In this document: positions 1-64,000 of the stretch, one piece after another
How positions within the stretch are numbered: the stretch's first letter is position 1
How the letters are laid out: every line of letters starts with the position of its first letter
Source: Gaertneriomyces semiglobifer
Lineage: Eukaryota; Chytridiomycota; Chytridiomycetes; Spizellomycetales; Spizellomycetaceae
Assembly: GCA_025558075.1 (NCBI GenBank)
Contig: JAHLKF010000038.1
Span: forward strand, 1-64,000
Direction of reading: 5' to 3'
DNA length: 64,000 nucleotides
Notes under the pieces: model-generated
What the model was told of the DNA's origin: nothing
Databases searched by the model: none
The model's input: the letters and a program-made list of their open reading frames with translations, nothing else
Program-made: the position numbers and the translations under genes

Positions 1-7
1 CCGACAT
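1..7 (-). CDS. Start of the 551-aa structural-module gene of element A (partial)
   Basis: Only the start codon and the next bases are in the window. The identification rests on the flanking sequence: the divergent intergenic stretch 8-106 matches base for base, with few changes, the region between the 551-aa and 102-aa genes of element B (47349-47446). The rest of the gene and the fibre should lie to the left of the window. Confidence 0.7.
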
Positions 8-106
8 GATGATGATTATTTCTCTTCACTATTAATCAAAAGTTATTTGATAGGTACGGAAAAAAAAACTCGGTGTCTTCTATTAAAAGGAACAAGTCCT
101 TCAGTC

Positions 107-415
107 ATGCCATCTTTTTTGAAAGGTTTCGGGTCGAAAGTTAAAACACTATGGTCGAATGCGCCAAGTCTCTTCAATAAAGCGAGAACATTTGCATCCA
201 CAGCCGTTCGCCATGCCGGGACCACCCATAAGAGAATCCAGGATATCAACCGTGCTGTCCAAAGTACGCCTGAACTGTTCAATGACAAGGTACGAACGGG
301 AATTCAGAACATGACCAACAAGGCAGATACCGGTATCAAGAGACTGGATACCTTGCATACAAAAGGAAACGAATTTATTGACAAGGTAAGAAAGGGACAG
401 CCAGTACCAACATAG
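107..415 (+). CDS. Small structural-module protein, 102 aa, unknown function
   Basis: I start this at the ATG at 107, because upstream in-frame extension exists only from a TTG codon and the B copy begins at the same ATG. The protein opens with an amphipathic, basic stretch (residues 1-30, starting MPSFLKGFGSK) and is then largely helical and charged. It is transcribed away from the 551-aa gene and lies in the capsid module of A, B and, truncated, D. By position and amphipathic start it could be a minor core or membrane-active virion protein comparable to adenovirus pVI, but no motif proves this. The A and B copies differ by a few residues only. Confidence 0.75.
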   Translation: MPSFLKGFGSKVKTLWSNAPSLFNKARTFASTAVRHAGTTHKRIQDINRAVQSTPELFNDKVRTGIQNMTNKADTGIKRLDTLHTKGNEFIDKVRKGQPVPT

Positions 416-418
416 AAA

Positions 419-1081
419 TCAATACATCAAGGATAAATCTAACAATTCGATTCCTAAAGCATCCGACACCTTTATGCCCATATTGCACAACAATTCAATA
501 GTTTCTGTGTATCCTGTAGCTTCGGTTTCAGTCATATTCTTTCGAAACAACATCAAGCTAGCCATGCTGTATTTCCAGTCATGGTTGCAATTCATGTTGC
601 AAAAGCGGGCTCTGAGGAAATCAATCTCCCCATAAAAGTGGAACTCATCATCGTCCTCACATTCCGTTGTGGTAAACTCTGCTAAACGTCCAAGTACTTG
701 TACGAACAAAGCTTTGTATGTATCGAATGTTGGTTCTGCTATCGTAGGTACACGAAGTTGCTGTTTAGCAGCAATGCATAATGTCATGCTGTACAACTTC
801 ATCACCCAGTTGTAAATGGTTCGATTGTCGTCCGCACCACGAAAAATTTGTCGTAAAGCTTCCAGATACATCGTGACAAATACCCAGTTTCTCTTCAAGT
901 CTTCAACATTGACAAGATCCAGCAAGCGAAAAGCAACACAGCAAAGTATGTGGTACCGTTGTAAATCCGGGTCTTCACCAATGTAGTCCAAGAGACCATT
1001 CAGTTCGGCGTATAGCACCCTTGTGTACGAGAGCAGCTCGTCGTTTCCATTTTGAGACGGTGTTGGTTGGGCGGAAACCAT
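419..1081 (-). CDS. Unknown 220-aa protein present in element A only
   Basis: An intact ORF with an ATG at 1081, ending three bases beyond the stop of the convergent 102-aa gene. The predicted protein is mostly helical with scattered cysteines and an acidic patch around residue 150 (ECEDDDEF). I do not recognise a family. It is missing from element B, where only about 100 bp separate the 102-aa stop from the capsid gene stop, so it is an extra cargo gene in the middle of an otherwise collinear capsid module. An AAGCTT motif lies about 30 bp upstream of the start, as in front of several other genes here. Confidence 0.7.
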   Translation of the reverse strand: MVSAQPTPSQNGNDELLSYTRVLYAELNGLLDYIGEDPDLQRYHILCCVAFRLLDLVNVEDLKRNWVFVTMYLEALRQIFRGADDNRTIYNWVMKLYSMTLCIAAKQQLRVPTIAEPTFDTYKALFVQVLGRLAEFTTTECEDDDEFHFYGEIDFLRARFCNMNCNHDWKYSMASLMLFRKNMTETEATGYTETIELLCNMGIKVSDALGIELLDLSLMY

Positions 1082-1288
1082 GTTGAATCCTTGTTTGGTT
1101 GTGAATGAAAAGCTTGTATTTTTTTGAAGTATTCTATTTTTGTTAAACCTCCCTCCTTTTTATATTGCAGCAAACATTCAAACAATCAAAAGCTTGGTTT
1201 CTTTTCTTTTCCTTTCAAAGCGAAAGCAAAGAATCAAAGTGAAAAGAAAGGAAAAAGACAAAGTGCATTTTGTGTTCCAAAAAAGGAA

Positions 1289-2538
1289 TCAGACCACTGT
1301 TACCGCAGATCCTACTGCCAATGTAACGTTCTCATGCAATGTGGAGAGTAAACGAACAGTCACTGGGACGGATCCTTCGTGCCTTGTCGTGATACGCATA
1401 ATACCGTCTGTCCCAGTGAAACTTAGAGCCGCGGTTGAGCCTTCATCTTTACTCTGGAAGGAATAGCCAAAGTTGAACAACTGAGTATCGTAGTTGTAGT
1501 TCAAATCCATGCTACCGATTTGGTCAAAGTTGTTATCTGAAAGATGGGTAACGAGCAATGTGGTCATATCCGTCGGAGAATGCGTAAAGCCTGTTATTCC
1601 CGAGGGGATGGTCAATGCACCCATGCGAATCCACCACTCCCTCAGTCCATGCGAACTGTAGGATAAGTTGTTGTCCTTGGTAGGGTCTTGGACAGCGTTT
1701 CCATCAATGTACATACACGAGATGCCTTGGAGGGACCGAATTCCGGACATATGTAACATATAAGTGTTCAAGTTGCTTCCACTTGATGCATTCTCCACTT
1801 GCGTGGAGCGTACATAATCGTAGAACACCGACTTCCCTTCGGAAATTGCTCGAGTAGTCGCGATGACAAAACTAGGGGGAGGGGTAACAAACGGCACAAG
1901 ACAGCGGATGTTAGAGATTCTCACTTCAGCGGGTTGTCCACTTGCGCCCACAAAGAACGCAGCAGGATCAGCCAAAGTAATCTGGATCTCCTTGGCTTGA
2001 TCAGGTAAAGCCCATACGTGGAAAAATGAATCGGCGGAGGGGTGCATGAAGCCTACCAATGGGTGATGGTTCACAGTGACGGTCGAAGTAGTGGCAAATA
2101 GGTCTGTACGATTGTACCCAGACATCTTTGTGAGAAGCGCCTTGGTTGATGTAGGGAGGTTCTTGTAAAATCGGCTAGATAAGCGTTGTAATTAGGAATG
2201 TTCACCACGGTCTCACCACCCGCCTTTATCACCAGAGTTTGAATGATGGCATCGGCACCAAGCTGGGTGTTCTTCACGCCCGCTCCCGCAGGAAAAGGAG
2301 TACCATCCGTCTTGTAAATGGAAAGATCCCAGCTCAAAACCAACTTTTGCAAGATGAATGAAACTTGGTTAGAATCACACTTGATGCGAATAGGTGTTAA
2401 AGTGCGAGCCTTGGTCGTGTACTCTGCCTGTCCAACGGGACTGTAAATAGTAACCCCTTCACCACGAGGATCCGAGTAGCTACGGGCAAATGTATTTGAC
2501 GTTGCAAGCCAATTGCGTGGAACAGCGACTTCACTCAT
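1289..2538 (-). pseudogene. Candidate double jelly-roll major capsid protein, frameshifted copy
   Basis: The counterpart of the intact 416-aa protein of element B. Translation from the ATG at 2538 runs for about 124 codons, then loses frame at about 2168-2171, where one base is missing compared with B; the rest stays open in another frame to the stop at 1289. Long stretches (about 1395-1770) are practically identical to B. The call as capsid protein is by size, beta-rich composition, and position beside the penton candidate and packaging ATPase; sequence alone does not show the fold. Either this copy is dead, or there is a one-base sequencing error. Confidence 0.65.
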
Positions 2539-2625
2539 GATGTTTCCTTCTGATCTGTAGTTGTTTTGTGGCAGAAAATTAAAACAGGAAGACGTTGTTT
2601 ACACATATGCAAGAAAAAAAATTAC

Positions 2626-3162
2626 TTAGCCGAAAATCCCACCATAGGGATCGGAATATCCAGTGTCATAGTAACCATTGTCCTCAATACTCGATTCATC
2701 CGAACTGTCGTCCATACGCACAGTTACTGTTGGTCTGGTTTTTGCTTGTGCTTTGGTTGGAACCACGCTGCTCATTCTCTTACGCCCTTTGTTCTTCACC
2801 GGTGCTTTCTTCGCTTTCTTCTGTTCCCTTTCACGTCGTTTCCGTTCTTTCTCTTCCTCTAAAATTTTTTTCGCTTCTTCTAATCTCTTCTTCCTTTCCT
2901 CTTCAGCATCCAACTGACGCTGACGTGCATGCATTTCCTTGAGCTTCTTACCTCTTGCCGCGTTCGCCTTCTTGAGCGACTCGCGTTGCTTCTCACTCAT
3001 CGGCTGCTTCCTCTTGACCGGTTTAGGGGTAGCTACTTCAGAAACTGGCTCTTCAACCGGTTCATTATCAGGCTCGTTTATAGAGTCATTTTCCAGCGAC
3101 TGTTCTTCGGGAACTTGCTCCTCGGGAACGTTTCCGTTCTCAGGATCTTCTTCTTTTTGCAT
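2626..3162 (-). CDS. Charged coiled-coil structural-module protein, 178 aa
   Basis: Three zones are visible. Residues 1-50 are acidic and proline-rich (many E, P, N). Residues 50-125 form a strongly basic, heptad-like helix rich in K, R and E (for example KERKRREREQKKAKKA). A C-terminal tail has acidic serines and ends in a glycine/tyrosine-rich segment (GYYDTGYSDPYGGIFG). It lies between the capsid protein and penton genes and is transcribed with them. The composition suggests a nucleic-acid condensing or scaffold-type virion protein; this is an inference. The B copy (49197-49730) is nearly the same. Confidence 0.7.
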   Translation of the reverse strand: MQKEEDPENGNVPEEQVPEEQSLENDSINEPDNEPVEEPVSEVATPKPVKRKQPMSEKQRESLKKANAARGKKLKEMHARQRQLDAEEERKKRLEEAKKILEEEKERKRREREQKKAKKAPVKNKGRKRMSSVVPTKAQAKTRPTVTVRMDDSSDESSIEDNGYYDTGYSDPYGGIFG

Positions 3163-3236
3163 TTTCGTTGAAGGAATTGCGTTATGAATTGAATCGGTGA
3201 ACCAGTTTTAACATTTGAATTCGAAAAAAAAATATC

Positions 3237-3952
3237 TTAGTAAAGATCATCGGAATCATCTGTGAACGCATAAGTCACTGTTAGAGGGGACCGGAGCATG
3301 ACCTCTCTGCCAGTCATACTGTCAATTAGATGGAATTCAACCCGGCTGATTGTGTCGTCGACTTCAAACCACGACGGGTCCGGGTTCGTCCATGTCACCA
3401 CGTCGCCAAACGCATCTGGGACCACGGCGAGCAATGCTGTATCGGCGCCTTCGTTGAAATCGTTGAGGAAGTGAATACCTTTGATGGGAATGTTCGAAGT
3501 TAGGATGAGAGGGTAAGCCGCACTTAGGTTTACTGGATTCTGCATGGTAATTGAAGTCGCCGGGTCGGTTGCATTGTATTGAGAAGAACCGACAAGAGCA
3601 TAGGCAGTGGAACCGTCCGTGGAAGGCAAGACGGAGAATTCAGAAGCTGCAGCAATGGTGAGCTTCCTAGTGGTATTGGAATAGGTAACGGAATAGGATT
3701 GGGTCCCGGCAGCGGTCATTGCACGTGCTAGTTCTTGAGGGAAATCAGCAACGGTATAATTACCTGCATCGATACGAGCAGCTACAGGTGTATCATTCCC
3801 GTTCTCTTTGAAGAGCAACGTATTGTTCTCTTCATTGATAAGGTCCCAGTCTTGCGTGAACGAAACCGACAAAACTTGAAGGCTTCACAACGTTTAGGCG
3901 GAACACTGAAGGATCTTGCCTTCAAGGAGCAGTATATGTGTTGGTTCAGCAT
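3237..3952 (-). pseudogene. Candidate penton / minor capsid protein, frameshifted near the N terminus
   Basis: The homologue of the intact 238-aa protein at 49808-50524. The first ATG is at 3952. About 25 codons later (near 3876-3879) one A is missing relative to B, so the start and the body of about 211 residues are in different frames; the longer frame can begin only at a TTG (3872). The body is beta-rich, and its early segment DAGNYTVADFPQELARAM resembles the start of single jelly-roll penton proteins of Polintons and PLVs. Together with the capsid frameshift it suggests this copy is decaying. The penton role is inferred from position, size and this pattern. Confidence 0.6.
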
Positions 3953-4027
3953 GGCTTTCACGGAGACGACGTTTATCAAAAAGAACTCTTCTATATAGTA
4001 TAGTAGACAAAGTTTTAATTCTTTGTA

Positions 4028-4750
4028 ATGTCCCTTTTCAAACCGAAAGCTATCTTCCCAAAGAAGGGGAAGCATAGAGACGCCCGCATTCCTGAAGAAC
4101 TGGCGGACATTCCTTTATGTACAACACTATGCGCGCCACGAAAGTCAGGAAAATCTGCATTAGTGTGCGGTTTGATCAACGATGTATACGCGAAAATCCA
4201 CACACGAGTAATCGTCATGTCTGATACGGTTGAATACGATGCATCGGTGAAAGAACTCAGCAAACATACAAGGCACAAGAACATTTTCTTCATCGATGAC
4301 GTTTCAAACCATAGTATCAAAGCAATCATTGAAGAACAAAAGACCCTCTTCAAAGAGAATGGATCCACCTTGTTACTATTTATAGATGATGCCGCAGATG
4401 GTGCAAGGAGCAAAGACTTGGCAGCGGAGCTTGGAAGGCTCTATACGAAATCAAGACATTTCGGTGTATCCATTATTGTAGCCATTCAGAGTGTCAAAGG
4501 TCAGTTGACGAGCAAACACAAGAACTGTACGACCGAATGGATTATTTTTAGAAACGCTCAACAGGACATGAAGGTCCTTTCAGAAACATTAGCCTCCGCT
4601 TTCAAAACATCGAAAGAAGTACTAGAATACCTGACTGAATGCACAAAAGAACGCTTTTCCTTTTGTTACATTGATACAACAAAGAACAACGCGAGGGAAA
4701 TGTATAGGTATTGTGACTCGGAGGGTTTCAAAGAATATTTTGATGAATAA
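4028..4750 (+). CDS. Genome-packaging ATPase, FtsK/HerA (A32-like) family, 240 aa
   Basis: A P-loop ATPase expected to pump viral DNA into the capsid. Walker A is at residues 36-43 (APRKSGKS) and Walker B at about 115-121 (LLLFIDD), followed by DGARSKDLAAELGRLYTKSRH, which reads like the sensor segment of A32-type ATPases; the length of 240 aa is normal for PLV and Polinton ATPases. The gene is divergent from the penton gene, with about 75 bp between starts. The B copy (50600-51322) is about 90% identical in protein, but synonymous differences are clustered: some stretches are nearly identical and others are heavily substituted. It is the last gene of the shared structural module; sequence similarity between A and B stops right after it. 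Confidence 0.9.
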   Translation: MSLFKPKAIFPKKGKHRDARIPEELADIPLCTTLCAPRKSGKSALVCGLINDVYAKIHTRVIVMSDTVEYDASVKELSKHTRHKNIFFIDDVSNHSIKAIIEEQKTLFKENGSTLLLFIDDAADGARSKDLAAELGRLYTKSRHFGVSIIVAIQSVKGQLTSKHKNCTTEWIIFRNAQQDMKVLSETLASAFKTSKEVLEYLTECTKERFSFCYIDTTKNNAREMYRYCDSEGFKEYFDE

Positions 4751-4809
4751 ACGGCGCTTCTCTTGCTTTGAAAAGCAAAGATATATTCATTGTCAGCCTG
4801 GTCAGAAAG

Positions 4810-4817
4810 ATATAAAT
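4810..4817 (+). promoter_or_regulatory. TATA-like box upstream of the Gag-like ORF
   Basis: An ATATAAAT sequence about 140 bp upstream of the ATG at 4951. Comparable TATA-like boxes lie 60-95 bp upstream of several replication-module genes in A and B. Confidence 0.35.
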
Positions 4818-4868
4818 TAAGCAGTGATGCTCCTTCCTCAGAATCAATCCAGCAACAATTCCATCACA

Positions 4869-4924
4869 CTCCTGGAGCATACTTGAACATACTCCTGGAG
4901 CATACCTGAACATACTCCTGGAGC
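4869..4924 (+). repeat. 23-bp tandem repeat at the module boundary of element A
   Basis: About 2.4 copies of a 23-bp unit beginning CTCCTGGAGCATAC. The core CTCCTGGAG is itself a small palindrome. It lies exactly between the ATPase and the first A-specific gene, the same place where element B has its large iteron array. Confidence 0.75.
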
Positions 4925-4950
4925 CGCTTCATTTTTTCGGTAATTCGAAA

Positions 4951-5831
4951 ATGGGAAAGACAACAACTCCTCTAAATGACCTCGTCAGCCAAGGCACTTA
5001 TCTTACCACCGGTAAAGGAACCAAAAGGGATACTGCCGTACCCAAACGAATCGACGACTACACATATTCCGACAAGGAGCTTCTCTGGGAAATTGATGAA
5101 TACATGAAAGCGAGAGAAAAGGCTGATTTGGAATTTCAAAGCATCGCATATGCTCTCAACCGGACGCTTATGAAGCGCAACTTCGATATCAAAAAGCTTC
5201 CAGCTGAGGAGTATCTGAGAAAGCACGAATCGCCGCACTACCAAAACTATATGAATTTATACCCAGCTGTTGGATCAAAACTACAAGAACTCTGCCGTTT
5301 GTTGGCATTTCAAAACCAGCTGGACAATTACCAAGGCAATTACCGACCCCCTGTTCAACCGTATCAGAATACTATGCAATCGCTGCTGCTGGAGGCTCCT
5401 CAAGCAGTACCATCTCCGTTCGAAAGTGGACCAAGCTTCAATCAACATGGTGCAATAACTGCCGTGTCTTCTGCTTCTGCCACTCGGGAGAATACACCTA
5501 TAATTACCCCATTGACCGTTATTACTGCCACTACAAATCATGAAGTTCCAACGTCTCCGGTCTCTACTACCCCGAGTCATCAGCATCGTCAGCCGTCCCT
5601 ACTACTGCACCTCCAACAAAAAGACGTCCGGAGAACAGTGATGAAGATGTCGGAGAGACGAATGGTCAACGTCCAAGAAAGAAGAATTGTTGTAAAAATT
5701 GCCGGAAACCTCACCACTGGGTAAAAACGTGTACTGAGCCATGCAAGAAATGTAACGGAACACATCTAGGAAGAGACTGTCCAGAGTTGCCGAGGAACAG
5801 GAAAAATCAAGCATCTGCATCAAGAGACTGA
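4951..5831 (+). CDS. Gag-like protein with two CCHC-type zinc knuckles in a -1 frame
   Basis: The first frame starts at ATG 4951 and runs 257 codons to 5724. Its N-terminal half is helical and charged; the second half is rich in P, S and T. The -1 frame is open from 5544 to a stop at 5829-5831. It encodes a basic stretch and then two zinc-knuckle-like units: CKNCRKPHHWVKTC fits C-x2-C-x4-H-x4-C, and CKKCNGTHLGRDC fits C-x2-C-x3-H-x4-C. This is the layout of a retroelement nucleocapsid tail. A -1 shift between 5544 and 5724 would join the halves. I see no canonical slippery heptamer, so a one-base lesion is equally possible. It lies next to the retroviral-type integrase; element B has no counterpart. 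Confidence 0.6.
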
Positions 5832-5837
5832 GCCTTT

Positions 5838-7175
5838 TTAGTTGTCATGTATCTCGTTGTACTCATCAATCAAATCCTGTGCATCAATATCATCTTCATT
5901 GACCCATGAGTCGTGTTCACTTGACCATCCAAGCCATTTCACCTTGTACTGCGTGCGTCCACGATACCGTCTTTGTCCAACAATTGCTTCAACTTCATAG
6001 TGATCCTCTTGGTCCGTGTTGAGACGAAGTGACCGACGCCGTGGTTCAGCGGCTTCCTCATTCTGTTCTCTAATCAATTCATTCTCCTCGAGTGGATCAT
6101 CAACACTCGGTACGTCGTCCTCTTCAACTTCACCTTCTTCTTCTTCCTCACTTTCATCAAGACCGTCTTCCTTCAGGATGGGAGGGACCGCTAGCAAGGA
6201 ACTTTTGGGGTACCTACCTTTCAAGATTTTCCCATCTGCATCTTCTAAACGGTAGGATGCAAGAATGTTGGCATAAGTAGAATTTGTACGTTCTGCAACT
6301 TCATACACGTCTGTACTCCAGAATCCGCTCTTCCCGTACTTTTTCACCGAACTCTTCAAGTCTCGTTTGATGCGAACTCTTTGACCAATATGCAATGGTT
6401 TCGTTCTCGAGTTTACATGGTATCGTTTAGAGATATTCTTAGTAATCTTTGCCTGTGCTGCTGCGACCATCTCAGGATCCGCTGCTTCAAGGTCGTTGGA
6501 ACTTTGTCCCGTGGCGAAAGAACGCATCTCATTGATGTTCTTCACAACCGTCGGAAGTCTTGCTGCCCATTTTTTATCATCGCTTGCATTCATCAGTCCG
6601 TATAGCTGCTTTTTGATATGGCCGCCTCTGCGTTCCACAAAGGCATTCGCTTCAGGTCTCCCTGGTTGCGAGTAGATATGCTTGATGCCATGATTCTGTA
6701 GCATTGCTCGAAAGATACGTTGAAAGTGACTACCTTGGTCTGTTTGTACTATTCTAATCTCCTTACCTTCATGTTGACACTGCTTTACCATGTCTTCGAC
6801 TGCATTGGTCATTTCGGTCTCGCGTTCACTTCTAAGTGGTCTTGCCCACGATTTCTTGGTGAAGCCGTCTATCATATGGACAAAGGCGACATACCCTGCA
6901 TCTGGGTATGTTCGCATCGAGACCATATCAATTTGGAGGTAACCTGGTTTCTGTATATTCAAAGGCGCAATGACAGTGGGCTTGTCCGGTTTTCTATGTT
7001 TTTGCCACTCATCCTTGGAATAGAGGAAATCGTAGAGGACGGCTCTTTGAGAGCCTTTGAAGTCAGGATACTTGCGGCGGACCACCAACCAAAGGTTATC
7101 TCTACCTACCTTCATTGTCGAGTAGACATCTTCAACTTGCTGCCTCTCTCGGTCTGTTAATGCGCGGAAAGACAT
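5838..7175 (-). CDS. Retroviral-type DDE integrase with C-terminal chromodomain, 445 aa
   Basis: Catalyses insertion of element ends into DNA. The catalytic triad is visible as D83 (QIDMV), D146 (QTDQG) and E181 (FVERR), a D-x62-D-x34-E spacing typical of the family. Residues 1-60 form a helical N-terminal region. An acidic, low-complexity linker (about 325-380) precedes a chromodomain at about 390-440 (YEVEAIVGQRRYRGRTQYKV), with the aromatic and W residues expected for methyl-lysine reading. Chromodomain integrases can steer insertion toward heterochromatin. The gene is convergent with the Gag-like ORF (6 bp between stops) and is the only gene outside the structural module that is shared with element B (54551-55882). 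Confidence 0.93.
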   Translation of the reverse strand: MSFRALTDRERQQVEDVYSTMKVGRDNLWLVVRRKYPDFKGSQRAVLYDFLYSKDEWQKHRKPDKPTVIAPLNIQKPGYLQIDMVSMRTYPDAGYVAFVHMIDGFTKKSWARPLRSERETEMTNAVEDMVKQCQHEGKEIRIVQTDQGSHFQRIFRAMLQNHGIKHIYSQPGRPEANAFVERRGGHIKKQLYGLMNASDDKKWAARLPTVVKNINEMRSFATGQSSNDLEAADPEMVAAAQAKITKNISKRYHVNSRTKPLHIGQRVRIKRDLKSSVKKYGKSGFWSTDVYEVAERTNSTYANILASYRLEDADGKILKGRYPKSSLLAVPPILKEDGLDESEEEEEGEVEEDDVPSVDDPLEENELIREQNEEAAEPRRRSLRLNTDQEDHYEVEAIVGQRRYRGRTQYKVKWLGWSSEHDSWVNEDDIDAQDLIDEYNEIHDN

Positions 7176-7208
7176 TTGCTAATAAGGAATGATTATATTA
7201 CTGGAACG

Positions 7209-7320
7209 CGTCGGGACCCCTACACAGACTGTACGGGTCGTCCCATTCATTGTATGTAAGGTTTTCCACCGCGTCAAATGAAAACCCCTAAAAACCCGTA
7301 CAGACTGTGTGCGGGTCACT
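7209..7320. repeat. Imperfect inverted repeat in the integrase/methyltransferase intergenic region
   Basis: Around 7213-7234 and 7295-7316 lie two arms that are reverse complements with a few mismatches, one reading ACCCCTACACAGACTGTACG and the other ACCCGTACAGACTGTG. The block begins with GGAACGCGTCG, also found at 56668 in element B in front of CCCCTACAC. It may be a bidirectional regulatory site between the divergently transcribed integrase and methyltransferase genes. Confidence 0.5.
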
Positions 7321-7353
7321 CTCCTGAGAAACCCAACACTTCTTCCTGATACC

Positions 7354-9279
7354 ATGCCATCGACGACTTTAGATTTGGTCGACTTAGAACGTTCCATTGA
7401 TACTAGATGGTTTATTGTGAATCCCGATGTAGAAGAATCTTTCTATCACACCATGACAGCTATGTACGAGATCATTGACAAGAAGCTCTATAAATCGCAA
7501 GCGTCGAACTTGCAACAATACCTACTTCAACGTTGGAGGATATCGCTCCAACAGGGAAGGAACTTTGGTCAGGCTGGACAGGTTATCCAAGACCTTTGCG
7601 CAAATGGAATAGAGCAACAGTCACTACCGACGAATGTCACACTATTGCTCTCCATAAAGAAAATGGCAGAGAAGAAGGGTCTGTCATGTGGCGATGTTTG
7701 GAGGAAGGCGATGACATTCTTTGGTGGTCGCAGACATGTGGTCGCTTGCCAGCTCAATTTGGCATTTGAAGAGCCTGTTCCTACGCCGCTTGTAACGCAA
7801 TTAGAAAAAACGGCATCAACAAGGACTGAAAGTCACCTGCCATCTCCTGAATCTGAGCCAGAGGCTTCTCGCACATTGCGTAAGCGCGCAAGGGTCGAGT
7901 ATCAGGAAACAGAAGACCTTTCGACTGATGAGGAAGATTGCCGATCCAACACACCTATCAACGTACCACCTAGCAAAAACGTACAAGCACAATTACGAAT
8001 ACTTGATACTCCTGATTGGCTTGACACAAAAATCAAGAGCTTTGCGTATCCACGCAGTATGAATCCGTTCAATACACAACATTGGGAAAAATCTGATATT
8101 GCCTATGTTGCCATCTCGCATGGTTATATGGAGACGTGGCAGAGAATATATCAAGAGATGCGAAACGGCAATATCAAAGCCGTGATCGCATTTTCGCCAC
8201 TTGAACCGACGGAAGATTGGTGTAAACTACTCTTCTCGACTGGGATGATTGGTATACTACACCGACCTATCAATAAACGCCAGGGCTACTTTATATGTTA
8301 TCTCGATTCTGATGAAACGTACCCGCTGGCTCCCAAGTTTTGCGAGAACTTTTCGGATATCAGCTTCATACCTAATGCTACTGCGAGAATATACAAAGTT
8401 CCGCACTCGGCACCGACCATCCGATATCTATCACTCTTTTCTGGTATCGGGACGGGTGAATATGCTATTCACAAAGTATTCCCAGACGCTATATGTGTTG
8501 GGTTCTCGGAAATCGATCCGAGTGCTATCAAGGTGTATCAGACGCACTTTCCAACACATGTGAATCTTGGAGATATATCTAAAATTGATGTATCAACCAT
8601 ACCACCATATGACCTACTGATAGGAGGAAGCTGTTGTCAATCGTTCTCCGCGATGCGCCTAAACAAAAAGCATCTTAATAAGGACTTTTACGATGAACGA
8701 GGGCAATTATTTTTTGAATTCATCAGGATTCTGAAAGGGACAAAGCCCAAGCATGTACTGTTTGAAAACGTTCGTATGAATCGCGAGTCCCAGGAAACAA
8801 TCTCTAGTGCTTTGAAAATGAATCCGATTCTACTCAACGCAAAGGACTTTTCACCTCAGAAGCGACCGCGTCTTTATTGGTGTAATTGGTTTGTTCCCAA
8901 GCCTTCTCCAAAACCGACGCCTCGAATTGAAGATATCATGGAAAAAAATGAGAAGACACCAATAGCTCAATGGTCGTATATGTCAGCAGCTGTAGCTCCG
9001 CGCGGAGTGTATTGTTCGCTTTCACGTAATTTCTCCACCCGAAAAATTACATTGCTCAAGGATGGAAAATGTAAAGCTTTATTATGTTCGGATAGTTACG
9101 AACAGATGGTGTGCTGTGATGGAGTATATCGATTTCTGACAAGGATTGAAAAGTGTCGTTTGCAAGGGTTACCTGATGATTGGATGGATGTAAAGTTGAC
9201 AAAGACGGATGTCGCTAGATTGTTAGGAAATAGCTTCCAAGGCGATGTCATAAGTTATTTACTGAGCCACTTGAAGTAA
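7354..9279 (+). CDS. C5-cytosine DNA methyltransferase with extra N-terminal domains, 641 aa
   Basis: I start at ATG 7354, because the upstream extension begins only with GTG. Residues about 5-135 form a domain shared with the next gene. The middle (about 225-345) resembles the Dam-like part of that gene but has lost its motifs. From about 358 on is a C5 methyltransferase: motif I SLFSGIGTGE, motif IV GGSCCQSFS, motif VI FENVRM, motif VIII QKRPRLYW and motif X RLLGNSFQGD. The usual P-C-Q is C427-C428-Q429 here, so the catalytic Cys is kept but the proline is replaced. It probably modifies viral or host DNA at cytosine. It opens an A-specific three-gene methylation cluster, all on the plus strand. 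Confidence 0.88.
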   Translation: MPSTTLDLVDLERSIDTRWFIVNPDVEESFYHTMTAMYEIIDKKLYKSQASNLQQYLLQRWRISLQQGRNFGQAGQVIQDLCANGIEQQSLPTNVTLLLSIKKMAEKKGLSCGDVWRKAMTFFGGRRHVVACQLNLAFEEPVPTPLVTQLEKTASTRTESHLPSPESEPEASRTLRKRARVEYQETEDLSTDEEDCRSNTPINVPPSKNVQAQLRILDTPDWLDTKIKSFAYPRSMNPFNTQHWEKSDIAYVAISHGYMETWQRIYQEMRNGNIKAVIAFSPLEPTEDWCKLLFSTGMIGILHRPINKRQGYFICYLDSDETYPLAPKFCENFSDISFIPNATARIYKVPHSAPTIRYLSLFSGIGTGEYAIHKVFPDAICVGFSEIDPSAIKVYQTHFPTHVNLGDISKIDVSTIPPYDLLIGGSCCQSFSAMRLNKKHLNKDFYDERGQLFFEFIRILKGTKPKHVLFENVRMNRESQETISSALKMNPILLNAKDFSPQKRPRLYWCNWFVPKPSPKPTPRIEDIMEKNEKTPIAQWSYMSAAVAPRGVYCSLSRNFSTRKITLLKDGKCKALLCSDSYEQMVCCDGVYRFLTRIEKCRLQGLPDDWMDVKLTKTDVARLLGNSFQGDVISYLLSHLK

Positions 9280-9344
9280 AATGACACGACTTGTCTATAA
9301 AAATTTCACGTTCCGCTCTTCATGTGGAGGGCAGACCTATCAAA

Positions 9345-10556
9345 ATGGACCCATTACTGGCAGAGGAGAATCTCATAGACAAACGATGGTTTGTTATCAA
9401 TCCAGATGCGCCCGAAAGCTTCTTCAATACGATGATTGCAATGTACCGCATCATGGACAAGAAACTCTACAAGTCCCAGTTCTCCAATCTTCAGGACTAT
9501 TTGGCACCACGTTGGAACCTCTCCGAATCACAAGGGAGGAACTTTGGTCGTGCCGGCAGAGTCCTCACTTTTCTTCAAGAAGCTGGGATCGAGAGAGATG
9601 ACTTGCCACCAAACGTCTCGCTTTTACTTGCCGTAAAGAAAGTCTCGGAAAAAGAAGGACGTACATATGCAGAGACCTGGACGAAAGCCGTGAAGTATTT
9701 CAGTGGCAGATGCAATGTCGTCGCTAGTGATATGGAAAAGGCATTCAAGGAGGATCCCTTGCCACCTCCGCCAAAAGTTACCTTAACAAAAACAGCCGCC
9801 GCTCCAGCGACTCCACCTTCTTCAGCGACACCTTCACCCACGTGTCCAGTACCTTCCTCAACATACTCTCTTCGACCGCGGAGGGTACGAGTTGAAGCTC
9901 CCAGTAGCAATGATCAAGGTGAACATGTCAATCTTAGACCGCTTAAAGTACGCCGAAAGCACATCGCTCCATCCACCGAGTCCGAATACAACACTCCTGC
10001 CTGGCTCTATGCAAAGATAAAGGTTTTCGCCGGTCCAAATGGTATCGACCTGGATCCCTGCTGGAATCCAGAATCACTCGTAGAAGCAACACAATGCTAT
10101 GGAATTCAACGCGATGGGTCTTTCATTGATGCGCTTCAATTGGAAGACTGGCACAAATCAGACCTGGTATACGTGAACAGTCCCAGTCAGCATGTTCTGT
10201 TTTGGGAAAGGATTCAACTTGAACTTGATAAAGGGAACATACAAAGAGTCATTGCGCTTTCTCCTCTCCGTCCATATACTGCCTGGTGTGGACACTTACT
10301 TGCCAATGCTATGGTTGGGATGCTGAAAAAAAAGGTCCTTTTTGACAAGACTAAAGCCGCCCAGCAGCGAAATGCTGGATCAACTTGCGGCGCTATTTTT
10401 TCTCGGTTTGTCGTTTATGTTGATAGGGATGAAACTTATCCAATGGCGTCCAAGTTTGTTGAAGTATTCCAAGATGTAGCTTTCATTCCGAATGTCAACA
10501 TGCGCGATCATCGAGTCGTTGAAGTTGCATGTAAAAGTACTCAAACTGGCGTTTGA
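9345..10556 (+). CDS. Dam-like N6-adenine methyltransferase-related protein, motif degenerate, 403 aa
   Basis: I start at ATG 9345; the upstream frame begins with TTG. Residues about 5-135 are clearly paralogous to the N-terminus of the preceding C5 methyltransferase (shared pieces include KKLYKSQ, SNLQ and GRNFG). A proline/serine-rich linker follows. From about 220, the pattern NTPAWLYAKIKVFA, then IDLDPCWNPES, then W..SDLVYVNSPS resembles the phage-type Dam family (PF05869-like), where the catalytic motif is normally NPPY. Here it reads NSPS, so activity is doubtful; it could be a specificity or binding subunit for its neighbour. It starts 65 bp after the previous stop, consistent with a joint function. 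Confidence 0.6.
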   Translation: MDPLLAEENLIDKRWFVINPDAPESFFNTMIAMYRIMDKKLYKSQFSNLQDYLAPRWNLSESQGRNFGRAGRVLTFLQEAGIERDDLPPNVSLLLAVKKVSEKEGRTYAETWTKAVKYFSGRCNVVASDMEKAFKEDPLPPPPKVTLTKTAAAPATPPSSATPSPTCPVPSSTYSLRPRRVRVEAPSSNDQGEHVNLRPLKVRRKHIAPSTESEYNTPAWLYAKIKVFAGPNGIDLDPCWNPESLVEATQCYGIQRDGSFIDALQLEDWHKSDLVYVNSPSQHVLFWERIQLELDKGNIQRVIALSPLRPYTAWCGHLLANAMVGMLKKKVLFDKTKAAQQRNAGSTCGAIFSRFVVYVDRDETYPMASKFVEVFQDVAFIPNVNMRDHRVVEVACKSTQTGV

Positions 10557-10652
10557 TATGGAATACCTTTTCTTTTCAGAATAAGAAAAAGCTTGTAGCC
10601 GTTTTTTCTCCAGCGAGAAAGGAACGGCAGAAACCAACGAATAAAATGCATC

Positions 10653-11537
10653 ATGAAAAACAAAGTCAGTATGAAAAAAAAAGTAAATTCGTTTGGTACA
10701 ACGAGGTCCGACATTCACAAACCTATTGTTCCCTTTTTCAACTGGGTCGGAAGTAAACGCCGGTATTGCCAAAGACTTTACCGTTTCTTCCCCAAGAACT
10801 ATGATTTGAATAGTCACACTTATTATGAACCTTTTCTGGGAAGCGGAGCTCTATTTTTGGCTTTGCAACCTAAATCAGCTGTTGTTGGAGACATTGACAT
10901 GAATGTCACCAGCGCCTTTGAGAATATCCGCGACGACTTGTCTGAAGTAATTACGCATCTCAGTGAAATGTACAAGGGAGATGTCAAGACAAATTATGGA
11001 AACTTGTGCGGGAATTTCACCGCGTTATCTGGAATTAGGCAAACGGCGGCATTGATATTTGTGACCAAGCACAGCTTCGGTTCGAATCTCATCATGAAAC
11101 GCGACAGAACTGGATTTGGGCTTTGCTACCGAAACAAGATTATTGGATACAATGTAGAAAACATGCAACGTGCGTCCCGGTACCTCAAAGACCATCATGT
11201 CGCAATCGAGAACAAGTCGTTCACCGATATAACGAAAGCAGCCAAGAGGAACGATTTCGTATTTCTCGACCCACCGTATATCAATACCTTATCAACGAAG
11301 AAGCGATACTATAACGACAGTGATCAGATCTCAGTGGAAACCCTAGTCAAAGAAATGCTGAGGCTCCATCAAAAAGGGTGTCTGGTAATGTTAGTCAATT
11401 CGGATAGCCCGATACTTCGAGAAGCCTTGAGTTCAACATTCACTTGTGAAAGTTTCGATGCTCACGAAAGCATAACTGGAGTTCATGGAAAAAAGTATTC
11501 GAACCAACGACGTGAATGCGTATACTTCAATTGGTAG
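10653..11537 (+). CDS. D12-class N6-adenine DNA methyltransferase (Dam family), 294 aa
   Basis: A complete Dam/MboII-like methyltransferase. The AdoMet motif is EPFLGSG (residues 59-65) and the catalytic motif is DPPY (206-209), in the alpha order of the D12 class. WVGSKRR near residues 31-37 is the usual N-terminal signature, and the length of about 290 fits the family. It transfers methyl to adenine N6, possibly in GATC-type sites, though the specificity cannot be read from sequence. An AAGCTT motif lies about 65 bp upstream. It closes the methylation cluster of element A; element B has none of these genes. The first 20 residues are basic and may not be part of the fold. Confidence 0.92.
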   Translation: MKNKVSMKKKVNSFGTTRSDIHKPIVPFFNWVGSKRRYCQRLYRFFPKNYDLNSHTYYEPFLGSGALFLALQPKSAVVGDIDMNVTSAFENIRDDLSEVITHLSEMYKGDVKTNYGNLCGNFTALSGIRQTAALIFVTKHSFGSNLIMKRDRTGFGLCYRNKIIGYNVENMQRASRYLKDHHVAIENKSFTDITKAAKRNDFVFLDPPYINTLSTKKRYYNDSDQISVETLVKEMLRLHQKGCLVMLVNSDSPILREALSSTFTCESFDAHESITGVHGKKYSNQRRECVYFNW

Positions 11538-11620
11538 AATGACAGATAGAAAAATACAAGCTTTACCTTTCCTTTCTTTCTATGACAGAACATGAATCGA
11601 TCAATGTGCGTTTCAATTTG

Positions 11621-11630
11621 TATATAAAAA
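11621..11630 (+). promoter_or_regulatory. TATA-like box upstream of the tyrosine recombinase gene
   Basis: TATATAAAAA about 90 bp upstream of the ATG at 11714, in an A/T-rich leader. Confidence 0.4.
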
Positions 11631-11713
11631 ATTAACTATCTCAATAGAGTAAGAGATATTTTAAGTAACATCGCCGCTATACAAATACTACGAATAATCA
11701 AAAAGTTTCAAAG

Positions 11714-12922
11714 ATGAGTACCGACAATGTCGTAGTTTCCGTACCGACCAATTCTCGGAAACGTGACCACCAGGCAGTCGAGACAACACCTCCACAGGCG
11801 AAGAAACAACGTGGTCGTCCTGCCAAGCAATACCTGAACTTTGACTTGACTCGTGAAGAAATCGCCAAAGTCTTCAATGACGGACGCAAACCTGGAACCA
11901 AAGCCTATGATCCGAGCCAGAAAGAAGTCAAGGCTGTTTTTAGTCTTTTTGGAGACAAGAAGAATATCAAAAAGAACTTTGACAAGCCAGAAAAAATCGT
12001 TGCTGCTGTAGCCTCTTGGAAATTGAACGAAGATGTCAAAGGTCAATATCTCAGTAGCATTGCGCGCTTTTATCGACTTCAAGGTAGTCAACTCATGTGC
12101 CTTGACGATGGCACCTTGGAAACGTTGACACGGGCTTTGTATGCTGCTATGAAATCTAAAAGGAAGCCAGCTGAAGATAGGCGCCTCACTGGAGAACCTT
12201 CGCCACGCGAGCAGAACCGCGATGTCCACGTGGAATTCCCAGAAATGAAAGAGAGTGCGCAAAAGAACTGGGAGGACCATGCATCATCTCTACTGGCTGC
12301 CACTCGCAGGCTGACCAAGACCCAGTACCACATCCTTCTGCGAGGATTGCTCCTATGCATATACACACTGATGCCCAATATCCGCTCCAAGTGGGTTGAC
12401 ATCAAGGAGTCTCCTTTTGATGTTTACACCGAGGATGGATTCTTCGTAGCAGGCAACCGCAAGTTCCTCATCTTCAACACCAACCGCAAGCGTCAATCGG
12501 GAAGTTACGTGCAAGACATCCCGCAGGACCTTTCCGGCATTCTTGATCGCTGGCGCCACTTCAAGAAGTTTTGTTTTCCTGATGGTACCAACCATGTTCT
12601 TGTGGACTTTGAAGGTAAGCAACTGACTCGGCGTGCCCTCCGCAACCACATTACGGAAGCGTGGAAGTGCATTCGTCAACAACCCATCGGAATCTCGGAC
12701 ATGCGCCGCAGCCATATTACGCATCTCATCGAAACGGTTCGTAACACAGGAGAATTGACTCGTTACGCCAGCGACTTTCACCATACCAAGGCAGAGTTCG
12801 ATCTGTACTTTAGGGTGATGAAGATTAAGAGCACAGCAGAGGACTGGAACGAAGAAGAGAGTACCGAAGATGCCTCTGAGCCTGAGGAAAGCGACAATGA
12901 TGAAGTGATAGTGGTTGATTGA
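11714..12922 (+). CDS. Tyrosine recombinase-like protein with AT-hook, 402 aa
   Basis: Residues 31-38 hold an AT-hook core (RGRP). The C-terminal half follows the tyrosine-recombinase pattern: a first arginine in PNIRSKW (R224) after a hydrophobic helix (GLLLCIYTLM), a strand pair around 250-265 with basic residues, a second box DMRRSHITH (about 329-337), and a candidate nucleophile tyrosine in FDLYFRV (Y365). The C-terminal end is acidic. This layout resembles Crypton- and NCLDV-type recombinases, but the middle lysine and second histidine are not certain. Presence of a second recombinase beside the DDE integrase is unusual. It may resolve replication concatemers or the terminal palindromes. 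The B element has a possible counterpart at 60250-61266. Confidence 0.65.
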   Translation: MSTDNVVVSVPTNSRKRDHQAVETTPPQAKKQRGRPAKQYLNFDLTREEIAKVFNDGRKPGTKAYDPSQKEVKAVFSLFGDKKNIKKNFDKPEKIVAAVASWKLNEDVKGQYLSSIARFYRLQGSQLMCLDDGTLETLTRALYAAMKSKRKPAEDRRLTGEPSPREQNRDVHVEFPEMKESAQKNWEDHASSLLAATRRLTKTQYHILLRGLLLCIYTLMPNIRSKWVDIKESPFDVYTEDGFFVAGNRKFLIFNTNRKRQSGSYVQDIPQDLSGILDRWRHFKKFCFPDGTNHVLVDFEGKQLTRRALRNHITEAWKCIRQQPIGISDMRRSHITHLIETVRNTGELTRYASDFHHTKAEFDLYFRVMKIKSTAEDWNEEESTEDASEPEESDNDEVIVVD

Positions 12923-12981
12923 AGTTTAGTTTATGAAATTTCGAGCGTAATATCCGTATTTTCTATAACGTGCGTCTGGAA

Positions 12982-13000
12982 ATATATAAAGAAAGCTTTT
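12982..13000 (+). promoter_or_regulatory. Candidate promoter: TATA box followed by AAGCTTTT
   Basis: ATATATAAA then GAAAGCTTTT, 66-84 bp upstream of the primase-helicase ATG (13066). Both elements of this pair recur upstream of other genes in A, B and D. Confidence 0.45.
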
Positions 13001-13065
13001 TTTATTTGTTAAAGGTTAGATAAGTCACCATTCCCCAAAATAGTGGTTCATCTGTGTCGTACAAA

Positions 13066-15507
13066 ATGACAGGCATTTCTATCAAAGAAGTCAAAAAGGC
13101 GAAAGGCGTTTTAGTCGCTAAAGGATTCCTACCGATTCCTGCCAACGATCGGAAGTATCCCCTTGTGAAGACATGGAAGGATTACAAACTAGTCGACTTC
13201 ACCAAGGCGTTGAACAACATTTCAGGTGTCCACGCAAATATCGGTTGCATCACTGGACCCAAGTCCAACATCCTGGTGATTGATATCGATAACAAGAAAC
13301 CAGCCAAGTTGTCCAAGTCACCCGAAATCTATCGCGATAGTAAAGGAACGGATGACTGGCAGGACCTTATTGCGACCTACGGTGAACCTCAAACCTTGAA
13401 AAGTAATACTCCGAGTGGTGGAACGCACTATTACTTTCAATGGGATGATGGGTTTGCCGACCAAGTTGCTACTACGGCTTCCTGTGTTATCGCCATCGAT
13501 GGAAAACTCTGTGCTATCGACAGTCGCGGCGATGGCGGATTCATCATGACACCACCTTCAGTGATTTCCGAAGGACAGTATGCGTGGCAACCAACCAACG
13601 ACATTGGCAATGTTCCCATCTCACCGATTCCGGAGTGGTTGAAAAAGTTGATGATCAGTACTCGTAACTTGGACAATCATGATGCTCATCAGAAGTCTGT
13701 CAAGGTATCGTTTGCTGATCCTTTTGAGAATCAACCAGTGAGCATCAAAGAAGACTTTGAGTTATTCAAGAGATCAGATCTATTCAAGGGTCACGAATGT
13801 TTGAAGGTCGACCAACACCAGCGCCTTATCCTTAAGGAGACAAAAGATTTCGATTGCGACATTTGCAAACGCACTCATGTCAATCACAGCAACCACCCGT
13901 TTCTAGTTCGCCGCGATGGAACGTTGCTGTTTGTCTGTCGCCCGTCCGCCGGGGACCACAAGTTTGTTGCTGCCGTCAAAGACAAGGATGTCTCGAAAGA
14001 AAGCAAGGCTGCTAATCCTGAACCGCCGACACCTCATCAGATTCTCATGCAGCAACTATGGGCTCATGCTAAAAAGGAAAAACTACTCAAGTACAAAGGA
14101 TTCATCTACAAACCCATTTCGCCTGCTCAGCCTGCTGCATATGTTCAGCTCGAGTCGTACGCCGATTTTGTGAACAACGTCCTAACCGGCAGTGATGTTT
14201 TCACTTCGACTCCGAGACGCTTCAAGGATGTTATGGACCACCTGCAATTGTACAATGACAAGGACCTGTCGTTCATGAAGGTGGACAAGAACATCCTTGC
14301 GTGTCGCAACGGGTGCCTATTATTAGAAGAGGCTGAATTCGTGGATTATACGGACGAGCGCATCAAAGGCAAAGTAGCACGACACTACATTGATGCGGAC
14401 TACAAGGGATCGGGAAGTACGCCTACGTTTGATTCGTTTATCAAATATCAGCTCAGTGAAGACAGAACGGAGGATGAAGTAGATGAAATCTTCAATACTC
14501 TTCTTGCGTTGATCGGCAGGTTATTTTTCAACGTCAATCAATGCGACAGATGGGCTGTTGCGCTTTGTATCATTGGAGCCGCCAATACGGGAAAGTCGAC
14601 CCTTAATAAGATCATTGAAAAAATGTTTGCCCCAGATACGATAGGGATCATTGCCGCAAACTGGGAAGAGAAGTATGGAAACTCAGGGCTGCATGACAAG
14701 GACCTTATCGTAGTACCCGAAATTCCTTCAGACATGCACAAACTCATGAATCCTACGCAACTTCAAACCATGGTGACTGGAGAACGTACGTCCATTGTTG
14801 GAAAACATAAGGATGCATTTTCTGGTCACATCCCTGCCCAAATGGTGGTCTTTGGGAACTTTTTCTTTTCCTTTACGGACTCCCAAGGATGCATCACACG
14901 TCGCTTTCCGATAATGACCTTCCACAGAGCCATCACCAATCTGGACAGCAGCATTCTGGATAGAATCGTCAAAGTCGAGCTGATGGAGTTGATCTTCAAG
15001 TGCGTATCCATGTACAAGTCGACCAGAGACAAGTATCCCAACAAGGACTTTTGGGACTTTTCTCCAGAATACTTCAAGGAAAACATGCAGTATGCTGCCG
15101 TAGCGACCAACCACTTGTACCGGTATCTAACATCATCGCCGGATGGAAACAAGAATGCTACCCATATGTTTTATGCTCGGAAAAGGTTCGTTGAACCAGT
15201 ACGTATCAAGACAAGTTTGCAGGATGTGAAGAAGGCTTTCCACAACTATATGAAGTTCAATCATCAAGATGTCAAACCCAAGTTCGATGAGAATGATCAC
15301 TCGGCGTTCAAGATGTTGGGGTATGAAATCAAGACTATCAACATATGCAAAGGATGCAACAAGCAGGCATGTGGAGGGCGGGACAAGTGTTGCAAGGATT
15401 ATGGGACAGCGAATCGAATCAAGAGGACGTATATCTATGATTTAGAGTTGGTGCGTGAGGAGACGACGATGGAAGTAGCGCCGCCACCACCGATGTACGG
15501 AGAGTAA
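13066..15507 (+). CDS. AEP primase fused to SF3 (D5-like) helicase, 813 aa
   Basis: The replication protein of element A. I choose ATG 13066 over the GTG at 13054. Residues about 10-200 form a prim-pol (archaeo-eukaryotic primase) domain with the metal-binding motif VIDIDNK (D73 and D75) and SGGTHYYF (H121). A cysteine/histidine cluster near 265 (CDICKRTHVNH) may bind zinc. The SF3 helicase has Walker A GAANTGKST (504-512), Walker B DLIVVPEI and the sensor VVFGNFF. The last 25 codons (IYDLELVREETTMEV and on) lie inside the TIR, so they are duplicated at the other end of elements of this family. No PolB is present, so this protein plus host polymerase would have to copy the genome. Confidence 0.9.
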   Translation: MTGISIKEVKKAKGVLVAKGFLPIPANDRKYPLVKTWKDYKLVDFTKALNNISGVHANIGCITGPKSNILVIDIDNKKPAKLSKSPEIYRDSKGTDDWQDLIATYGEPQTLKSNTPSGGTHYYFQWDDGFADQVATTASCVIAIDGKLCAIDSRGDGGFIMTPPSVISEGQYAWQPTNDIGNVPISPIPEWLKKLMISTRNLDNHDAHQKSVKVSFADPFENQPVSIKEDFELFKRSDLFKGHECLKVDQHQRLILKETKDFDCDICKRTHVNHSNHPFLVRRDGTLLFVCRPSAGDHKFVAAVKDKDVSKESKAANPEPPTPHQILMQQLWAHAKKEKLLKYKGFIYKPISPAQPAAYVQLESYADFVNNVLTGSDVFTSTPRRFKDVMDHLQLYNDKDLSFMKVDKNILACRNGCLLLEEAEFVDYTDERIKGKVARHYIDADYKGSGSTPTFDSFIKYQLSEDRTEDEVDEIFNTLLALIGRLFFNVNQCDRWAVALCIIGAANTGKSTLNKIIEKMFAPDTIGIIAANWEEKYGNSGLHDKDLIVVPEIPSDMHKLMNPTQLQTMVTGERTSIVGKHKDAFSGHIPAQMVVFGNFFFSFTDSQGCITRRFPIMTFHRAITNLDSSILDRIVKVELMELIFKCVSMYKSTRDKYPNKDFWDFSPEYFKENMQYAAVATNHLYRYLTSSPDGNKNATHMFYARKRFVEPVRIKTSLQDVKKAFHNYMKFNHQDVKPKFDENDHSAFKMLGYEIKTINICKGCNKQACGGRDKCCKDYGTANRIKRTYIYDLELVREETTMEVAPPPPMYGE

Positions 15508-16059
15508 GAGAATTGAGAATTTACGCAAAAATGAGACGAGTGATTTGAAGTGAAAAAAGCTTTGTCCGGAACGAAAAAAGTTGAGTGGCTAGAGTGGGTC
15601 GAAAATGGCATTTTTAGTTGTAATATAGGTCCTTGTTTTTTTTTTAACAAATTTTATTGGTCATCCTTATAATCTTTCTAAACTTGAAACTCAAACTACT
15701 CAGATACTCAAGATTTGAAAGACACTTACGAGAACGTTTTTTATGAAATTTTTTGAGTGCCTAGTAAAATACTCAGAGTACCTCAGGGCTTCAATGGACG
15801 GTAGGTAGGTTAGCATAAGGAGTACCGGTGGTTTCCATTGGGGAAGGGCGCGGTGTGACACAAACGGTCCTGATTGGCAACCCTTGGCATCCCTTGGCAT
15901 CCCTTGTCAACCGAGGATGTCAAGGATGATTGGCAGGACCGTTTGACAACAACGAAGATGCGGTGATGACGCAAAGCGGGTAACATGGACGAGAAACCGT
16001 GAAGGACGCTGACGTTTCAAAGAGGATGAGTTTTGATCGAACAAAGTAGGATGAGGTAT

Positions 16060-16296
16060 GGTTGCGATGCGGCGTCTCCTCTCGCTATGCCGGGTTTGCG
16101 GAAGCGGAAGTCTTGGCGGATTACGTAATGGTCGCTATGCCGGTTCCGCTATGCCGAGACAACGGGCGCTCTCTAAAAATAGTTGGATTCCATTATGGCG
16201 GCTTCTCTCGCTATACCAGGATCATAACAGCTATTTTTAGGAGCGGAGAGCCACTTACTGCCGCTATGTCCGGTTCCTTCCGCTATACCAGGATCT
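16060..16296 (+). repeat. Subterminal CGCTATRCC iterons
   Basis: At least six scattered copies of CGCTAT(G/A)(C/T)C followed by GG or AGG, mostly spaced 20-60 bp, directly before the terminal palindrome and repeated in the D copy (about 24800-25043). They are candidate binding sites for the integrase or a terminal replication protein. Confidence 0.55.
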
Positions 16297-16299
16297 TAC

Positions 16300-16355
16300 T
16301 GTCACAGTGCACTCCCGGTATATCAATATTGATATACCGGGAGTGCACTGTGACA
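16300..16355. repeat. Perfect 56-bp terminal palindrome of element A
   Basis: Starts TGTCACAGTGCAC and ends with its complement; the two 28-base arms are exact reverse complements with no spacer. An identical copy is at 25047-25102. The outer 13 bases are shared with the palindromes of element B. It could fold as a terminal hairpin. Confidence 0.9.
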
Positions 16356-16407
16356 TCGACCATAGTGTTTTAGCTCTGGACCCAAAACCTTTCAAAAAAG
16401 ATGGCAT
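16356..16407 (-). pseudogene. 102-aa gene of element D, cut after 17 codons by element A
   Basis: The start codon is at 16407 on the minus strand, and the first 17 codons match the A and B copies. The match then stops exactly at the terminal palindrome of element A. This is direct evidence for insertion of one element into a gene of another. Confidence 0.85.
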
Positions 16408-16505
16408 GACTGAAGGACTTGTTCCTTTTAATAGAAGACACCGAGTTTTTTTTTCGTTCCTATCAAGTAACTTTTGATTAATAGTGAAGAGAAATAATCA
16501 TCATC

Positions 16506-18161
16506 ATGTCGGCTCCGTACAGGGCGAACATTCTAAGTCAGAATGGGATCAATAACCAACGTCCCGTGGCGAACGTTCAAAGGAAGCAGATGGGTTTCGC
16601 TGTAGACTATGACCAGATAGATGAGTATGGACAACCAAAGGTAGTATACAGCTGGAATCGGAACATCCATGACAAGGACAATGCTACGAAAAAGGCAACG
16701 GCAGAACTCTACCAGCCTCAACAGCTGACCAGTAAAGAGGAGCTTCGTATGTCTGAGAAGCGACACTATACCAAAGCATACAAAGACGCTCTCGAATTCA
16801 TCAAGGCTGAAGAAGACTACCGTGCCCAAGAACGATATCTTGACAAAGTGACACCGAGCCGAAGGAACAATACCGCGTCCGGTACAAGTTCTTCACACTT
16901 AGCCATTCCTGACCAAGGTGGTAATGTACACCATTACGATGCCGCCACTACTGCCATGACCGGTCTGCGATTTGAGGTCCCGCTTGGCACACGGGAAGTC
17001 ATAGAAGAACCAAGTAACAAGGTGGGAAGAAGTATCGATAGGGTGATCCTTACCAAAGAACGTGAAGTCACAGTTGATCCTGTAACCGGTTTGGGGCATG
17101 TCAATTATGCAACGGGCGTGTCTATTCCTGCCGATGTTGAGGTCCAGGATATGGACATTGACTATCCGATGCCAGGAACCTTCCCAGGAAGCATTGTGCC
17201 TCGTGAACCGGCTCCTTCTTCACCTATCGAAGAAATCGTAGACACATCAAGTCCTGTACAAGCATATGCACCTAGCAGATTGGTTGCGAATGAACGTGAT
17301 GATCCCGCTGAAGTCCAACGCATCCTCGACCAAAATGCCTTCTATCAGAAAGTCTCTAATCAACCGGCAAGGACTCCTTTTAGAACAAGAAAAGAAGCAC
17401 GATATGTTCCCTACAGTAAGAAGTCCAAGAAGGATGTCGTCTTGGATGCACCTATTGGAAGCACACCGCATGTATCGACTGGAATGGAAGCGGCTATTGT
17501 TGAAGATGTTGGCAAATCGGTTACAGTCAAGCACACGGCTGGCGGTGCGGAAATATCATCTGTGGGTAAACCGTTTATCACAAAGGTAGACATCCTCATG
17601 CCATGGGCAGATGCTAGAACGGTGAGTGAACAGCACAATGTAGGGACTGTGTCCAGTGTTGCTAACGATGTTCCATATACCTCTTCATCCATTGAATCTT
17701 CAGCTGGACGTCGTGGAAGTGATGTGAAACTCGTCAAAGGTACGAAACGACCTGTTATGAGACAACCAGATGAAAGACAGGTCAAGAAGCGAGCAAAAAT
17801 TGGATCAGCACCGTTTGCATTGCCAAAGATGGACATTCAAGAGTTCCACGCTGAGGACCCAAAGGAACTCAACCATCGGATAAAAATGCGAACTTGGGGA
17901 AGACAGGTGAAGGCGGTGATGGAGAATGTAGCCCCAATCAGAGCACCAGCTCTGGATGTAGATAATGTTACTATCCAACGTGGATCAGCTGCCCGTCCTC
18001 TTGCAAAACTCGGTAAGGGAGGTTCCGATCAACCGGATGTTGCTCTCGTGACATCGGCAGGTGCTTATCGTGGTACTGCTGAACCTACCGTGACGATTAG
18101 AAAGAAGAAGCGGAAGGATGTCGTAGATGAGCGACCTGCTAAGCGTGTGAAGAGATCCTAG
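16506..18161 (+). CDS. Unknown 551-aa structural-module protein (element D copy)
   Basis: A hydrophilic, probably largely disordered protein. Visible pieces are a charged helical region (about 65-120) with a KKATAELYQPQQLTSKEE-type composition, long low-complexity stretches rich in P, S, V and D, and a strongly basic C-terminus (KKKRKDVVDERPAKRVKRS) that looks like a nuclear localisation signal. Both copies (D and B) have exactly 551 residues and differ at only a few percent of positions, which argues for selection. It is divergent from the 102-aa gene and directly upstream of the fibre, so a virion or fibre-associated role is likely. I do not recognise a family. Confidence 0.8.
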   Translation: MSAPYRANILSQNGINNQRPVANVQRKQMGFAVDYDQIDEYGQPKVVYSWNRNIHDKDNATKKATAELYQPQQLTSKEELRMSEKRHYTKAYKDALEFIKAEEDYRAQERYLDKVTPSRRNNTASGTSSSHLAIPDQGGNVHHYDAATTAMTGLRFEVPLGTREVIEEPSNKVGRSIDRVILTKEREVTVDPVTGLGHVNYATGVSIPADVEVQDMDIDYPMPGTFPGSIVPREPAPSSPIEEIVDTSSPVQAYAPSRLVANERDDPAEVQRILDQNAFYQKVSNQPARTPFRTRKEARYVPYSKKSKKDVVLDAPIGSTPHVSTGMEAAIVEDVGKSVTVKHTAGGAEISSVGKPFITKVDILMPWADARTVSEQHNVGTVSSVANDVPYTSSSIESSAGRRGSDVKLVKGTKRPVMRQPDERQVKKRAKIGSAPFALPKMDIQEFHAEDPKELNHRIKMRTWGRQVKAVMENVAPIRAPALDVDNVTIQRGSAARPLAKLGKGGSDQPDVALVTSAGAYRGTAEPTVTIRKKKRKDVVDERPAKRVKRS

Positions 18162-18186
18162 ATTTCCTTTTCGATTGTGTGAAAAA

Positions 18187-18195
18187 AGCTTTACC
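18187..18195 (+). promoter_or_regulatory. AAGCTTTA motif upstream of the fibre
   Basis: AAAAAAGCTTTACC, ending about 40 bp upstream of the fibre ATG (18234). The same sequence precedes the B fibre (about 45657-45672, minus strand). Confidence 0.4.
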
Positions 18196-18233
18196 ATATA
18201 GTAATAAATAACCTGGTTAGACTGGTTCTCGAA

Positions 18234-21200
18234 ATGTCCGGTCTTAATTCACGGACCGCAACAGGGTTGCGGTTATTGACCAACACTAATATCTTCAGTG
18301 GCTTTGTATCCGGCGATGGTTTACAAGCCATTGGAAATGATGTGGAATTGAAAGACTTTCACAAAGCCCTTATTGGAGAAATAAGCAATAAAAATGGACC
18401 GATGGAGGTCAACACGGTAAAAACCTCTGAACCTTTGTCTTCAACGACCGAAGATGGCGTAGCATCCGTGTCATTAAAGTACAACGAGGAGGACTTTCAG
18501 GTTGATAATCAATCCGGTATCGCCTTGCGTCGATCTGTCGCTGCGGAATTCCCTTTGACTGTTGAGAGGGAGGATACATATGATGTGATTGATTTAAAAT
18601 GTGGGGCTCCATTTGGAATCTCTGAACACGGCTTGAGTTTGGTGACTGATTCTTCTTTAACATTGGATGGAGAAGGAAAATTGACCGTTGTCCGTGAAGA
18701 AAAGGAAACCTATGAACTTCCTATCGTGAAGGACACTGATAATGTGGTTAAGTTGAGATTCAAAGAGCCACTTCTTGTTGAGGATGACCAATTGACAGTT
18801 GATACCAAAGAGATAGCAAAAGGTGCGGGTGCGATCAGAGTATATACGGCAAATGATATCGGTGGTATAGCGCCTGATATGCCAGACTGGCTGGACATCG
18901 AGTTGCCGCTCGGACTGGATGATTATTTTCAAAACGGCATGCTGGTCAAACTCCAAGTCAGTGACGACTTTCAACAAACTGGAGGGCGGTTGGCTTTGAG
19001 GTCGCACGGCTTAAACCGAATTCCCTTCCATAGTGGTCTATCGGGTTTCGACTCTGATGCAAATTTCACATACAACAACACCCTCAACATATTGTCTGCT
19101 CCGACGATACATAGCAATGTTGACTACAATATTACCGAACCTACCCAAGTACCTACCGCGGCGTACCTACACCAGTTGATGCAAAGTGAGGCTGGTTCAG
19201 CAGTGGATATCGGTGCCGTTGCAAATGGACGCAAACTTATTAAGATCAACCACGACACTTCATTGAATATTAATGAAGCAAACCAGCTGGAAGTGAATGT
19301 TGCCAACATTGTGGACGGCACATCGGTTAAAGCGGTAAATGGGAAACTGTCAGTCGATCCATATACGGCAGGGGATGGCATCGCCATCAACGACAATGTG
19401 GTATCCTCTACATTGACCTATACTGGTTCTCTTCGACGAGAAGGCGACCAGGTGATTGGAAAAGGAGTTATCAGCGGTTCGAGCAACGTGACTGTGGTCC
19501 AGACGAATCCTTTCAGTTATGAAGTGTCCGTCGTGAACAACCAATCGCAACTCGATAACCTGGAGGACAAAGTGGAGGATTTGAACGAAAAGACGGATAC
19601 GGAAATTAACGCTTTGAAGAATGAGGACAATCGTTTGGATAATAAGATCGATGCTGTCGAGAGTCGCGTCCAGCAGCAAGAGACAAAGAGCGATCTCTTT
19701 GAGAGTGGTATCAACACCAACCGGTCCAACATCACTGCATTGGACAATGCGAAGAATCAGATTCAAGGAGACCTCATTTCCTTGGCAGCGGACGTGACAG
19801 GGTTAACTGGTGTCGTAGATACGGTCAATACGGTGGCGACTGGAGTGCAAGTCGCGCAGGCTGTTATGAAAGGCGATCTAACAAGTGTCCAAGGCATCTT
19901 GACTTCAGTTGCTGGAGAAGTGACAGGTTTATCGAGCACCGTTGCGGCAATACAAGCCATGCCCGTGGTACGCGGCGTAATAGGCATCGGGGTCCTTGCG
20001 GCACAAGATCCGGTCACCGGCGTGGTAACGATTACTGCGAGCAGTCCTCTGATGGCGAGAAGCAAAGGCACTGCTCCTGTAGATCCAATTCTAAAGTCCG
20101 ATGATTCTATATTAAAGGACAATGGTGGAGGAACCGATACAGGCGAGACGGCGCCTCCAATTGATCCTCCAATATTGCCGCCCAATCCACCTCCGCCGCC
20201 TCCTGGGGATGATACGTTGAGGTCTACGGGACGAACAGACGGTAATAATGGACCTTGCCTTGATCCCATTCCACCCATATGGAAAGGTAAAGATCATACC
20301 AATCAGGAGTCCTGGTTCAGAGACAGTTGGGGACACAGATATCAATTTCCGACAATTGAAGTTGATGGTGTCCTGAGAACAGTTCTCGAATACGATGAAA
20401 ATAATTTGCCTATTGTCCCTCACGGGCACATAGATATCATTCACCGGCGTACAGATGAAGACGACTTTTCCAGTGTTCTCTTGACACATGACAGGCACCT
20501 GCAATCCGGATATCTAGGCGTTTACCATGAACGCATGTTGCAGGTGCCTAACCTTGCCATGCTCTATGAGACTTGGGATTCATTCATACGACCATATCTA
20601 GAGTCGTGCAATTATATAAATACTAGCGGACAAGGACTTGTCAAAACAGGCAACACATTTTCCCTAAGTTTTGATCATACAACCTTAGCGAAAACAAGCG
20701 ACCTTCAAAGTCTCTCAACAAAGAGCTATGTTGACGGATTGACGTTTCTCACCGCGGGTACCGGTATCACGAAAACAGGGAGTACATTATCAGTGAACAG
20801 CTCAGGAATCACCAGTGTAGGGACATTGACTGGTTTGACCTGTTCAGGTGTAGTCGCAATTTCCAATGCCACGGCGGCTATAAACACAACAACTGGGGCG
20901 TTGCGTGTTACAGGTGGAGTGGGAATCGGCGGGAACATCTTCGCTGGAGGAACCGTCACCGCTGCTACTCCAACTGCTGCAGGACACCTGACAACAAAGG
21001 GATACGTTGATGCATTGTCATATCTTGCCGTGGGAACAGGTTTGGTTAAATCAGGGAATACAATCAGCCTGGGATCTGACTTGTCCACTTTTGCTCTGAA
21101 AACGTATGTAGATAGTTTATCGTATCTCACTGCGGGTACCGGTCTGGTAAAAACAGGAAACACTATTAGTTTAGGATCAGATCTCAGTGCCTTCGAGGTG

Positions 21201-23535
21201 AAAAGTAATCTCAAGGTTCTTGCTTACAAGGACAAGGTCGATTATGCGACTGATCTAATCAATGTTCCATCAGCTGTGACCTATGGTAGCAACCTGCTAT
21301 TTAGCAACAATACGGTTTCACTGAATCCAGTTTTGACCGGTATTGATTCCTTGACCGCATCAGGAAATATCAATTTAGGAGGTACCTTGAATCTCACACG
21401 GAATAGTAATGGGGGATATATTCAGTACATTTATAATTCGTCCACCCGGTTCAAATTCTTGTACTTCATTGCAGATGAGGGCAGGTGGAGGGACGGGTCT
21501 TTACATAAACATCAATGCGCAGGCACGTACTGCCTTTGGTGGTGGAAATACAGCGACACTGATGAACCACAGCGGTGCTATCAGGCTTCTCGGTCAAAGG
21601 GAAAAGGGTATCGTTGTAGATGAGCATGGTGCTGTTGATGTATCTGAAAGGCTTTCAGTTGGAACAACTTCTGATGTGGTTCCGTTCCCTCCGCTAAGCA
21701 TGACGTCAAATTCCACTGTCATCTCAAACCAAGCATATGGGAATGGAAATTATGTTGCGAGTGCAAGTTCTATCTTCTCATCCACGTATCAACCATATGC
21801 CGTTTTTGCTGCCGGTGGAGGATGGTATTCAGAGGCGACATCAGGTTACGATGTCACCACAGGTCTGTATGCCGGCTCACAAACAACCATTGTGAATTCG
21901 ACAAACATTGGTGGAGAATGGGTTCAGATTCTTATGCCAGTTGGCATTGCCTTGTCATCCTTTGATATAACTGGGAGTACTGCCTATATAAGAAATGTGA
22001 AGGATTTCACTCTAGTCGGTTCGAACGATGGATCCACCTTCACCCACATTCTTTCATCGACTATTTCATCTTGGATTAATGGTCAATCACAAACAGTCAA
22101 TGTACCAACACCAACAACAACAAAAACATTCAAGATATACAGGTTGATTATACGATCCATTAACGGACTTAATTCAGCATATTGCTATGTCGGTCGTTTG
22201 TTTTTCAATGGCACACCTGTTTCGATGGACATCCGAAGCACCATTTCCGCAAATCAGGTAGTGACAGAGAACTTGGTATGTTCCGGTGGTGTCCAGATGA
22301 ATGGACTCACTTTGCAAGATGATGTTCTTTCAATTGCAACGTTTCCTGACATTCCTATGACAGGCGCTATAACAGGACAATATACTACTAGTTCATCAAG
22401 TGTATATTCGGGAACGTGGACGGCTTGGAAAATTTACAATCCATATGTTTCGGACAACAACAACACTTGGTTTTCTGTTAACGATACATATTCAACGACT
22501 GCGCCGTACTCGTATATTGGGACAGCATCCACAACAGTGGATGGATCGGCAGTCAGTGGCGAATGGGTTCAGTTGGGCATGCAAACTTCAATTGCTTTGA
22601 CTTCCGTTTGCATTGCTAGTCCTACTGCTGCAAGCAGTCAATACTTTGATATTAAAGATTTTGTTCTTGCAGCTAGTAATGATAATTCAACTTGGAAACA
22701 GGTGACTTCGGGAACATTCAATTGGAGTAGTTCTACTACGAATGGCTTGTTGCGTGAACTAAATATCGTGATAACTACTAACCCACCTGCTTACAAATCG
22801 TACCGATTGATTGCAAAATCCATTATTGGGGGTTCAACAGGTGCAAAGTACGCCCAGATATACGCCTTGAAATTTAAGGGTGGACCATTGAAGAAGGTTT
22901 TGAGTGTGGAGAACCAAAAAGTAAGGAACCTAGCGTTCAAAGATACGATCGACTGGAATACAAACGATATTATTAACAAACCTTCTACATTCGGCGCTAC
23001 TCCTATCGGTGTTTTTCAATACACTGGAGTCAATTGGTTGACAGCAAGCCGAACCGATGGATATTTAAGTTTTGACTACCTACCGAACATTTCGACCAAC
23101 GGAATCACATGTACAACCACAGAAACCTCCTATGGTTATCGGATTTCATTTTTGACACTGCCATCCGTCGGTGTATACTCAGTAGAAGTTGTTCCCTCTT
23201 GGATGTATCCATTAAATACTCAAGTGAATGCATACGAATGGTTATGTCAAGCCCGTAATGTGATTAGAGATTCTGAAGCAGAATACATGCCAGAAGGAAC
23301 AGTGATGAGCAAAAGTAACATAATCACGTATCCAGAATCTGCCATACAGTATGCATCAGGAAGATTTCAAACCTTAAGATTCAATATGTGTGCCCACATC
23401 CAATCTTTAACCAATTGGATGAATACATTGTCCTTTATCATTTGGCATGTTCCCACGACGGTAGAACATAGAACGGATGCTTTCAAGATTAACGATATTG
23501 GTATGTCACGATTAATTGTAACAAGAGTTGGATAG
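18234..23535 (+). pseudogene. Giant trimeric-type fibre with two discoidin-like domains, one frameshift
   Basis: About 1766 codons in total, in two frames. Frame one runs from ATG 18234 to past 21440, where a run of C has one extra base relative to B; the second frame continues to 23535. Order: N-terminal anchor region; beta shaft with repeated TGNTISLGSDL / KTYVDSLSYLTAGTGLVK units, as in phage and adenovirus fibres; a helical coiled coil (about 430-520); a P/G-rich hinge near 640-660; more shaft; two F5/8 type C (discoidin)-like domains (signatures GEWVQI, DFTLVGSNDGSTF, and DFVLAASNDNSTW); and a C-terminal C1q/TNF-like knob candidate. Discoidin domains bind glycans or lipids, so this is the likely host-attachment protein. 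Confidence 0.8.
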
Positions 23536-23645
23536 GATGGACACTTCATTTTCCGATTCTTTTCTCGATCAAAAAAGGATTCTTCACTTTCTGGAAAGGG
23601 AAAAGGCTCCGAATGAGAAAGCTTAATAACATTGAAGTGGAAGAA

Positions 23646-24119
23646 TCATTTTGTTTTACGTGGTTTCCTTTTATGATACATTGCTAATAACCACTTCCAA
23701 TCCTCATTTTTTTCTAAGCATGTAACTGTGAGTAGATGCGGCTCTATTCTGTCCATATCTACAATGTTCATTGTAACATTTCTAAATTGTTCTCTAATCG
23801 TGTTCAAACGTATGTCTTCTTCATACCAAATCGAAACACGCCTCTTTCGAAAAATCTTTTGAGCAATAAATGAGTGACGTATGATGGTTCCATCAAATTC
23901 ACTATGATGAAAGAGGTCCCATTGGTGATGCCTTCCAACTCTGTATTGCAGTTCGATATCCATCCCCGGTGGATTGGTACGGATGCGTTGCGAGATAAAG
24001 AATCTCACGGGAAACTTGAGTAGTGTCTCTACAGCCTGTCGTCGTTTCTGAAAGTCTTCATGATGCATGAGACGACGTCTTTCATCCAAGATCATGTGAA
24101 GGATTTCCAGTGGAAACAT
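23646..24119 (-). CDS. Unknown 157-aa protein next to the TIR (element D)
   Basis: A basic protein with ATG at 24119, starting MFPLEILHMILDERRR and ending KRKPRKTK. It converges with the fibre gene. The B homologue (39700-40173) has the same length but is only about 60% identical, while the adjacent fibre end is almost identical, so a recombination boundary lies between the two. No family recognised. Confidence 0.7.
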   Translation of the reverse strand: MFPLEILHMILDERRRLMHHEDFQKRRQAVETLLKFPVRFFISQRIRTNPPGMDIELQYRVGRHHQWDLFHHSEFDGTIIRHSFIAQKIFRKRRVSIWYEEDIRLNTIREQFRNVTMNIVDMDRIEPHLLTVTCLEKNEDWKWLLAMYHKRKPRKTK

Positions 24120-24177
24120 CTTTTACATGAGATCGGTGAAAAAATCAGAGATAAGAAAAACTTGGACGCACCAAGGT

Positions 24178-25102
24178 ACATCTATGATTTAGAGTTGGTG
24201 CGTGAGGAGACAACGATGGAAGTAGTGCCGCCACCACCGATGTACGGAGAGTAAGAGAATTGAGAATTTACGCAAAAATGAGACGAGTGATTTGAAGTGA
24301 AAAAAGCTTGTCCCGGAAGGAAAAAAGTTGAGTGGCTAGAGTGGGTCGAAAATGGCATTTTTAGTTGTAATATAGGTCCTGGTTTTTTTTTAACAAATTT
24401 CATTGGTCATCCTTATAATCTTTCTAAACTTGAAAACTCAAATACTCAAATACTCAAAACCTTGAAAGACGCTTACGAGAACGTTTTTTATGAAATTTTT
24501 TGAGTGCCTAGTAAAATACTCAGAGTACCTCAGGGCTTCAATGGACGGTAGGTAGGTTAGCATAAGGAGTACCGGTGGTTTCCATTGGGGAAGGGCGCGG
24601 TGTGACACAAACGGTCCTGATTGGCAACCCTTGGCATCCCTTGGCATCCCTTGTCAACCGAGGATGTCAAGGATGATTGGCAGGACCGTTTGACAACAAC
24701 GAAGATGCGGTGATGACGCAAAGCGGGTAACATGGACGAGAAACCGTGAAGGACGCTGACGTTTCAAAGAGGATGAGTTTTGATCGAACAAAGTAGGATG
24801 AGGTATGGTTGCGATGCGGCGCCTCCTCTCGCTATGCCGGGTTTGCGGAAGCGGAAGTCTTGGCGGATTACGTAATGGTCGCTATGTCGGTTCCGCTATA
24901 CCAAGACAACGGGCGCTCTCTAAAAATAGTTGGATTCCATTATGGCGGCTTCTCTCGCTATACCAGGATCATAACAGCTATTTTTAGGAGCGGAGAGCCA
25001 CTTACTGCCGCTATGTCCGGTTCCTTCCGCTATACCAGGATCTTACTGTCACAGTGCACTCCCGGTATATCAATATTGATATACCGGGAGTGCACTGTGA
25101 CA
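24178..25102 (+). repeat. Terminal inverted repeat of element D, 925 bp
   Basis: Matches 15430-16355 almost base for base, including the last 25 codons and stop of the primase gene (24182-24254 here). Because this end of D carries the fibre and not the primase, the fragment is a TIR-captured copy. It shows that the unseen end of D should encode an A-type primase. No complete gene lies in 24255-25102. Confidence 0.85.
25047..25102. repeat. Perfect 56-bp terminal palindrome of element D
   Basis: Identical to 16300-16355; begins TGTCACAGTGCAC. The element ends at 25102 and gypsy-derived sequence starts at 25103. Confidence 0.88.
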
Positions 25103-25419
25103 ACGTCCGGCTCTTAACAAAGGAGATCATTAGGAGCGGAGTAATCCTCTTGGAAACCCTACCGTCCGATCATAATCCTTCTACATTGGAAGCGCTTTTT
25201 ATCTGTGCGATGAGGTTGAAGGTGATGCTGTTCGCAACAGCGTCCGCGAACTCCTTCCAGGTTTGCTTGTTCTGGCAAGGGGTGCTTATGGAACCCAAGT
25301 TCTCGGGGTGCAAGATTGCCATCCAAGGGTCGTCCGGGTCCTCCTTAAAGTGGTTCTCCCGTTCATAACACTCCTCTGGGGGGTTTCCGGACTTCCGGTG
25401 TGCACTCCGCTGCCGCTGC

Positions 25420-25451
<32 letters not shown>

Positions 25452-28400
25452 CCGTTCTAGCAACTCCCGCGCTCTTTTTCTTTGCCTTCGTCGCTGCCTT
25501 CTAAGGCGGACGGTGTCAGATGCGGGGCCGGGATTCATGCTGTCGGAATCCGAGCTGTCGGATGGTACTGGTGAAGGAGGTATGGGTTGTTGCCGTTGGT
25601 TTACTAGAGGTCTTACGCTAGCGCCGAGGTAATGGTATGTATCTCGGAGGTAATTTTCTAAGGGTTCGAGCGGTATTCGCTTGTGTGGGAAACAGGAGGA
25701 CGCGCTCGCTGTGTGTCTCCTTTTATGCTTGATGGGAAGTGGTATGGAGGCAATTTTCTTCTCCTGGGTTGCAAAAAGGATGGGTTGGTTGACAGCTGTC
25801 GGAGGAATCTCCTCATAGTTCTGATGCATGTCGCCGACTTCGTAGTTTGAGGTGTCAAAGCGCGTGCGGAATTGCTCGCGTTTCTTAAATGCGGGTCCTG
25901 ATCTATTTTTAGATGGCCCTGCTCTGTTGCAGCCGGAATTGGGACGGTTCTGCTCAGCTCTTGTTACTAAAAATGTCTCGTCCGTTGTGCGGGCGTTTGG
26001 TGCGCGAGACCGCCAGAATTCTTCGACGGCTCGGGCAGCATCCGTCAGCGATTCTGCATATTCCCAAGTATCGTCGTGGGATGGGTACCCTTCCCACCGG
26101 ATGCGGTATTGGAGTCATTTTCTCAGGCGTCGGTGGTCAACTACTGCTTCTACCACGTAAACCTCTTCTCCGTCGTCGTTGGCCAGAGGACCTGGGAGCT
26201 CCACTGGTGAAGCTCCGGACACCCATTTCTTAAGCTTCGAGACGTGGAACCAGGGGTACAGGCGTCCCAGGAGTAGTGGCAGGGCTAGCTTATAGTTGTC
26301 TCTGTATTTGTCGCGGTCCACGACTTCTAAAGGCCCGACCCATTTCTTGGCTATTTTCGATTTGAAGCCTGACAAGTTCTTCGTGCTGAGGGCGACGTGC
26401 TGTCCGACCCGGAACTGGACGTGTCGGTGCTTCTCGTCGTAGTATCGCTTCTGCGTTTCCTGTGATTCTGCCATAAGGTCTCGTATGAGAATGTCGATAT
26501 CCGCTATCTCCTTGACTAAGGTTTCGGCGTCCGCATTGTGCGTCTGCAAGCTGTGCTGCAAAAGCTACAAGAGTGGCTTATAGGGTTCGTAAACCCAAGT
26601 CCATCTTGAACCGGGTCATTTTGGTAGATTCGACTACCGTATCATTGATGATGAGCTCGGCGCCCTGGAAGTAGCTCGTCCCAGTTATCCAGATTTGTGT
26701 TTACCATGGCCGTGAGGACCTGCAAAACAGTGGCATTCTCTCGTTCTGCCTGGCCGTCCGCTTGGGGATGGTAAGCCGTAGTAAGCGAGGTTTCCGTTTT
26801 GAGGATCCGGCACACTTCTTGCCAGAAGCGACTAGTGAACTTAGTGTCCCGGTCTGAAATAATCGTTCGCGGCACTCGGTGAAGCGGGACGTACCGCCGG
26901 ACAAACAATCGTGCAAACTGGACTGCTGTGGTGTCAGATCTGTATGGCCAGACATGAATCCTTTTGCTATGACCCTTATCTACAATGAGCCAGAAGCTGT
27001 CCATTCCGTCCTGCGTTGGAGGGAGGTTTGTCACGAAGTCCATGGCGATAGTTTCCCACCGGCCCTGTTTGGAGGGGATCGGATGTAGGAGCCCGCCGGG
27101 AAGCTGGGGGTCGCGCTTTGACAGCTGGCACCTCGGGCACTCTGCACACAGTTTCCGGACATCCTTTGCCATCTTTGGCCACCACGCTTGTGATGCAGCT
27201 TTGGCATACGTTCTTTCGAAGCCAAAGTGCCCTCCCCCTTCATGAAAAAGACGGGCGAGCTTGGGCACACAATCGGGAGGCACGTAGAGTCTCCAGGAAG
27301 GATTGGACGTAGGCAGGTGGTGCCAGAGGAGGCTGTCGGCTAGGTGCCAGCGCTGAAGGAGACGAAGATGGTGAGGCGAGTACTGTGTTGGGTCTGAAGG
27401 TAATTGTAAAAGCTCGAGGGCTTCAGAATGCAAGTTGGAACTGCTGGGGGTGAGAGTCCGGCGAATTTCCTCGCAAAGAGCAGGGTGCAATGTAAGAGAA
27501 AAGACCAAGCGACCCAGAGAGGCGTCCGGACCAGGAGTTGTTGGGTCGGAGGGTTCGTCGGGAGGCACGTCGGTGGCGGTGTGATCCTGAGCGGCTCGTT
27601 GAGACCGTGTCGTGGCCATGAAAATCGGGCGGGAACGACGAGCACGTCGAGGGGGCCGTTGAGAGGGAGCTGCCTGACAAAACAGTGTCTCGGCTCCGAT
27701 CAGCCGGGAAAGCATGTCTGGCACAAGATGGAAGCGGCCGGGTTTATGTACAATAGTCATCCAGTCTTTCCAATATTCGAGAGCGAGGGCCCAGCGTTGA
27801 AGCTTGCGGTTGTCGCCGCGATATTGGTTAAGTCAGAGGAGAGGCCGATGGTCGACGACTAAGGAGAAAGGGGTGCCTTTGAGGTAATGTCTTACCTTGC
27901 CGAGGTTCCAGATGACGCATCCGGCTTCTAGTTCGACCAGAGGGGCCCGTTTCTCTGTTGCTGTTGTGCGACGCGAGTAATAGCACACGGGCTTATGCGA
28001 CCGTCTGGTTGGAACTGTTCCAGCGTGACGTTGAAGGCCTCGTAGGATGCGTCGGTTAAGACAAAATAGGGAAAGTCTTTGCGCGAGGGAGCAAGAACGC
28101 GCTCGGAGGAAAGGGCCTCTTTGGCCGCTTGAAATGCGCGTTCGCGGGTCGGATCCCAGTGGACTGGGGTCTGGGCCAAAAAGTGGTGTAGGCCAAGATC
28201 GGACCTCTTGTGGGCCATGCGACCCACGCAAAACGGGTCAATCGGTTCATCCGAGACCTCCGGGTTGACGACCGGTAGCTCGGAAACTGATTTTGGCTGT
28301 CTGGAGACTGCTGACTTTGGTTTGGCCATGGTGATTGATTCAGCCGTGGCACCATCCGAGATAGATGGAGCTGCTTCCTTAGCGAGTTTGGAAGCGGAAT

Positions 28401-28553
28401 ATTTGGGCTTGGATGCCTTCTTCGTTTCACGGTAGATCGCAACGCCTTCGTGGATAGCATTCTGGAGGGGTCCCACCAGTAACGAGTGATTTTTGATGAA
28501 TTGAGAGATCTACACGCCGAACACCAGTTGACATTGTTATTGTTAAAGGCCAC
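25103..28553 (-). mobile_element. Decayed Ty3/gypsy chromovirus-like retrotransposon
   Basis: On the minus strand from 28.5 kb down, pol pieces appear in the order RNase H, integrase, chromodomain and a C-terminal extension, with stops and frameshifts between them. No reverse transcriptase core and no convincing LTR pair are visible. Its downstream end was probably cut by insertion of element D at 25102. Confidence 0.8.
25170..28476 (-). pseudogene. Ty3/gypsy pol remnant: RNase H, integrase, chromodomain
   Basis: 28476-27928 holds the end of RT and RNase H (VLTDASYEAF). 28231-27833 continues RNase H (SLVVDHRPLL). 27760-26642 holds the integrase zinc finger (the HHCC ending CAECPRCQ) and catalytic residues in AMDFV, SDRDTKF and QAERENA. 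26561-26115 continues to a chromodomain (VYVVEAVVDHRRLRK). 25829-25170 is a C-terminal extension with a polyglutamine run. At least four frame changes break the gene. This type with a terminal chromodomain is common in fungi, which is the main taxonomic hint here. It is a host transposon and not part of the viral elements. Confidence 0.85.
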
Positions 28554-28890
28554 ATTGCGTTGGTTCTTCTTTCACAATGAGCATCGGCATTGTTGAAAGT
28601 GTCCTCATATTACATTATCAGTGTACAAACCAAAACTTCAAGGCTTTAGAATCATATTACAATAGTTCAAACTCGAGATTCACAACGTCCGTCCGGATGC
28701 TGCATTCCATCTTCCACAACCGAATCCACACAAACTGCGCAAACTGGCGGTATCATCAGGATCAACTCGCTCGCTAACCCTAAGTTGCCTAAAGGTATCC
28801 GTTAAGCGTTGGCCCTGCCGTTGATGTATCCCCCGGCGTTGGTTGAGACGCCTGAATGGAAGAAAAGAAGAACCCGACATTAGTTCGGTT
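28554..28890. other. Non-coding stretch after the gypsy remnant
   Basis: No ORF with recognisable composition and no repeat seen here; ordinary intergenic or decayed transposon sequence. Confidence 0.4.
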
Positions 28891-28897
28891 CATATTC

Positions 28898-29655
28898 GAA
28901 AACAATCAATGTCAGATAAACTGCGATACACGTATTCCGCGGGGCGTCAGACGGCCTTCCCACCTGACAAACTCGAGACTGGAAACCCACAAGGACCTCC
29001 GCTCAGCTACCTCCCAGCGACTGTGGCCTTCCCGCAGCAGTCTTTCCGCCAGCCCCACGTTTGCAGAGAACCACAATGACGAACTTACCTCTGTTTGCAG
29101 TCTCCTTTCGCGTCTCTAGCTTCTCGGTATCTAGCTGTGCTTTCTTTTGTGGATGGCCATCTTTTCCCATGTCCCCCATGTATGATAGTTTCAATGCAGT
29201 CTGCTCGGATACTCAGCAGGATGACCAGAAATGCTCTTGCGACGACAAACTAACCTTCAGAATGTTTCGCCTGTCCGAAAACAATCGATGTCGGATAAAG
29301 TGCGATACACGTATTCCGCGGGGCGTCAGACGGCCTTCCCACCTGACAAACTCGAGATTGGAAACCCACAAGGACCTCCGCTCCGCTACCTCCCAGCGAC
29401 TGCGCCCATCCCGCAACAGTTTTTCCGCCAGCCCCACATTTGCAGAGAACCTCAATGACAAACTTACCTCTGTTTGCAGTCTCCTTTCGCGTCTCTAGCT
29501 TCTCGATATCTAGCTATGCTTTCTTTTGTAGATGACCATCTTTTCCCATGTCCGCCATGTATGATAGTTTCAATGCAGTCTGCTCTCGGATAGTCAGCAG
29601 GATGACCAGAAATGCTCTTGCGACGACAAACTAACCTTCAGAATGCTTCGCCTGT
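28898..29655 (+). repeat. Two tandem copies of a unit of about 379 bp
   Basis: The sequence from 28898 (GAAAACAATC...) recurs from 29277 with about 90% identity, including CGTATTCCGCGGGGCGTC and the following segments. No ORF is conserved between copies except by chance, so this looks like a non-coding satellite-like duplication. Confidence 0.75.
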
Positions 29656-29864
29656 CCTCATGATTTTTCATCGTTCATTTCAGCTAAGGCGTCATTGCCA
29701 GCATCTCGTCTAGGCAATCGCTAGAAGGAATGGGAGAGACAACATCAAAAGTTAAGGCACCAAAATGCAAAAGGCGATCAGGAACCAACCGCTTCTCCCA
29801 GGTGCGGCAGAATGAGCTATGATCAGCAGGATGAGGTACGAACTGCACATGCAGGGATACGAGA

Positions 29865-30058
29865 CATAACCTGCGGAGCCTTCGACGGACATGAACGAGT
29901 AGTTCACGCACCCCGGGACCACCCAAGTCAGTCTCATTTGTATCCCAAAATGCCACCATACAATCAGACTGGCCGCCAGCAATACGAGACACGAGCTGCG
30001 GAGCCTTCGACGGACATGAACGAGTAGTTCACGCACCCCGGGACCACCCAGTCAGTCA
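29865..30058 (+). repeat. Direct repeat of about 80 bp, two copies
   Basis: Copies at about 29868-29947 and 29980-30058 share GGAGCCTTCGACGGACATGA and the following 40 bases. The rest of 29656-30410 shows no gene. Confidence 0.7.
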
Positions 30059-30483
30059 GTTTTTCAGTCAGACTGTCCGAAGACAGACTGAATGCCGTAT
30101 CCTCAGGCAGACCCACTATGGTTGGTGGGCGCACCCGCCGGAAAAGATGTACTTTCCCGGTACAACCAGTCGTCTGTAGGCAGCGTGCAGTGAGGGACGG
30201 GAAGCCAAGACAATTGAACTGAATTTAAGTAGACGCGTAGACAATTTCAGTCGCCAGTCTGATCACGTGATTTTTCCGATAAGCGCCCAGCTTACATAAT
30301 AACGCGTCCGAGAATATGGCAGGCAGTTTCTGGGCAATCGGCTCAACAGTTACTTGAGGCCTTAATTTGCATATAATCATACGTATTTACCAAAGGTCTC
30401 AGCAAACAAGGTGAGTGACAGCAAGGCTGTGAATGTGACCTATCCTTTGTTGAAATTTACCCTTGGCCATCAGGGCAAAACAC

Positions 30484-32400
30484 ATGACGCACACCCCAGA
30501 CAATTATTTCTGGTCCGAATGCGTCGCGCAGCGATTAACGATTAGCTCCTTCTTGGAGCACGTAGGGTTTAAAACCGATGGGAGAAGTGCTGCGCAGTTG
30601 CGGTTGAGGAAGGAAGTGGATCTTGCCCGACGTAGATTCCACAAAGATCCAACCCTGTCCCCTTTCATCGGGACATTTATTGATTCCGTTGACGATGAAG
30701 TCAAGCAGATCGAGGTTTGTTCTCACCTTCCGAGTAGTATCGTTTGAGTTTAGAAACACTAACAGTGATCGGGTGTGTATATAGAGTGCACCCGGGTCCC
30801 ATCCAACGTTCGACTCTTTCTTCACGCGACTTGAGGAAGAAGTAAGGTGGCAACATTTTCCGCACTGTATTGACATTTCCCTTATCGACTTGAAAGGTAT
30901 TAATTACAGCTCAAGCGGGCCAACGACATGTCTTAGCTGGAGCGGAACTAGTTGATTCACTCAAGGTGACTTTGCATTTTGGTCTTCGGTGTCGATGGGC
31001 ACTAACGATTTACTCGGCAGAAGCGCAAAATCAGCAATGTCATCAATCTCCCCAAGAGCAAAAAATGTCGTGCGGACTATGACATTGACTACAGCGATGA
31101 TGAGTCCGTCGATCTGGACCCGCTCATTGTGCCCATGCAATTGTTTGCCCAAAAGAGCGACGAACTGGATGCTGTGATTGAGGAGCAGAAGCGAATTTTA
31201 TTGACCGCCAAATCGCCCGAGGATTGCACACACCCTTTGTACCGGAAGATCATCGATTTGTGTCCGAATGGCGATCGAGCTTACCTGAGCGCATCCACCG
31301 AAATGTTCATTCGTGCAAAAGTTGACAAAGTATTGGGAGACTTTTGGGATACATCACAAAATTCTGCATTACAAGCATTTTTAGACCATATGGCTGCTTT
31401 GCCAACCGCAACCCTTCTCGACTTGGGCCGCGAGGTGCTAGACAAAGGTCGGGTCTGGGCTGCAGATGCCATCCGCGTGGCGAAACCCTCCCCGCACGCC
31501 CGAGGGGTAAGGAGACGACATTCTTTGTCCCAGACGTCACTCTCAGACGAGAACTGGCGTGCACTGAAGTCTAACACCGACTCTTGGAATAGCGTGCAGT
31601 ATGTCATAGACCTTCTGGTGGTCAGTGTCAAAGCGATTGACAAGAACACCAGGGCTAGGCCCAATACCGAGCGTGACCTGGATATCAAATTCCATCACAC
31701 AGCATTTTCCGTCTTGGACGGGGTTTTGGACGATCATTTCGGAGAGGCAGAATCGCGGGCGTCACGCAGACGGCGCCAGGATGCCGCAACACAGGCTGGC
31801 CTTTGCGGCAAGCGTATCAGAGGATCTTTTTTAGACTGGCTTTTCGTCGATGAGAGTCTCCAAACCGATGACGCCTGGGGGCTCGAAATCTCTGCTGCTG
31901 CCAACGCAGGGGCTCGACGCAGTCAGGAAGGTAAATTTGTAAAAGATCGCTTAGGGCTGCAACTTGTCCTGCGTGACATCTTTCTCATGATTGCGAAGAG
32001 AGTCATGGATTGCCGAAAACATTCACAAGCTGCCGCCTCTGAGATCGCTAGACTACCTATCACGGGTGTTTTAATCACTGTGATGCGGTATAGAATATTG
32101 ACCAATGTTTACATTGGCAAGGGTCTGTACGCCAGTGTACAGCTGGCAGATTTCGATGCGCCAGTTTCCAACACCCCGCGTTTTGGAGAACAACTCCGTT
32201 GTATGGTCCTTAATATGCTGGCCTTTCGAAACTTGCAGGAAAAAGTCACGGATGATATTTCTTTTTTGTTGGATACTACGAGGCAACTGGACGACTCTGT
32301 CGATCTACTCAATGATCAAATTCGGTGGCAGGAGCACGCCCTCGAACGGACAATCAGGAAGGAAACAAGAATCGCTCCGTCAAAGATGTCGTTGCCGTAA
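30484..32400 (+). CDS. Host gene with short introns, about 582 aa, unknown function
   Basis: Proposed exons are 30484-30714, 30785-30866, 30910-30965 and 31021-32400, which join in frame. The introns are 70, 43 and 55 nt with GT..AG ends; the last contains ACTAAC upstream of its acceptor. A further intron, 30411-30473 (GTGAGT...CAG), may lie in the 5' leader. The protein is helical and charged: residues about 125-165 hold a basic patch followed by DYDIDYSDDESVDLD, and the rest is a long alpha-helical region with no motif I know. The first exon limits are my reading of splice sites and not proven. It is the only clear cellular gene in the window and the main evidence that the DNA is chromosomal. 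Confidence 0.6.
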
Positions 32401-33140
32401 AGCAGGACAAGGCATGGACAATTTCCGTGGAGGTGGATCTCCTCCACATATTCATGAATATGACCTGTGCATCTATGTTCATACAAGGAGTGTGCTGCGT
32501 TCATGCATAAGGGTCTGGATATGGACACCGATAACGAAGATGGGTATATAAGTCCATAGTATCTCTGAAGTACGTTACCAGCAATACGGAGACGGTTACC
32601 CCCACAACCTATACCCCTTTCACTTCAATCTCCCAAATACAACATTGTACTCCTGTCAGAAATACAAAAAACATACGCAGGAGCTCATATGCGCAAATTC
32701 GCTCGCTTTGATTGAAAGAGTGTCTGCGGCGCAGGCTGCAGCTGAAAATAGTTCTCAACCGTTCCGAGCCCTTCATGGGTACTGGACGCTAAAATTAATT
32801 TAAACTGGTACCACTTGTATCATTCACAATCCGTGAGTCTAGCTAGATCCTGGCAACTCTGAGCAACAATGGATGTAAGTTGGTCGGCTAGCAAGAACCG
32901 GCATCGATCGAGATCTATCCCAACAACTTTCCCATCCTGTCCAGCGGGTTTCGGCTGGCGAAGCAAATCAGCAATGGCCGGCTCTTCAACATCAATGTCA
33001 GCAGCAGTATCCTTTGCTTCATCCAACACCGGCCTGTATTCCAGTGACGGTCGCCTCTCTGCGCTCTGCGCTAGCGACTTTAATTAAATTGAACATTAGA
33101 ACGTCCTTACTTCCAAGTCTCAGCAGTTCAGTCTTGGCAT
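32401..33140. other. Intergenic, no gene seen
   Basis: Only short ORFs in unrelated frames and no repeats found. The downstream border is a copia fragment. Confidence 0.5.
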
Positions 33141-33419
33141 CTATCCTTTTGGCGGATGGATTACGGACCCCAACAATCGGAAGTTCCTGATTACACCGAA
33201 CTGTTGCAGAGAGAAATGTTCGAGAAGGGCGATCATCAACCGTCGGAGCCCTACGGCCTCCTTAGCGGCCTCAGCAAACGCAATGTACTCCGCTTTTGCT
33301 GTAGACTGTGCCGTGCAGTGCTGGCGCTTGGAGGTCCAGGAGATAGCGCCTCCATTACGAAGGAATAGGTACGCGGACGTCGAATGTCGATTCTCGGCAT
33401 TTGCAGTCCGAACATCCAT
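33141..33419 (-). pseudogene. Ty1/copia RNase H fragment
   Basis: The segment FLRNGGAISWTSKRQHCTA and the following STAKAEYIAFAEAAKEAVGL match the very typical end of copia-type pol (RNase H). The N-terminal part is missing and the frame ends in unrelated sequence. It is a dead host transposon. Confidence 0.85.
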
Positions 33420-33424
33420 GCAAA

Positions 33425-33760
33425 AAACAGTTTGTTGCAGAAGATCCTGCTAATGCTCTGATCCTTCTAATAAGCTCATATTCTCTGGATGCAAAGCAGG
33501 AAGAGTGTTAGTGCAGAACGAATGTCCGCGCTTTTTGCGTAAGCGAAATAGTCATAAGCAACGTTGATTGGCTGGGAGCGGCGACTGTCCGCCTTTGAAT
33601 TTGCGTAAGCCAAATAGTCATAAGCAACGCTGATTGGCTGTCAGCCGTGAATGTCCAACCTGAAACACCATAAGGAGTACGTGTGGTTGTTGCAGAGGAT
33701 CCTGCTGAGGCTCTGGTCCTTCTAATAAGCTTATGTGTATTCAAGTCTACGGTTCTAAGA
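33425..33760 (+). repeat. Degenerate LTR-like repeats downstream of the copia fragment
   Basis: Two copies of GTTGCAGA(A/G)GATCCTGCT followed by CTTCTAATAAGCT (about 33433 and 33690). Between them are two tandem units containing AAATAGTCATAAGCAACG and TGATTGGCTG (about 33545 and 33607). This may be a remnant LTR of the copia element. Confidence 0.5.
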
Positions 33761-34207
33761 GTACAGTTGACTGCCCGGCATAAGAGAACCACCCGACGGA
33801 AAAGGTCACGTGTCGGGTGTTAGGGCACCCAGTCACATGATGCACGTGTATGCGCTGATATGGATAAGAACCCATGTCATAGCGCGAGGGAAGGGGGCAT
33901 GATAGTTTGTAACACCTTTTTCGGTATCGATAACGCAAAAGTGGGTGCGGAAGCGGAGTAAATTTCGGATAGATTTCATAGATTTCGGATAAATTGCATA
34001 GATTTCGGGGAAAGCGCGTTTTATTATGAAAAGAATGGAAACAATGGAAATGTATGAAAGTTTCGTGAAAGAAATAGAGTTTGGATTGTGCGTGCGAGCC
34101 GCGTGACGCCACAGAGGGTGATTGAACAATATTAAGAAGTGTAAATGGTTTTTGCAACAAGGAACTAGGATAATGTATTAAATAGATGTCTAACAGAAAC
34201 ATAATGA
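33761..34207. other. Non-coding margin of element C
   Basis: No gene seen. A short inverted repeat ACCCGAC...GTCGGGT lies at about 33791-33820. One end of element C may be here, but I find no TIR partner in the window. Confidence 0.3.
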
Positions 34208-34660
34208 CTAGGCAATATCAAGATGGACATGCGTGCTGAGAATGTTGAGTCCACCGTCGTGCTTGCATTGAACACATGACATATAGTTCTCACTGATGTT
34301 CTGAATGAAACAATCACTGCAGTAGAGATGGGCGCATTTCGGAAGTTTCAAGAGACCGGCAACCAAATTGTTGCAAAGGCAGCAACAGACTATTTCAATA
34401 GGACGGCTTAGAACCGCCGAACAAAATGGGCCTCTACATATCATATCAGAGAGCGTGGCTAAACAATCAGGGTGGTAATAGTGGTAGCAATTGGTGCATA
34501 CCCGAAGAGTGTTGGGGAGAATGGCGTTGAGACAGACACTACAGTCGGTCTTGAAGTTGCTACCCTGTGAGGCTGCGACGTAAGGAGGAGGAGGAGGAGG
34601 AAGAGGAGGACGAGGGGGAGAAGAGGAGGAATCATCGTGAATAGTATTGTGATTGGCCAT
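34208..34660 (-). CDS. RING-finger protein of element C, 150 aa
   Basis: I prefer the ATG at 34660 to the one at 34711, since an AAGCTTT motif (about 34713-34720) precedes it as in other viral genes here. After a proline-rich stretch come two cysteine clusters. The first begins CSVCLNAIL and contains HYYHPDC. The second, CCLCNNLVAGLLKLPKCAHL to CVQC, fits C-x2-C-x12-C-x-H-x2-C-x2-C-x12-C-x2-C, a C3HC4 RING. Known viral RING proteins act as E3 ubiquitin ligases against host factors; that role is inferred here. It is the last gene of a minus-strand cluster with the paralogue pair and VLTF3-like gene. Confidence 0.65.
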   Translation of the reverse strand: MANHNTIHDDSSSSPPRPPLPPPPPPYVAASQGSNFKTDCSVCLNAILPNTLRVCTNCYHYYHPDCLATLSDMICRGPFCSAVLSRPIEIVCCCLCNNLVAGLLKLPKCAHLYCSDCFIQNISENYMSCVQCKHDGGLNILSTHVHLDIA

Positions 34661-34779
34661 GCTTGAGAGATGTGAGGCAGAGAACAGGAAATAGGAGAGC
34701 TTTCGCAGCATAAAAGCTTTCGCAAAAAATTTAAGGGGTAGTCAAACACAAACATTCATGTTCTAATTATGAGAGTGAG

Positions 34780-35163
34780 TCATACACATGTACTGTCGTG
34801 TTGAATCGTGTATGGGTTTCCGTCAGGACCTTGAACTTGAACTTTGAAGGTTGTCGGTAACACTTTCCAAACACTACCGTAAGGATAGGGGCAAGCGGTG
34901 TAGATACAATGGTCCCAGAAAAAGATCAATCGATTGAAACGAGGATCAAGTGCTGCAAACAGGTGCAGTCCAACAGCAGAATCGAGAGAGTGGAGAAGGC
35001 GTGTAAATGCAAAAGAATCAGCATTCATAAAGCGACCACTCAAGGGTGTTTTGACGATAACAGCGTGTCTATAAGCAAACGCTGCAACAGGGTCGGTGAC
35101 TCTGAGGGTATGCTTGAGGGCATCGTCGTGAGCATCGTCCGCTTCCGTTTTGCGTTTGACCAT
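34780..35163 (-). CDS. Unknown 127-aa protein, paralogue of the next gene
   Basis: Start chosen at 35163 (MVKRKTEAD), because it aligns with MGKRQAQDR of the neighbouring protein; upstream in-frame sequence exists but is unsupported. Shared features with 35261-35785 are an early LK.T segment, LHSLD / VHTLD, LIFFWDHCIY / LFFWAHAVY, and an ending H.(S/N)..CV. A tandem duplication in element C; function unknown. Confidence 0.55.
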   Translation of the reverse strand: MVKRKTEADDAHDDALKHTLRVTDPVAAFAYRHAVIVKTPLSGRFMNADSFAFTRLLHSLDSAVGLHLFAALDPRFNRLIFFWDHCIYTACPYPYGSVWKVLPTTFKVQVQGPDGNPYTIQHDSTCV

Positions 35164-35260
35164 GACGGCGAAAGAACACTTAGAAGTGCCTGGATGGTAG
35201 GGGGTGTCACACAGTGCATGGCCTTTTATGTTGTTTAGATTGGTAATGAAAGCCGTGCTT

Positions 35261-35785
35261 TTATTCATTGTAGAAAACAGGACGTTCCACACAACAGATA
35301 TTATGGTGTTTCAACATGTAAATATTCCCTTGACGATCTTGCGCCTGAATACGACACCTATGCGGTTTAATTTTCCAACACATGACTTCCAAAGGTTTGG
35401 GCGGACAGTTGTCATTGGAGACTTTGTCGATTCTTCTAGCAAGTTCGAGTTCATCTGGAAACCCTTCGATGTACATTGGACACAATGGAATATGTTCGTT
35501 GATCCATGTGTATCGTTTTCCGACCGAGTAGACAGCATGGGCCCAGAAGAAGAGACGTCGTCCAATACCGCGATCGAAATAGGTGAACAACTGGAGCTTG
35601 GGGATTGCATCAAGGGTGTGAACAATTCGGACATCGTAGAAGAGTTCGTTGGAGACTCGCCGACCATCGAGAGGATGTTTGACAAAATCAATATGTCTTG
35701 CTACAAAGCGTTGAATATTGTCGTAAGCGGAAACAGTTTGTTTCAACGTGTGGTCTGGTCTGTCTTGGGCTTGTCGTTTGCCCAT
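35261..35785 (-). CDS. Unknown 174-aa protein, paralogue of the 127-aa protein
   Basis: Start at 35785, inside the 3' end of the VLTF3-like gene (43-nt overlap). It has the same core as its paralogue plus an insert of about 45 residues before the C-terminal KIKPHRCRIQAQDRQGN segment. The motif RRLFFWAHAVYSVG is the best conserved piece. No family recognised. Tight packing and common strand suggest co-expression with its neighbours. Confidence 0.55.
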   Translation of the reverse strand: MGKRQAQDRPDHTLKQTVSAYDNIQRFVARHIDFVKHPLDGRRVSNELFYDVRIVHTLDAIPKLQLFTYFDRGIGRRLFFWAHAVYSVGKRYTWINEHIPLCPMYIEGFPDELELARRIDKVSNDNCPPKPLEVMCWKIKPHRCRIQAQDRQGNIYMLKHHNICCVERPVFYNE

Positions 35786-36579
35786 TGTAAGACAGGATTC
35801 TGCACCTTCATGTTTGAAAGTAGCTGGGAGAGTTGCTTCCTTTTTATACTTGTACGAGCCCAAGGGATCCGATAGGGTGGTAGGATAGTATGCCGATGAA
35901 GTAGCATGAGCACAACATACTGGACCTTGGGAAACCGTTGGCGACCAAGCGATCCTTGTTTTTTGAGGTAATCAAAAGTCCGATGAAGTTGAAAGGCATC
36001 TTCCAGAACAAGTTGCACCTTATGGTACGGAACGTTCCACCGTGGACCACCAAGCCGGGAAATCAGTAGGGGTATAGCGGGATAAAGATGAGGGAGCTTG
36101 CGTTGCTTTAGGTACTTTCGAACAATTTCATAGATATTGCGAGACATCAACAGGGATCCGTGGATATGTTTCTTTAGGTCACTTTCCAACGTGGGCGGCA
36201 GTTTGGTGGTTGCATGTCCTAGAAGCTGAAAGAAGGTTCTACGTATTCGATAAAGTTGATCGTAGTGGTGTGTGCGTTGGCGGTTCATTTTCCATTGTTG
36301 TTCGTCCTGATAATCCATAACCATGGGATGCGCAGTTTGCTCATCTTCGACAACACAGTACCGGTGGTAACCAAAAGTTTCAGGGTCGCACCAAGCAATC
36401 TGGGAGGACGTGAATATTGGAAGATGATCGTCGTCTGAGTCATAATAGGCGGGCTCGGAGGGTAACAATGGTGGGGAACGTGGCGCAGCATCATTAGAAA
36501 CGTTGTGGGCCAAGTTCCATTCATCAGGACTGACCTCGATTCCCAACTCGGCAAGCATGGACAGGTATGTGTTGGACAT
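35743..36579 (-). CDS. VLTF3-like late transcription factor candidate, 278 aa
   Basis: The C-terminal two thirds follow the pattern of the poxvirus late transcription factor VLTF3-like family. RTHHYDQLYRIRRTFFQLLG is followed by an IYEIVRKYLKQRKL helix, YPAIPLLISRLGGP, then an F.YLKK segment, FPKVQYVVLMLLH and a final LPPYRIPWARTSIKRKQL. The N-terminal 90 residues are acidic, and I do not see the family's zinc ribbon intact. Such factors drive late (virion) gene transcription in large and some small eukaryotic DNA viruses. It identifies element C as viral but different from A, B and D, which show no such gene. Confidence 0.55.
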   Translation of the reverse strand: MSNTYLSMLAELGIEVSPDEWNLAHNVSNDAAPRSPPLLPSEPAYYDSDDDHLPIFTSSQIAWCDPETFGYHRYCVVEDEQTAHPMVMDYQDEQQWKMNRQRTHHYDQLYRIRRTFFQLLGHATTKLPPTLESDLKKHIHGSLLMSRNIYEIVRKYLKQRKLPHLYPAIPLLISRLGGPRWNVPYHKVQLVLEDAFQLHRTFDYLKKQGSLGRQRFPKVQYVVLMLLHRHTILPPYRIPWARTSIKRKQLSQLLSNMKVQNPVLQWANDKPKTDQTTR

Positions 36580-36644
36580 GTTTTGGAAAGCTGGGTAGGA
36601 CAGAAAAGAGAAATGAAAAAAGTACTCATGCCTTTATATATTTT

Positions 36645-38780
36645 TTACAATGGGGCAACACCATAGAGAGTCAGACCACTACCGATCCAACTCAGTATTA
36701 ACTCTGCTATTGTTGGAGCATCTGTTGATCTTATACGTATTCGTAACAATGTATTTGCTTCTGCAATTGGAATTAACCATCGACCTTCCATTCGTCCATC
36801 CTGTGGGATGGTTTGTGTGTATTGTCCTCCCTCCACATAAACACTCGATGATGGAGCCTTCAGACGATAGTTTGTCCAGACTTTGGCATTGCCAGTCATT
36901 CCACCCGTTAGGCCCGAAAAAGCAACATGGTAAACACCTGGTTCAACGATAAGTATTTCATTACGGTTCGCCGTGACCAGTTGAATCAGACTTGTTTGTA
37001 CTGGTGTATCTGACCAAAGCACATACATTTCTTTAGTAGCGGAAGGCACTTCGGGTTCAGCAAAAATTGTATGGTCTGTTGTTTTAAACACAGCGTATGC
37101 GGGGCTGCGATGGAAGTGTTCAAAGTTGGTTTGTTGGTGAGTTCTTCATAAGACAAGGTCTCATTGAGTGCCAAAGCACCAAGCGTCGGTTTGTTGATGA
37201 TATCGTTGCTATTCCAGTCCAGACTCTGTTTGAGTGCCAGGGCGCCTATAGGTGCACCCTTCACTTTCAGGTTACCCAACATGTTCACATCCCCTGTCCC
37301 AGGTTCCACGGCAATTCCGCCATTTACATTGTCAGACTGTAGTAGCAGAGACCCTCCACCGGTATTACGCAACATACAGGTGTTCGGTCCACCGTTGCCG
37401 GTGTATATAGATGAATTGTATTGGAGAAAAGCCCCCTTGGTGGTATCGTTAGCAAGGCGTACTTGTGTAAAAGCACCTGCATGCTTGAATCGGTTGGTGC
37501 ATATCATTTGAACCATTGTGGAATTCACAGCCTTGCTGCCAACGTTCATGGAACCCGTTGTTTCAATGTTGGTGTATTCCATGTAATGTGTAGAATCACC
37601 GGTTCCAACAGTGCCTGGCGAGTTTGGCACATAGTACTCAATGTACCCTTGATGCACACCGTTGCTCAACAAAGTCAAGTGTCCAAGACTTAACCAAGGT
37701 GTGTTGGCCACATTGGTGAATGTGTACAGAAGCACTCGTGTTGATGCAACTAATTCGGATCGGGTATTGCCAACGTACACCGAAAGGTCAACTGTATCGG
37801 AGACCGTCTGATGCACGATACGGAAATAGAGATGGCGCGATCCGGTAGGGTGTGGGTTGCAGAAGCTACTTTTGTCGGTTCACTGTTAAAGCGTGTATAT
37901 ACATCCACCACACGATTGGCCCGGAAGAGGATGTTGATTTGCGGTGGTCGGTTCCCAGGTTGGTTGTCCACTTCGTACGTATCAAACATACGAATAAGGA
38001 CACCAAACCATCTGGTACTCTCACCAACAGCGTTGAGCCGGATACACCCTTCAATGGTTGCATCGAGATGATAGTTGTGAAACACCGCACCATACAGCTT
38101 ACTCAAATTGTCTGATGATCCTGCAACAGACAAACGCGCTGCCCATCTTTTCGGTAACCAATCGTAACGAGCGAACCGTGGTTTGCCAGCCACACCATAG
38201 AACAATTTTGTGGATACGTATCCGTTGAGAGGATCCAAACATTCCCACTGATACGGAGCAAAGGATCTGTACCATTGCGAAACCGGTACGGGTGCATCTG
38301 CATACGCACTCACAACGCGCTCATACTGTTCCCGATAGGTTTTCCATTGGTGAGGAGAATCCAAAGTGTACAAGAACAGATGTTTCTCCAAATTGTCAGC
38401 GACGGGATACATTGTACTCAGTTGATCATGAGAACAACATAGATGGTCATACGTTGTAGGATCCTGAGCTTGGACATCGGTTGCATTGTTGACTGTCCAA
38501 ATGGTTAAATAGCCGGCCGCTTTGAAAAATGTAACTTGATCTATTTCAAAGTCGGAGAACACCATCCGGTCTGGAGTCAACCCAATGGCGCGACATTCAT
38601 CCAATAAGGCGGCAGGGTCCCCATTTTTGAGTTCCAAGAAAATGATGACCTGAGGGTACTTTCTCAAAGCATCCCAAGCTTCACGTAAAGTGGGTAACGG
38701 TTCACCGTCAAAGAGATGTGACCACCCTGATTTGAGGTGCCCTTTTTGGAGCTGCTCAGAGGTAGTTCCTGGATACTCGT
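36645..38780 (-). pseudogene. 3' part of the element C fibre gene, split by element B and frameshifted
   Basis: The continuation of the gene at 62211-64000; the two parts are separated by element B. It starts in the GDPD-like domain just after its first catalytic strands (SHN motif on the other side) and includes LPTLREAWDAL and FLELKNGD, typical positions of a GDPD barrel. Then follows a lectin-like beta region, a shaft with repeated KPTLGALALNETLSYEE units like the B fibre, and a C-terminal C1q/TNF-like jelly-roll (about 36645-37091). The frame is lost near 37816-37850 and again near 37090, so the gene is damaged in addition to the insertion. Confidence 0.75.
38776..38780 (+). other. Target-site duplication, left copy (CTCGT)
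   Basis: CTCGT directly left of element B, matched by CTCGT at 62206-62210. If one copy and the element are removed, the reading frame of the C fibre gene is continuous across the point. Confidence 0.88.
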
Positions 38781-38837
38781 TGTCACAGTGCACCACAATC
38801 TGGTGGTCAGACCACCAGATTGTGGTGCACTGTGACA
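38781..38837. repeat. 57-bp terminal palindrome, left end of element B
   Basis: Two 28-base arms that are exact reverse complements with one central base; begins TGTCACAGTGCAC as in A and D, but the inner sequence differs completely. Confidence 0.92.
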
Positions 38838-39060
38838 GTGGCGGTGAACCCTAACACTTACCACCACTTGGTTGCCACCACCAAGCCGTTTGGCTGCCAC
38901 CACCAACCGGTAGAAGCGGTCACGTGACCTCACAGGACGTCATTGGAGAGTCATATGGTCGTTCATACATCTTCACGGCATCTTCTAATACATCGATTGA
39001 AGAATCGGTGAAGAAACCATCATACAGCATTCTCTGCATCTTCACGGCAGCGTTTTTGAT

Positions 39061-39134
39061 CTCCTATTTTGTCCGAATTGGAAACTGTTGATACAATATA
39101 CTATCTGCAAGTTTCCAATTTTTCTAAATAGGAG
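39061..39134. repeat. Stem-loop repeat, copy 1 (outer left TIR)
   Basis: Arms CTCCTATTT...AAATAGGAG with an inner GGAAAC / GTTTCC pair, spacer about 25 nt. One of five copies in element B. Confidence 0.7.
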
Positions 39135-39475
39135 AACGAAAAGCTTGACGGGATACTTGGATAGATATCTTAGAGGAAACTGATATGTTTTCTCTCCTTT
39201 ATTGAAACGTTCTACCCGGCTACAGCTTCTCGGTTAAGTGTCTAGTACCAAAGGCTACATAGGCTACAAGTATCGTACAACAGTCATGTAGCCCTTGTAG
39301 CCCTTGGAGTCTTCAGGCAAACAACGCTTCTCGTGTAGCCTCTTGACGACAACTTTGTCACCGTTCCCCAATGTACATGTTGCCCGGGCTTCCCGTCGCG
39401 ACACTGGCTTCCTCCCTTACTTCCTTTATGAACCATTACCAAAAGTTGCCTTTCGTCCTCGCAGTAGCTTCTGTT

Positions 39476-39547
39476 CTCCTATTTTGAAGATTGGAAACTT
39501 GCAGATAGTATATATGTTTCAACAGTTTCCAATCTTCAAAATAGGAG
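39476..39547. repeat. Stem-loop repeat, copy 2 (inner left TIR)
   Basis: Arms CTCCTATTTTGAAGATTGG and its exact complement, spacer ending TATATATGTTTCAACA. The best-preserved copy, mirrored at 61439-61510. Confidence 0.8.
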
Positions 39548-39699
39548 AACGCAAAGCTTGACGGAATACTTTCAAAGGAAACTTGGTTAGATATCCGAGC
39601 GGAAACTGATACTTCTTCTTCTTTTTTTTTGAAACGTTCTCGCGCGGGTGCGTCCAAGTTTTTGTTATCTCTGATTTTTTCACCGATCTCATGTAAAAG

Positions 39700-40173
39700 A
39701 TGTTTCCATTAGAAATCCTTCACATGATCTTGAATGAAAGACGTCGTCTCATGCATCATGAAGACTTTCAGAAACGACGGCAAGTTGTGAAGGCAAACCT
39801 CAAATTCCCATTGAGATTCTTTATCTCACAACGCATCCGTTTAAACCCACCCGGGACGGACACGGAGCTTCATTACAGTGTGGGAGAGCATCACCAATGG
39901 GAAATTTTCCATCATAGTGGATACCATGAAAGCATCATACGACACTCATTCATTAGTCAAAAACATTTTCGAAAACGGCGGGTCTTAATCGTGTACGAAA
40001 ACGACATTCATGTGAATGGTATTGGAGAGGAGTTTTTACATAACACCATGAATATCGCAGACTTGAACAGAAGAGAAGGTCATATTCTCACACTCTCTTG
40101 TGACGCCGAACCTGATGATTGGGCATGGTCCTTAGGAATGTATCATAAAAGGAAACCACGTAAAACAAAATGA
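39700..40173 (+). CDS. Unknown 157-aa protein next to the TIR (element B)
   Basis: Starts MFPLEILHMILNERRR and ends KRKPRKTK like its D homologue, but only about 60% of the middle is the same, and the changes are mostly amino-acid replacements. It converges with the fibre gene, whose 3' end is nearly identical between B and D. Basic, no signal peptide, no known motif. Conservation of length and termini suggests a real protein; a role in genome ends or the virion is only a guess from position. Confidence 0.75.
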   Translation: MFPLEILHMILNERRRLMHHEDFQKRRQVVKANLKFPLRFFISQRIRLNPPGTDTELHYSVGEHHQWEIFHHSGYHESIIRHSFISQKHFRKRRVLIVYENDIHVNGIGEEFLHNTMNIADLNRREGHILTLSCDAEPDDWAWSLGMYHKRKPRKTK

Positions 40174-40283
40174 TTCTTCCACTTCAATGTTATTAAGCTT
40201 TCTCATTCGGAGCCTTTTCCCTTTCCAGAAAGTGAAGAATCCTTTTTTGATCGAGAAAAGAATCGGAAAATGAAGTGTCCATC

Positions 40284-43200
40284 CTATCCAACTCTTGTTA
40301 CAATTAATCGTGACATACCAATATCGTTAATCTTGAAAGCATCCGTTCTATGTTCTACCGTCGTGGGAACATGCCAAATGATAAAGGACAATGTATTCAT
40401 CCAATTGGTTAAAGATTGGATGTGGGCACACATATTGAATCTTAAGGTTTGAAATCTTCCTGATGCATACTGTGTGGCAGATTCTGGATACGTGATTATG
40501 TTACTTTTGCTCATCACTGTTCCTTCTGGCATGTATTCTGCTTCAGAATCTCTAATCACATTACGGGCTTGACATAACCATTCGTATGCATTCACTTGAG
40601 TATTTAATGGATACATCCAAGAGAGAACAATTTCTACTGAGTATACACCGACGGATGGCAGTGTCAAAAATGAAACCCGATAACCATAGGAGGTTTCTGT
40701 GGTTGTACATGTGATTCCATTGGTCGAAATGTTCGGTAGGTAGTCAAAACTTAAATATCCATCGGTTCGGCTTGCTGTCAACCAATTGACTCCAGTGTAT
40801 TGAAAAACACCGATAGGAGTAGCGCCGAATGTAGAAGGTTTGTTAATAATATCGTTTGTATTCCAGTCGATCGTATCTTTGAACGCTAGGTTCCTTACTT
40901 TTTGGTTGTCCACACTCAAAACCTTCTTCAAGGGTCCACCCTTAAATTTCAAGGCGTATATCTGGGCGTACTTTGCACCTGTTGAACCCCCAATAATGGA
41001 TTTTGCAATCAATCGGTACGATTTGTAAGCAGGTGGGTTAGTAGTTATAACGATATTTAGTTCACGCAACAAGCCATTCGTAGTAGAACTACTCCAATTG
41101 AATGTTCCAGAAGTCACCTGTTTCCAAGTTGAATTATCATTACTAGCTGCAAGAACAAAATCTTTAATATCAAAGTATTGACTGCTTGCAGCAGTAGGAC
41201 TAGCAATGTAAACGGAAGTCAAAGCAATTGAAGTTTGCATGCCCAACTGAACCCATTCGCCACTGACTGCCGATCCATCCACTGTTGTGGATGCTGTCCC
41301 AATATACGAGTACGGCGCATTGGTTGAATATGGATCGTTAGCAGAAAACCAAGTGTTGCTGTTGTCCGAAACATATGGATTGTAAATTTTCCAAGCCGTC
41401 CACGTTCCCGAATATACACTTGATGAACTAGTAGTATATTGTCCTGTTAGAGCGCCTGTCATAGGAATGTCAGGAAACGTTGCAATTGAAAGAACATCAT
41501 CTTGCAAAGTGAGTCCATTCATCTGGACACCACCGGAACATACCAAGTTCTCTGTCACTACCTGATTTGCGGAAATGGTGCCTCGGATGTCCATCGAAAC
41601 AGGTGTGCCATTGAAAACCAAACGACCGACATAGCAATACGCTGAATTAAGTCCGCTAACAGATCGTATAATCAACCTGTATATCTTGAATGGCTTTGTT
41701 GTCGTTGGTGTCTGTACATTGACTGTTTGCGTTTGACCATTAATCCAAGATGAAATAGTCGATGAAAGAACGTGAATGAAGGTGGATCCATCGTTCGAAC
41801 CGACTAGGGTGAAATCCCTCACATTTCTTATATAGGTAGAACTTCCAGATATATCGAACGATGTTAAGAAAATGCCAACTGGCATCTGAATCTGAACCCA
41901 TTCTCCAGCAATGTTTGTCGAATTCACAATGGTTGTTTGTGAGCCTGCATACAGACCGGTGGTGACATCGTAACCTGATGTTGCTTCTGAATACCATCCT
42001 CCCCCGGCAGCAAAAACCGCATATGGTTGATACGTGGATGAGAAGATAGAACTTGTACTCGCAACATAAGTTCCATTCCCATATGCTTGGTTTGAGATGA
42101 TAGTGGAATTTGACGTCATGCTTAGCGGAGGGAATGCAACCACATCAGAAGTTGTTCCAACTGAAAGCCTTTCAGATACATCTATAGCGCCATGTTCATC
42201 TATAACGATACCCTTTTCCCTTTGACTGAGAACCCTGAGAGCACCGTTGTAGTTCATCAGGGTCGCTGTATTTCCACCACCAAAGGCAGTGCGTGCCTGC
42301 GCGTTGACATTAATATAGAGACCGGTTCCAGGACCGGCTCTAATTTGAAGAGTTGTTCTCGAATTGGAACCTGTTGATGAATTGACAAGAGAGTGCAGAT
42401 AGGAACCGTTAACATTCATTGTTCCATTGAAGGATCCTCCTAAATTGAGATTTCCTGTTGCAGACAAGGAATCAATACCGGTCAAGACTGGATTCAGTGA
42501 AACCGTATTGTTGCTAAATAGCAAATTGCTTCCATAGGTCACAGATGCTGGAACATTGATTAAATCAGTCGCATAATCGATCTTATCCTTGTAAGCCAAT
42601 CCCTTAAGTGCTGTTTTTGTTTCATATACGGTTAAATCCGGTTTTCCTGAGACTTCAGTGATCCATGACACTGACGATTTTGAAGCGAGGGCGCCCAATG
42701 TTGGTTTTGATAGAATGTCATTCCAACTCAAAGTGTCCTTGTATGCTAAAGCCTTCAGATTGGTTTTGACTTCAAAGGCGCCGAGATCTGACCCAAGAGA
42801 TATTGTGCTCCCTGTTTTGACCAACCCTGTTCCAACCGTGAGATATGATAAAGAATCCACATATGTTTTCGTTGTGAGATCAGTGGCTTTGTTAATGATA
42901 TCTGTTCCATTCCAATCCAGTGTATTCTTTGTACTCAATGTTCCCAAAGTTGGCTTGTTCGCCACGTCTGTCGTCCAAGATACACTGGATTTGGCAGCGA
43001 GGGCACCCAATGTCGGGCGCCCGGTTAGATCATTATAGGCAAGAGTGTCCTTGAACGCAAGAGCCTTTAATGAACTTGTCTTTACAAAGGTCGAGAGATC
43101 TTCACTTAAGGACAATGTATTGCCTGTTTTGGTTAATCCATTTTCGACGCTGATATAGTTAATACTTTCTATATATGGAAGAATGTATTGCTCATATGCT

Positions 43201-45621
43201 TGATAAATCATGGCAAGGTTGGGAACAGTTGAAGGATGCTCTTGAAGGATCCCGCCTTGGTTGATGAATCCGCTTTGCAAGTGCCTATCATGTGTGAGGA
43301 TGGCAGTAGAGATGCTATCATCATCAGTCCGTCTTAGGATAATGTCCAGGTGTCCAGGCTGTGTGATAGGAATTCCGTTGGCATCGTATTCCAAAATTGA
43401 TCTTTCAATTCCTTCTTCGGTGAATTCTGACTGGATTTTCTCTGTCCATTTAGTGCCCCACGAGTCTACAAGGACAGTACGCTCTAGATTTTGATCTCTA
43501 CCTTTGAAAATTGGAGGGACTCCATTAAGGCATCCTCCACCACCACCTCCGCCTCCCCCTCCTCCACCGCCTCCTCCAATTCGTCCAGTATTCTTCAGAT
43601 TTGTTGGATCGACTGGAGGGGGAGGCGGAGGTGGAATGGGGGGGTCTGGCGGATCGGGCAATCCTGGAGTGATTTCTCCTGTTGAACCTCCTCCTCCTTC
43701 ATTATCTCCTTGATACGTATCCTTGAATGTTGTACCGCCATTTTTGTTTGTAGGACCGAGAGGTGGCTCTTTCGTCATGAGCGGACCGGTTGAATTTGTA
43801 ATTGTTACAATACCTGTCAGGGCATCGGGAGGAGAAACGATCAACCCGATTCCAACGACCCCACGAACAACGGGCAAGGACGTATAGGCAGTCAAAGCAG
43901 CATCCAGACCAGTGACCTGCCCAGCCAATGATGTAGCGATTCCTTGCAAACTTGTTACATCGCCCTTCATCAAAGCCTGCGCTACTTGCACTCCAGTAGC
44001 AACTGTATTCACTGTATCGACGACTCCTGTCAAGCCTGTGACTTGAGCCCCTAACGAAATCAAGTCGGACTGAATTTGGTTCTTAGCAATGTCCAAGTTG
44101 TTGATATTTCCTTTGTTGGTGGTGATATCGCTCGAGAGAAGGTCGCTCTTCAATTCTTGCTGCTGTACTCGACTCTCAACAGCATCGATTTTGTTATCCA
44201 AACGAATGTCTTCATTCTTCAAACTGTTGATCTCATTATCAGTTTCCAGTTTGTTCTGGTCAGTCTTTTCGTTAAGATCCGTCACTTTGTCGTCGAGGTT
44301 GTCAATTTGACTCTGTGGATTCAGCACGGACACTTCATACGAAAAGGGATTCGATTGGACAACAGTGACATTACTAGAGCCGGAAATAACAGTCTTTCCA
44401 ATGACTTCGTCACCTTCTCGTCGCAAGGAACCGCCATATGTTAACTTGGACGAAATCACATTGTCAATGATACTAATGGAATCTCCTGCCGTGTAGGCAT
44501 CCACTGACAACTTGTTATTTACTACTTTAACCGAAGTACCGTCCGCGATGTTAGTAACATTCACTTCGAGTTGGTTCGACTCATTGATATTGAGTGTCGT
44601 ATCATGATTAACCTTGATCAACTTGCGTCCGTGCAACGGCACCGATATCCACTGCTGAACCAGCCTCACTTTGCATCAATTGGTGTACGTAAGCAGCAGT
44701 TGGTACTTGAGTGGGTTCCGTGATATTGTAGTCAACATTGCTATGTATCGTTGGAGCAGACAATATGTTGAGGGTGTTGTTGTATGTGAAATTTGCATCA
44801 GAGTCGAAACCCGATAGACCACTATAGAAGGGAATTCGGTATAAGCCGTGCGACCTCAACGCCAAGCGACCGGACGTTTGTTGAAAGTCGTCACTGACTT
44901 GGAGTTTCACCAGCATGCCGTTTTGAAGATAATCATCCAGTCCGAGCGGCAACTCGATGTCCAGCCAGTCTGGCATATCAGGTGCTATACCCCCAATATC
45001 GTTCGCCGTATACACTCTGATCGCTCCCGCCCCTTTTGCTATCTCTTTGGTATCAACTGTCAATTGGTCATCCTCAACAAGAAGTGGCTCTTTGAATCTC
45101 AACTTAACCACATTATCAGTGTCCTTCACGATAGGAAGTTCATAGGTTTCCTTTTCTTCACGGACAACGGTCAATTTTCCTTCTCCATCCAATGTTAAAG
45201 AAGAATCAGTCACCAAACTCAAGCCGTGTTCAGAGATTCCAAATGGAGCCCCACATTTTAAATCAATCACATCATATGTATCCTCCCTCTCAACAGTCAA
45301 AGGGAATTCCGCAGCGACAGATCGACGCAAGGCGATACCGGATTGATTATCAACCTGAAAGTCCTCCTCGTTGTACTTTAATGACACGGATGCTACGCCA
45401 TCTTCGGTCGTTGAAGACAAAGGTTCAGAGGTTTTTACCGTGTTGACCTCCAATGGTCCATTCTTATTGCTTATTTCTTCAATATGGGCTTTGTGAAAAT
45501 CTTTCAGCTCTACATCATCTCCAATTGCTTGTAACCCATCACCGGAAACATAACCACTGAAGATATTAGTGTTGGTCAATAACCGTAACCCTGTTGCGGT
45601 CCGTGAATTAAGACCGGACAT
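40284..45621 (-). pseudogene. Giant fibre of element B, about 1779 aa, one frameshift
   Basis: Frame one runs from ATG 45621 to about 44630, where two bases are missing relative to D; the main frame then covers 44669-40284 (1461 codons). The order of domains is as in D: N-terminal anchor (SGLNSRTATGLRLLTNTNIF), coiled coil, a hinge with a run of prolines and a run of glycines, shaft, two discoidin-like domains and C-terminal knob. The shaft of B has extra KALAFKDTLAYNDL / RPTLGALA repeats that D lacks, so repeat number varies between copies. The N-terminal 330 and C-terminal 700 residues are almost identical to D. The frameshift may be a lesion or an error. Confidence 0.8.
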
Positions 45622-45692
45622 TTCGAGAACCAGTCGAACCAGGTTATTTATTACTATATGGTAAAGCTTTTTTCACACAATCAAAAGGAAAT

Positions 45693-47348
45693 CTAGGATC
45701 TCTTCACACGCTTAGCAGGTCGCTCATCTATAGCATCCTTCCGCTTCTTCTTTCTAATTGTCACGGTAGGTTCAGCAGTACCACGATAAGCACCTGCCGA
45801 TGTTACGAGAGCAACATCCGGTTGATCGGAACCTCCCTTACCGAGTTTTGCAAGAGGACGGACAGCTGATCCACGTTGGATGGAAACATTATCTACGTCC
45901 AGAGCTGGTGCTCTGATCGGGGCTACATTCTCCATCACCGCCTTCACCTGTCTTCCCCAAGTTCGCATTTTTATACGACGGTCGAGTTCCTTTGGGTCCT
46001 CAGCGTGGAACTCTTGAATATCCATTCTTGGCAATGCAGACGGTGCTGATCCAATTCTTGCTCGCTTCTTGACCTGTCTTTCATCGGGCTGCCTCATAGC
46101 AGGTCGTTTCGTACCTTTGACCAGTTTCACATCACTTCCACGACGTCCAGCTGAAGATTCAATGGATGAAGCGGTATATGGACCATCGTTAGCAACACTG
46201 GACACGGTCCCTACATTGTGCTGTTGACTTACCGTTCTGGCATCCGCCCATGGCATGAGGATGTCTACCTTTGTAGAAAACGGTTTACCCACAGATGATA
46301 TCTCCGCACCTCCAGCCGTGTGCTTGACTGTAACCAATTTGCCAACATCTTCAACAACAGCTGCTTCCATTCCAGTCGATACATGCGGTGTGCTTCCGAT
46401 AGGTGCATCCAAGACGACATCCTTCTTGGACTTCTTACTGTAGGGAACATATCGTGCTTCTTTTCTTGTTCTAAAAGGAGTCCTTGCCGGTTGATTAGAG
46501 ACTTTCTGGTAGAAGGCATTCTGGTCGAGGATGCGTTGGACTGCAGATGGATCATCACGTTCATTCGCAACCAATCTGCTAGGTGCATATGCTTGTACAG
46601 GACTTGATGTGTCTACGATTTCTTCGATAGGTGAAGAAGGAGCCGGTTCACGAGGCACAATGCTTCCAGGAAATGTTCCTGGCATCGGATAGTCAATGTC
46701 CATATCCTTGACTTCAACATCGGCAGGAATAGACACGCCCGTCGCATAATTGACATGCCCCAAACCGGTAACGGGATCAACTGTGACTTCACGTTCTTTG
46801 GTAAGGATCACCCTATCGATACTTCTTCCCATCTTGTTACTTGGTTCTTCTATGACTTCCCGTGTGCCAATAGGGACCTCAAATCGCAAGCCAGTAACGG
46901 CAGTAGTGGCGGCGTCATAGTGGTATACGTTACCACCTTGATCAGGAATGGCAAAGTGTGAAGAACTTGTACCGGACGTGGTGTTATTCCTTCGGCTCGG
47001 TGTCACTTTGTCCAGGTATCGTTCTTGGGCACGGTAGTCTTCTTCAGCCTTGATGAATTCGAGAGCGTCTTTGTATGCTTTGGTGTAGTGTCGCTTCTCA
47101 GACATACGAAGCTCCTCTTTACTGGTCAGCTGTTGAGGCTGGTAGAGTTCCGCCGTTGCCTTCTTCGTAGCATTGTCCTTGTCATGGATGTTCCGATTCC
47201 AGCTGTATACTACCTTTGGTTGTCCGTATTCATCTATCTGGTCATAGTCTACAGCGAAACCCATCTGCTTCCTTTGAACGTTCGCCACGGGACGTTGGTT
47301 ATTGATCCCATTCTGACTTAGAATGTTCGCCCTGTACGGAGCCGACAT
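45693..47348 (-). CDS. Unknown 551-aa structural-module protein (element B copy)
   Basis: Intact, ATG at 47348. Same length as the D copy, with scattered substitutions. Ends in the same basic NLS-like tail. Separated from the fibre by about 70 bp that contain AAGCTTTTTT, and divergent from the 102-aa gene with a 98-bp shared upstream region that is conserved in A, B and D. Hydrophilic with low-complexity stretches; function not recognised. Confidence 0.8.
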   Translation of the reverse strand: MSAPYRANILSQNGINNQRPVANVQRKQMGFAVDYDQIDEYGQPKVVYSWNRNIHDKDNATKKATAELYQPQQLTSKEELRMSEKRHYTKAYKDALEFIKAEEDYRAQERYLDKVTPSRRNNTTSGTSSSHFAIPDQGGNVYHYDAATTAVTGLRFEVPIGTREVIEEPSNKMGRSIDRVILTKEREVTVDPVTGLGHVNYATGVSIPADVEVKDMDIDYPMPGTFPGSIVPREPAPSSPIEEIVDTSSPVQAYAPSRLVANERDDPSAVQRILDQNAFYQKVSNQPARTPFRTRKEARYVPYSKKSKKDVVLDAPIGSTPHVSTGMEAAVVEDVGKLVTVKHTAGGAEISSVGKPFSTKVDILMPWADARTVSQQHNVGTVSSVANDGPYTASSIESSAGRRGSDVKLVKGTKRPAMRQPDERQVKKRARIGSAPSALPRMDIQEFHAEDPKELDRRIKMRTWGRQVKAVMENVAPIRAPALDVDNVSIQRGSAVRPLAKLGKGGSDQPDVALVTSAGAYRGTAEPTVTIRKKKRKDAIDERPAKRVKRS

Positions 47349-47446
47349 GATGATGATTATTTCACTTCACTATTAATCAAAAGTTACTTGATAGGAACGA
47401 AAAAAAAACTCGGTGTCTTCTATTAAAAGGAACAAGTCCTTCAATC

Positions 47447-47755
47447 ATGCCGTCCTTCTTGAAAGGTATTGGGTCCAGAACCAAGACACTGTTCTCGAAT
47501 GCCCCTAGTCTTTTCAATAAAGCAAGAACATTTGCATCCACTGCCGTCCGCCATGCCGGGACCTTCAACCGGAGAATCCAAGATATCAACCGTGCTGTGC
47601 AAAGTACGCCTGAACTGTTTAATGACAAGGTAAGAACAGGTATTCAGAGCGTGAGTAACAAAGCAGATACCGGCATCAAAAGACTGGACACGTTGCATAC
47701 AAAAGGAAACGAATTTATTGACAAGGTAAGAAAGGGACAACCGATGCCGACATAA
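47447..47755 (+). CDS. Small structural-module protein, 102 aa (element B)
   Basis: An intact copy starting MPSFLKGIGSR. The amphipathic N-terminus and charged helical body are kept relative to A. In B the next gene (capsid) converges after about 100 bp; the 220-aa gene seen in A is absent. Element A's insertion in D is in this same gene. Confidence 0.78.
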   Translation: MPSFLKGIGSRTKTLFSNAPSLFNKARTFASTAVRHAGTFNRRIQDINRAVQSTPELFNDKVRTGIQSVSNKADTGIKRLDTLHTKGNEFIDKVRKGQPMPT

Positions 47756-47859
47756 AACATAAACATTCATGTATAGCTACCAAAACCTCAGTCATCTTTT
47801 CCCTAAAAGCTTTTTTTCTTCATAATATCTTTCCCTTTGATTCAAGTCATATTGCATCT

Positions 47860-49110
47860 TCACACAACTGTTACCGCAGATCCTACTGCCAATGTGACAT
47901 TCTCATGCAAGGTTGAGAGTAAACGGACAGTAACAGGTACAGATCCTTCGTGCCTCGTCGTAATTCGCATAATACCGTCTGTACCAGTGAAACTTAGAGC
48001 CGCGGTTGAGCCTTCATCTTTACTCTGGAAGGAATAGCCAAAGTTGAACAACTGAGTATCGTAGTTGTAGTTCAAATCCATGCTACCGATTTGGTCAAAG
48101 TTGTTATCTGAAAGATGGGTAACGAGCAATGTGGTCATATCCGTCGGAGAATGCGTAAAGCCTGTTATTCCCGAGGGGATGGTCAATGCACCCATGCGAA
48201 TCCACCACTCCCTCAGTCCATGCGAACTGTAGGATAAGTTGTTGTCCTTGGTAGGGTCTTGGACAGCGTTTCCATCAATGTACATACACGAGATGCCTTG
48301 GAGGGACCGAATTCCGGACATATGTAACATATAAGTGTTCAAGGAGCTTCCACTTGATGCATTCTCCACTTGCGTGGAGCGTACATAATCGTAGAACACC
48401 GACTTCCCTTCGGAAATTGCTCGAGTAGTCGCGATCACAAAACTAGGGGGAGGGGTAATAAACGGCACGAGACAGCGGATGTTAGAGATTCTCACTTCAG
48501 CGGGCTGCCCACTTACGCCCACAAAGAACGCAGCAGGATCAGCCAAAGTAATCTGAATCTCCATGGCTTGATCAGGTAATGCCCATACATGGAAAAAGGA
48601 ATCGTTTGTAGGGTGGCAGAAGCCTACCAACGGGTGATGGTTCACCGTGACGGTCGAAGTAGAACTAAACAGGTCAGTACGATTGTAACCCGACATCTTT
48701 GTGAGAAGTGCCTTGGTGGATGTAGGAAGGTTCTTGTAAACATCAGCTAGATAAGCATTATAATTAGGAATGTTCACCACGGTCTCCCCACCGGCTTTAA
48801 TCACAAGAGTTTGGATGATAGCATCGGCACCAAGCTGGGTGTTCTTCACACCCGCTCCCGCAGGGAATGGTGTACCATCCGTCTTGTAAATGGAAAGGTC
48901 CCAGCTCAACACCAACTTTTGCAAGATGAATGAAACTTGGTTAGAATCACACTTGATGCGAATAAGTGTTAAAGTGCGAGCCTTGGTCGTGTACTCTGCC
49001 TGTCCAACGGGACTGTAAATAGTAACCCCTTCACCACGAGGATCCGAGTAGCTACGGGCAAATGTATTTGACGTTGCAAGCCAATTGCGTGGAACAGCGA
49101 CTTCACTCAT
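47860..49110 (-). CDS. Candidate double jelly-roll major capsid protein, 416 aa
   Basis: An intact version of the frameshifted A gene. Beta-rich with many short hydrophobic strands, no signal peptide and no coiled coil. Recognisable pieces are an N-terminal EVAVPRNWLATSNTFARSY, a central FFHVWALPDQ region and a C-terminal beta segment (GTDGIMRITTRHEGSVPVTV). At 416 aa it is short for a PLV capsid protein (usually over 450). The assignment relies on its place between packaging ATPase, penton candidate and fibre, and on the absence of any other candidate; structure prediction would settle it. Confidence 0.7.
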   Translation of the reverse strand: MSEVAVPRNWLATSNTFARSYSDPRGEGVTIYSPVGQAEYTTKARTLTLIRIKCDSNQVSFILQKLVLSWDLSIYKTDGTPFPAGAGVKNTQLGADAIIQTLVIKAGGETVVNIPNYNAYLADVYKNLPTSTKALLTKMSGYNRTDLFSSTSTVTVNHHPLVGFCHPTNDSFFHVWALPDQAMEIQITLADPAAFFVGVSGQPAEVRISNIRCLVPFITPPPSFVIATTRAISEGKSVFYDYVRSTQVENASSGSSLNTYMLHMSGIRSLQGISCMYIDGNAVQDPTKDNNLSYSSHGLREWWIRMGALTIPSGITGFTHSPTDMTTLLVTHLSDNNFDQIGSMDLNYNYDTQLFNFGYSFQSKDEGSTAALSFTGTDGIMRITTRHEGSVPVTVRLLSTLHENVTLAVGSAVTVV

Positions 49111-49196
49111 GATGTTTTTTCTGATCTGTGGTTGTTTCGCAGGAGAAAATATAAACAGGAAGACGTTGTTTACACATATGCAACAAAAAAAATTAC

Positions 49197-49730
49197 TTAG
49201 CCGAAAATACCACCGTACGGATCGGAATATCCGGTGTCGTAGTAACCTTTATCCTCAATACTAGATTCATCCGAACTGTCGCTCATATGCACCGTTACTG
49301 TTGGTCTGGTTTTTGCTTGTGCTTTGGTTGGAACTACGCTGCTCATTCTCTTACGCCCTTTCTTCTTCACCGGTGCTTTCTTCGCTTTCTTCTGTTCCCT
49401 TTCACGTCGTTTCCGTTCTTTCTCTTCCTCTAAAATTTTTTTCGCTTCTTCTAATCTCTTCTTCCTCTCCTCCTCAGCATCCAACTGACGCTGCCGTGCA
49501 TGCATTTCCTTCAGCTTCTTACTTCTCACCTCATTAGCTTTCTTGAGCGACTCCCGTTGCTTCTCACTCATCGGCTGCTTCTTCTTGACGGGTTTAGGGG
49601 CTGCTTCAGGAACTGGCTCTTGAACCGGTTCATTATCAGGCTCATTTATAGAGTCATTTTCCAGCGACTGTTCTTCGGGAACTTGCTCCTCGGGAGCGTT
49701 CCCAGTGTCGGAATCTTCTTCTTTTTGCAT
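49197..49730 (-). CDS. Charged coiled-coil structural-module protein, 177 aa
   Basis: Nearly the same as the 178-aa A protein, with an acidic N-terminus, a K/R/E-rich helix at about 50-125 and a tyrosine/glycine-rich tail. The changes are mostly in the N-terminal third (one-residue length difference). Probable DNA-condensing or scaffold role by composition. Confidence 0.72.
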   Translation of the reverse strand: MQKEEDSDTGNAPEEQVPEEQSLENDSINEPDNEPVQEPVPEAAPKPVKKKQPMSEKQRESLKKANEVRSKKLKEMHARQRQLDAEEERKKRLEEAKKILEEEKERKRREREQKKAKKAPVKKKGRKRMSSVVPTKAQAKTRPTVTVHMSDSSDESSIEDKGYYDTGYSDPYGGIFG

Positions 49731-49807
49731 TTTTCGTTGAAGGGAATTGTGTTAAGGAATTGAATCGATTAACCAGTTTTAACATTTGAATTTGAAAAAA
49801 AAATATT

Positions 49808-50524
49808 TTAGTAAAGATCATCGGAATCATCTGTGAACGCATAGGTCACCGTTAGAGGGGACCGGAGCATGACCTCTCTACCGGTCATACTGTCGATGAG
49901 ATGGAATTCAACCCGGCTGATTGTGTCGTCAACTTCAAACCACGACGGGTCTGGGTTAGTCCATGTCACGACGTCGCCAAAGGCATCTGGGACCACGGCG
50001 AGCAATGCTGTATCGGCGCCTTCGTTGAAATCGTTGAGGAAGTGAATGCCTTTGACTGGAATATTTGAAGTCAAGATGAGAGGGTAAGCGGCACTTAGGT
50101 TTACTGGATTCTGCATGGTGATCGAAGTCGCCGGTTCAGTTGCATTGTATTGAGAAGAACCAACAAGAGCATAGGCAGTGGAACCGTCCGTGGAAGGCAA
50201 GACGGAGAATTCGGAAGCAGCAGCAATGGTAAGTTTCCTAGTGGTATTGGAATAGGAAACCGTATAGGATTGCGTCCCCGCAGCGGTCATCGCACGTGCC
50301 AGTTCTTGTGGGAAATCAGCAACGGTATAATTACCTGCATCGATACGAGCAGCTAGCGGTGTATCATTCCCGTTCTCTTTGAAGAGCAGTGTATTGTTCT
50401 CTTCATTGATAAGGTCCCAGTCCTGGGTGAAGCTGACACTAAGGACTTTGAATGCCTCGCATCGTTTAGGCGGAACACTGAAGGATCTTGCCTTCAAGGA
50501 GCAGTATATGTGTTGGTTGAGCAT
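49808..50524 (-). CDS. Candidate penton / minor capsid protein, 238 aa
   Basis: Intact. The ATG at 50524 is the first in frame; the open frame extends upstream only from a TTG. The N-terminal 26 residues (MLNQHIYCSLKARSFSV...) are basic, followed by a beta-rich body including DAGNYTVADFPQELARAM and the final strand TVTYAFTDDSDDLY. Single jelly-roll penton proteins of Polintons have this size and a comparable start. Divergent from the ATPase. Confidence 0.65.
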   Translation of the reverse strand: MLNQHIYCSLKARSFSVPPKRCEAFKVLSVSFTQDWDLINEENNTLLFKENGNDTPLAARIDAGNYTVADFPQELARAMTAAGTQSYTVSYSNTTRKLTIAAASEFSVLPSTDGSTAYALVGSSQYNATEPATSITMQNPVNLSAAYPLILTSNIPVKGIHFLNDFNEGADTALLAVVPDAFGDVVTWTNPDPSWFEVDDTISRVEFHLIDSMTGREVMLRSPLTVTYAFTDDSDDLY

Positions 50525-50599
50525 GGCTTTCACGGAGACGACGTTTATCAAAAAGAACTCTTCTATATAGTATAGCAGACAAAGTTTTAATTCTTTCTA

Positions 50600-51322
50600 A
50601 TGACCCTGTATAAACCGAAAGCTATCTTCCCAAAGAAGGGGAAGCATAGGGACGCCCGTATTCCTGAAGAATTGGCGGATATTCCATTGTGTACCACGTT
50701 ATGCGCGCCACGAAAATCCGGAAAATCTGCATTAGTGTGCGGTTTGATCAACGATGTCTACGCGAAAGTCCACAATCGCGTTATTATCATGAGTGACACG
50801 GTCGAGTATGATGCGTCCGTGAGGGAACTTGCAAAAAATACCAGGCACAAGAACATTTTCTTCATCGACGACGTTTCCAATAATAGTATCAAAGCAATCA
50901 TTGAAGAACAAAAGGCGCTCTTCAAAGAGAATGGATCCACCTTGTTACTATTTATAGACGATGCCGCAGATGGTGCAAGGAGTAAAGACTTGGCGGCAGA
51001 ACTAGGAAAGCTGTACACCAAGTCGAGGCACTTTGGCGTCTCGGTGATCGTGGGGATCCAAAGCGTGAAGGGGCAACTTACTAGCAAACACAAGAATTGT
51101 ACCACTGAATGGGTGGTATTTCGGAACTCTAACCAGGACATGAAGGTGCTTTCAGAAACATTAGCATCCGCTTTCAAAACATCGAAAGAAGTACTAGAAT
51201 ACCTGACTGAATGTACAAAAGAACGCTTTTCCTTTTGTTACATTGATACCACGAAGAACAATGCATCCGACATGTACAGGTTCTGCGACTCGGAGGGCTT
51301 CAAAGAATATTTTGATGAATGA
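50600..51322 (+). CDS. Genome-packaging ATPase, FtsK/HerA (A32-like) family, 240 aa (element B)
   Basis: Walker A APRKSGKS (residues 36-43) and Walker B LLLFIDD (about 115-121) are identical to the A copy. Synonymous differences to A are concentrated around 50765-50830 and 50990-51130, while 51140-51240 is nearly identical, a pattern of mosaic exchange. The stop codon marks the end of similarity between A and B in this half. Confidence 0.9.
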   Translation: MTLYKPKAIFPKKGKHRDARIPEELADIPLCTTLCAPRKSGKSALVCGLINDVYAKVHNRVIIMSDTVEYDASVRELAKNTRHKNIFFIDDVSNNSIKAIIEEQKALFKENGSTLLLFIDDAADGARSKDLAAELGKLYTKSRHFGVSVIVGIQSVKGQLTSKHKNCTTEWVVFRNSNQDMKVLSETLASAFKTSKEVLEYLTECTKERFSFCYIDTTKNNASDMYRFCDSEGFKEYFDE

Positions 51323-51800
51323 AAACGCCCAGTGGAATTTTTGGAATGGTTCCTTCGCCGAAAACGCCCAGTGAAAAATTCCCAGTGTTTTGCTGTTGAA
51401 ACGCCCAGTGAAAAATGCTCAGTGTTTTGCTGTTGAAACGCCCAGTGAAAAATGCTCAGTGTTTGGTTATTGAAACACCCAGTGAAAAATGCTCAGTGTT
51501 TTGCTGTTGAAACGCCCAGTGAAAAATGCTCAGTGTTTTGCTGTTGAAACGCCCAGTGAAAAATGCTCAGTGTTTGGTTATTGAAACACCCAGTGAGAAT
51601 CTTCAAAAATCACTAAGTCCTAAAATCACTGGGCGTTTTGTGTAGTTTTCTTTATGCAAAAATCACTGGGCGTTTTGGTGGAATGTTCTGTAGTCAAAAA
51701 CCTCTGGGCGTTTTGGTGGAATGTTCTGTAGTCAAAAACCTCTGGGCGTTTTGGTGTAAGTTTCCGTAGTCAAAAACCTCCTCTGGGTGTTGTGGGAGAG
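51323..51800. repeat. Inverted iteron arrays, candidate replication origin
   Basis: On the left, eight copies of AAAC(G/A)CCCAGTG in the plus orientation (51323 to about 51597), mostly in 37-bp units that also contain CTCAGTG. On the right, six copies of the complement, CACTGGGCGTTTT or CCTCTGGGCGTTTT, at about 51627-51800. Between them is a short A/T-rich hinge. Direct repeats that flip orientation about a centre are typical of helicase-loading origins. The array sits between the structural module and the SF3 helicase gene. Confidence 0.85.
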
Positions 51801-52079
51801 TTTCCTTCATAGGATTATTCGACGCTGGGTATCTTGGTAATTGGAAAAGGTTGTGAATGCAATGTTAAATTCCTTTTCTTTTCATAAAAAGACAAGAAAA
51901 GAAGAAAGACAACGAAGCTTCACTTTAGATCAATGCAGCGGCTTTTCCGGTAGAAGAAAAGAACCACATTTGTTCGAATCCTCGGCATGGGGATATAAAG
52001 GTCCCGAAATGGGAACCGGGGAACCACAGAAAAGAGCAAAGAAAACAAAGAAGCAAAGAAGCAAAGAAAAGCCGTCAAT
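51801..52079 (+). promoter_or_regulatory. Leader of the SF3 helicase gene with TATA-like box
   Basis: GATATAAAG at 51992-52000, about 85 bp upstream of ATG 52080, followed by an A/G-rich leader. No separate gene is supported here. Confidence 0.4.
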
Positions 52080-54536
52080 ATGGACACCCGTCAGAAGGTA
52101 CTTTGGACCAAGGAGCAATCAAGAAAGTTGATATGCCCTGTATGCTTCTTCCAAGCAAGTCAGGACGGACCTATACAGACTAGGATTCCGGAGATCAAAA
52201 CCCATTTTCAACAACATGAGGATGACTATGAGATTATTCTTGAGAGAACGCCTCCCAAAGCCGTTGAAGACCAATCCCAAGTCGACGATGAAACCATTGA
52301 GGGGTCAACCGAAGCCACGGTTCCTGTATCCGCTGAGCTTACACCAGAACCTATTGTGACACCTGACAATACTTCCGACGTCGTAGTTCCTGTATCGGAT
52401 GAAGACACATCTGACCCAGTTCTCGTATCGGCTGAAGTCGCATCCGACCCAGTTCCCGTATCGACTGAAGTCACATCTGAGCCCATCGAGACAACCGACA
52501 CGACTTCCGAAGCCATTGTTGCGGTAGCTGCTGAAGCCAGTCTTGAAGCCACTGGAGAAACAATCGCCAAAGAAAGTCCCAAGAAGTCCAAGAAGACCAA
52601 GAAGCTACAAAAGTTACAGAAGTTTCAAAAGTCTAAGAAGTCCCGGAAGCGCCATCGTGAAACGACTGAGGATGACAATGTATCTTCCAAAAAGGTCAAA
52701 CTGGAACACAACCACGATCCCAAATTAAAAAAACTTGCGGAAGAATTCATGACTGGGGAACCAGAAATAAATGAACCTCCGAGAATGCTTCGCATTTTGC
52801 ATCGTGGGAAAGTCGTCATTCGGAACGACAAGACAACATGGAAGTTTTCAGATCATGTTTGGAGACCATCGAGTCAGGAGAACCTCGAATGGATAGCTAG
52901 CGATTCACTCACGACCTCGTTGAAAGAGATGGGCTTTACATTAAAAAAGAAAGTAAGCACATTTCTGCTCAAGAACAATGCCAAGGTTGTTCGCTTGTGG
53001 AAGGGAATACTAGGAGATGATGAACCTATTGAGGACAACTTCGACCGGCAATGGAATCTATTGTGCTTCAAGAATGGAGTATTGGATTTGGATGATGTGA
53101 CAATGTCTGTGCCCAGGGGTGGTCGCCCGGAGGACTACATTACTGTCCAAATACCATACGATTATTTGCCATTGGATGAGGAGGCACCTATGTTCAAGGA
53201 GCTTTGGAAGATCTTATGTGATATGTATCCCGATGAGCTGGAGCGTGAATATTGGTTGACGTCCTTCGCCTTGGCTCTTGCCAGACACAATGTCCAGCTG
53301 GTCAAAGTGTATATTGGAGATGGAAGCGATGGGAAAAGTGTCATGCTTAGCTTGCTAAAGGAGGCTTTGGGTCCTCATATGTGTCCATTGAGTGGTTCAT
53401 GCTTGACGAAGCGCTTCACTGGCACCGGACCTCAACCGGAATTAAGCATTGCACAACAACCTCATATCCGAATAATTGGAATTGATGAAGGAGAAAACGC
53501 AGACCATATCTCTGGGGAAACCATCAAGTGCCTCACTGGTGGTACAGAAAAACATAGTCGAGGACTGTACCAAAACGGCAAACAAGACATCTACCGGGCT
53601 ACGACTTTTGCCTTTCGGAACTCCATGTTCTACATTCCCGACCATGAAAAGTCACAGATTCGACACTATATCATTGGTAAAGCACGTACTCGATTTGTCA
53701 AGTTTGGCTTTTATGAGAAAGTTGCAAAGGGGGATATCAAAACCACAATGTGCGTCAAACTCGGGGACAACACATTGATGAGTCGTAAGAAAGAGTTTGC
53801 TCCCTACATGATGATGATCCTTATCAAGTATTATCGACGCTACTTGAAAGCCGAAAGAGAATCAGCCATTGCTGTCATTGCTGCCAGAGAATTAGCCAGA
53901 AAAATATCAGAGGAGCAGCTATCAAGCGACCAAACTTTGACAGCAGAATCATCCGAAATATTGCCCCAGAACTCTACAATGGCGGCAACTGAAGTGTTGA
54001 AGGTACCACCGACAATCATTGACTCCACAAGAGAATATCTTCTCAAGTGTGATCCTCTCCATCATTTTCTCAAAGAAAGTGGATTTGTCGAAACCGAGCA
54101 CCAATTGCCTCCAAGCGAATTCGAAGAAGATGCGGACATCATTGAAGAACCTGAAGAAATAGAGGAAGAAGATACCTCATCTGATGAAGATGAAGGTGAC
54201 GATATGTCTACTGATGATGATAATGATGAAAGTGATGAAGATGGTAATGATTCGTCTGATGATGAAAGTGTTGTTGAGCAAGAATTGTACCGCGCTCATC
54301 AAGTGGATATCGACAAGCTTGTCTCGTTCTGGATGAAAAAGCAGGACAAAAAGTTTAAAAATTATGCATACAAGAAGGACCATTTGAAACGGTTGCAAAC
54401 CCTTCGTGAAGGAATCATATTCAAGACGAAAACACATGTGAAAGGGAAAAACACGAGTCCTGGATTTTGGGGTATCAGGATCACCAACGCTGGAAAAAAG
54501 TGCCTGGAGTTCATTAACAAGAAGGAATTTCGTTAA
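52080..54536 (+). CDS. D5-like SF3 helicase, 818 aa
   Basis: A stand-alone replicative helicase. The N-terminus has a possible zinc finger (CPVCFFQAS to HFQQH, residues about 19-46). Next comes a repetitive, acidic P/V/T-rich region (about 70-170) and a lysine-rich patch. The D5 N-terminal domain shows LCFKNGVLDLDD. The SF3 core has Walker A GDGSDGKSV (about 417-425), Walker B RIIGIDEGE and a further motif AFRNSMFYIPD. A long acidic stretch (about 690-735) precedes a C-terminal winged-helix-like end with PGFWGIRI. It contains no primase; priming would come from the separate AEP-SF2 protein at 57052. Confidence 0.88.
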   Translation: MDTRQKVLWTKEQSRKLICPVCFFQASQDGPIQTRIPEIKTHFQQHEDDYEIILERTPPKAVEDQSQVDDETIEGSTEATVPVSAELTPEPIVTPDNTSDVVVPVSDEDTSDPVLVSAEVASDPVPVSTEVTSEPIETTDTTSEAIVAVAAEASLEATGETIAKESPKKSKKTKKLQKLQKFQKSKKSRKRHRETTEDDNVSSKKVKLEHNHDPKLKKLAEEFMTGEPEINEPPRMLRILHRGKVVIRNDKTTWKFSDHVWRPSSQENLEWIASDSLTTSLKEMGFTLKKKVSTFLLKNNAKVVRLWKGILGDDEPIEDNFDRQWNLLCFKNGVLDLDDVTMSVPRGGRPEDYITVQIPYDYLPLDEEAPMFKELWKILCDMYPDELEREYWLTSFALALARHNVQLVKVYIGDGSDGKSVMLSLLKEALGPHMCPLSGSCLTKRFTGTGPQPELSIAQQPHIRIIGIDEGENADHISGETIKCLTGGTEKHSRGLYQNGKQDIYRATTFAFRNSMFYIPDHEKSQIRHYIIGKARTRFVKFGFYEKVAKGDIKTTMCVKLGDNTLMSRKKEFAPYMMMILIKYYRRYLKAERESAIAVIAARELARKISEEQLSSDQTLTAESSEILPQNSTMAATEVLKVPPTIIDSTREYLLKCDPLHHFLKESGFVETEHQLPPSEFEEDADIIEEPEEIEEEDTSSDEDEGDDMSTDDDNDESDEDGNDSSDDESVVEQELYRAHQVDIDKLVSFWMKKQDKKFKNYAYKKDHLKRLQTLREGIIFKTKTHVKGKNTSPGFWGIRITNAGKKCLEFINKKEFR

Positions 54537-54550
54537 GCATTAGTTATGTG

Positions 54551-55882
54551 TTATGTGATATTTGTTATTTCATTGTATTCATCAATCAAATTTTGTGCAT
54601 TTACATCTTCTTCATTGACCCATGAATCATCGTCTTGCCCATATCCAACCCAGCGGACCTTATATTGAGTCCGTCCACGATACCGTCTGCGTCCCACAAT
54701 CGCCTCGACTTCATAGTGATCTTCTTGGTCTCTGTTGAGACGAAGTGATCGCCGTGGTTCAGCAGCCTCATTCTGTTCTCTTATTAATTCATTATCCTCG
54801 AGTGGATCATCGACACTCGGTACGTCCTCTTCAACTTCTTCTTCTTCTTCTTCCTCACTTTCATCGAGAGCATCTTCCTTCAGGATAGGAGGGATCGCTA
54901 GTAGAGAACTCTTAGGGTACCTTTCTTTCAATACGTTTCCATTACCATCTTCTAAACGGTAAGATGCCAAAATGTTGGCATAAGTAGAATTGACCCTTTC
55001 TACTACGATGAAAATATCTGTGGACCAATAACCCCCACGCCCGTACTTCTTCACCGAACTCTTCAAGTCCCGTTTAATACGCACCCTTTGACCAATATGC
55101 AACGGTTTTGTTCTTGAGTTCACATGGTATCGCTTAGCTATATTTTTTGTTATCTTTTCTTGTGCCTCAGCGACCATTTCAGGATCTGCCGCTTCAAGGT
55201 CATTAGGACTGTGTCCAGTCGCAAAAGAACGCATGTTATTCACATTGTTTATTACGGTCGGAAGTCGGGATACCCATTTCCTGTCATCGTTGGCATTCAT
55301 GAGTGCGTATAATTGTTTTTTGATATCTCCATTTCTTCGTTCCACAAAGGCATTCGCTTCAGGTCTTCCCGGTTGCGAATATATATGCTTGATGCCGTGA
55401 CTCTGTAGCATTGCTCGAAAGATACTCTGAAAGTGACTACCTTGGTCTGTTTGTACAATTCTAATCTCCTTACCTTCACGTTGACACTGTTTTACCATAT
55501 CTTCAACTGCATTGGTCATGTCCACTTCCCTTTCGTTCCTCAAGGGTCTTGAAAACGATTTTTTGGTGAAGCCGTCTATCATATAGACGAAAGCGACATA
55601 GCCAGTGTCCGTATAGGTTCGCATCGACACCATATCTATCTGAAGGTAACCTGGTTTCTGTATATTCAAAGGCGCAATGACAGTGGCTGTATTTGGTTTT
55701 CTATGAAGTTGCCATTCGTCCTTCGAATACAGGAAGTCGTAGAGAAGAGCCCTTTGGCTACCTTTGAAGTCAGGATACTTGCGTTTTACTGCGAGCCAAA
55801 GGTTGTCTCTACCTACCTTCATCGTAGAATAGACATTCTCAACTTGACTCCGTTCGCGATCTGTGAGTGCGCGGAAACTCAT
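54551..55882 (-). CDS. Retroviral-type DDE integrase with chromodomain, 443 aa (element B)
   Basis: I start at 55882 to match the A start (MSFRALTDRE); an in-frame extension to 55975 begins with a non-ATG codon. The triad QIDMV, QTDQG and FVERR is intact, with the same spacing as in A. The chromodomain at the end reads YEVEAIVGRRRYRGRTQYKV. Roughly 85% identical to the A integrase, much less than the structural module, so it has followed a separate path. The clean TSD and TIR of this element suggest that this enzyme, or one like it, inserted it. Confidence 0.93.
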   Translation of the reverse strand: MSFRALTDRERSQVENVYSTMKVGRDNLWLAVKRKYPDFKGSQRALLYDFLYSKDEWQLHRKPNTATVIAPLNIQKPGYLQIDMVSMRTYTDTGYVAFVYMIDGFTKKSFSRPLRNEREVDMTNAVEDMVKQCQREGKEIRIVQTDQGSHFQSIFRAMLQSHGIKHIYSQPGRPEANAFVERRNGDIKKQLYALMNANDDRKWVSRLPTVINNVNNMRSFATGHSPNDLEAADPEMVAEAQEKITKNIAKRYHVNSRTKPLHIGQRVRIKRDLKSSVKKYGRGGYWSTDIFIVVERVNSTYANILASYRLEDGNGNVLKERYPKSSLLAIPPILKEDALDESEEEEEEEVEEDVPSVDDPLEDNELIREQNEAAEPRRSLRLNRDQEDHYEVEAIVGRRRYRGRTQYKVRWVGYGQDDDSWVNEEDVNAQNLIDEYNEITNIT

Positions 55883-55990
55883 CTTTATTGATAAGTGAGT
55901 GATTATATTATGGATCGACTTCTTGCTTTGTGCGATGAAAGAACTAACTATCGATAGAGGAAAAGGAACGATCAAACATGCACCTAACGC

Positions 55991-56000
55991 AATATATAAA
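55991..56000 (+). promoter_or_regulatory. TATA-like box upstream of the SprT gene
   Basis: AATATATAAA about 60 bp upstream of the ATG at 56052. Confidence 0.4.
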
Positions 56001-56051
56001 GGTCCTGTACGAGGTCACTTCTCCAATTATGTCTATATTCGAAAGTTCAAG

Positions 56052-56603
56052 ATGAAGAACGCCAAGACACCCGTAAAAAGGCAGACAAAACGCAAAACCG
56101 CCAAAAAACGCGCTACAAAAACCGTAAAGGTAACCAAGAAAACACGGGTAGTCATCAAGCCAGTCACCAAAATGGAAAAGGCTGCCACGAAGCTTGCTCA
56201 CACTCTTTTTACTAAACACAAAATTGTTGGGTGGACTTTTGGTTTCGACCGAGCTGTAAGGCGCTATGGCGTAACGAAATTCGGATCAAAAGTTATATCA
56301 TTGTCTAGAGAATGGGTCAATTCACCAACTGGAACATTGGACAATATTCGTAACACTATTCTTCATGAAATTGCTCATGTTCTTACACCAAAACACCACC
56401 ATGATGCTGTGTGGAAAGCCAAGGCAATCGAGATTGGCTGTACCGGAGAGAGGTGTGGATCCTATGGTAGCTTCGTCGAGAAAAAGTGGAAAATAATTTG
56501 TAAATGTGGAAGAGCCAATTTAGAACGTCACAGGAAACCTGCATGTCTCGAGAACAAAGTGTGTGATCATTGCAAAACTCCTCTCAAAATAGTTAAGAAA
56601 TGA
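56052..56603 (+). CDS. SprT-like zinc metalloprotease, 183 aa
   Basis: I choose the ATG at 56052; the longer ORF begins with a non-ATG codon in the promoter. Residues 1-40 are basic (KRQTKRKTAKKRATKTVK). The active site HEIAH is followed by a further histidine cluster (PKHHHDAVWKAKA), the SprT/Spartan arrangement. A C-terminal four-cysteine zinc ribbon (CKCGRANL ... CDHC) completes the domain. Cellular Spartan digests proteins crosslinked to DNA; here it may remove such adducts or a terminal protein from viral DNA. It is specific to element B. Confidence 0.85.
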   Translation: MKNAKTPVKRQTKRKTAKKRATKTVKVTKKTRVVIKPVTKMEKAATKLAHTLFTKHKIVGWTFGFDRAVRRYGVTKFGSKVISLSREWVNSPTGTLDNIRNTILHEIAHVLTPKHHHDAVWKAKAIEIGCTGERCGSYGSFVEKKWKIICKCGRANLERHRKPACLENKVCDHCKTPLKIVKK

Positions 56604-56639
56604 TATAGGAGGAATACAGTTGTGTTGTAATACAAATGT

Positions 56640-56880
56640 CATCAATAAAAGCTGAAGAACATATTGCTGGAACGCGTCGACCCCTACACTCTCTGTGCGG
56701 ATCCATCCATTTGTGGGATAGAACGTTTCCAAAAAGTGGAGAAACATATCAGTTTCCGCTCGGATATCTATCAAAGTAATCCCGTCAGGCTTTTTGATCT
56801 CCTAATTTGAAGATTGGAAACTGTTGATACGTATATACTACCTACACTTTTCCAAATCTTCAAATTAGGAGATCAAGAAC
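56640..56880. repeat. Internal degenerate copy of the TIR stem-loop (copy 3)
   Basis: The stem-loop CTCCTAATTTGAAGATTGG...CCAAATCTTCAAATTAGGAG lies at 56799-56871. The preceding 80 bp (ATATCAGTTTCCGCTCGGAT...) match the inner TIR flank at 61376-61400, so a TIR-like block lies inside the element, upstream of the primase gene. It begins with GGAACGCGTCGACCCCTACAC, also seen at 7202 in A. The rest of 56881-57051 shows no gene. Confidence 0.7.
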
Positions 56881-57051
56881 TACTGCGTCAACGATCATGT
56901 AATATATGTATACATGATGTAGTCATCAATAAAGCTTTCAAACAGTACATAAACCCTACACACTGCGTTCGGTTATCAATAGGATTTTTAGTTGCCATTA
57001 AGTAAAACGAAAAATCACAACCCCCCAGTTCTAATTTTATCGATTACTAGA

Positions 57052-60000
57052 ATGGCAATTACTTCTATCAAGAACAAGTACCGTCCCATTGAGAAGCACG
57101 GTATCACTTTCTTCACCAATCGCAGCAAGGGCAATGGGATCCTCAAGAATCTCCTTGGGAAATGCCCCACGGACAAGGTGGTCGTTGCATCTTCAATCAA
57201 GTACGAACGTAAAACCGGTGATCAACAAGGTACCAAAGCGTACAGCGCTTATACCGCCGTGACGCCCAAGCAGTTGTCGGCTCTGTTGAAGCAGGATGTC
57301 AACTTATTCGAGATCATGCATGAAGACCGTCCTCAAAAGGTTGCTTTTGATATCGACTTTAAACCCCAACCCGACCAAACGCCCATCAAGACGGATGTAC
57401 TCCAAGAAATCACTACCTTGCTTCACAAGTACTTTCCGGGTTGCCGTTTGAATATATCAGGATCTATCACCGACTCAAAGCATTCCTATCATATAATCTT
57501 GGAAAATTATTTTGCGAAACGCAATGAGGATCTACTCGCGGTCAAACAGTTTTGCTGCGTCCCAGAACACAGGGCTCTGGGCTTTGATCCTGCCGTGTAC
57601 AATAACAACGGACAGTTTAAAGCGATCAATCAAAGCAAAGGAGATGGACGGATTCAGACTTATATATCGGGTTCGAAAAAAGTTTTGGACCACACCGTCA
57701 TGCACAAGATCCCAAAAGATGCCATCGACGTTTCGACCTTGGATCTACCTGCTCCTGCCAAGAAGCGCAAGTACACCAGGAAAGACCCGGCGAACGCGTC
57801 CAATTCAAAACCGAAGAAGAAAGTGGACGATTACATTATCGAGCTCCCGCGTATGGAATTAGAGTGTCCAGACGGATTCTCTTACCATGAGGCAACACCG
57901 GACGCACAACTGGCTGCCATGCCCAATGCTCCTCGGTACGACAAGTTTCAGTTGTACCATACGTACAATCGCCGAGTGCTCGCCTGGTGTAAGCATGTCG
58001 GTCTCACCTTTGAAGAGTTCTGGGAGTGGTGCAAGCAAAAGGACGATAGCCCTGATCGAAAATCCAGGTACAGCCGCATATGGAAGGATGCAGATGTCAA
58101 CAAGTACCCACCCAAGGATAACTTTATGAAGGCATCGTTGGCAGTGGTGTACAAGAACATTCAAAAGCATCATCCGGTCAAGCAGATGCTCCAATCATTG
58201 AACAAGACATTTGACCTCGACATCAATCGTCGCTTCCTCAGTGTGGACGATCTGATTTCCAACCAAGATAAACGATGCATTCTCCTTCAACTCCCGACCG
58301 GTAGTGGAAAGTCACAGGCTGTTCTCGAGTTGCTGAAGTGGTACAGCGAAAAGAATCCGAATCAACGCATTCTTTGGCTGACGTGTCGTATCACATTGAC
58401 CAACGACCAGAGGACACGCCTCAGAGACACCACTGGACTTCCTTGGATATTTTACTTGGATGCACATGGATCCGCCAAGAAGGAATTGATGAAGAAATCG
58501 AATCCTCAGTACTTTGTGTGCTCCGTCCAGTCTGCATACATGATAAACAAGCCTTATGATCTTGTCATCATGGATGAATCTGAAACACTATTGAGGAGTT
58601 TTGAAGGTGAAGCAAAATGTCACAAAGGTGGTTCAAACGACCGACGTCTCCTTCACTGGAAAATCTTACAGACGACCATCACAAACGCCAAACAGACCAT
58701 CTGGATGGACGCTTTGTTGACCAATGCCAGTATCCATCTTGCTCAAGATCTCTGCGGCGGGGAGGTTTTCAAAATAGGTTCTCAACCACACCATGTCCCT
58801 CAACGTAACGCGATACGGGTCAAGTCAGAGCCAGATTTCTTCAACAAAATCCAAGTAGCTCTGCAGAATGGTGAAAAGCTACTTATTTGTACGGGGAACA
58901 AGGGATCCACCACTCCTGACAGCGAATGCTTCCTGTCTGTTGAAGGGATCTACTCGACAATCATGCGTATGTTCCCTGATTGGGAGTATGGGAAACAGGT
59001 CTTGAGATACCATGCGGATCGCAAAGATGAAAAAGAAGGATTGCGAGAAGTCTTGTCTGCTTGGGGACATCCTGATATACGTGTCGTGATTGGGAATTCT
59101 TCACTCGCTGTGGGTGTCAACTATGACCCAACACCAGAACAACAGAAATACTACAGGCTTTTTGACAAGGTATTTGTCGTACTTCAGCCGCCGGCTCTAT
59201 CGCCTCGGGACGCTACTCAAGTTGTGGGACGTGTGAGGAAAACCACAACCAACGAGATCTACTATCTTGCCGCTCGCGGTGCCACAGGAGCCGACTTCTA
59301 TCACAATGATGGGCTTGCTGATTCACTCTCTCAGCTGTCCCCTGCATATGCCCGTCTGAGGAAGAACATGAGGACAGAAACGTTGGTGTCTTCATGCAAA
59401 GGATACATGACCATTGTCCGTGAGATGTTCCTCATGAACAACATTGTCATGGCAAAGGATGACATTGAAGCTATCGTTGAAGAGGACGAAGAAGAAAAGG
59501 CAAACGAGTTCTGCAATACCGACTTGAGTATGTACCGCTGGAAAAACATTCGAGACATCACCGAAGATGAAAAGAAAAAGATTCTACAACTCATGTTCTA
59601 CCAGGATGCAACTATCACACAAATACTCGAACTATACAAGTACAATTTCCGGGAACGGTTTATATCCATTGAGGAGGGCTTGTACGAGCTGTACTGGGAC
59701 AGGTTCAAACCATGTGCAGATCAACTGCATATGATGGGCATCACCAGACGCAAAGACAAAGATCTTCCTGAAGAACATCAATACAAGATGAAACTTGCAG
59801 CTCGACACCTGTGCAAGTTGTTCCAAGAGAATAATGTGGATATTATGGATCCGGACAAGTTCAAGATTACCAAGGACTTTCAATGGAGTGTTCCTTTGCA
59901 TGAGATCAAACGCATCTTTGACTTTTTATCGCGTCCGCCGACAACTCTTAGGATGGATCTGTTCGCCAAAGTCTTGAATACAGCGTTCGGGACCGAGTTG

Positions 60001-60105
60001 GTGTACAAAGACTATCCCAACGAAAAGAATCGAAAGTACTACGAATGGAAAACCAAATACTTTCCTTGTGATCCTTGCCATATTCGATCTTTGCAAGAAC
60101 TTTAG
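57052..60105 (+). CDS. AEP primase fused to UL9-type SF2 helicase, 1017 aa
   Basis: I start at ATG 57052; the 20 codons upstream begin with TTG. Residues about 60-230 form an archaeo-eukaryotic primase with KVAFDIDF (D100, D102), SKHSYHIIL and FKAINQSKGDGR. From about 400 on is a superfamily 2 helicase like the herpesvirus origin-binding protein: Walker A LPTGSGKSQ (415-421), DEAD-box variant MDES (about 507), a VVIGNSSLAVGVNYD segment and motif VI QVVGRVRK (about 722). The C-terminus is helical. UL9 relatives open an origin by binding iterons, which fits the array at 51323-51800. This protein and the SF3 helicase together would replace A's AEP-SF3 fusion. Confidence 0.9.
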   Translation: MAITSIKNKYRPIEKHGITFFTNRSKGNGILKNLLGKCPTDKVVVASSIKYERKTGDQQGTKAYSAYTAVTPKQLSALLKQDVNLFEIMHEDRPQKVAFDIDFKPQPDQTPIKTDVLQEITTLLHKYFPGCRLNISGSITDSKHSYHIILENYFAKRNEDLLAVKQFCCVPEHRALGFDPAVYNNNGQFKAINQSKGDGRIQTYISGSKKVLDHTVMHKIPKDAIDVSTLDLPAPAKKRKYTRKDPANASNSKPKKKVDDYIIELPRMELECPDGFSYHEATPDAQLAAMPNAPRYDKFQLYHTYNRRVLAWCKHVGLTFEEFWEWCKQKDDSPDRKSRYSRIWKDADVNKYPPKDNFMKASLAVVYKNIQKHHPVKQMLQSLNKTFDLDINRRFLSVDDLISNQDKRCILLQLPTGSGKSQAVLELLKWYSEKNPNQRILWLTCRITLTNDQRTRLRDTTGLPWIFYLDAHGSAKKELMKKSNPQYFVCSVQSAYMINKPYDLVIMDESETLLRSFEGEAKCHKGGSNDRRLLHWKILQTTITNAKQTIWMDALLTNASIHLAQDLCGGEVFKIGSQPHHVPQRNAIRVKSEPDFFNKIQVALQNGEKLLICTGNKGSTTPDSECFLSVEGIYSTIMRMFPDWEYGKQVLRYHADRKDEKEGLREVLSAWGHPDIRVVIGNSSLAVGVNYDPTPEQQKYYRLFDKVFVVLQPPALSPRDATQVVGRVRKTTTNEIYYLAARGATGADFYHNDGLADSLSQLSPAYARLRKNMRTETLVSSCKGYMTIVREMFLMNNIVMAKDDIEAIVEEDEEEKANEFCNTDLSMYRWKNIRDITEDEKKKILQLMFYQDATITQILELYKYNFRERFISIEEGLYELYWDRFKPCADQLHMMGITRRKDKDLPEEHQYKMKLAARHLCKLFQENNVDIMDPDKFKITKDFQWSVPLHEIKRIFDFLSRPPTTLRMDLFAKVLNTAFGTELVYKDYPNEKNRKYYEWKTKYFPCDPCHIRSLQEL

Positions 60106-60174
60106 CACTTTTATCCATTGTTCGATCGATAGGAAAAGGTTATTCGATTAAAGGTAAACCTCATATTTTTTTCA

Positions 60175-60192
60175 AAGCTTGTATATAAAAGC
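60175..60192 (+). promoter_or_regulatory. Candidate promoter: AAGCTT then TATATAAAAG
   Basis: AAGCTTGTATATAAAAGC about 60-75 bp upstream of ATG 60250. It combines the two motifs that recur upstream of viral genes in the window. Confidence 0.5.
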
Positions 60193-60249
60193 AAATATAC
60201 TTTCACCTTCAGATTGTTGTCCACCTCCATCCGTATCTCATTCTCCAAA

Positions 60250-61266
60250 ATGGACCGCGAAAGTATCAAAGGTATTCTCGAAGCCAATTTGAACGCGACT
60301 AGCGTCGAGATCAAGAAGCGCGCCAAGTACCTTTTAGCTATCCTCAATGAGGGTCTGCTTGACGATCTTTACAATGTGGAGGTGCAGGACTTGGCTAAAC
60401 GGTTGTTTGATCGGACGCAAGATCCTCGCAAGAGTAGAACTTCAAGTATGGAAAATGTTGTCAAGTCTCATCTAGGTTATGTTCGTACATTACTTTCCAC
60501 TGATATTCCTGGATTCAAAGACGACGAGGTACGTCAACAGTATGTTATGAAGATCAGGTCATACCAGGATAGTTTCGCACCAAAGCATCGCAAGGAGGGA
60601 AAGTTATCGAACAAGGAGAAGGAGGCGTTGGACAATGCGGCAGTGGATATTGAGACATTTGAGAAACTGTTTGAAACAGTCAAGACACTTACTGAAGACA
60701 TGCTCCAGATGCTGCAGAACAATGTTTCCTTGGACGAAGAACAGTTGTTGAACCTGCAATTGGTTATCATATTGAATCTGCTGTTGAACGAACCAAATGT
60801 TCGTTTGAGTCCATATGCAAAGTTGAAATTTGATGGGAACTGTCTGGATGACAACATTATTGTTTTTGAAGGACATGAGATGGGTAAGATTGTACTGATC
60901 TTCAACACTGTCAAAACGGTGGGTGTCCCAATCATCCTTTCAGTGTCGAATGAACCGTTGAAAAAGATGATGCACGCGTACTTTGATCGCTACCGGAAAG
61001 ACCACAAGGACCATGGATACTTGTTCCAGAAGAAGACCAAGCGTCCTTTTTCAGCTGATGAACTTCAAAAGGGAATCAATCAGTTGCTTCGTAAGCACTT
61101 TGCAGATGGATTGACTTCAAGATTGATCCGTGTTATCGAAACCATCACTTCATATGAGGCGGACAAGAAGTTCAGTTATCGCGAGTTGGATATGATGTCC
61201 TTTGCACGCAATCACTCTATCAAAGAGGGACACTTGTATAATCGTACCGAGCGTAGCAATGTCTAG
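60250..61266 (+). CDS. Possible tyrosine recombinase, 338 aa
   Basis: I start at ATG 60250. Residues 1-150 are helical, like a core-binding domain. The second half has features in the order of a tyrosine recombinase: a hydrophobic helix LQLVIILNLLLN followed by NVRLSPY (R185), a strand with VFEGHEMGK then FNTVKTVG (K222), TSRLIRVIETITS (R291 or R294) and FARNHSIKEGHLYNR (H322, Y330). The same positions can be laid over the A protein at 11714-12922, which lies in an equivalent place beside the primase gene. Sequence similarity between the two is low, so this is a structural guess. Confidence 0.5.
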   Translation: MDRESIKGILEANLNATSVEIKKRAKYLLAILNEGLLDDLYNVEVQDLAKRLFDRTQDPRKSRTSSMENVVKSHLGYVRTLLSTDIPGFKDDEVRQQYVMKIRSYQDSFAPKHRKEGKLSNKEKEALDNAAVDIETFEKLFETVKTLTEDMLQMLQNNVSLDEEQLLNLQLVIILNLLLNEPNVRLSPYAKLKFDGNCLDDNIIVFEGHEMGKIVLIFNTVKTVGVPIILSVSNEPLKKMMHAYFDRYRKDHKDHGYLFQKKTKRPFSADELQKGINQLLRKHFADGLTSRLIRVIETITSYEADKKFSYRELDMMSFARNHSIKEGHLYNRTERSNV

Positions 61267-61438
61267 TTTCAGTCCTAAGTTTGTTTTTTCATTAAGTAAT
61301 ATGAGCTTTTGTTTTACATGATCTGCTGTTCATTGGCACCCACCCAAGAACGTTTCAAAAAAAAGAAGAAGAAGTATCAGTTTCCGCTCGGATATCTAAC
61401 CAAGTTTCCTTTGAAAGTATTCCGTCAAGCTTTGCGTT

Positions 61439-61510
61439 CTCCTATTTTGAAGATTGGAAACTGTTGAAACATATATACTATCTGCAAGTTTCCAATCTTC
61501 AAAATAGGAG
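61439..61510. repeat. Stem-loop repeat, copy 4
   Basis: Mirror of copy 2, inner part of the right TIR. Confidence 0.8.
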
Positions 61511-61851
61511 AACAGAAGCTACTGCGAGGACGAAAGGCAACTTTTGGTAATGGTTCATAAAGGAAGTAAGGGAGGAAGCCAGTGTCGCGACGGGAAGCCC
61601 GGGCAACATGTACATTGGGGAACGGTGACAAAGTTGTCGTCAAGAGGCTACACGAGAAGCGTTGTTTGCCTGAAGACTCCAAGGGCTACAAGGGCTACAT
61701 GACTGTTGTACGATACTTGTAGCCTATGTAGCCTTTGGTACTAGACACTTAACCGAGAAGCTGTAGCCGGGTAGAACGTTTCAATAAAGGAGAGAAAACA
61801 TATCAGTTTCCTCTAAGATATCTATCCAAGTATCCCGTCAAGCTTTTCGTT

Positions 61852-61925
61852 CTCCTATTTAGAAAAATTGAAAACTTGCAGATAGTATATTGTATCAACA
61901 GTTTCCAATTCGGACAAAATAGGAG
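61852..61925. repeat. Stem-loop repeat, copy 5
   Basis: Mirror of copy 1 with small differences in the arms, outer part of the right TIR. Confidence 0.7.
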
Positions 61926-62148
61926 ATCAAAAACGCTGCCGTGAAGATGCAGAGAATGCTGTATGATGGTTTCTTCACCGATTCTTCAATCGATGTATTA
62001 GAAGATGCCGTGAAGATGTATGAACGACCATATGACTCTCCAATGACGTCCTGTGAGGTCACGTGACCGCTTCTACCGGTTGGTGGTGGCAGCCAAACGG
62101 CTTGGTGGTGGCAACCAAGTGGTGGTAAGTGTTAGGGTTCACCGCCAC

Positions 62149-62205
62149 TGTCACAGTGCACCACAATCTGGTGGTCTGACCACCAGATTGTGGTGCACTG
62201 TGACA
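62149..62205. repeat. 57-bp terminal palindrome, right end of element B
   Basis: The same palindrome as at 38781-38837 with the central base complemented, as required for inverted ends. The element stops at 62205. Confidence 0.92.
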
Positions 62206-62210
62206 CTCGT
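62206..62210 (+). other. Target-site duplication, right copy (CTCGT)
   Basis: Partner of 38776-38780. Confidence 0.88.
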
Positions 62211-64000
62211 ATTCTTCCATGTTGTTGTGTGACAGGTACCAGACACCATCGAGGGTACGGCAGACATCAAATTCGATATACTTGAGCCTTCCCCTTTGAA
62301 TCAGACGTTCCACATTTGATAACAAATAGATAGGGATTGATAATTGTCCAAAACGATGGGCAATGATAATGTTACGATCGGACATGTCAAGTTCCACTTT
62401 TTTGATGGTACCATTATCCGGAACACCACCACCACCACCACTACCGTTGTCGATAGCTTTTTGAATTTCCTGTTGCAATGTACGGTAGTTGACCAGTTCG
62501 GTTCCTTCGTACGCTGAGCCTGGATCACCAGTAGCATCATGATCGTAGAATGCTCGAGCATTGCCATCCTCATCTACAATCACCACAAAGGCGTCCGCAC
62601 CGTTAGAGCCACCATAAGCTTTAGCACTGGCTGCGGTCGAAAGTCCTAAACACGCCGCCAACGCACCCATGGTAATGATAGTACCATTGTTGGCGTACCA
62701 TGAGACAACACTGCTCGCTAAACCACCTAAAGAGCCCGCAACACCTTCCTTGACAAGATCTCCAGCTGCCGAGCTCCCTTGTCCTGGAGCTTTTGTCGCT
62801 AAGCTGATGACACCGTTATTGATACTGATTCCAGTTCCACCACTGTAATTTCCAGAGATTTTGCCGGTGTTGTTATCCACACTGATCCCGCCACTACCCT
62901 GATAATTTCCTTTGATGATGCGATGAGAACCATCCTGTGAGGTTACCGTTGTTAGAGTCGCATTGTCCACGAGTTTCGTCAAGTCCAGTTTGATTTTCAC
63001 TTCTCCCGTGTCCGTATGGGTGTCTACACTCAATGTTTGATTGTCAATCAGGTTCTTGACATCCACTTCAATCAAATACAAAGGACGATTGGATCCATCC
63101 TGAAGTGTTTTGATACGAAGTGTCCTCTTATCAATCAGCCCTTCAGTACGAACCGCTAGACGACCAGCAGCGTCCGGATCGGGATATTCAGCTGGTGGAC
63201 TTAACAACTGCTTCATCATTGTGTTGGTGTCAAATTGAACGCCAAAGCTTGCTAACTTGGACGGTTTGGTGGTATCATTGTCTGGTTGGGGATCGTATGT
63301 GTGAAGTGTCCAGTCATGGTTGATGGACATTTGAAACTTAGCTTTGTCATAAGTCAGGGTTTTTCGATCCAGGATATGATGAAAATTGATGCTGAGACCG
63401 GGCGGTTTCTCGATGTCGTTGGCGGGTAATACAACCAGTGTATCGTCGTGGATGACTGTAAGCGCTTTCGGTTGATAGGGCATTCCAGTATCATCATCCG
63501 ATGGAAGCTCTTCGTCGGTGTAGAGGTCCTCAGTATCCACAACATTGAGAGGAGGTTTGTAACGAATGTTGAGTTCCTTTTTCTTGAACGTCCCCGCCTT
63601 TCTTGGAGTGGTTGTGATAGATACAGGAGAGTCTTTCCCCGGTCGCATGAATCGCCAGACATAGAAAACAGGTGCACACACATTGTCAGGGAACTCCATC
63701 ACATTGAGAATGTTGAAACCTCCCGAAGTGATGTATATCGGCGAGTAGACAGCACCTAAACTGATCGGTCCCAAGGGAAGCTCTCCATAAAAGAATTCCT
63801 TGCTGCATTCGTAACCGTCAGGGTTGTTGAGGTCATCTCTGTTGGAACCGCTTCCAAAAAGAACTTGGCGGGCACCGATATTTTTGATCGTGAGTGTTCC
63901 GTCTTCTTTGACCTTGAAAAAGGTATCATCTGATTTGAGTTGGATCTTAGGATTCCCCAGTGTTTCCACGATGGGGGCGTCAAACGATTTGGCAGTCGAC
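62211..64000 (-). pseudogene. 5' part of the element C fibre gene with GDPD-like domain (start outside window)
   Basis: The frame is open to the right window end; the apparent start at 63969 is only a GTG. The N-terminal 230 residues are beta-rich. Then come shaft repeats of the adenovirus-fibre kind (LIDKRTLRIKT, LIDNQTLSVDT, LVDNATLTTVT, each about 30 residues), a glycine-rich region, and a domain starting RNIIIAHRFGQ with IEFDVCRTLDG and WYLSHN. The H-R, E-x-D and H positions are those of glycerophosphodiester phosphodiesterases. A lipid-cleaving or lipid-binding enzyme in a fibre may serve in entry or exit. Interrupted at 62210 by element B. Confidence 0.75.

Follow-up and report, generated by a model that had tools for sequence, protein, structure and literature searches.

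Integrated polinton-like viruses of the chytrid Gaertneriomyces semiglobifer share a virion gene set, which probably recombines, across two unrelated replicons with matching termini

How do integrated viruses that share their virion genes come to carry unrelated replication genes and different ends? The question is raised by three elements (A, D and B) in a window of 64,000 nucleotides that begins at base 1 of contig C38 of the soil chytrid fungus Gaertneriomyces semiglobifer, a host whose genome contains several related integrated viruses; other elements were located genome-wide in the same assembly. All three are polinton-like (MELD-type) viruses in integrated form. We found a packaging ATPase of the HerA/FtsK/A32 group and an rve integrase with a chromodomain together with TSDs, and element B (38781-62205), at 23.4 kb with TIRs of 870 bp that are 99.4% identical, fits the TIR-bounded range of 14-40 kb given for polinton-like/MELD elements in the available passages of PMC12220804. 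Among 30 window ORFs scanned there was no Pfam match at E<=1 to protein-primed PolB, the mark of Polintons/Mavericks in the strict sense. The same 30 ORFs, a set that covers part of the short ORFs, gave no match at E<=1 to a cysteine protease or a virophage capsid family, and the MCP-penton-ATPase-cysteine protease set of virophages (Maveriviricetes) is therefore not seen here.

Element A carries an A-type replicon:
1-16355 (+), element A, left side cut by the contig start, ending at a palindromic tip
107-415 (+), 102-aa virion-module gene
1289-2538 (-), capsid (MCP/hexon) gene, split over two frames
2626-3162 (-), basic protein gene
3237-3980 (-), penton-like gene region, frame interrupted, longest ORF 3237-3872
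4028-4750 (+), packaging ATPase
4951-5724 (+), 257-aa gene without a match in B
5838-7175 (-), rve integrase with chromodomain
7309-9279 (+), C5 cytosine methyltransferase
10653-11537 (+), D12 adenine methyltransferase
11714-12922 (+), 402-aa gene of the A-type replicon
13054-15507 (+), AEP-SF3 primase-helicase, the A-type replicase
15429-16355 (+), A-type TIR, beginning within the end of the AEP-SF3 gene
15874-15903, TTGGCANCCC tandem repeat within the TIR
16300-16355 (no strand), perfect palindromic tip, 56 bp

It is followed by half-element D:
16356-25102 (+), half-element D: start of the 102-aa gene, 551-aa gene, fibre, 157-aa gene, A-type TIR
16506-18161 (+), 551-aa virion-module gene
18234-23535 (+), fibre region, two overlapping ORFs
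23646-24119 (-), 157-aa gene, divergent allele
24176-25102 (+), A-type TIR, 97.5% identical to that of A, holding the AEP-SF3 gene tail

Element B carries a B-type replicon:
38781-62205 (+), element B with both TIRs, flanked by the 5-bp TSD CTCGT
38781-39651 (-), left B-type TIR, origin-like dyads at 39078-39118 and 39491-39532
39700-40173 (+), 157-aa gene
40284-45621 (-), fibre genes, 1461 and 337 aa
45693-47348 (-), 551-aa virion-module gene
47447-47755 (+), 102-aa gene
47860-49110 (-), capsid gene (416 aa); a record of a Powellomyces MELD virus calls a relative 'hexon'
49197-49730 (-), basic protein
49808-50551 (-), penton-like protein (247 aa), a putative label without a family match
50600-51322 (+), packaging ATPase
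52080-54536 (+), D5-type SF3 helicase
54551-55975 (-), rve integrase with chromodomain
55899-56603 (+), SprT-like protein
56814-56855 (no strand), origin-like dyad preceding the UL9-like gene
56992-60105 (+), AEP plus UL9-like SF2 helicase, the B-type replicase
60214-61266 (+), 350-aa gene of the B-type replicon
61336-62205 (+), right B-type TIR, dyads at 61454-61495 and 61868-61908 (the second with one mismatch)
62149-62205, palindromic tip at the right end, 57 bp

A reading made from the sequence alone had described one virion module joined to two unrelated replication modules with different termini, and the comparison of A, D and B bears this out. A 1289-4751 is 91.5% identical in nucleotides to B 47860-51323, and D matches B at 90.3% (D 16356-19928) and 91.6% (D 21222-24172). 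The virion genes are shared as that reading held, but 'nearly identical' is too strong: the A/B mismatch per gene is 5.3-15.2% (102-aa gene 15.2%, capsid 5.3%, basic protein 7.3%, penton 7.7%, ATPase 14.9%) and heterogeneous (p=1.5e-14). The full set that it ascribed to all three can be followed for the fibre and 551-aa genes in D and B only, A being cut by the contig start. On one side, A/B identity stops 1 base past the ATPase stop codon (4750/51322); both replicase types always depart from the shared module at this stop, and the sequence directly past it varies even within each type. The other border, which had been placed between the fibre and 157-aa genes, had to be moved: D/B homology extends as far as the TIR's inner edge (D 24172 = B 39647), and the 157-aa gene of D is a divergent allele, since B's copy has 95.3% identity to that of C24 (A-type replicase) and 91.9% to that of half-element C49D (A-type TIR). 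The join between this gene and the TIR is identical in 6/6 copies where it is readable. Of the module's labels, the capsid's putative double jelly-roll fold goes with a relative called 'hexon' by its source; the capsid itself has no Pfam or PHROG match, and a PDB sequence search with its profile returned 0 matches at E<=10. The ATPase gave P-loop matches below the Pfam cut-off and a PHROG match to terminase large subunit (2.8e-7), and the C31a ATPase, 28% identical, matches Pox_A32 at 2.8e-8.

D begins at 16356 within the 102-aa gene, directly abutting the tip of A. It is a second copy and not the missing half of A, because the first 157 bp of D and positions 1-158 of A are only 95.6% identical, a difference of about 4% over the overlap. 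The simpler reading is that A inserted into the 102-aa gene of D; the left TSD expected from such an insertion (TCGAC) would fall off the contig.

Beyond the ATPase stop the integrase is the only relation between A and B (84%/82% amino acid identity), as had been proposed: in tblastn searches run both ways, with seven proteins of A queried against the region of B and five of B against that of A, the four other rows had E 0.18-0.88, none of them indicating homology. The earlier domain assignments also held. A combines AEP-SF3 (Prim-Pol 1e-17, DUF5906 3e-9) with C5 and D12 methyltransferases, and B has a D5-type SF3 helicase (D5_N 4e-10), a SprT-like protein (1e-6) and an AEP-UL9 protein, whose UL9-like profile matches four solved 'Replication origin-binding protein' sequences of herpes type (best E 5.3e-24). 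Genome-wide, each replicase occurs in four elements. The AEP-SF3 proteins of C24, C49 and C45 are 94-97% identical in amino acids to that of A, and the UL9-like proteins of C11, C31a and C31b are 94-95% identical to that of B (88% for one C31b piece).

The termini follow the replicase wherever both are seen. B-type TIRs are present at both ends of all four B-type elements (B, C11, C31a, C31b), and A-type TIRs in three of the four elements with the A-type replicase (A, C24, C49), a search for one in C45 having found none; half-elements D and C49D carry A-type TIRs and are assigned to the A-type by these alone. The left A-type TIR begins inside the coding end of AEP-SF3. The B-type dyads, AT-centred with TTGGAAA/TTTCCAA arms, number 19 sites, all within the four B-type elements, with two per TIR and one before the UL9-like gene (this last missing in C31a); the exact form was found 4 times in the window against 0.00 expected, always in B. 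The TTGGNNNCCC tandem (a 10-bp repeat) is in 5/5 full A-type TIR copies compared, and the 282,493 bases searched contain no other occurrence. The argument for the A-type repeat rests on the tandem arrangement, because single TTGGCAACCC matches barely exceed chance (9 found, 4.01 expected; 3/100 shuffles gave as many). Based on their placement, the short repeats are candidate replication origins. In herpesviruses, oriS has initiator sites in inverted orientation on either side of an AT-rich spacer and is bound by a UL9-type helicase; the B-type pairing of a UL9-like SF2 helicase with AT-centred dyads resembles this system, as judged from sequence. We also considered a conserved hairpin in the dyads and rejected it, co-variation of the arms over 13 distinct units being not significant when arms were permuted (252/2000 reach the observed score). 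Palindromes of 56/57 bp with identical arms occur at 10 places genome-wide, all within these elements, and the arms of undamaged tips are 13 bp, common to both types. B and C11 have 5-bp TSDs; C31a has none, and its flanks are inverted copies.

The comparison of structural and replication trees had been set beforehand as the test that could refute the sequence-only reading, and the topologies disagree. In trees of 5 to 7 rows each, tested when the pairwise distance table was already known, the integrase separated the replicon types with support of 100/100, and an A-type clade was rejected (AU p<0.01) for 5/7 virion and end genes: 102 (p 0.003), 551 (1.8e-5), capsid (6e-70), basic protein (0.007) and penton (6e-4). 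A-type monophyly was not rejected for the ATPase (p 0.276) and 157-aa genes (0.313), and these two genes at the borders may in part go with the replicon. Identities agree: the capsids of A and B are 94.7% identical and those of A and C24 76.0% despite a common replicase, and the 102-aa genes of C24 and C11 are 98.0% identical across replicase types. The two types also share tracts of >99% identity: 2520 bp with 13 mismatches (C24 and B), 1269 bp with 8 and 1031 bp with 4 (C24 and C11), 1183 bp with 10 and 421 bp with 0 (D and B) and 360 bp with 0 (A and B). Tracts of >=250 bp occur in 6/15 A-type by B-type pairs, a count that covers between-type pairs. Synonymous divergence differs between the parts. 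The dS between A and B is 0.87 for the ATPase and 0.96 for the integrase, and ATPase dS ranges over 0.37-0.94 within types and 0.42-1.58 between them. Within a type, AEP-SF3, 402, UL9 and 350 belong to the best conserved of the genes compared (dS 0.00-0.18 for the pairs that were computed), far below the integrase within the A-type (0.60-1.06). Nor does the replicon stay together as one fixed block: the integrase diverges in this way, D5 is 77% identical between B and C11 over 860 columns and 27% for C31b over part of it, no A-type TIR was found for C45, and the sequence past the ATPase stop varies within both types.

A different pattern is seen on contig C31, a large inverted arrangement in which the B-type elements C31a and C31b mirror each other and have their flanks in common. 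Over some 4.3 and 4.4 kb their ends agree at 99%, around unrelated cores: a recent wholesale core swap. The C31a core probably came from outside, because its SF1-helicase core protein is single-copy in the assembly and its ATPase is <=35% identical to any other match there. That protein, of 1346 aa, has a long N-terminal part, an SF1/PIF1-like helicase and a C-terminal HNH, and adjoins a UL9-like helicase without its AEP part; its polymerase part was not recognised by Pfam and had no PDB sequence match, and to call it PolB is a guess.

How old is the exchange that separates A from B? The sequence-only reading took it for a single, recent and wholesale swap of both the replication module and the termini, a view to which the sharpness of the two borders (ATPase stop and TIR edge), the tracts of 99-100% identity and the comparable recent swap on C31 lend some support. 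We nevertheless regard it as very unlikely, since the ATPase dS of 0.87 lies right at the border, the patchy divergence across the A/B module already contradicts it, and the replicase types are common to several elements with the same 157/TIR join. Instead, the replicon replacement behind A and B appears to be old, because of that dS and the recurrence of the replicase types, and the virion genes seem to have recombined repeatedly since; the recent event in the A/B-type population would be patchwise virion-gene exchange. Descent of A and B from one virus without exchange, with a merely fast-evolving replicon, has next to no probability: broadly speaking, AEP and SF3 domains occur in both replicons, and B-type D5 does change fast, but the two lack any sequence relation, AEP-SF3, 402, UL9 and 350 are among the best conserved genes within a type, and the discordant trees already contradict it.

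Could gene conversion between the copies that reside in the chromosomes maintain the similarity of virion genes, with no recombination between viruses? All copies lie in one genome, long tracts of >99% could arise in this way, and C31a/C31b are mirror copies with shared flanks; we consider this improbable, given the probably external C31a core and a capsid from another Gaertneriomyces isolate, JEL0708, with 97% identity to that of B, against 86% and 83% for the capsids of the residents C31b and C24. Similar repeats might be suspected of having been assembled into chimeras where A lies at a contig start and D abuts it, where C24 ends within an element and in the C31 inversion. They are a highly improbable source of the pattern, however, as each replicase type is on at least 3 contigs in copies differing by several percent, 5-bp TSDs flank B and C11, and TIR type matches replicase wherever both are seen.

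The explanation we favour, and hold to be probable, is a population of exchangeable units in which the joining of replicons is old, a virion pool recombines, and replicase and termini move as a unit. The copying system would consist of the replicase plus both termini, the short TIR repeats presumably being the start sites for the matching replicase (dyads for the UL9-like, the TTGGCANCCC tandem for AEP-SF3). The integrase would tend to accompany this unit; identical 13-bp arms on undamaged tips would let it work on both types. The 551, 102, capsid, basic and penton genes, with the ATPase and 157 at the edges, would form a common pool passed between types gene by gene through homologous recombination, presumably between co-infecting virus genomes, the two replicons having joined this virion set long ago. 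The route may have been a crossover just beyond the ATPase gene, after which the new right end would be copied onto the left end, renewing both TIRs. A more specific version, which we put forward tentatively and think rather doubtful, is that a self-contained replicon (replicase and origin-bearing termini) fits a resident virion set by one crossover, that end-copying through hairpin-prone palindromic tips renews the TIRs, and that the C31a/C31b cores represent the reverse route.

Module exchange is already known in virophages (PMC8547959) and polinton-like viruses (PMC12220804), as far as the available passages go. The endogenous virophages EMALE01 and EMALE02, from Cafeteria burkhardae (Hackl et al. 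2021, PMC8547959), share 6-7 kb and differ elsewhere, described as morphogenesis-module exchange, and integrase version co-occurs with replicase type in EMALEs. The chytrid elements are likewise small integrated DNA viruses in one host, with partial sharing and an integrase tied to the replicase; in contrast, their exchange runs both ways (one virion set with two replicons, one pair of ends with two cores), their virion genes recombine repeatedly at >99%, and their termini agree with the replicase. In cryptophyte polinton-like viruses, MCP and pDNAP trees are incongruent, replicases include AEP-S3H and Prim-S2H, and an rve integrase goes with a 6-bp TSD (passages of PMC12220804). The incongruent trees, several replicase classes and rve integrase with TSD recur here, but the chytrid elements are partly near-identical in virion genes with different replicase classes, and have 5-bp TSDs and palindromic tips, the word stem 'palindrom' being absent from that text. 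The C31a protein recalls the Tlr-helicase, described in part of PMC12721341 as a truncated pPolB-SF1H-GIY-YIG, in its long N-terminal part, SF1/PIF1-like helicase and C-terminal nuclease; it differs in the HNH endonuclease, the unrecognised polymerase part and the neighbouring UL9-like gene without AEP. A Spizellomyces punctatus polinton-like virus (PMC7805220) and 'Powellomyces chytrid fungus MELD virus 5' (a record name only) also have chytrid hosts, and the passages available for the former describe no replicon exchange. The protist survey PMC10120064 excluded Fungi, according to its available part. In an open-access literature set with few preprints, the papers listed on chytrid polinton-like/MELD elements name no replicon exchange in chytrids, and none on Gaertneriomyces polintons was found; palindromic or hairpin polinton tips appear in no title or abstract opening among the matches listed.

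Relatives comprised 9 proteins for the 551-aa gene, 12 for the capsid and 11 for UL9, and scans of IMG/VR with the ATPase, UL9, AEP-SF3 and the C31a 1346-aa protein gave none. The organisms named were Gaertneriomyces, Spizellomyces, Powellomyces and Phlyctochytrium, the rest lacking an organism name; Powellomyces and Phlyctochytrium are chytrids. The B capsid is 61-62% identical to a Spizellomyces capsid and 56-57% to the Powellomyces 'hexon'. Incongruent trees of distant relatives are the usual evidence for module exchange among small DNA viruses. In this genome the parts that were exchanged and those that were not are neighbours, in copies close enough for relative dating of each part and for placing borders within a few bases. 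Two questions can thereby be tested: does the replicase have to travel with its termini, and by what means does a linear virus restore both ends after a single crossover? The pattern also suggests that classifications of such viruses by capsid only and by replicase only would conflict. A second virion family, with an ATPase 58-59% identical, accounts for 6/31 ATPase matches. Among its six members, the stretches read were C6:663 kb, C45 and a 3.7-kb locus of C24; that of C6 bears a UL9-like gene and that of C45 an AEP-SF3 gene, suggesting that this family also uses both replicase types.

Three integrated polinton-like (MELD-type) elements lie in the window, which opens at base 1 of contig C38 (assembly of 20.86 Mb, 66 contigs) and also contains DNA of the host, the chytrid fungus Gaertneriomyces semiglobifer, bearing retroelement remains.

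1-16355, element A, right part only
16356-25102, half-element D
38781-62205, element B

B is bounded by inverted repeats of 870 bp (99.4% identical) and a 5-bp target duplication, CTCGT. Its insertion site (38776-38780 / 62206-62210) adjoins sequence repeated elsewhere in the host, and its left flank (37171-38763) shares 82% identity with C45:67999-69587. D adjoins a repeat with an integrase (H2C2/rve) ORF, 25863-28500, that is 91.7% identical to C45:34389-37024, itself next to another A-type element (AEP-SF3 replicase).

The sequence-only reading saw shared virion genes beside unrelated replicons in A and B and took this for a recent wholesale exchange. Across 3,470 aligned columns the capsid, basic, penton and ATPase genes common to A and B are 91.5% identical in nucleotides; their 102-aa genes are 84.8% identical, and D and B have the 551-aa, fibre and 157-aa genes in common. 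As had been claimed, tblastn past the ATPase stop, with seven A proteins as queries on the B region and five B proteins on that of A, shows only the integrase to be related. Domain searches likewise confirmed AEP-SF3 and two methyltransferases in A, and a D5-type helicase, an SprT-like protein and a UL9-like helicase in B. For AEP in the UL9-like protein of B the Pfam signal is weak (PPL4, E 0.058, in one of 12 relatives); aligning the 12 relatives revealed conserved DxD, SxH and D positions N-terminal to the helicase, which we take to be AEP motifs. For the helicase part, structures of herpesvirus origin-binding proteins are matched (5e-24). The middle of the fibre gene, likely a hypervariable receptor-binding part judging from its divergence, is mostly 50-80% identical between D (19256-21587) and B (44601-42300), with one window at 90%, and its flanking blocks are 83-100% identical. 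Between the 102-aa and capsid genes A has a 220-aa ORF region (419-1081) without counterpart in B; C49 (11378-12000) matches A 681-53, so part of this region is common to C49 and A.

Seven of the 31 ATPase matches in the assembly, B included, are at least 90% identical to that of B, and all seven were examined. Four have the A-type replicase (A, C24, C45 and C49) and three the B-type UL9-like gene (B, C11 and C31b, one of two elements on C31); the other C31 element, C31a, is a fourth B-type element with an unrelated ATPase (28%). All four B-type elements are bounded by B-type TIRs. A, C24, C49 and the half-elements D and C49D (the latter on C49) have A-type TIRs, and a search for them at C45 found none. 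The D12 methyltransferase has no match in C24, and neither methyltransferase has one in C49. D5 is 77% identical between B and C11, and the SF3 gene of C31b differs from theirs and is apparently split. Since these other genes vary among elements, what stays constant in the B-type replicon is UL9, 350 and the TIR; the idea of a fixed replicon block is weakened by the within-type divergence of D5 and integrase and by the missing C45 TIR, which also lend slightly more weight to gene conversion among resident copies as a rival explanation.

Consistent with exchange, trees from per-gene nucleotide alignments (five to seven rows each) were discordant between structural genes and integrase. Integrase sequences group by replicon type (support 100/100), and five of seven virion or end genes reject an A-type clade: 102 (p 0.003), 551 (1.8e-5), capsid (6e-70), basic (0.007) and penton (6e-4). 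This clade was not rejected for ATPase (p 0.276) or 157 (0.313). The virion trees also conflict with one another, joining A to B for capsid, to C24 and C11 for 102, and to C11 for penton, and mismatch rates are heterogeneous among virion genes in all eight pairs tested (p from 4.5e-6 to 6.6e-62). For the ATPase, synonymous divergence is 0.37-0.94 inside types and 0.42-1.58 across them; within type it is 0.00-0.18 for AEP-SF3, 402, UL9 and 350, values that exclude several pairs with frame-breaking gaps, among them A-C24 AEP-SF3 (97.2% identical in nucleotides) and B-C11 UL9 (96.2%). The integrase is at 0.60-1.06 within A-type, so that it, too, is older than its accompanying replicase. Tracts of at least 250 bp and >99% identity occur in 6 of 15 A-type by B-type pairs (only cross-type pairs were counted), the longest spanning 2,520 bp with 13 mismatches. 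Together, tree conflict, divergence and tracts argue that the replicases are few and young, and that the virion alleles joined to them come from a pool that is older and recombines.

At the first border of the shared module, homology stops at the ATPase stop, and the sequence beyond comes in several versions even within type (A resembles C49, C24 resembles C45, B resembles C11, and C31b stands apart). The second border, previously placed between the fibre end and 157, did not hold, as homology reaches the inner TIR edge. In all six copies with a readable 157-side join (A-type D and C49D; B-type B, C11, C31a and C31b) the virion side extends to the same AACTTGGACG(CACC) sequence. The A-type TIR starts 79 bases inside the AEP-SF3 gene, so D and C49D bear a copy of the gene's tail at the end that lies farthest from the gene. 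This arrangement indicates that the left end is a copy of the right. On the proposed route, one crossover beyond the ATPase and then right-to-left end copying would replace the replicase and both termini.

Ten palindromic tips, a set without the left tip of A, the right tip of C24 and the tips of C45, have the same 13-bp arms and differing centres. Those of A-type are perfect and 56 bp long; those of B-type are 57 bp with an odd centre base, two having one mismatch. Genome-wide, the pattern turns up 10 times, always within these elements (reversed control: 0). The left tips of C11 and C31b and the right tip of C49 are damaged; the last (C49:48094-48130) breaks near the palindrome centre, where telomere-like CCCTAA repeats follow and, after them, an inverted fragment from the end of the same element. 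Each B-type TIR has two copies of a ~165-bp repeat, with one more upstream of the UL9-like gene. The core of this repeat is TTGGAAA, an AT-rich spacer and TTTCCAA. In a scan permitting one mismatch per half, such sites total 19 (B 5, C11 5, C31a 4, C31b 5), 17 with a spacer containing ATATA or TATAT; rows of the scan other than these 19 are scattered, A-type elements included, and lack that centre. The exact dyad occurs four times in the window, always in B (expected 0.00). Tandem TTGGCANCCC is present in all five full A-type TIR copies and nowhere else in 282,493 bases scanned; single TTGGCANCCC sites are little above chance (9 found, 4.01 expected). We read the dyads and the tandem TTGGCANCCC as putative replicase-specific start sites, which, if so, would account for the joint movement of termini and replicase. 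When the dyad arms were tested for co-variation, a conserved hairpin gained no support.

The two elements on C31 present what is, on sequence comparison, a recent swap.

C31:95887-120214, element C31a
C31:123054-146922, element C31b

Their ends are inverted copies, ~99% identical (95232-99582 with 147579-143227, and 115720-120168 with 127502-123054), and between about 102.7 and 115.7 kb C31a is unrelated to C31b. This core holds another, Pox_A32-like ATPase, followed by a protein without family hit that is taken for a candidate capsid by position only, a 1346-aa protein combining SF1 helicase and HNH domains, and a further rve integrase. In the UL9-like gene of C31a the match begins at about residue 249, so the AEP part has been lost. 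Within the assembly the 1346-aa protein has no second match and no match to the ATPase exceeds 35%; both results point to a donor of the core from outside. The flanks of C31a are one sequence in inverted orientation, which also flanks C31b, and no TSD was found at C31a, so the locus itself was also rearranged; an assembly error may account for the arrangement.

Published accounts describe module replacement (morphogenesis or replication) in virophages and PLVs, with EMALE02 (PMC8547959), MCP/pDNAP incongruence (PMC12220804) and a shared gene pool (PMC4642659), so this kind of event is already known; PLVs are likewise noted in the chytrid Spizellomyces (PMC7805220), and a record exists of a hexon from a Powellomyces 'MELD virus'. 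As far as the literature searched shows, three things are new: the two-way exchange at near-identity within a single chytrid genome, terminal repeats that agree with the type of replicase, and palindromic tips that have their arms in common.

A second virion family, its ATPase 57-58% identical to that of B, has a UL9-like gene at C6:655799-664429 and an AEP-SF3 gene at C45:49843-58948. A distant AEP-SF3 element (45% identity) gave matches of equal score on six contigs, which suggests a recently duplicated region:

C19:370874, distant AEP-SF3 element match
C30:160124, distant AEP-SF3 element match
C34:144712, distant AEP-SF3 element match
C39:79214, distant AEP-SF3 element match
C47:41225, distant AEP-SF3 element match
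C59:11873, distant AEP-SF3 element match
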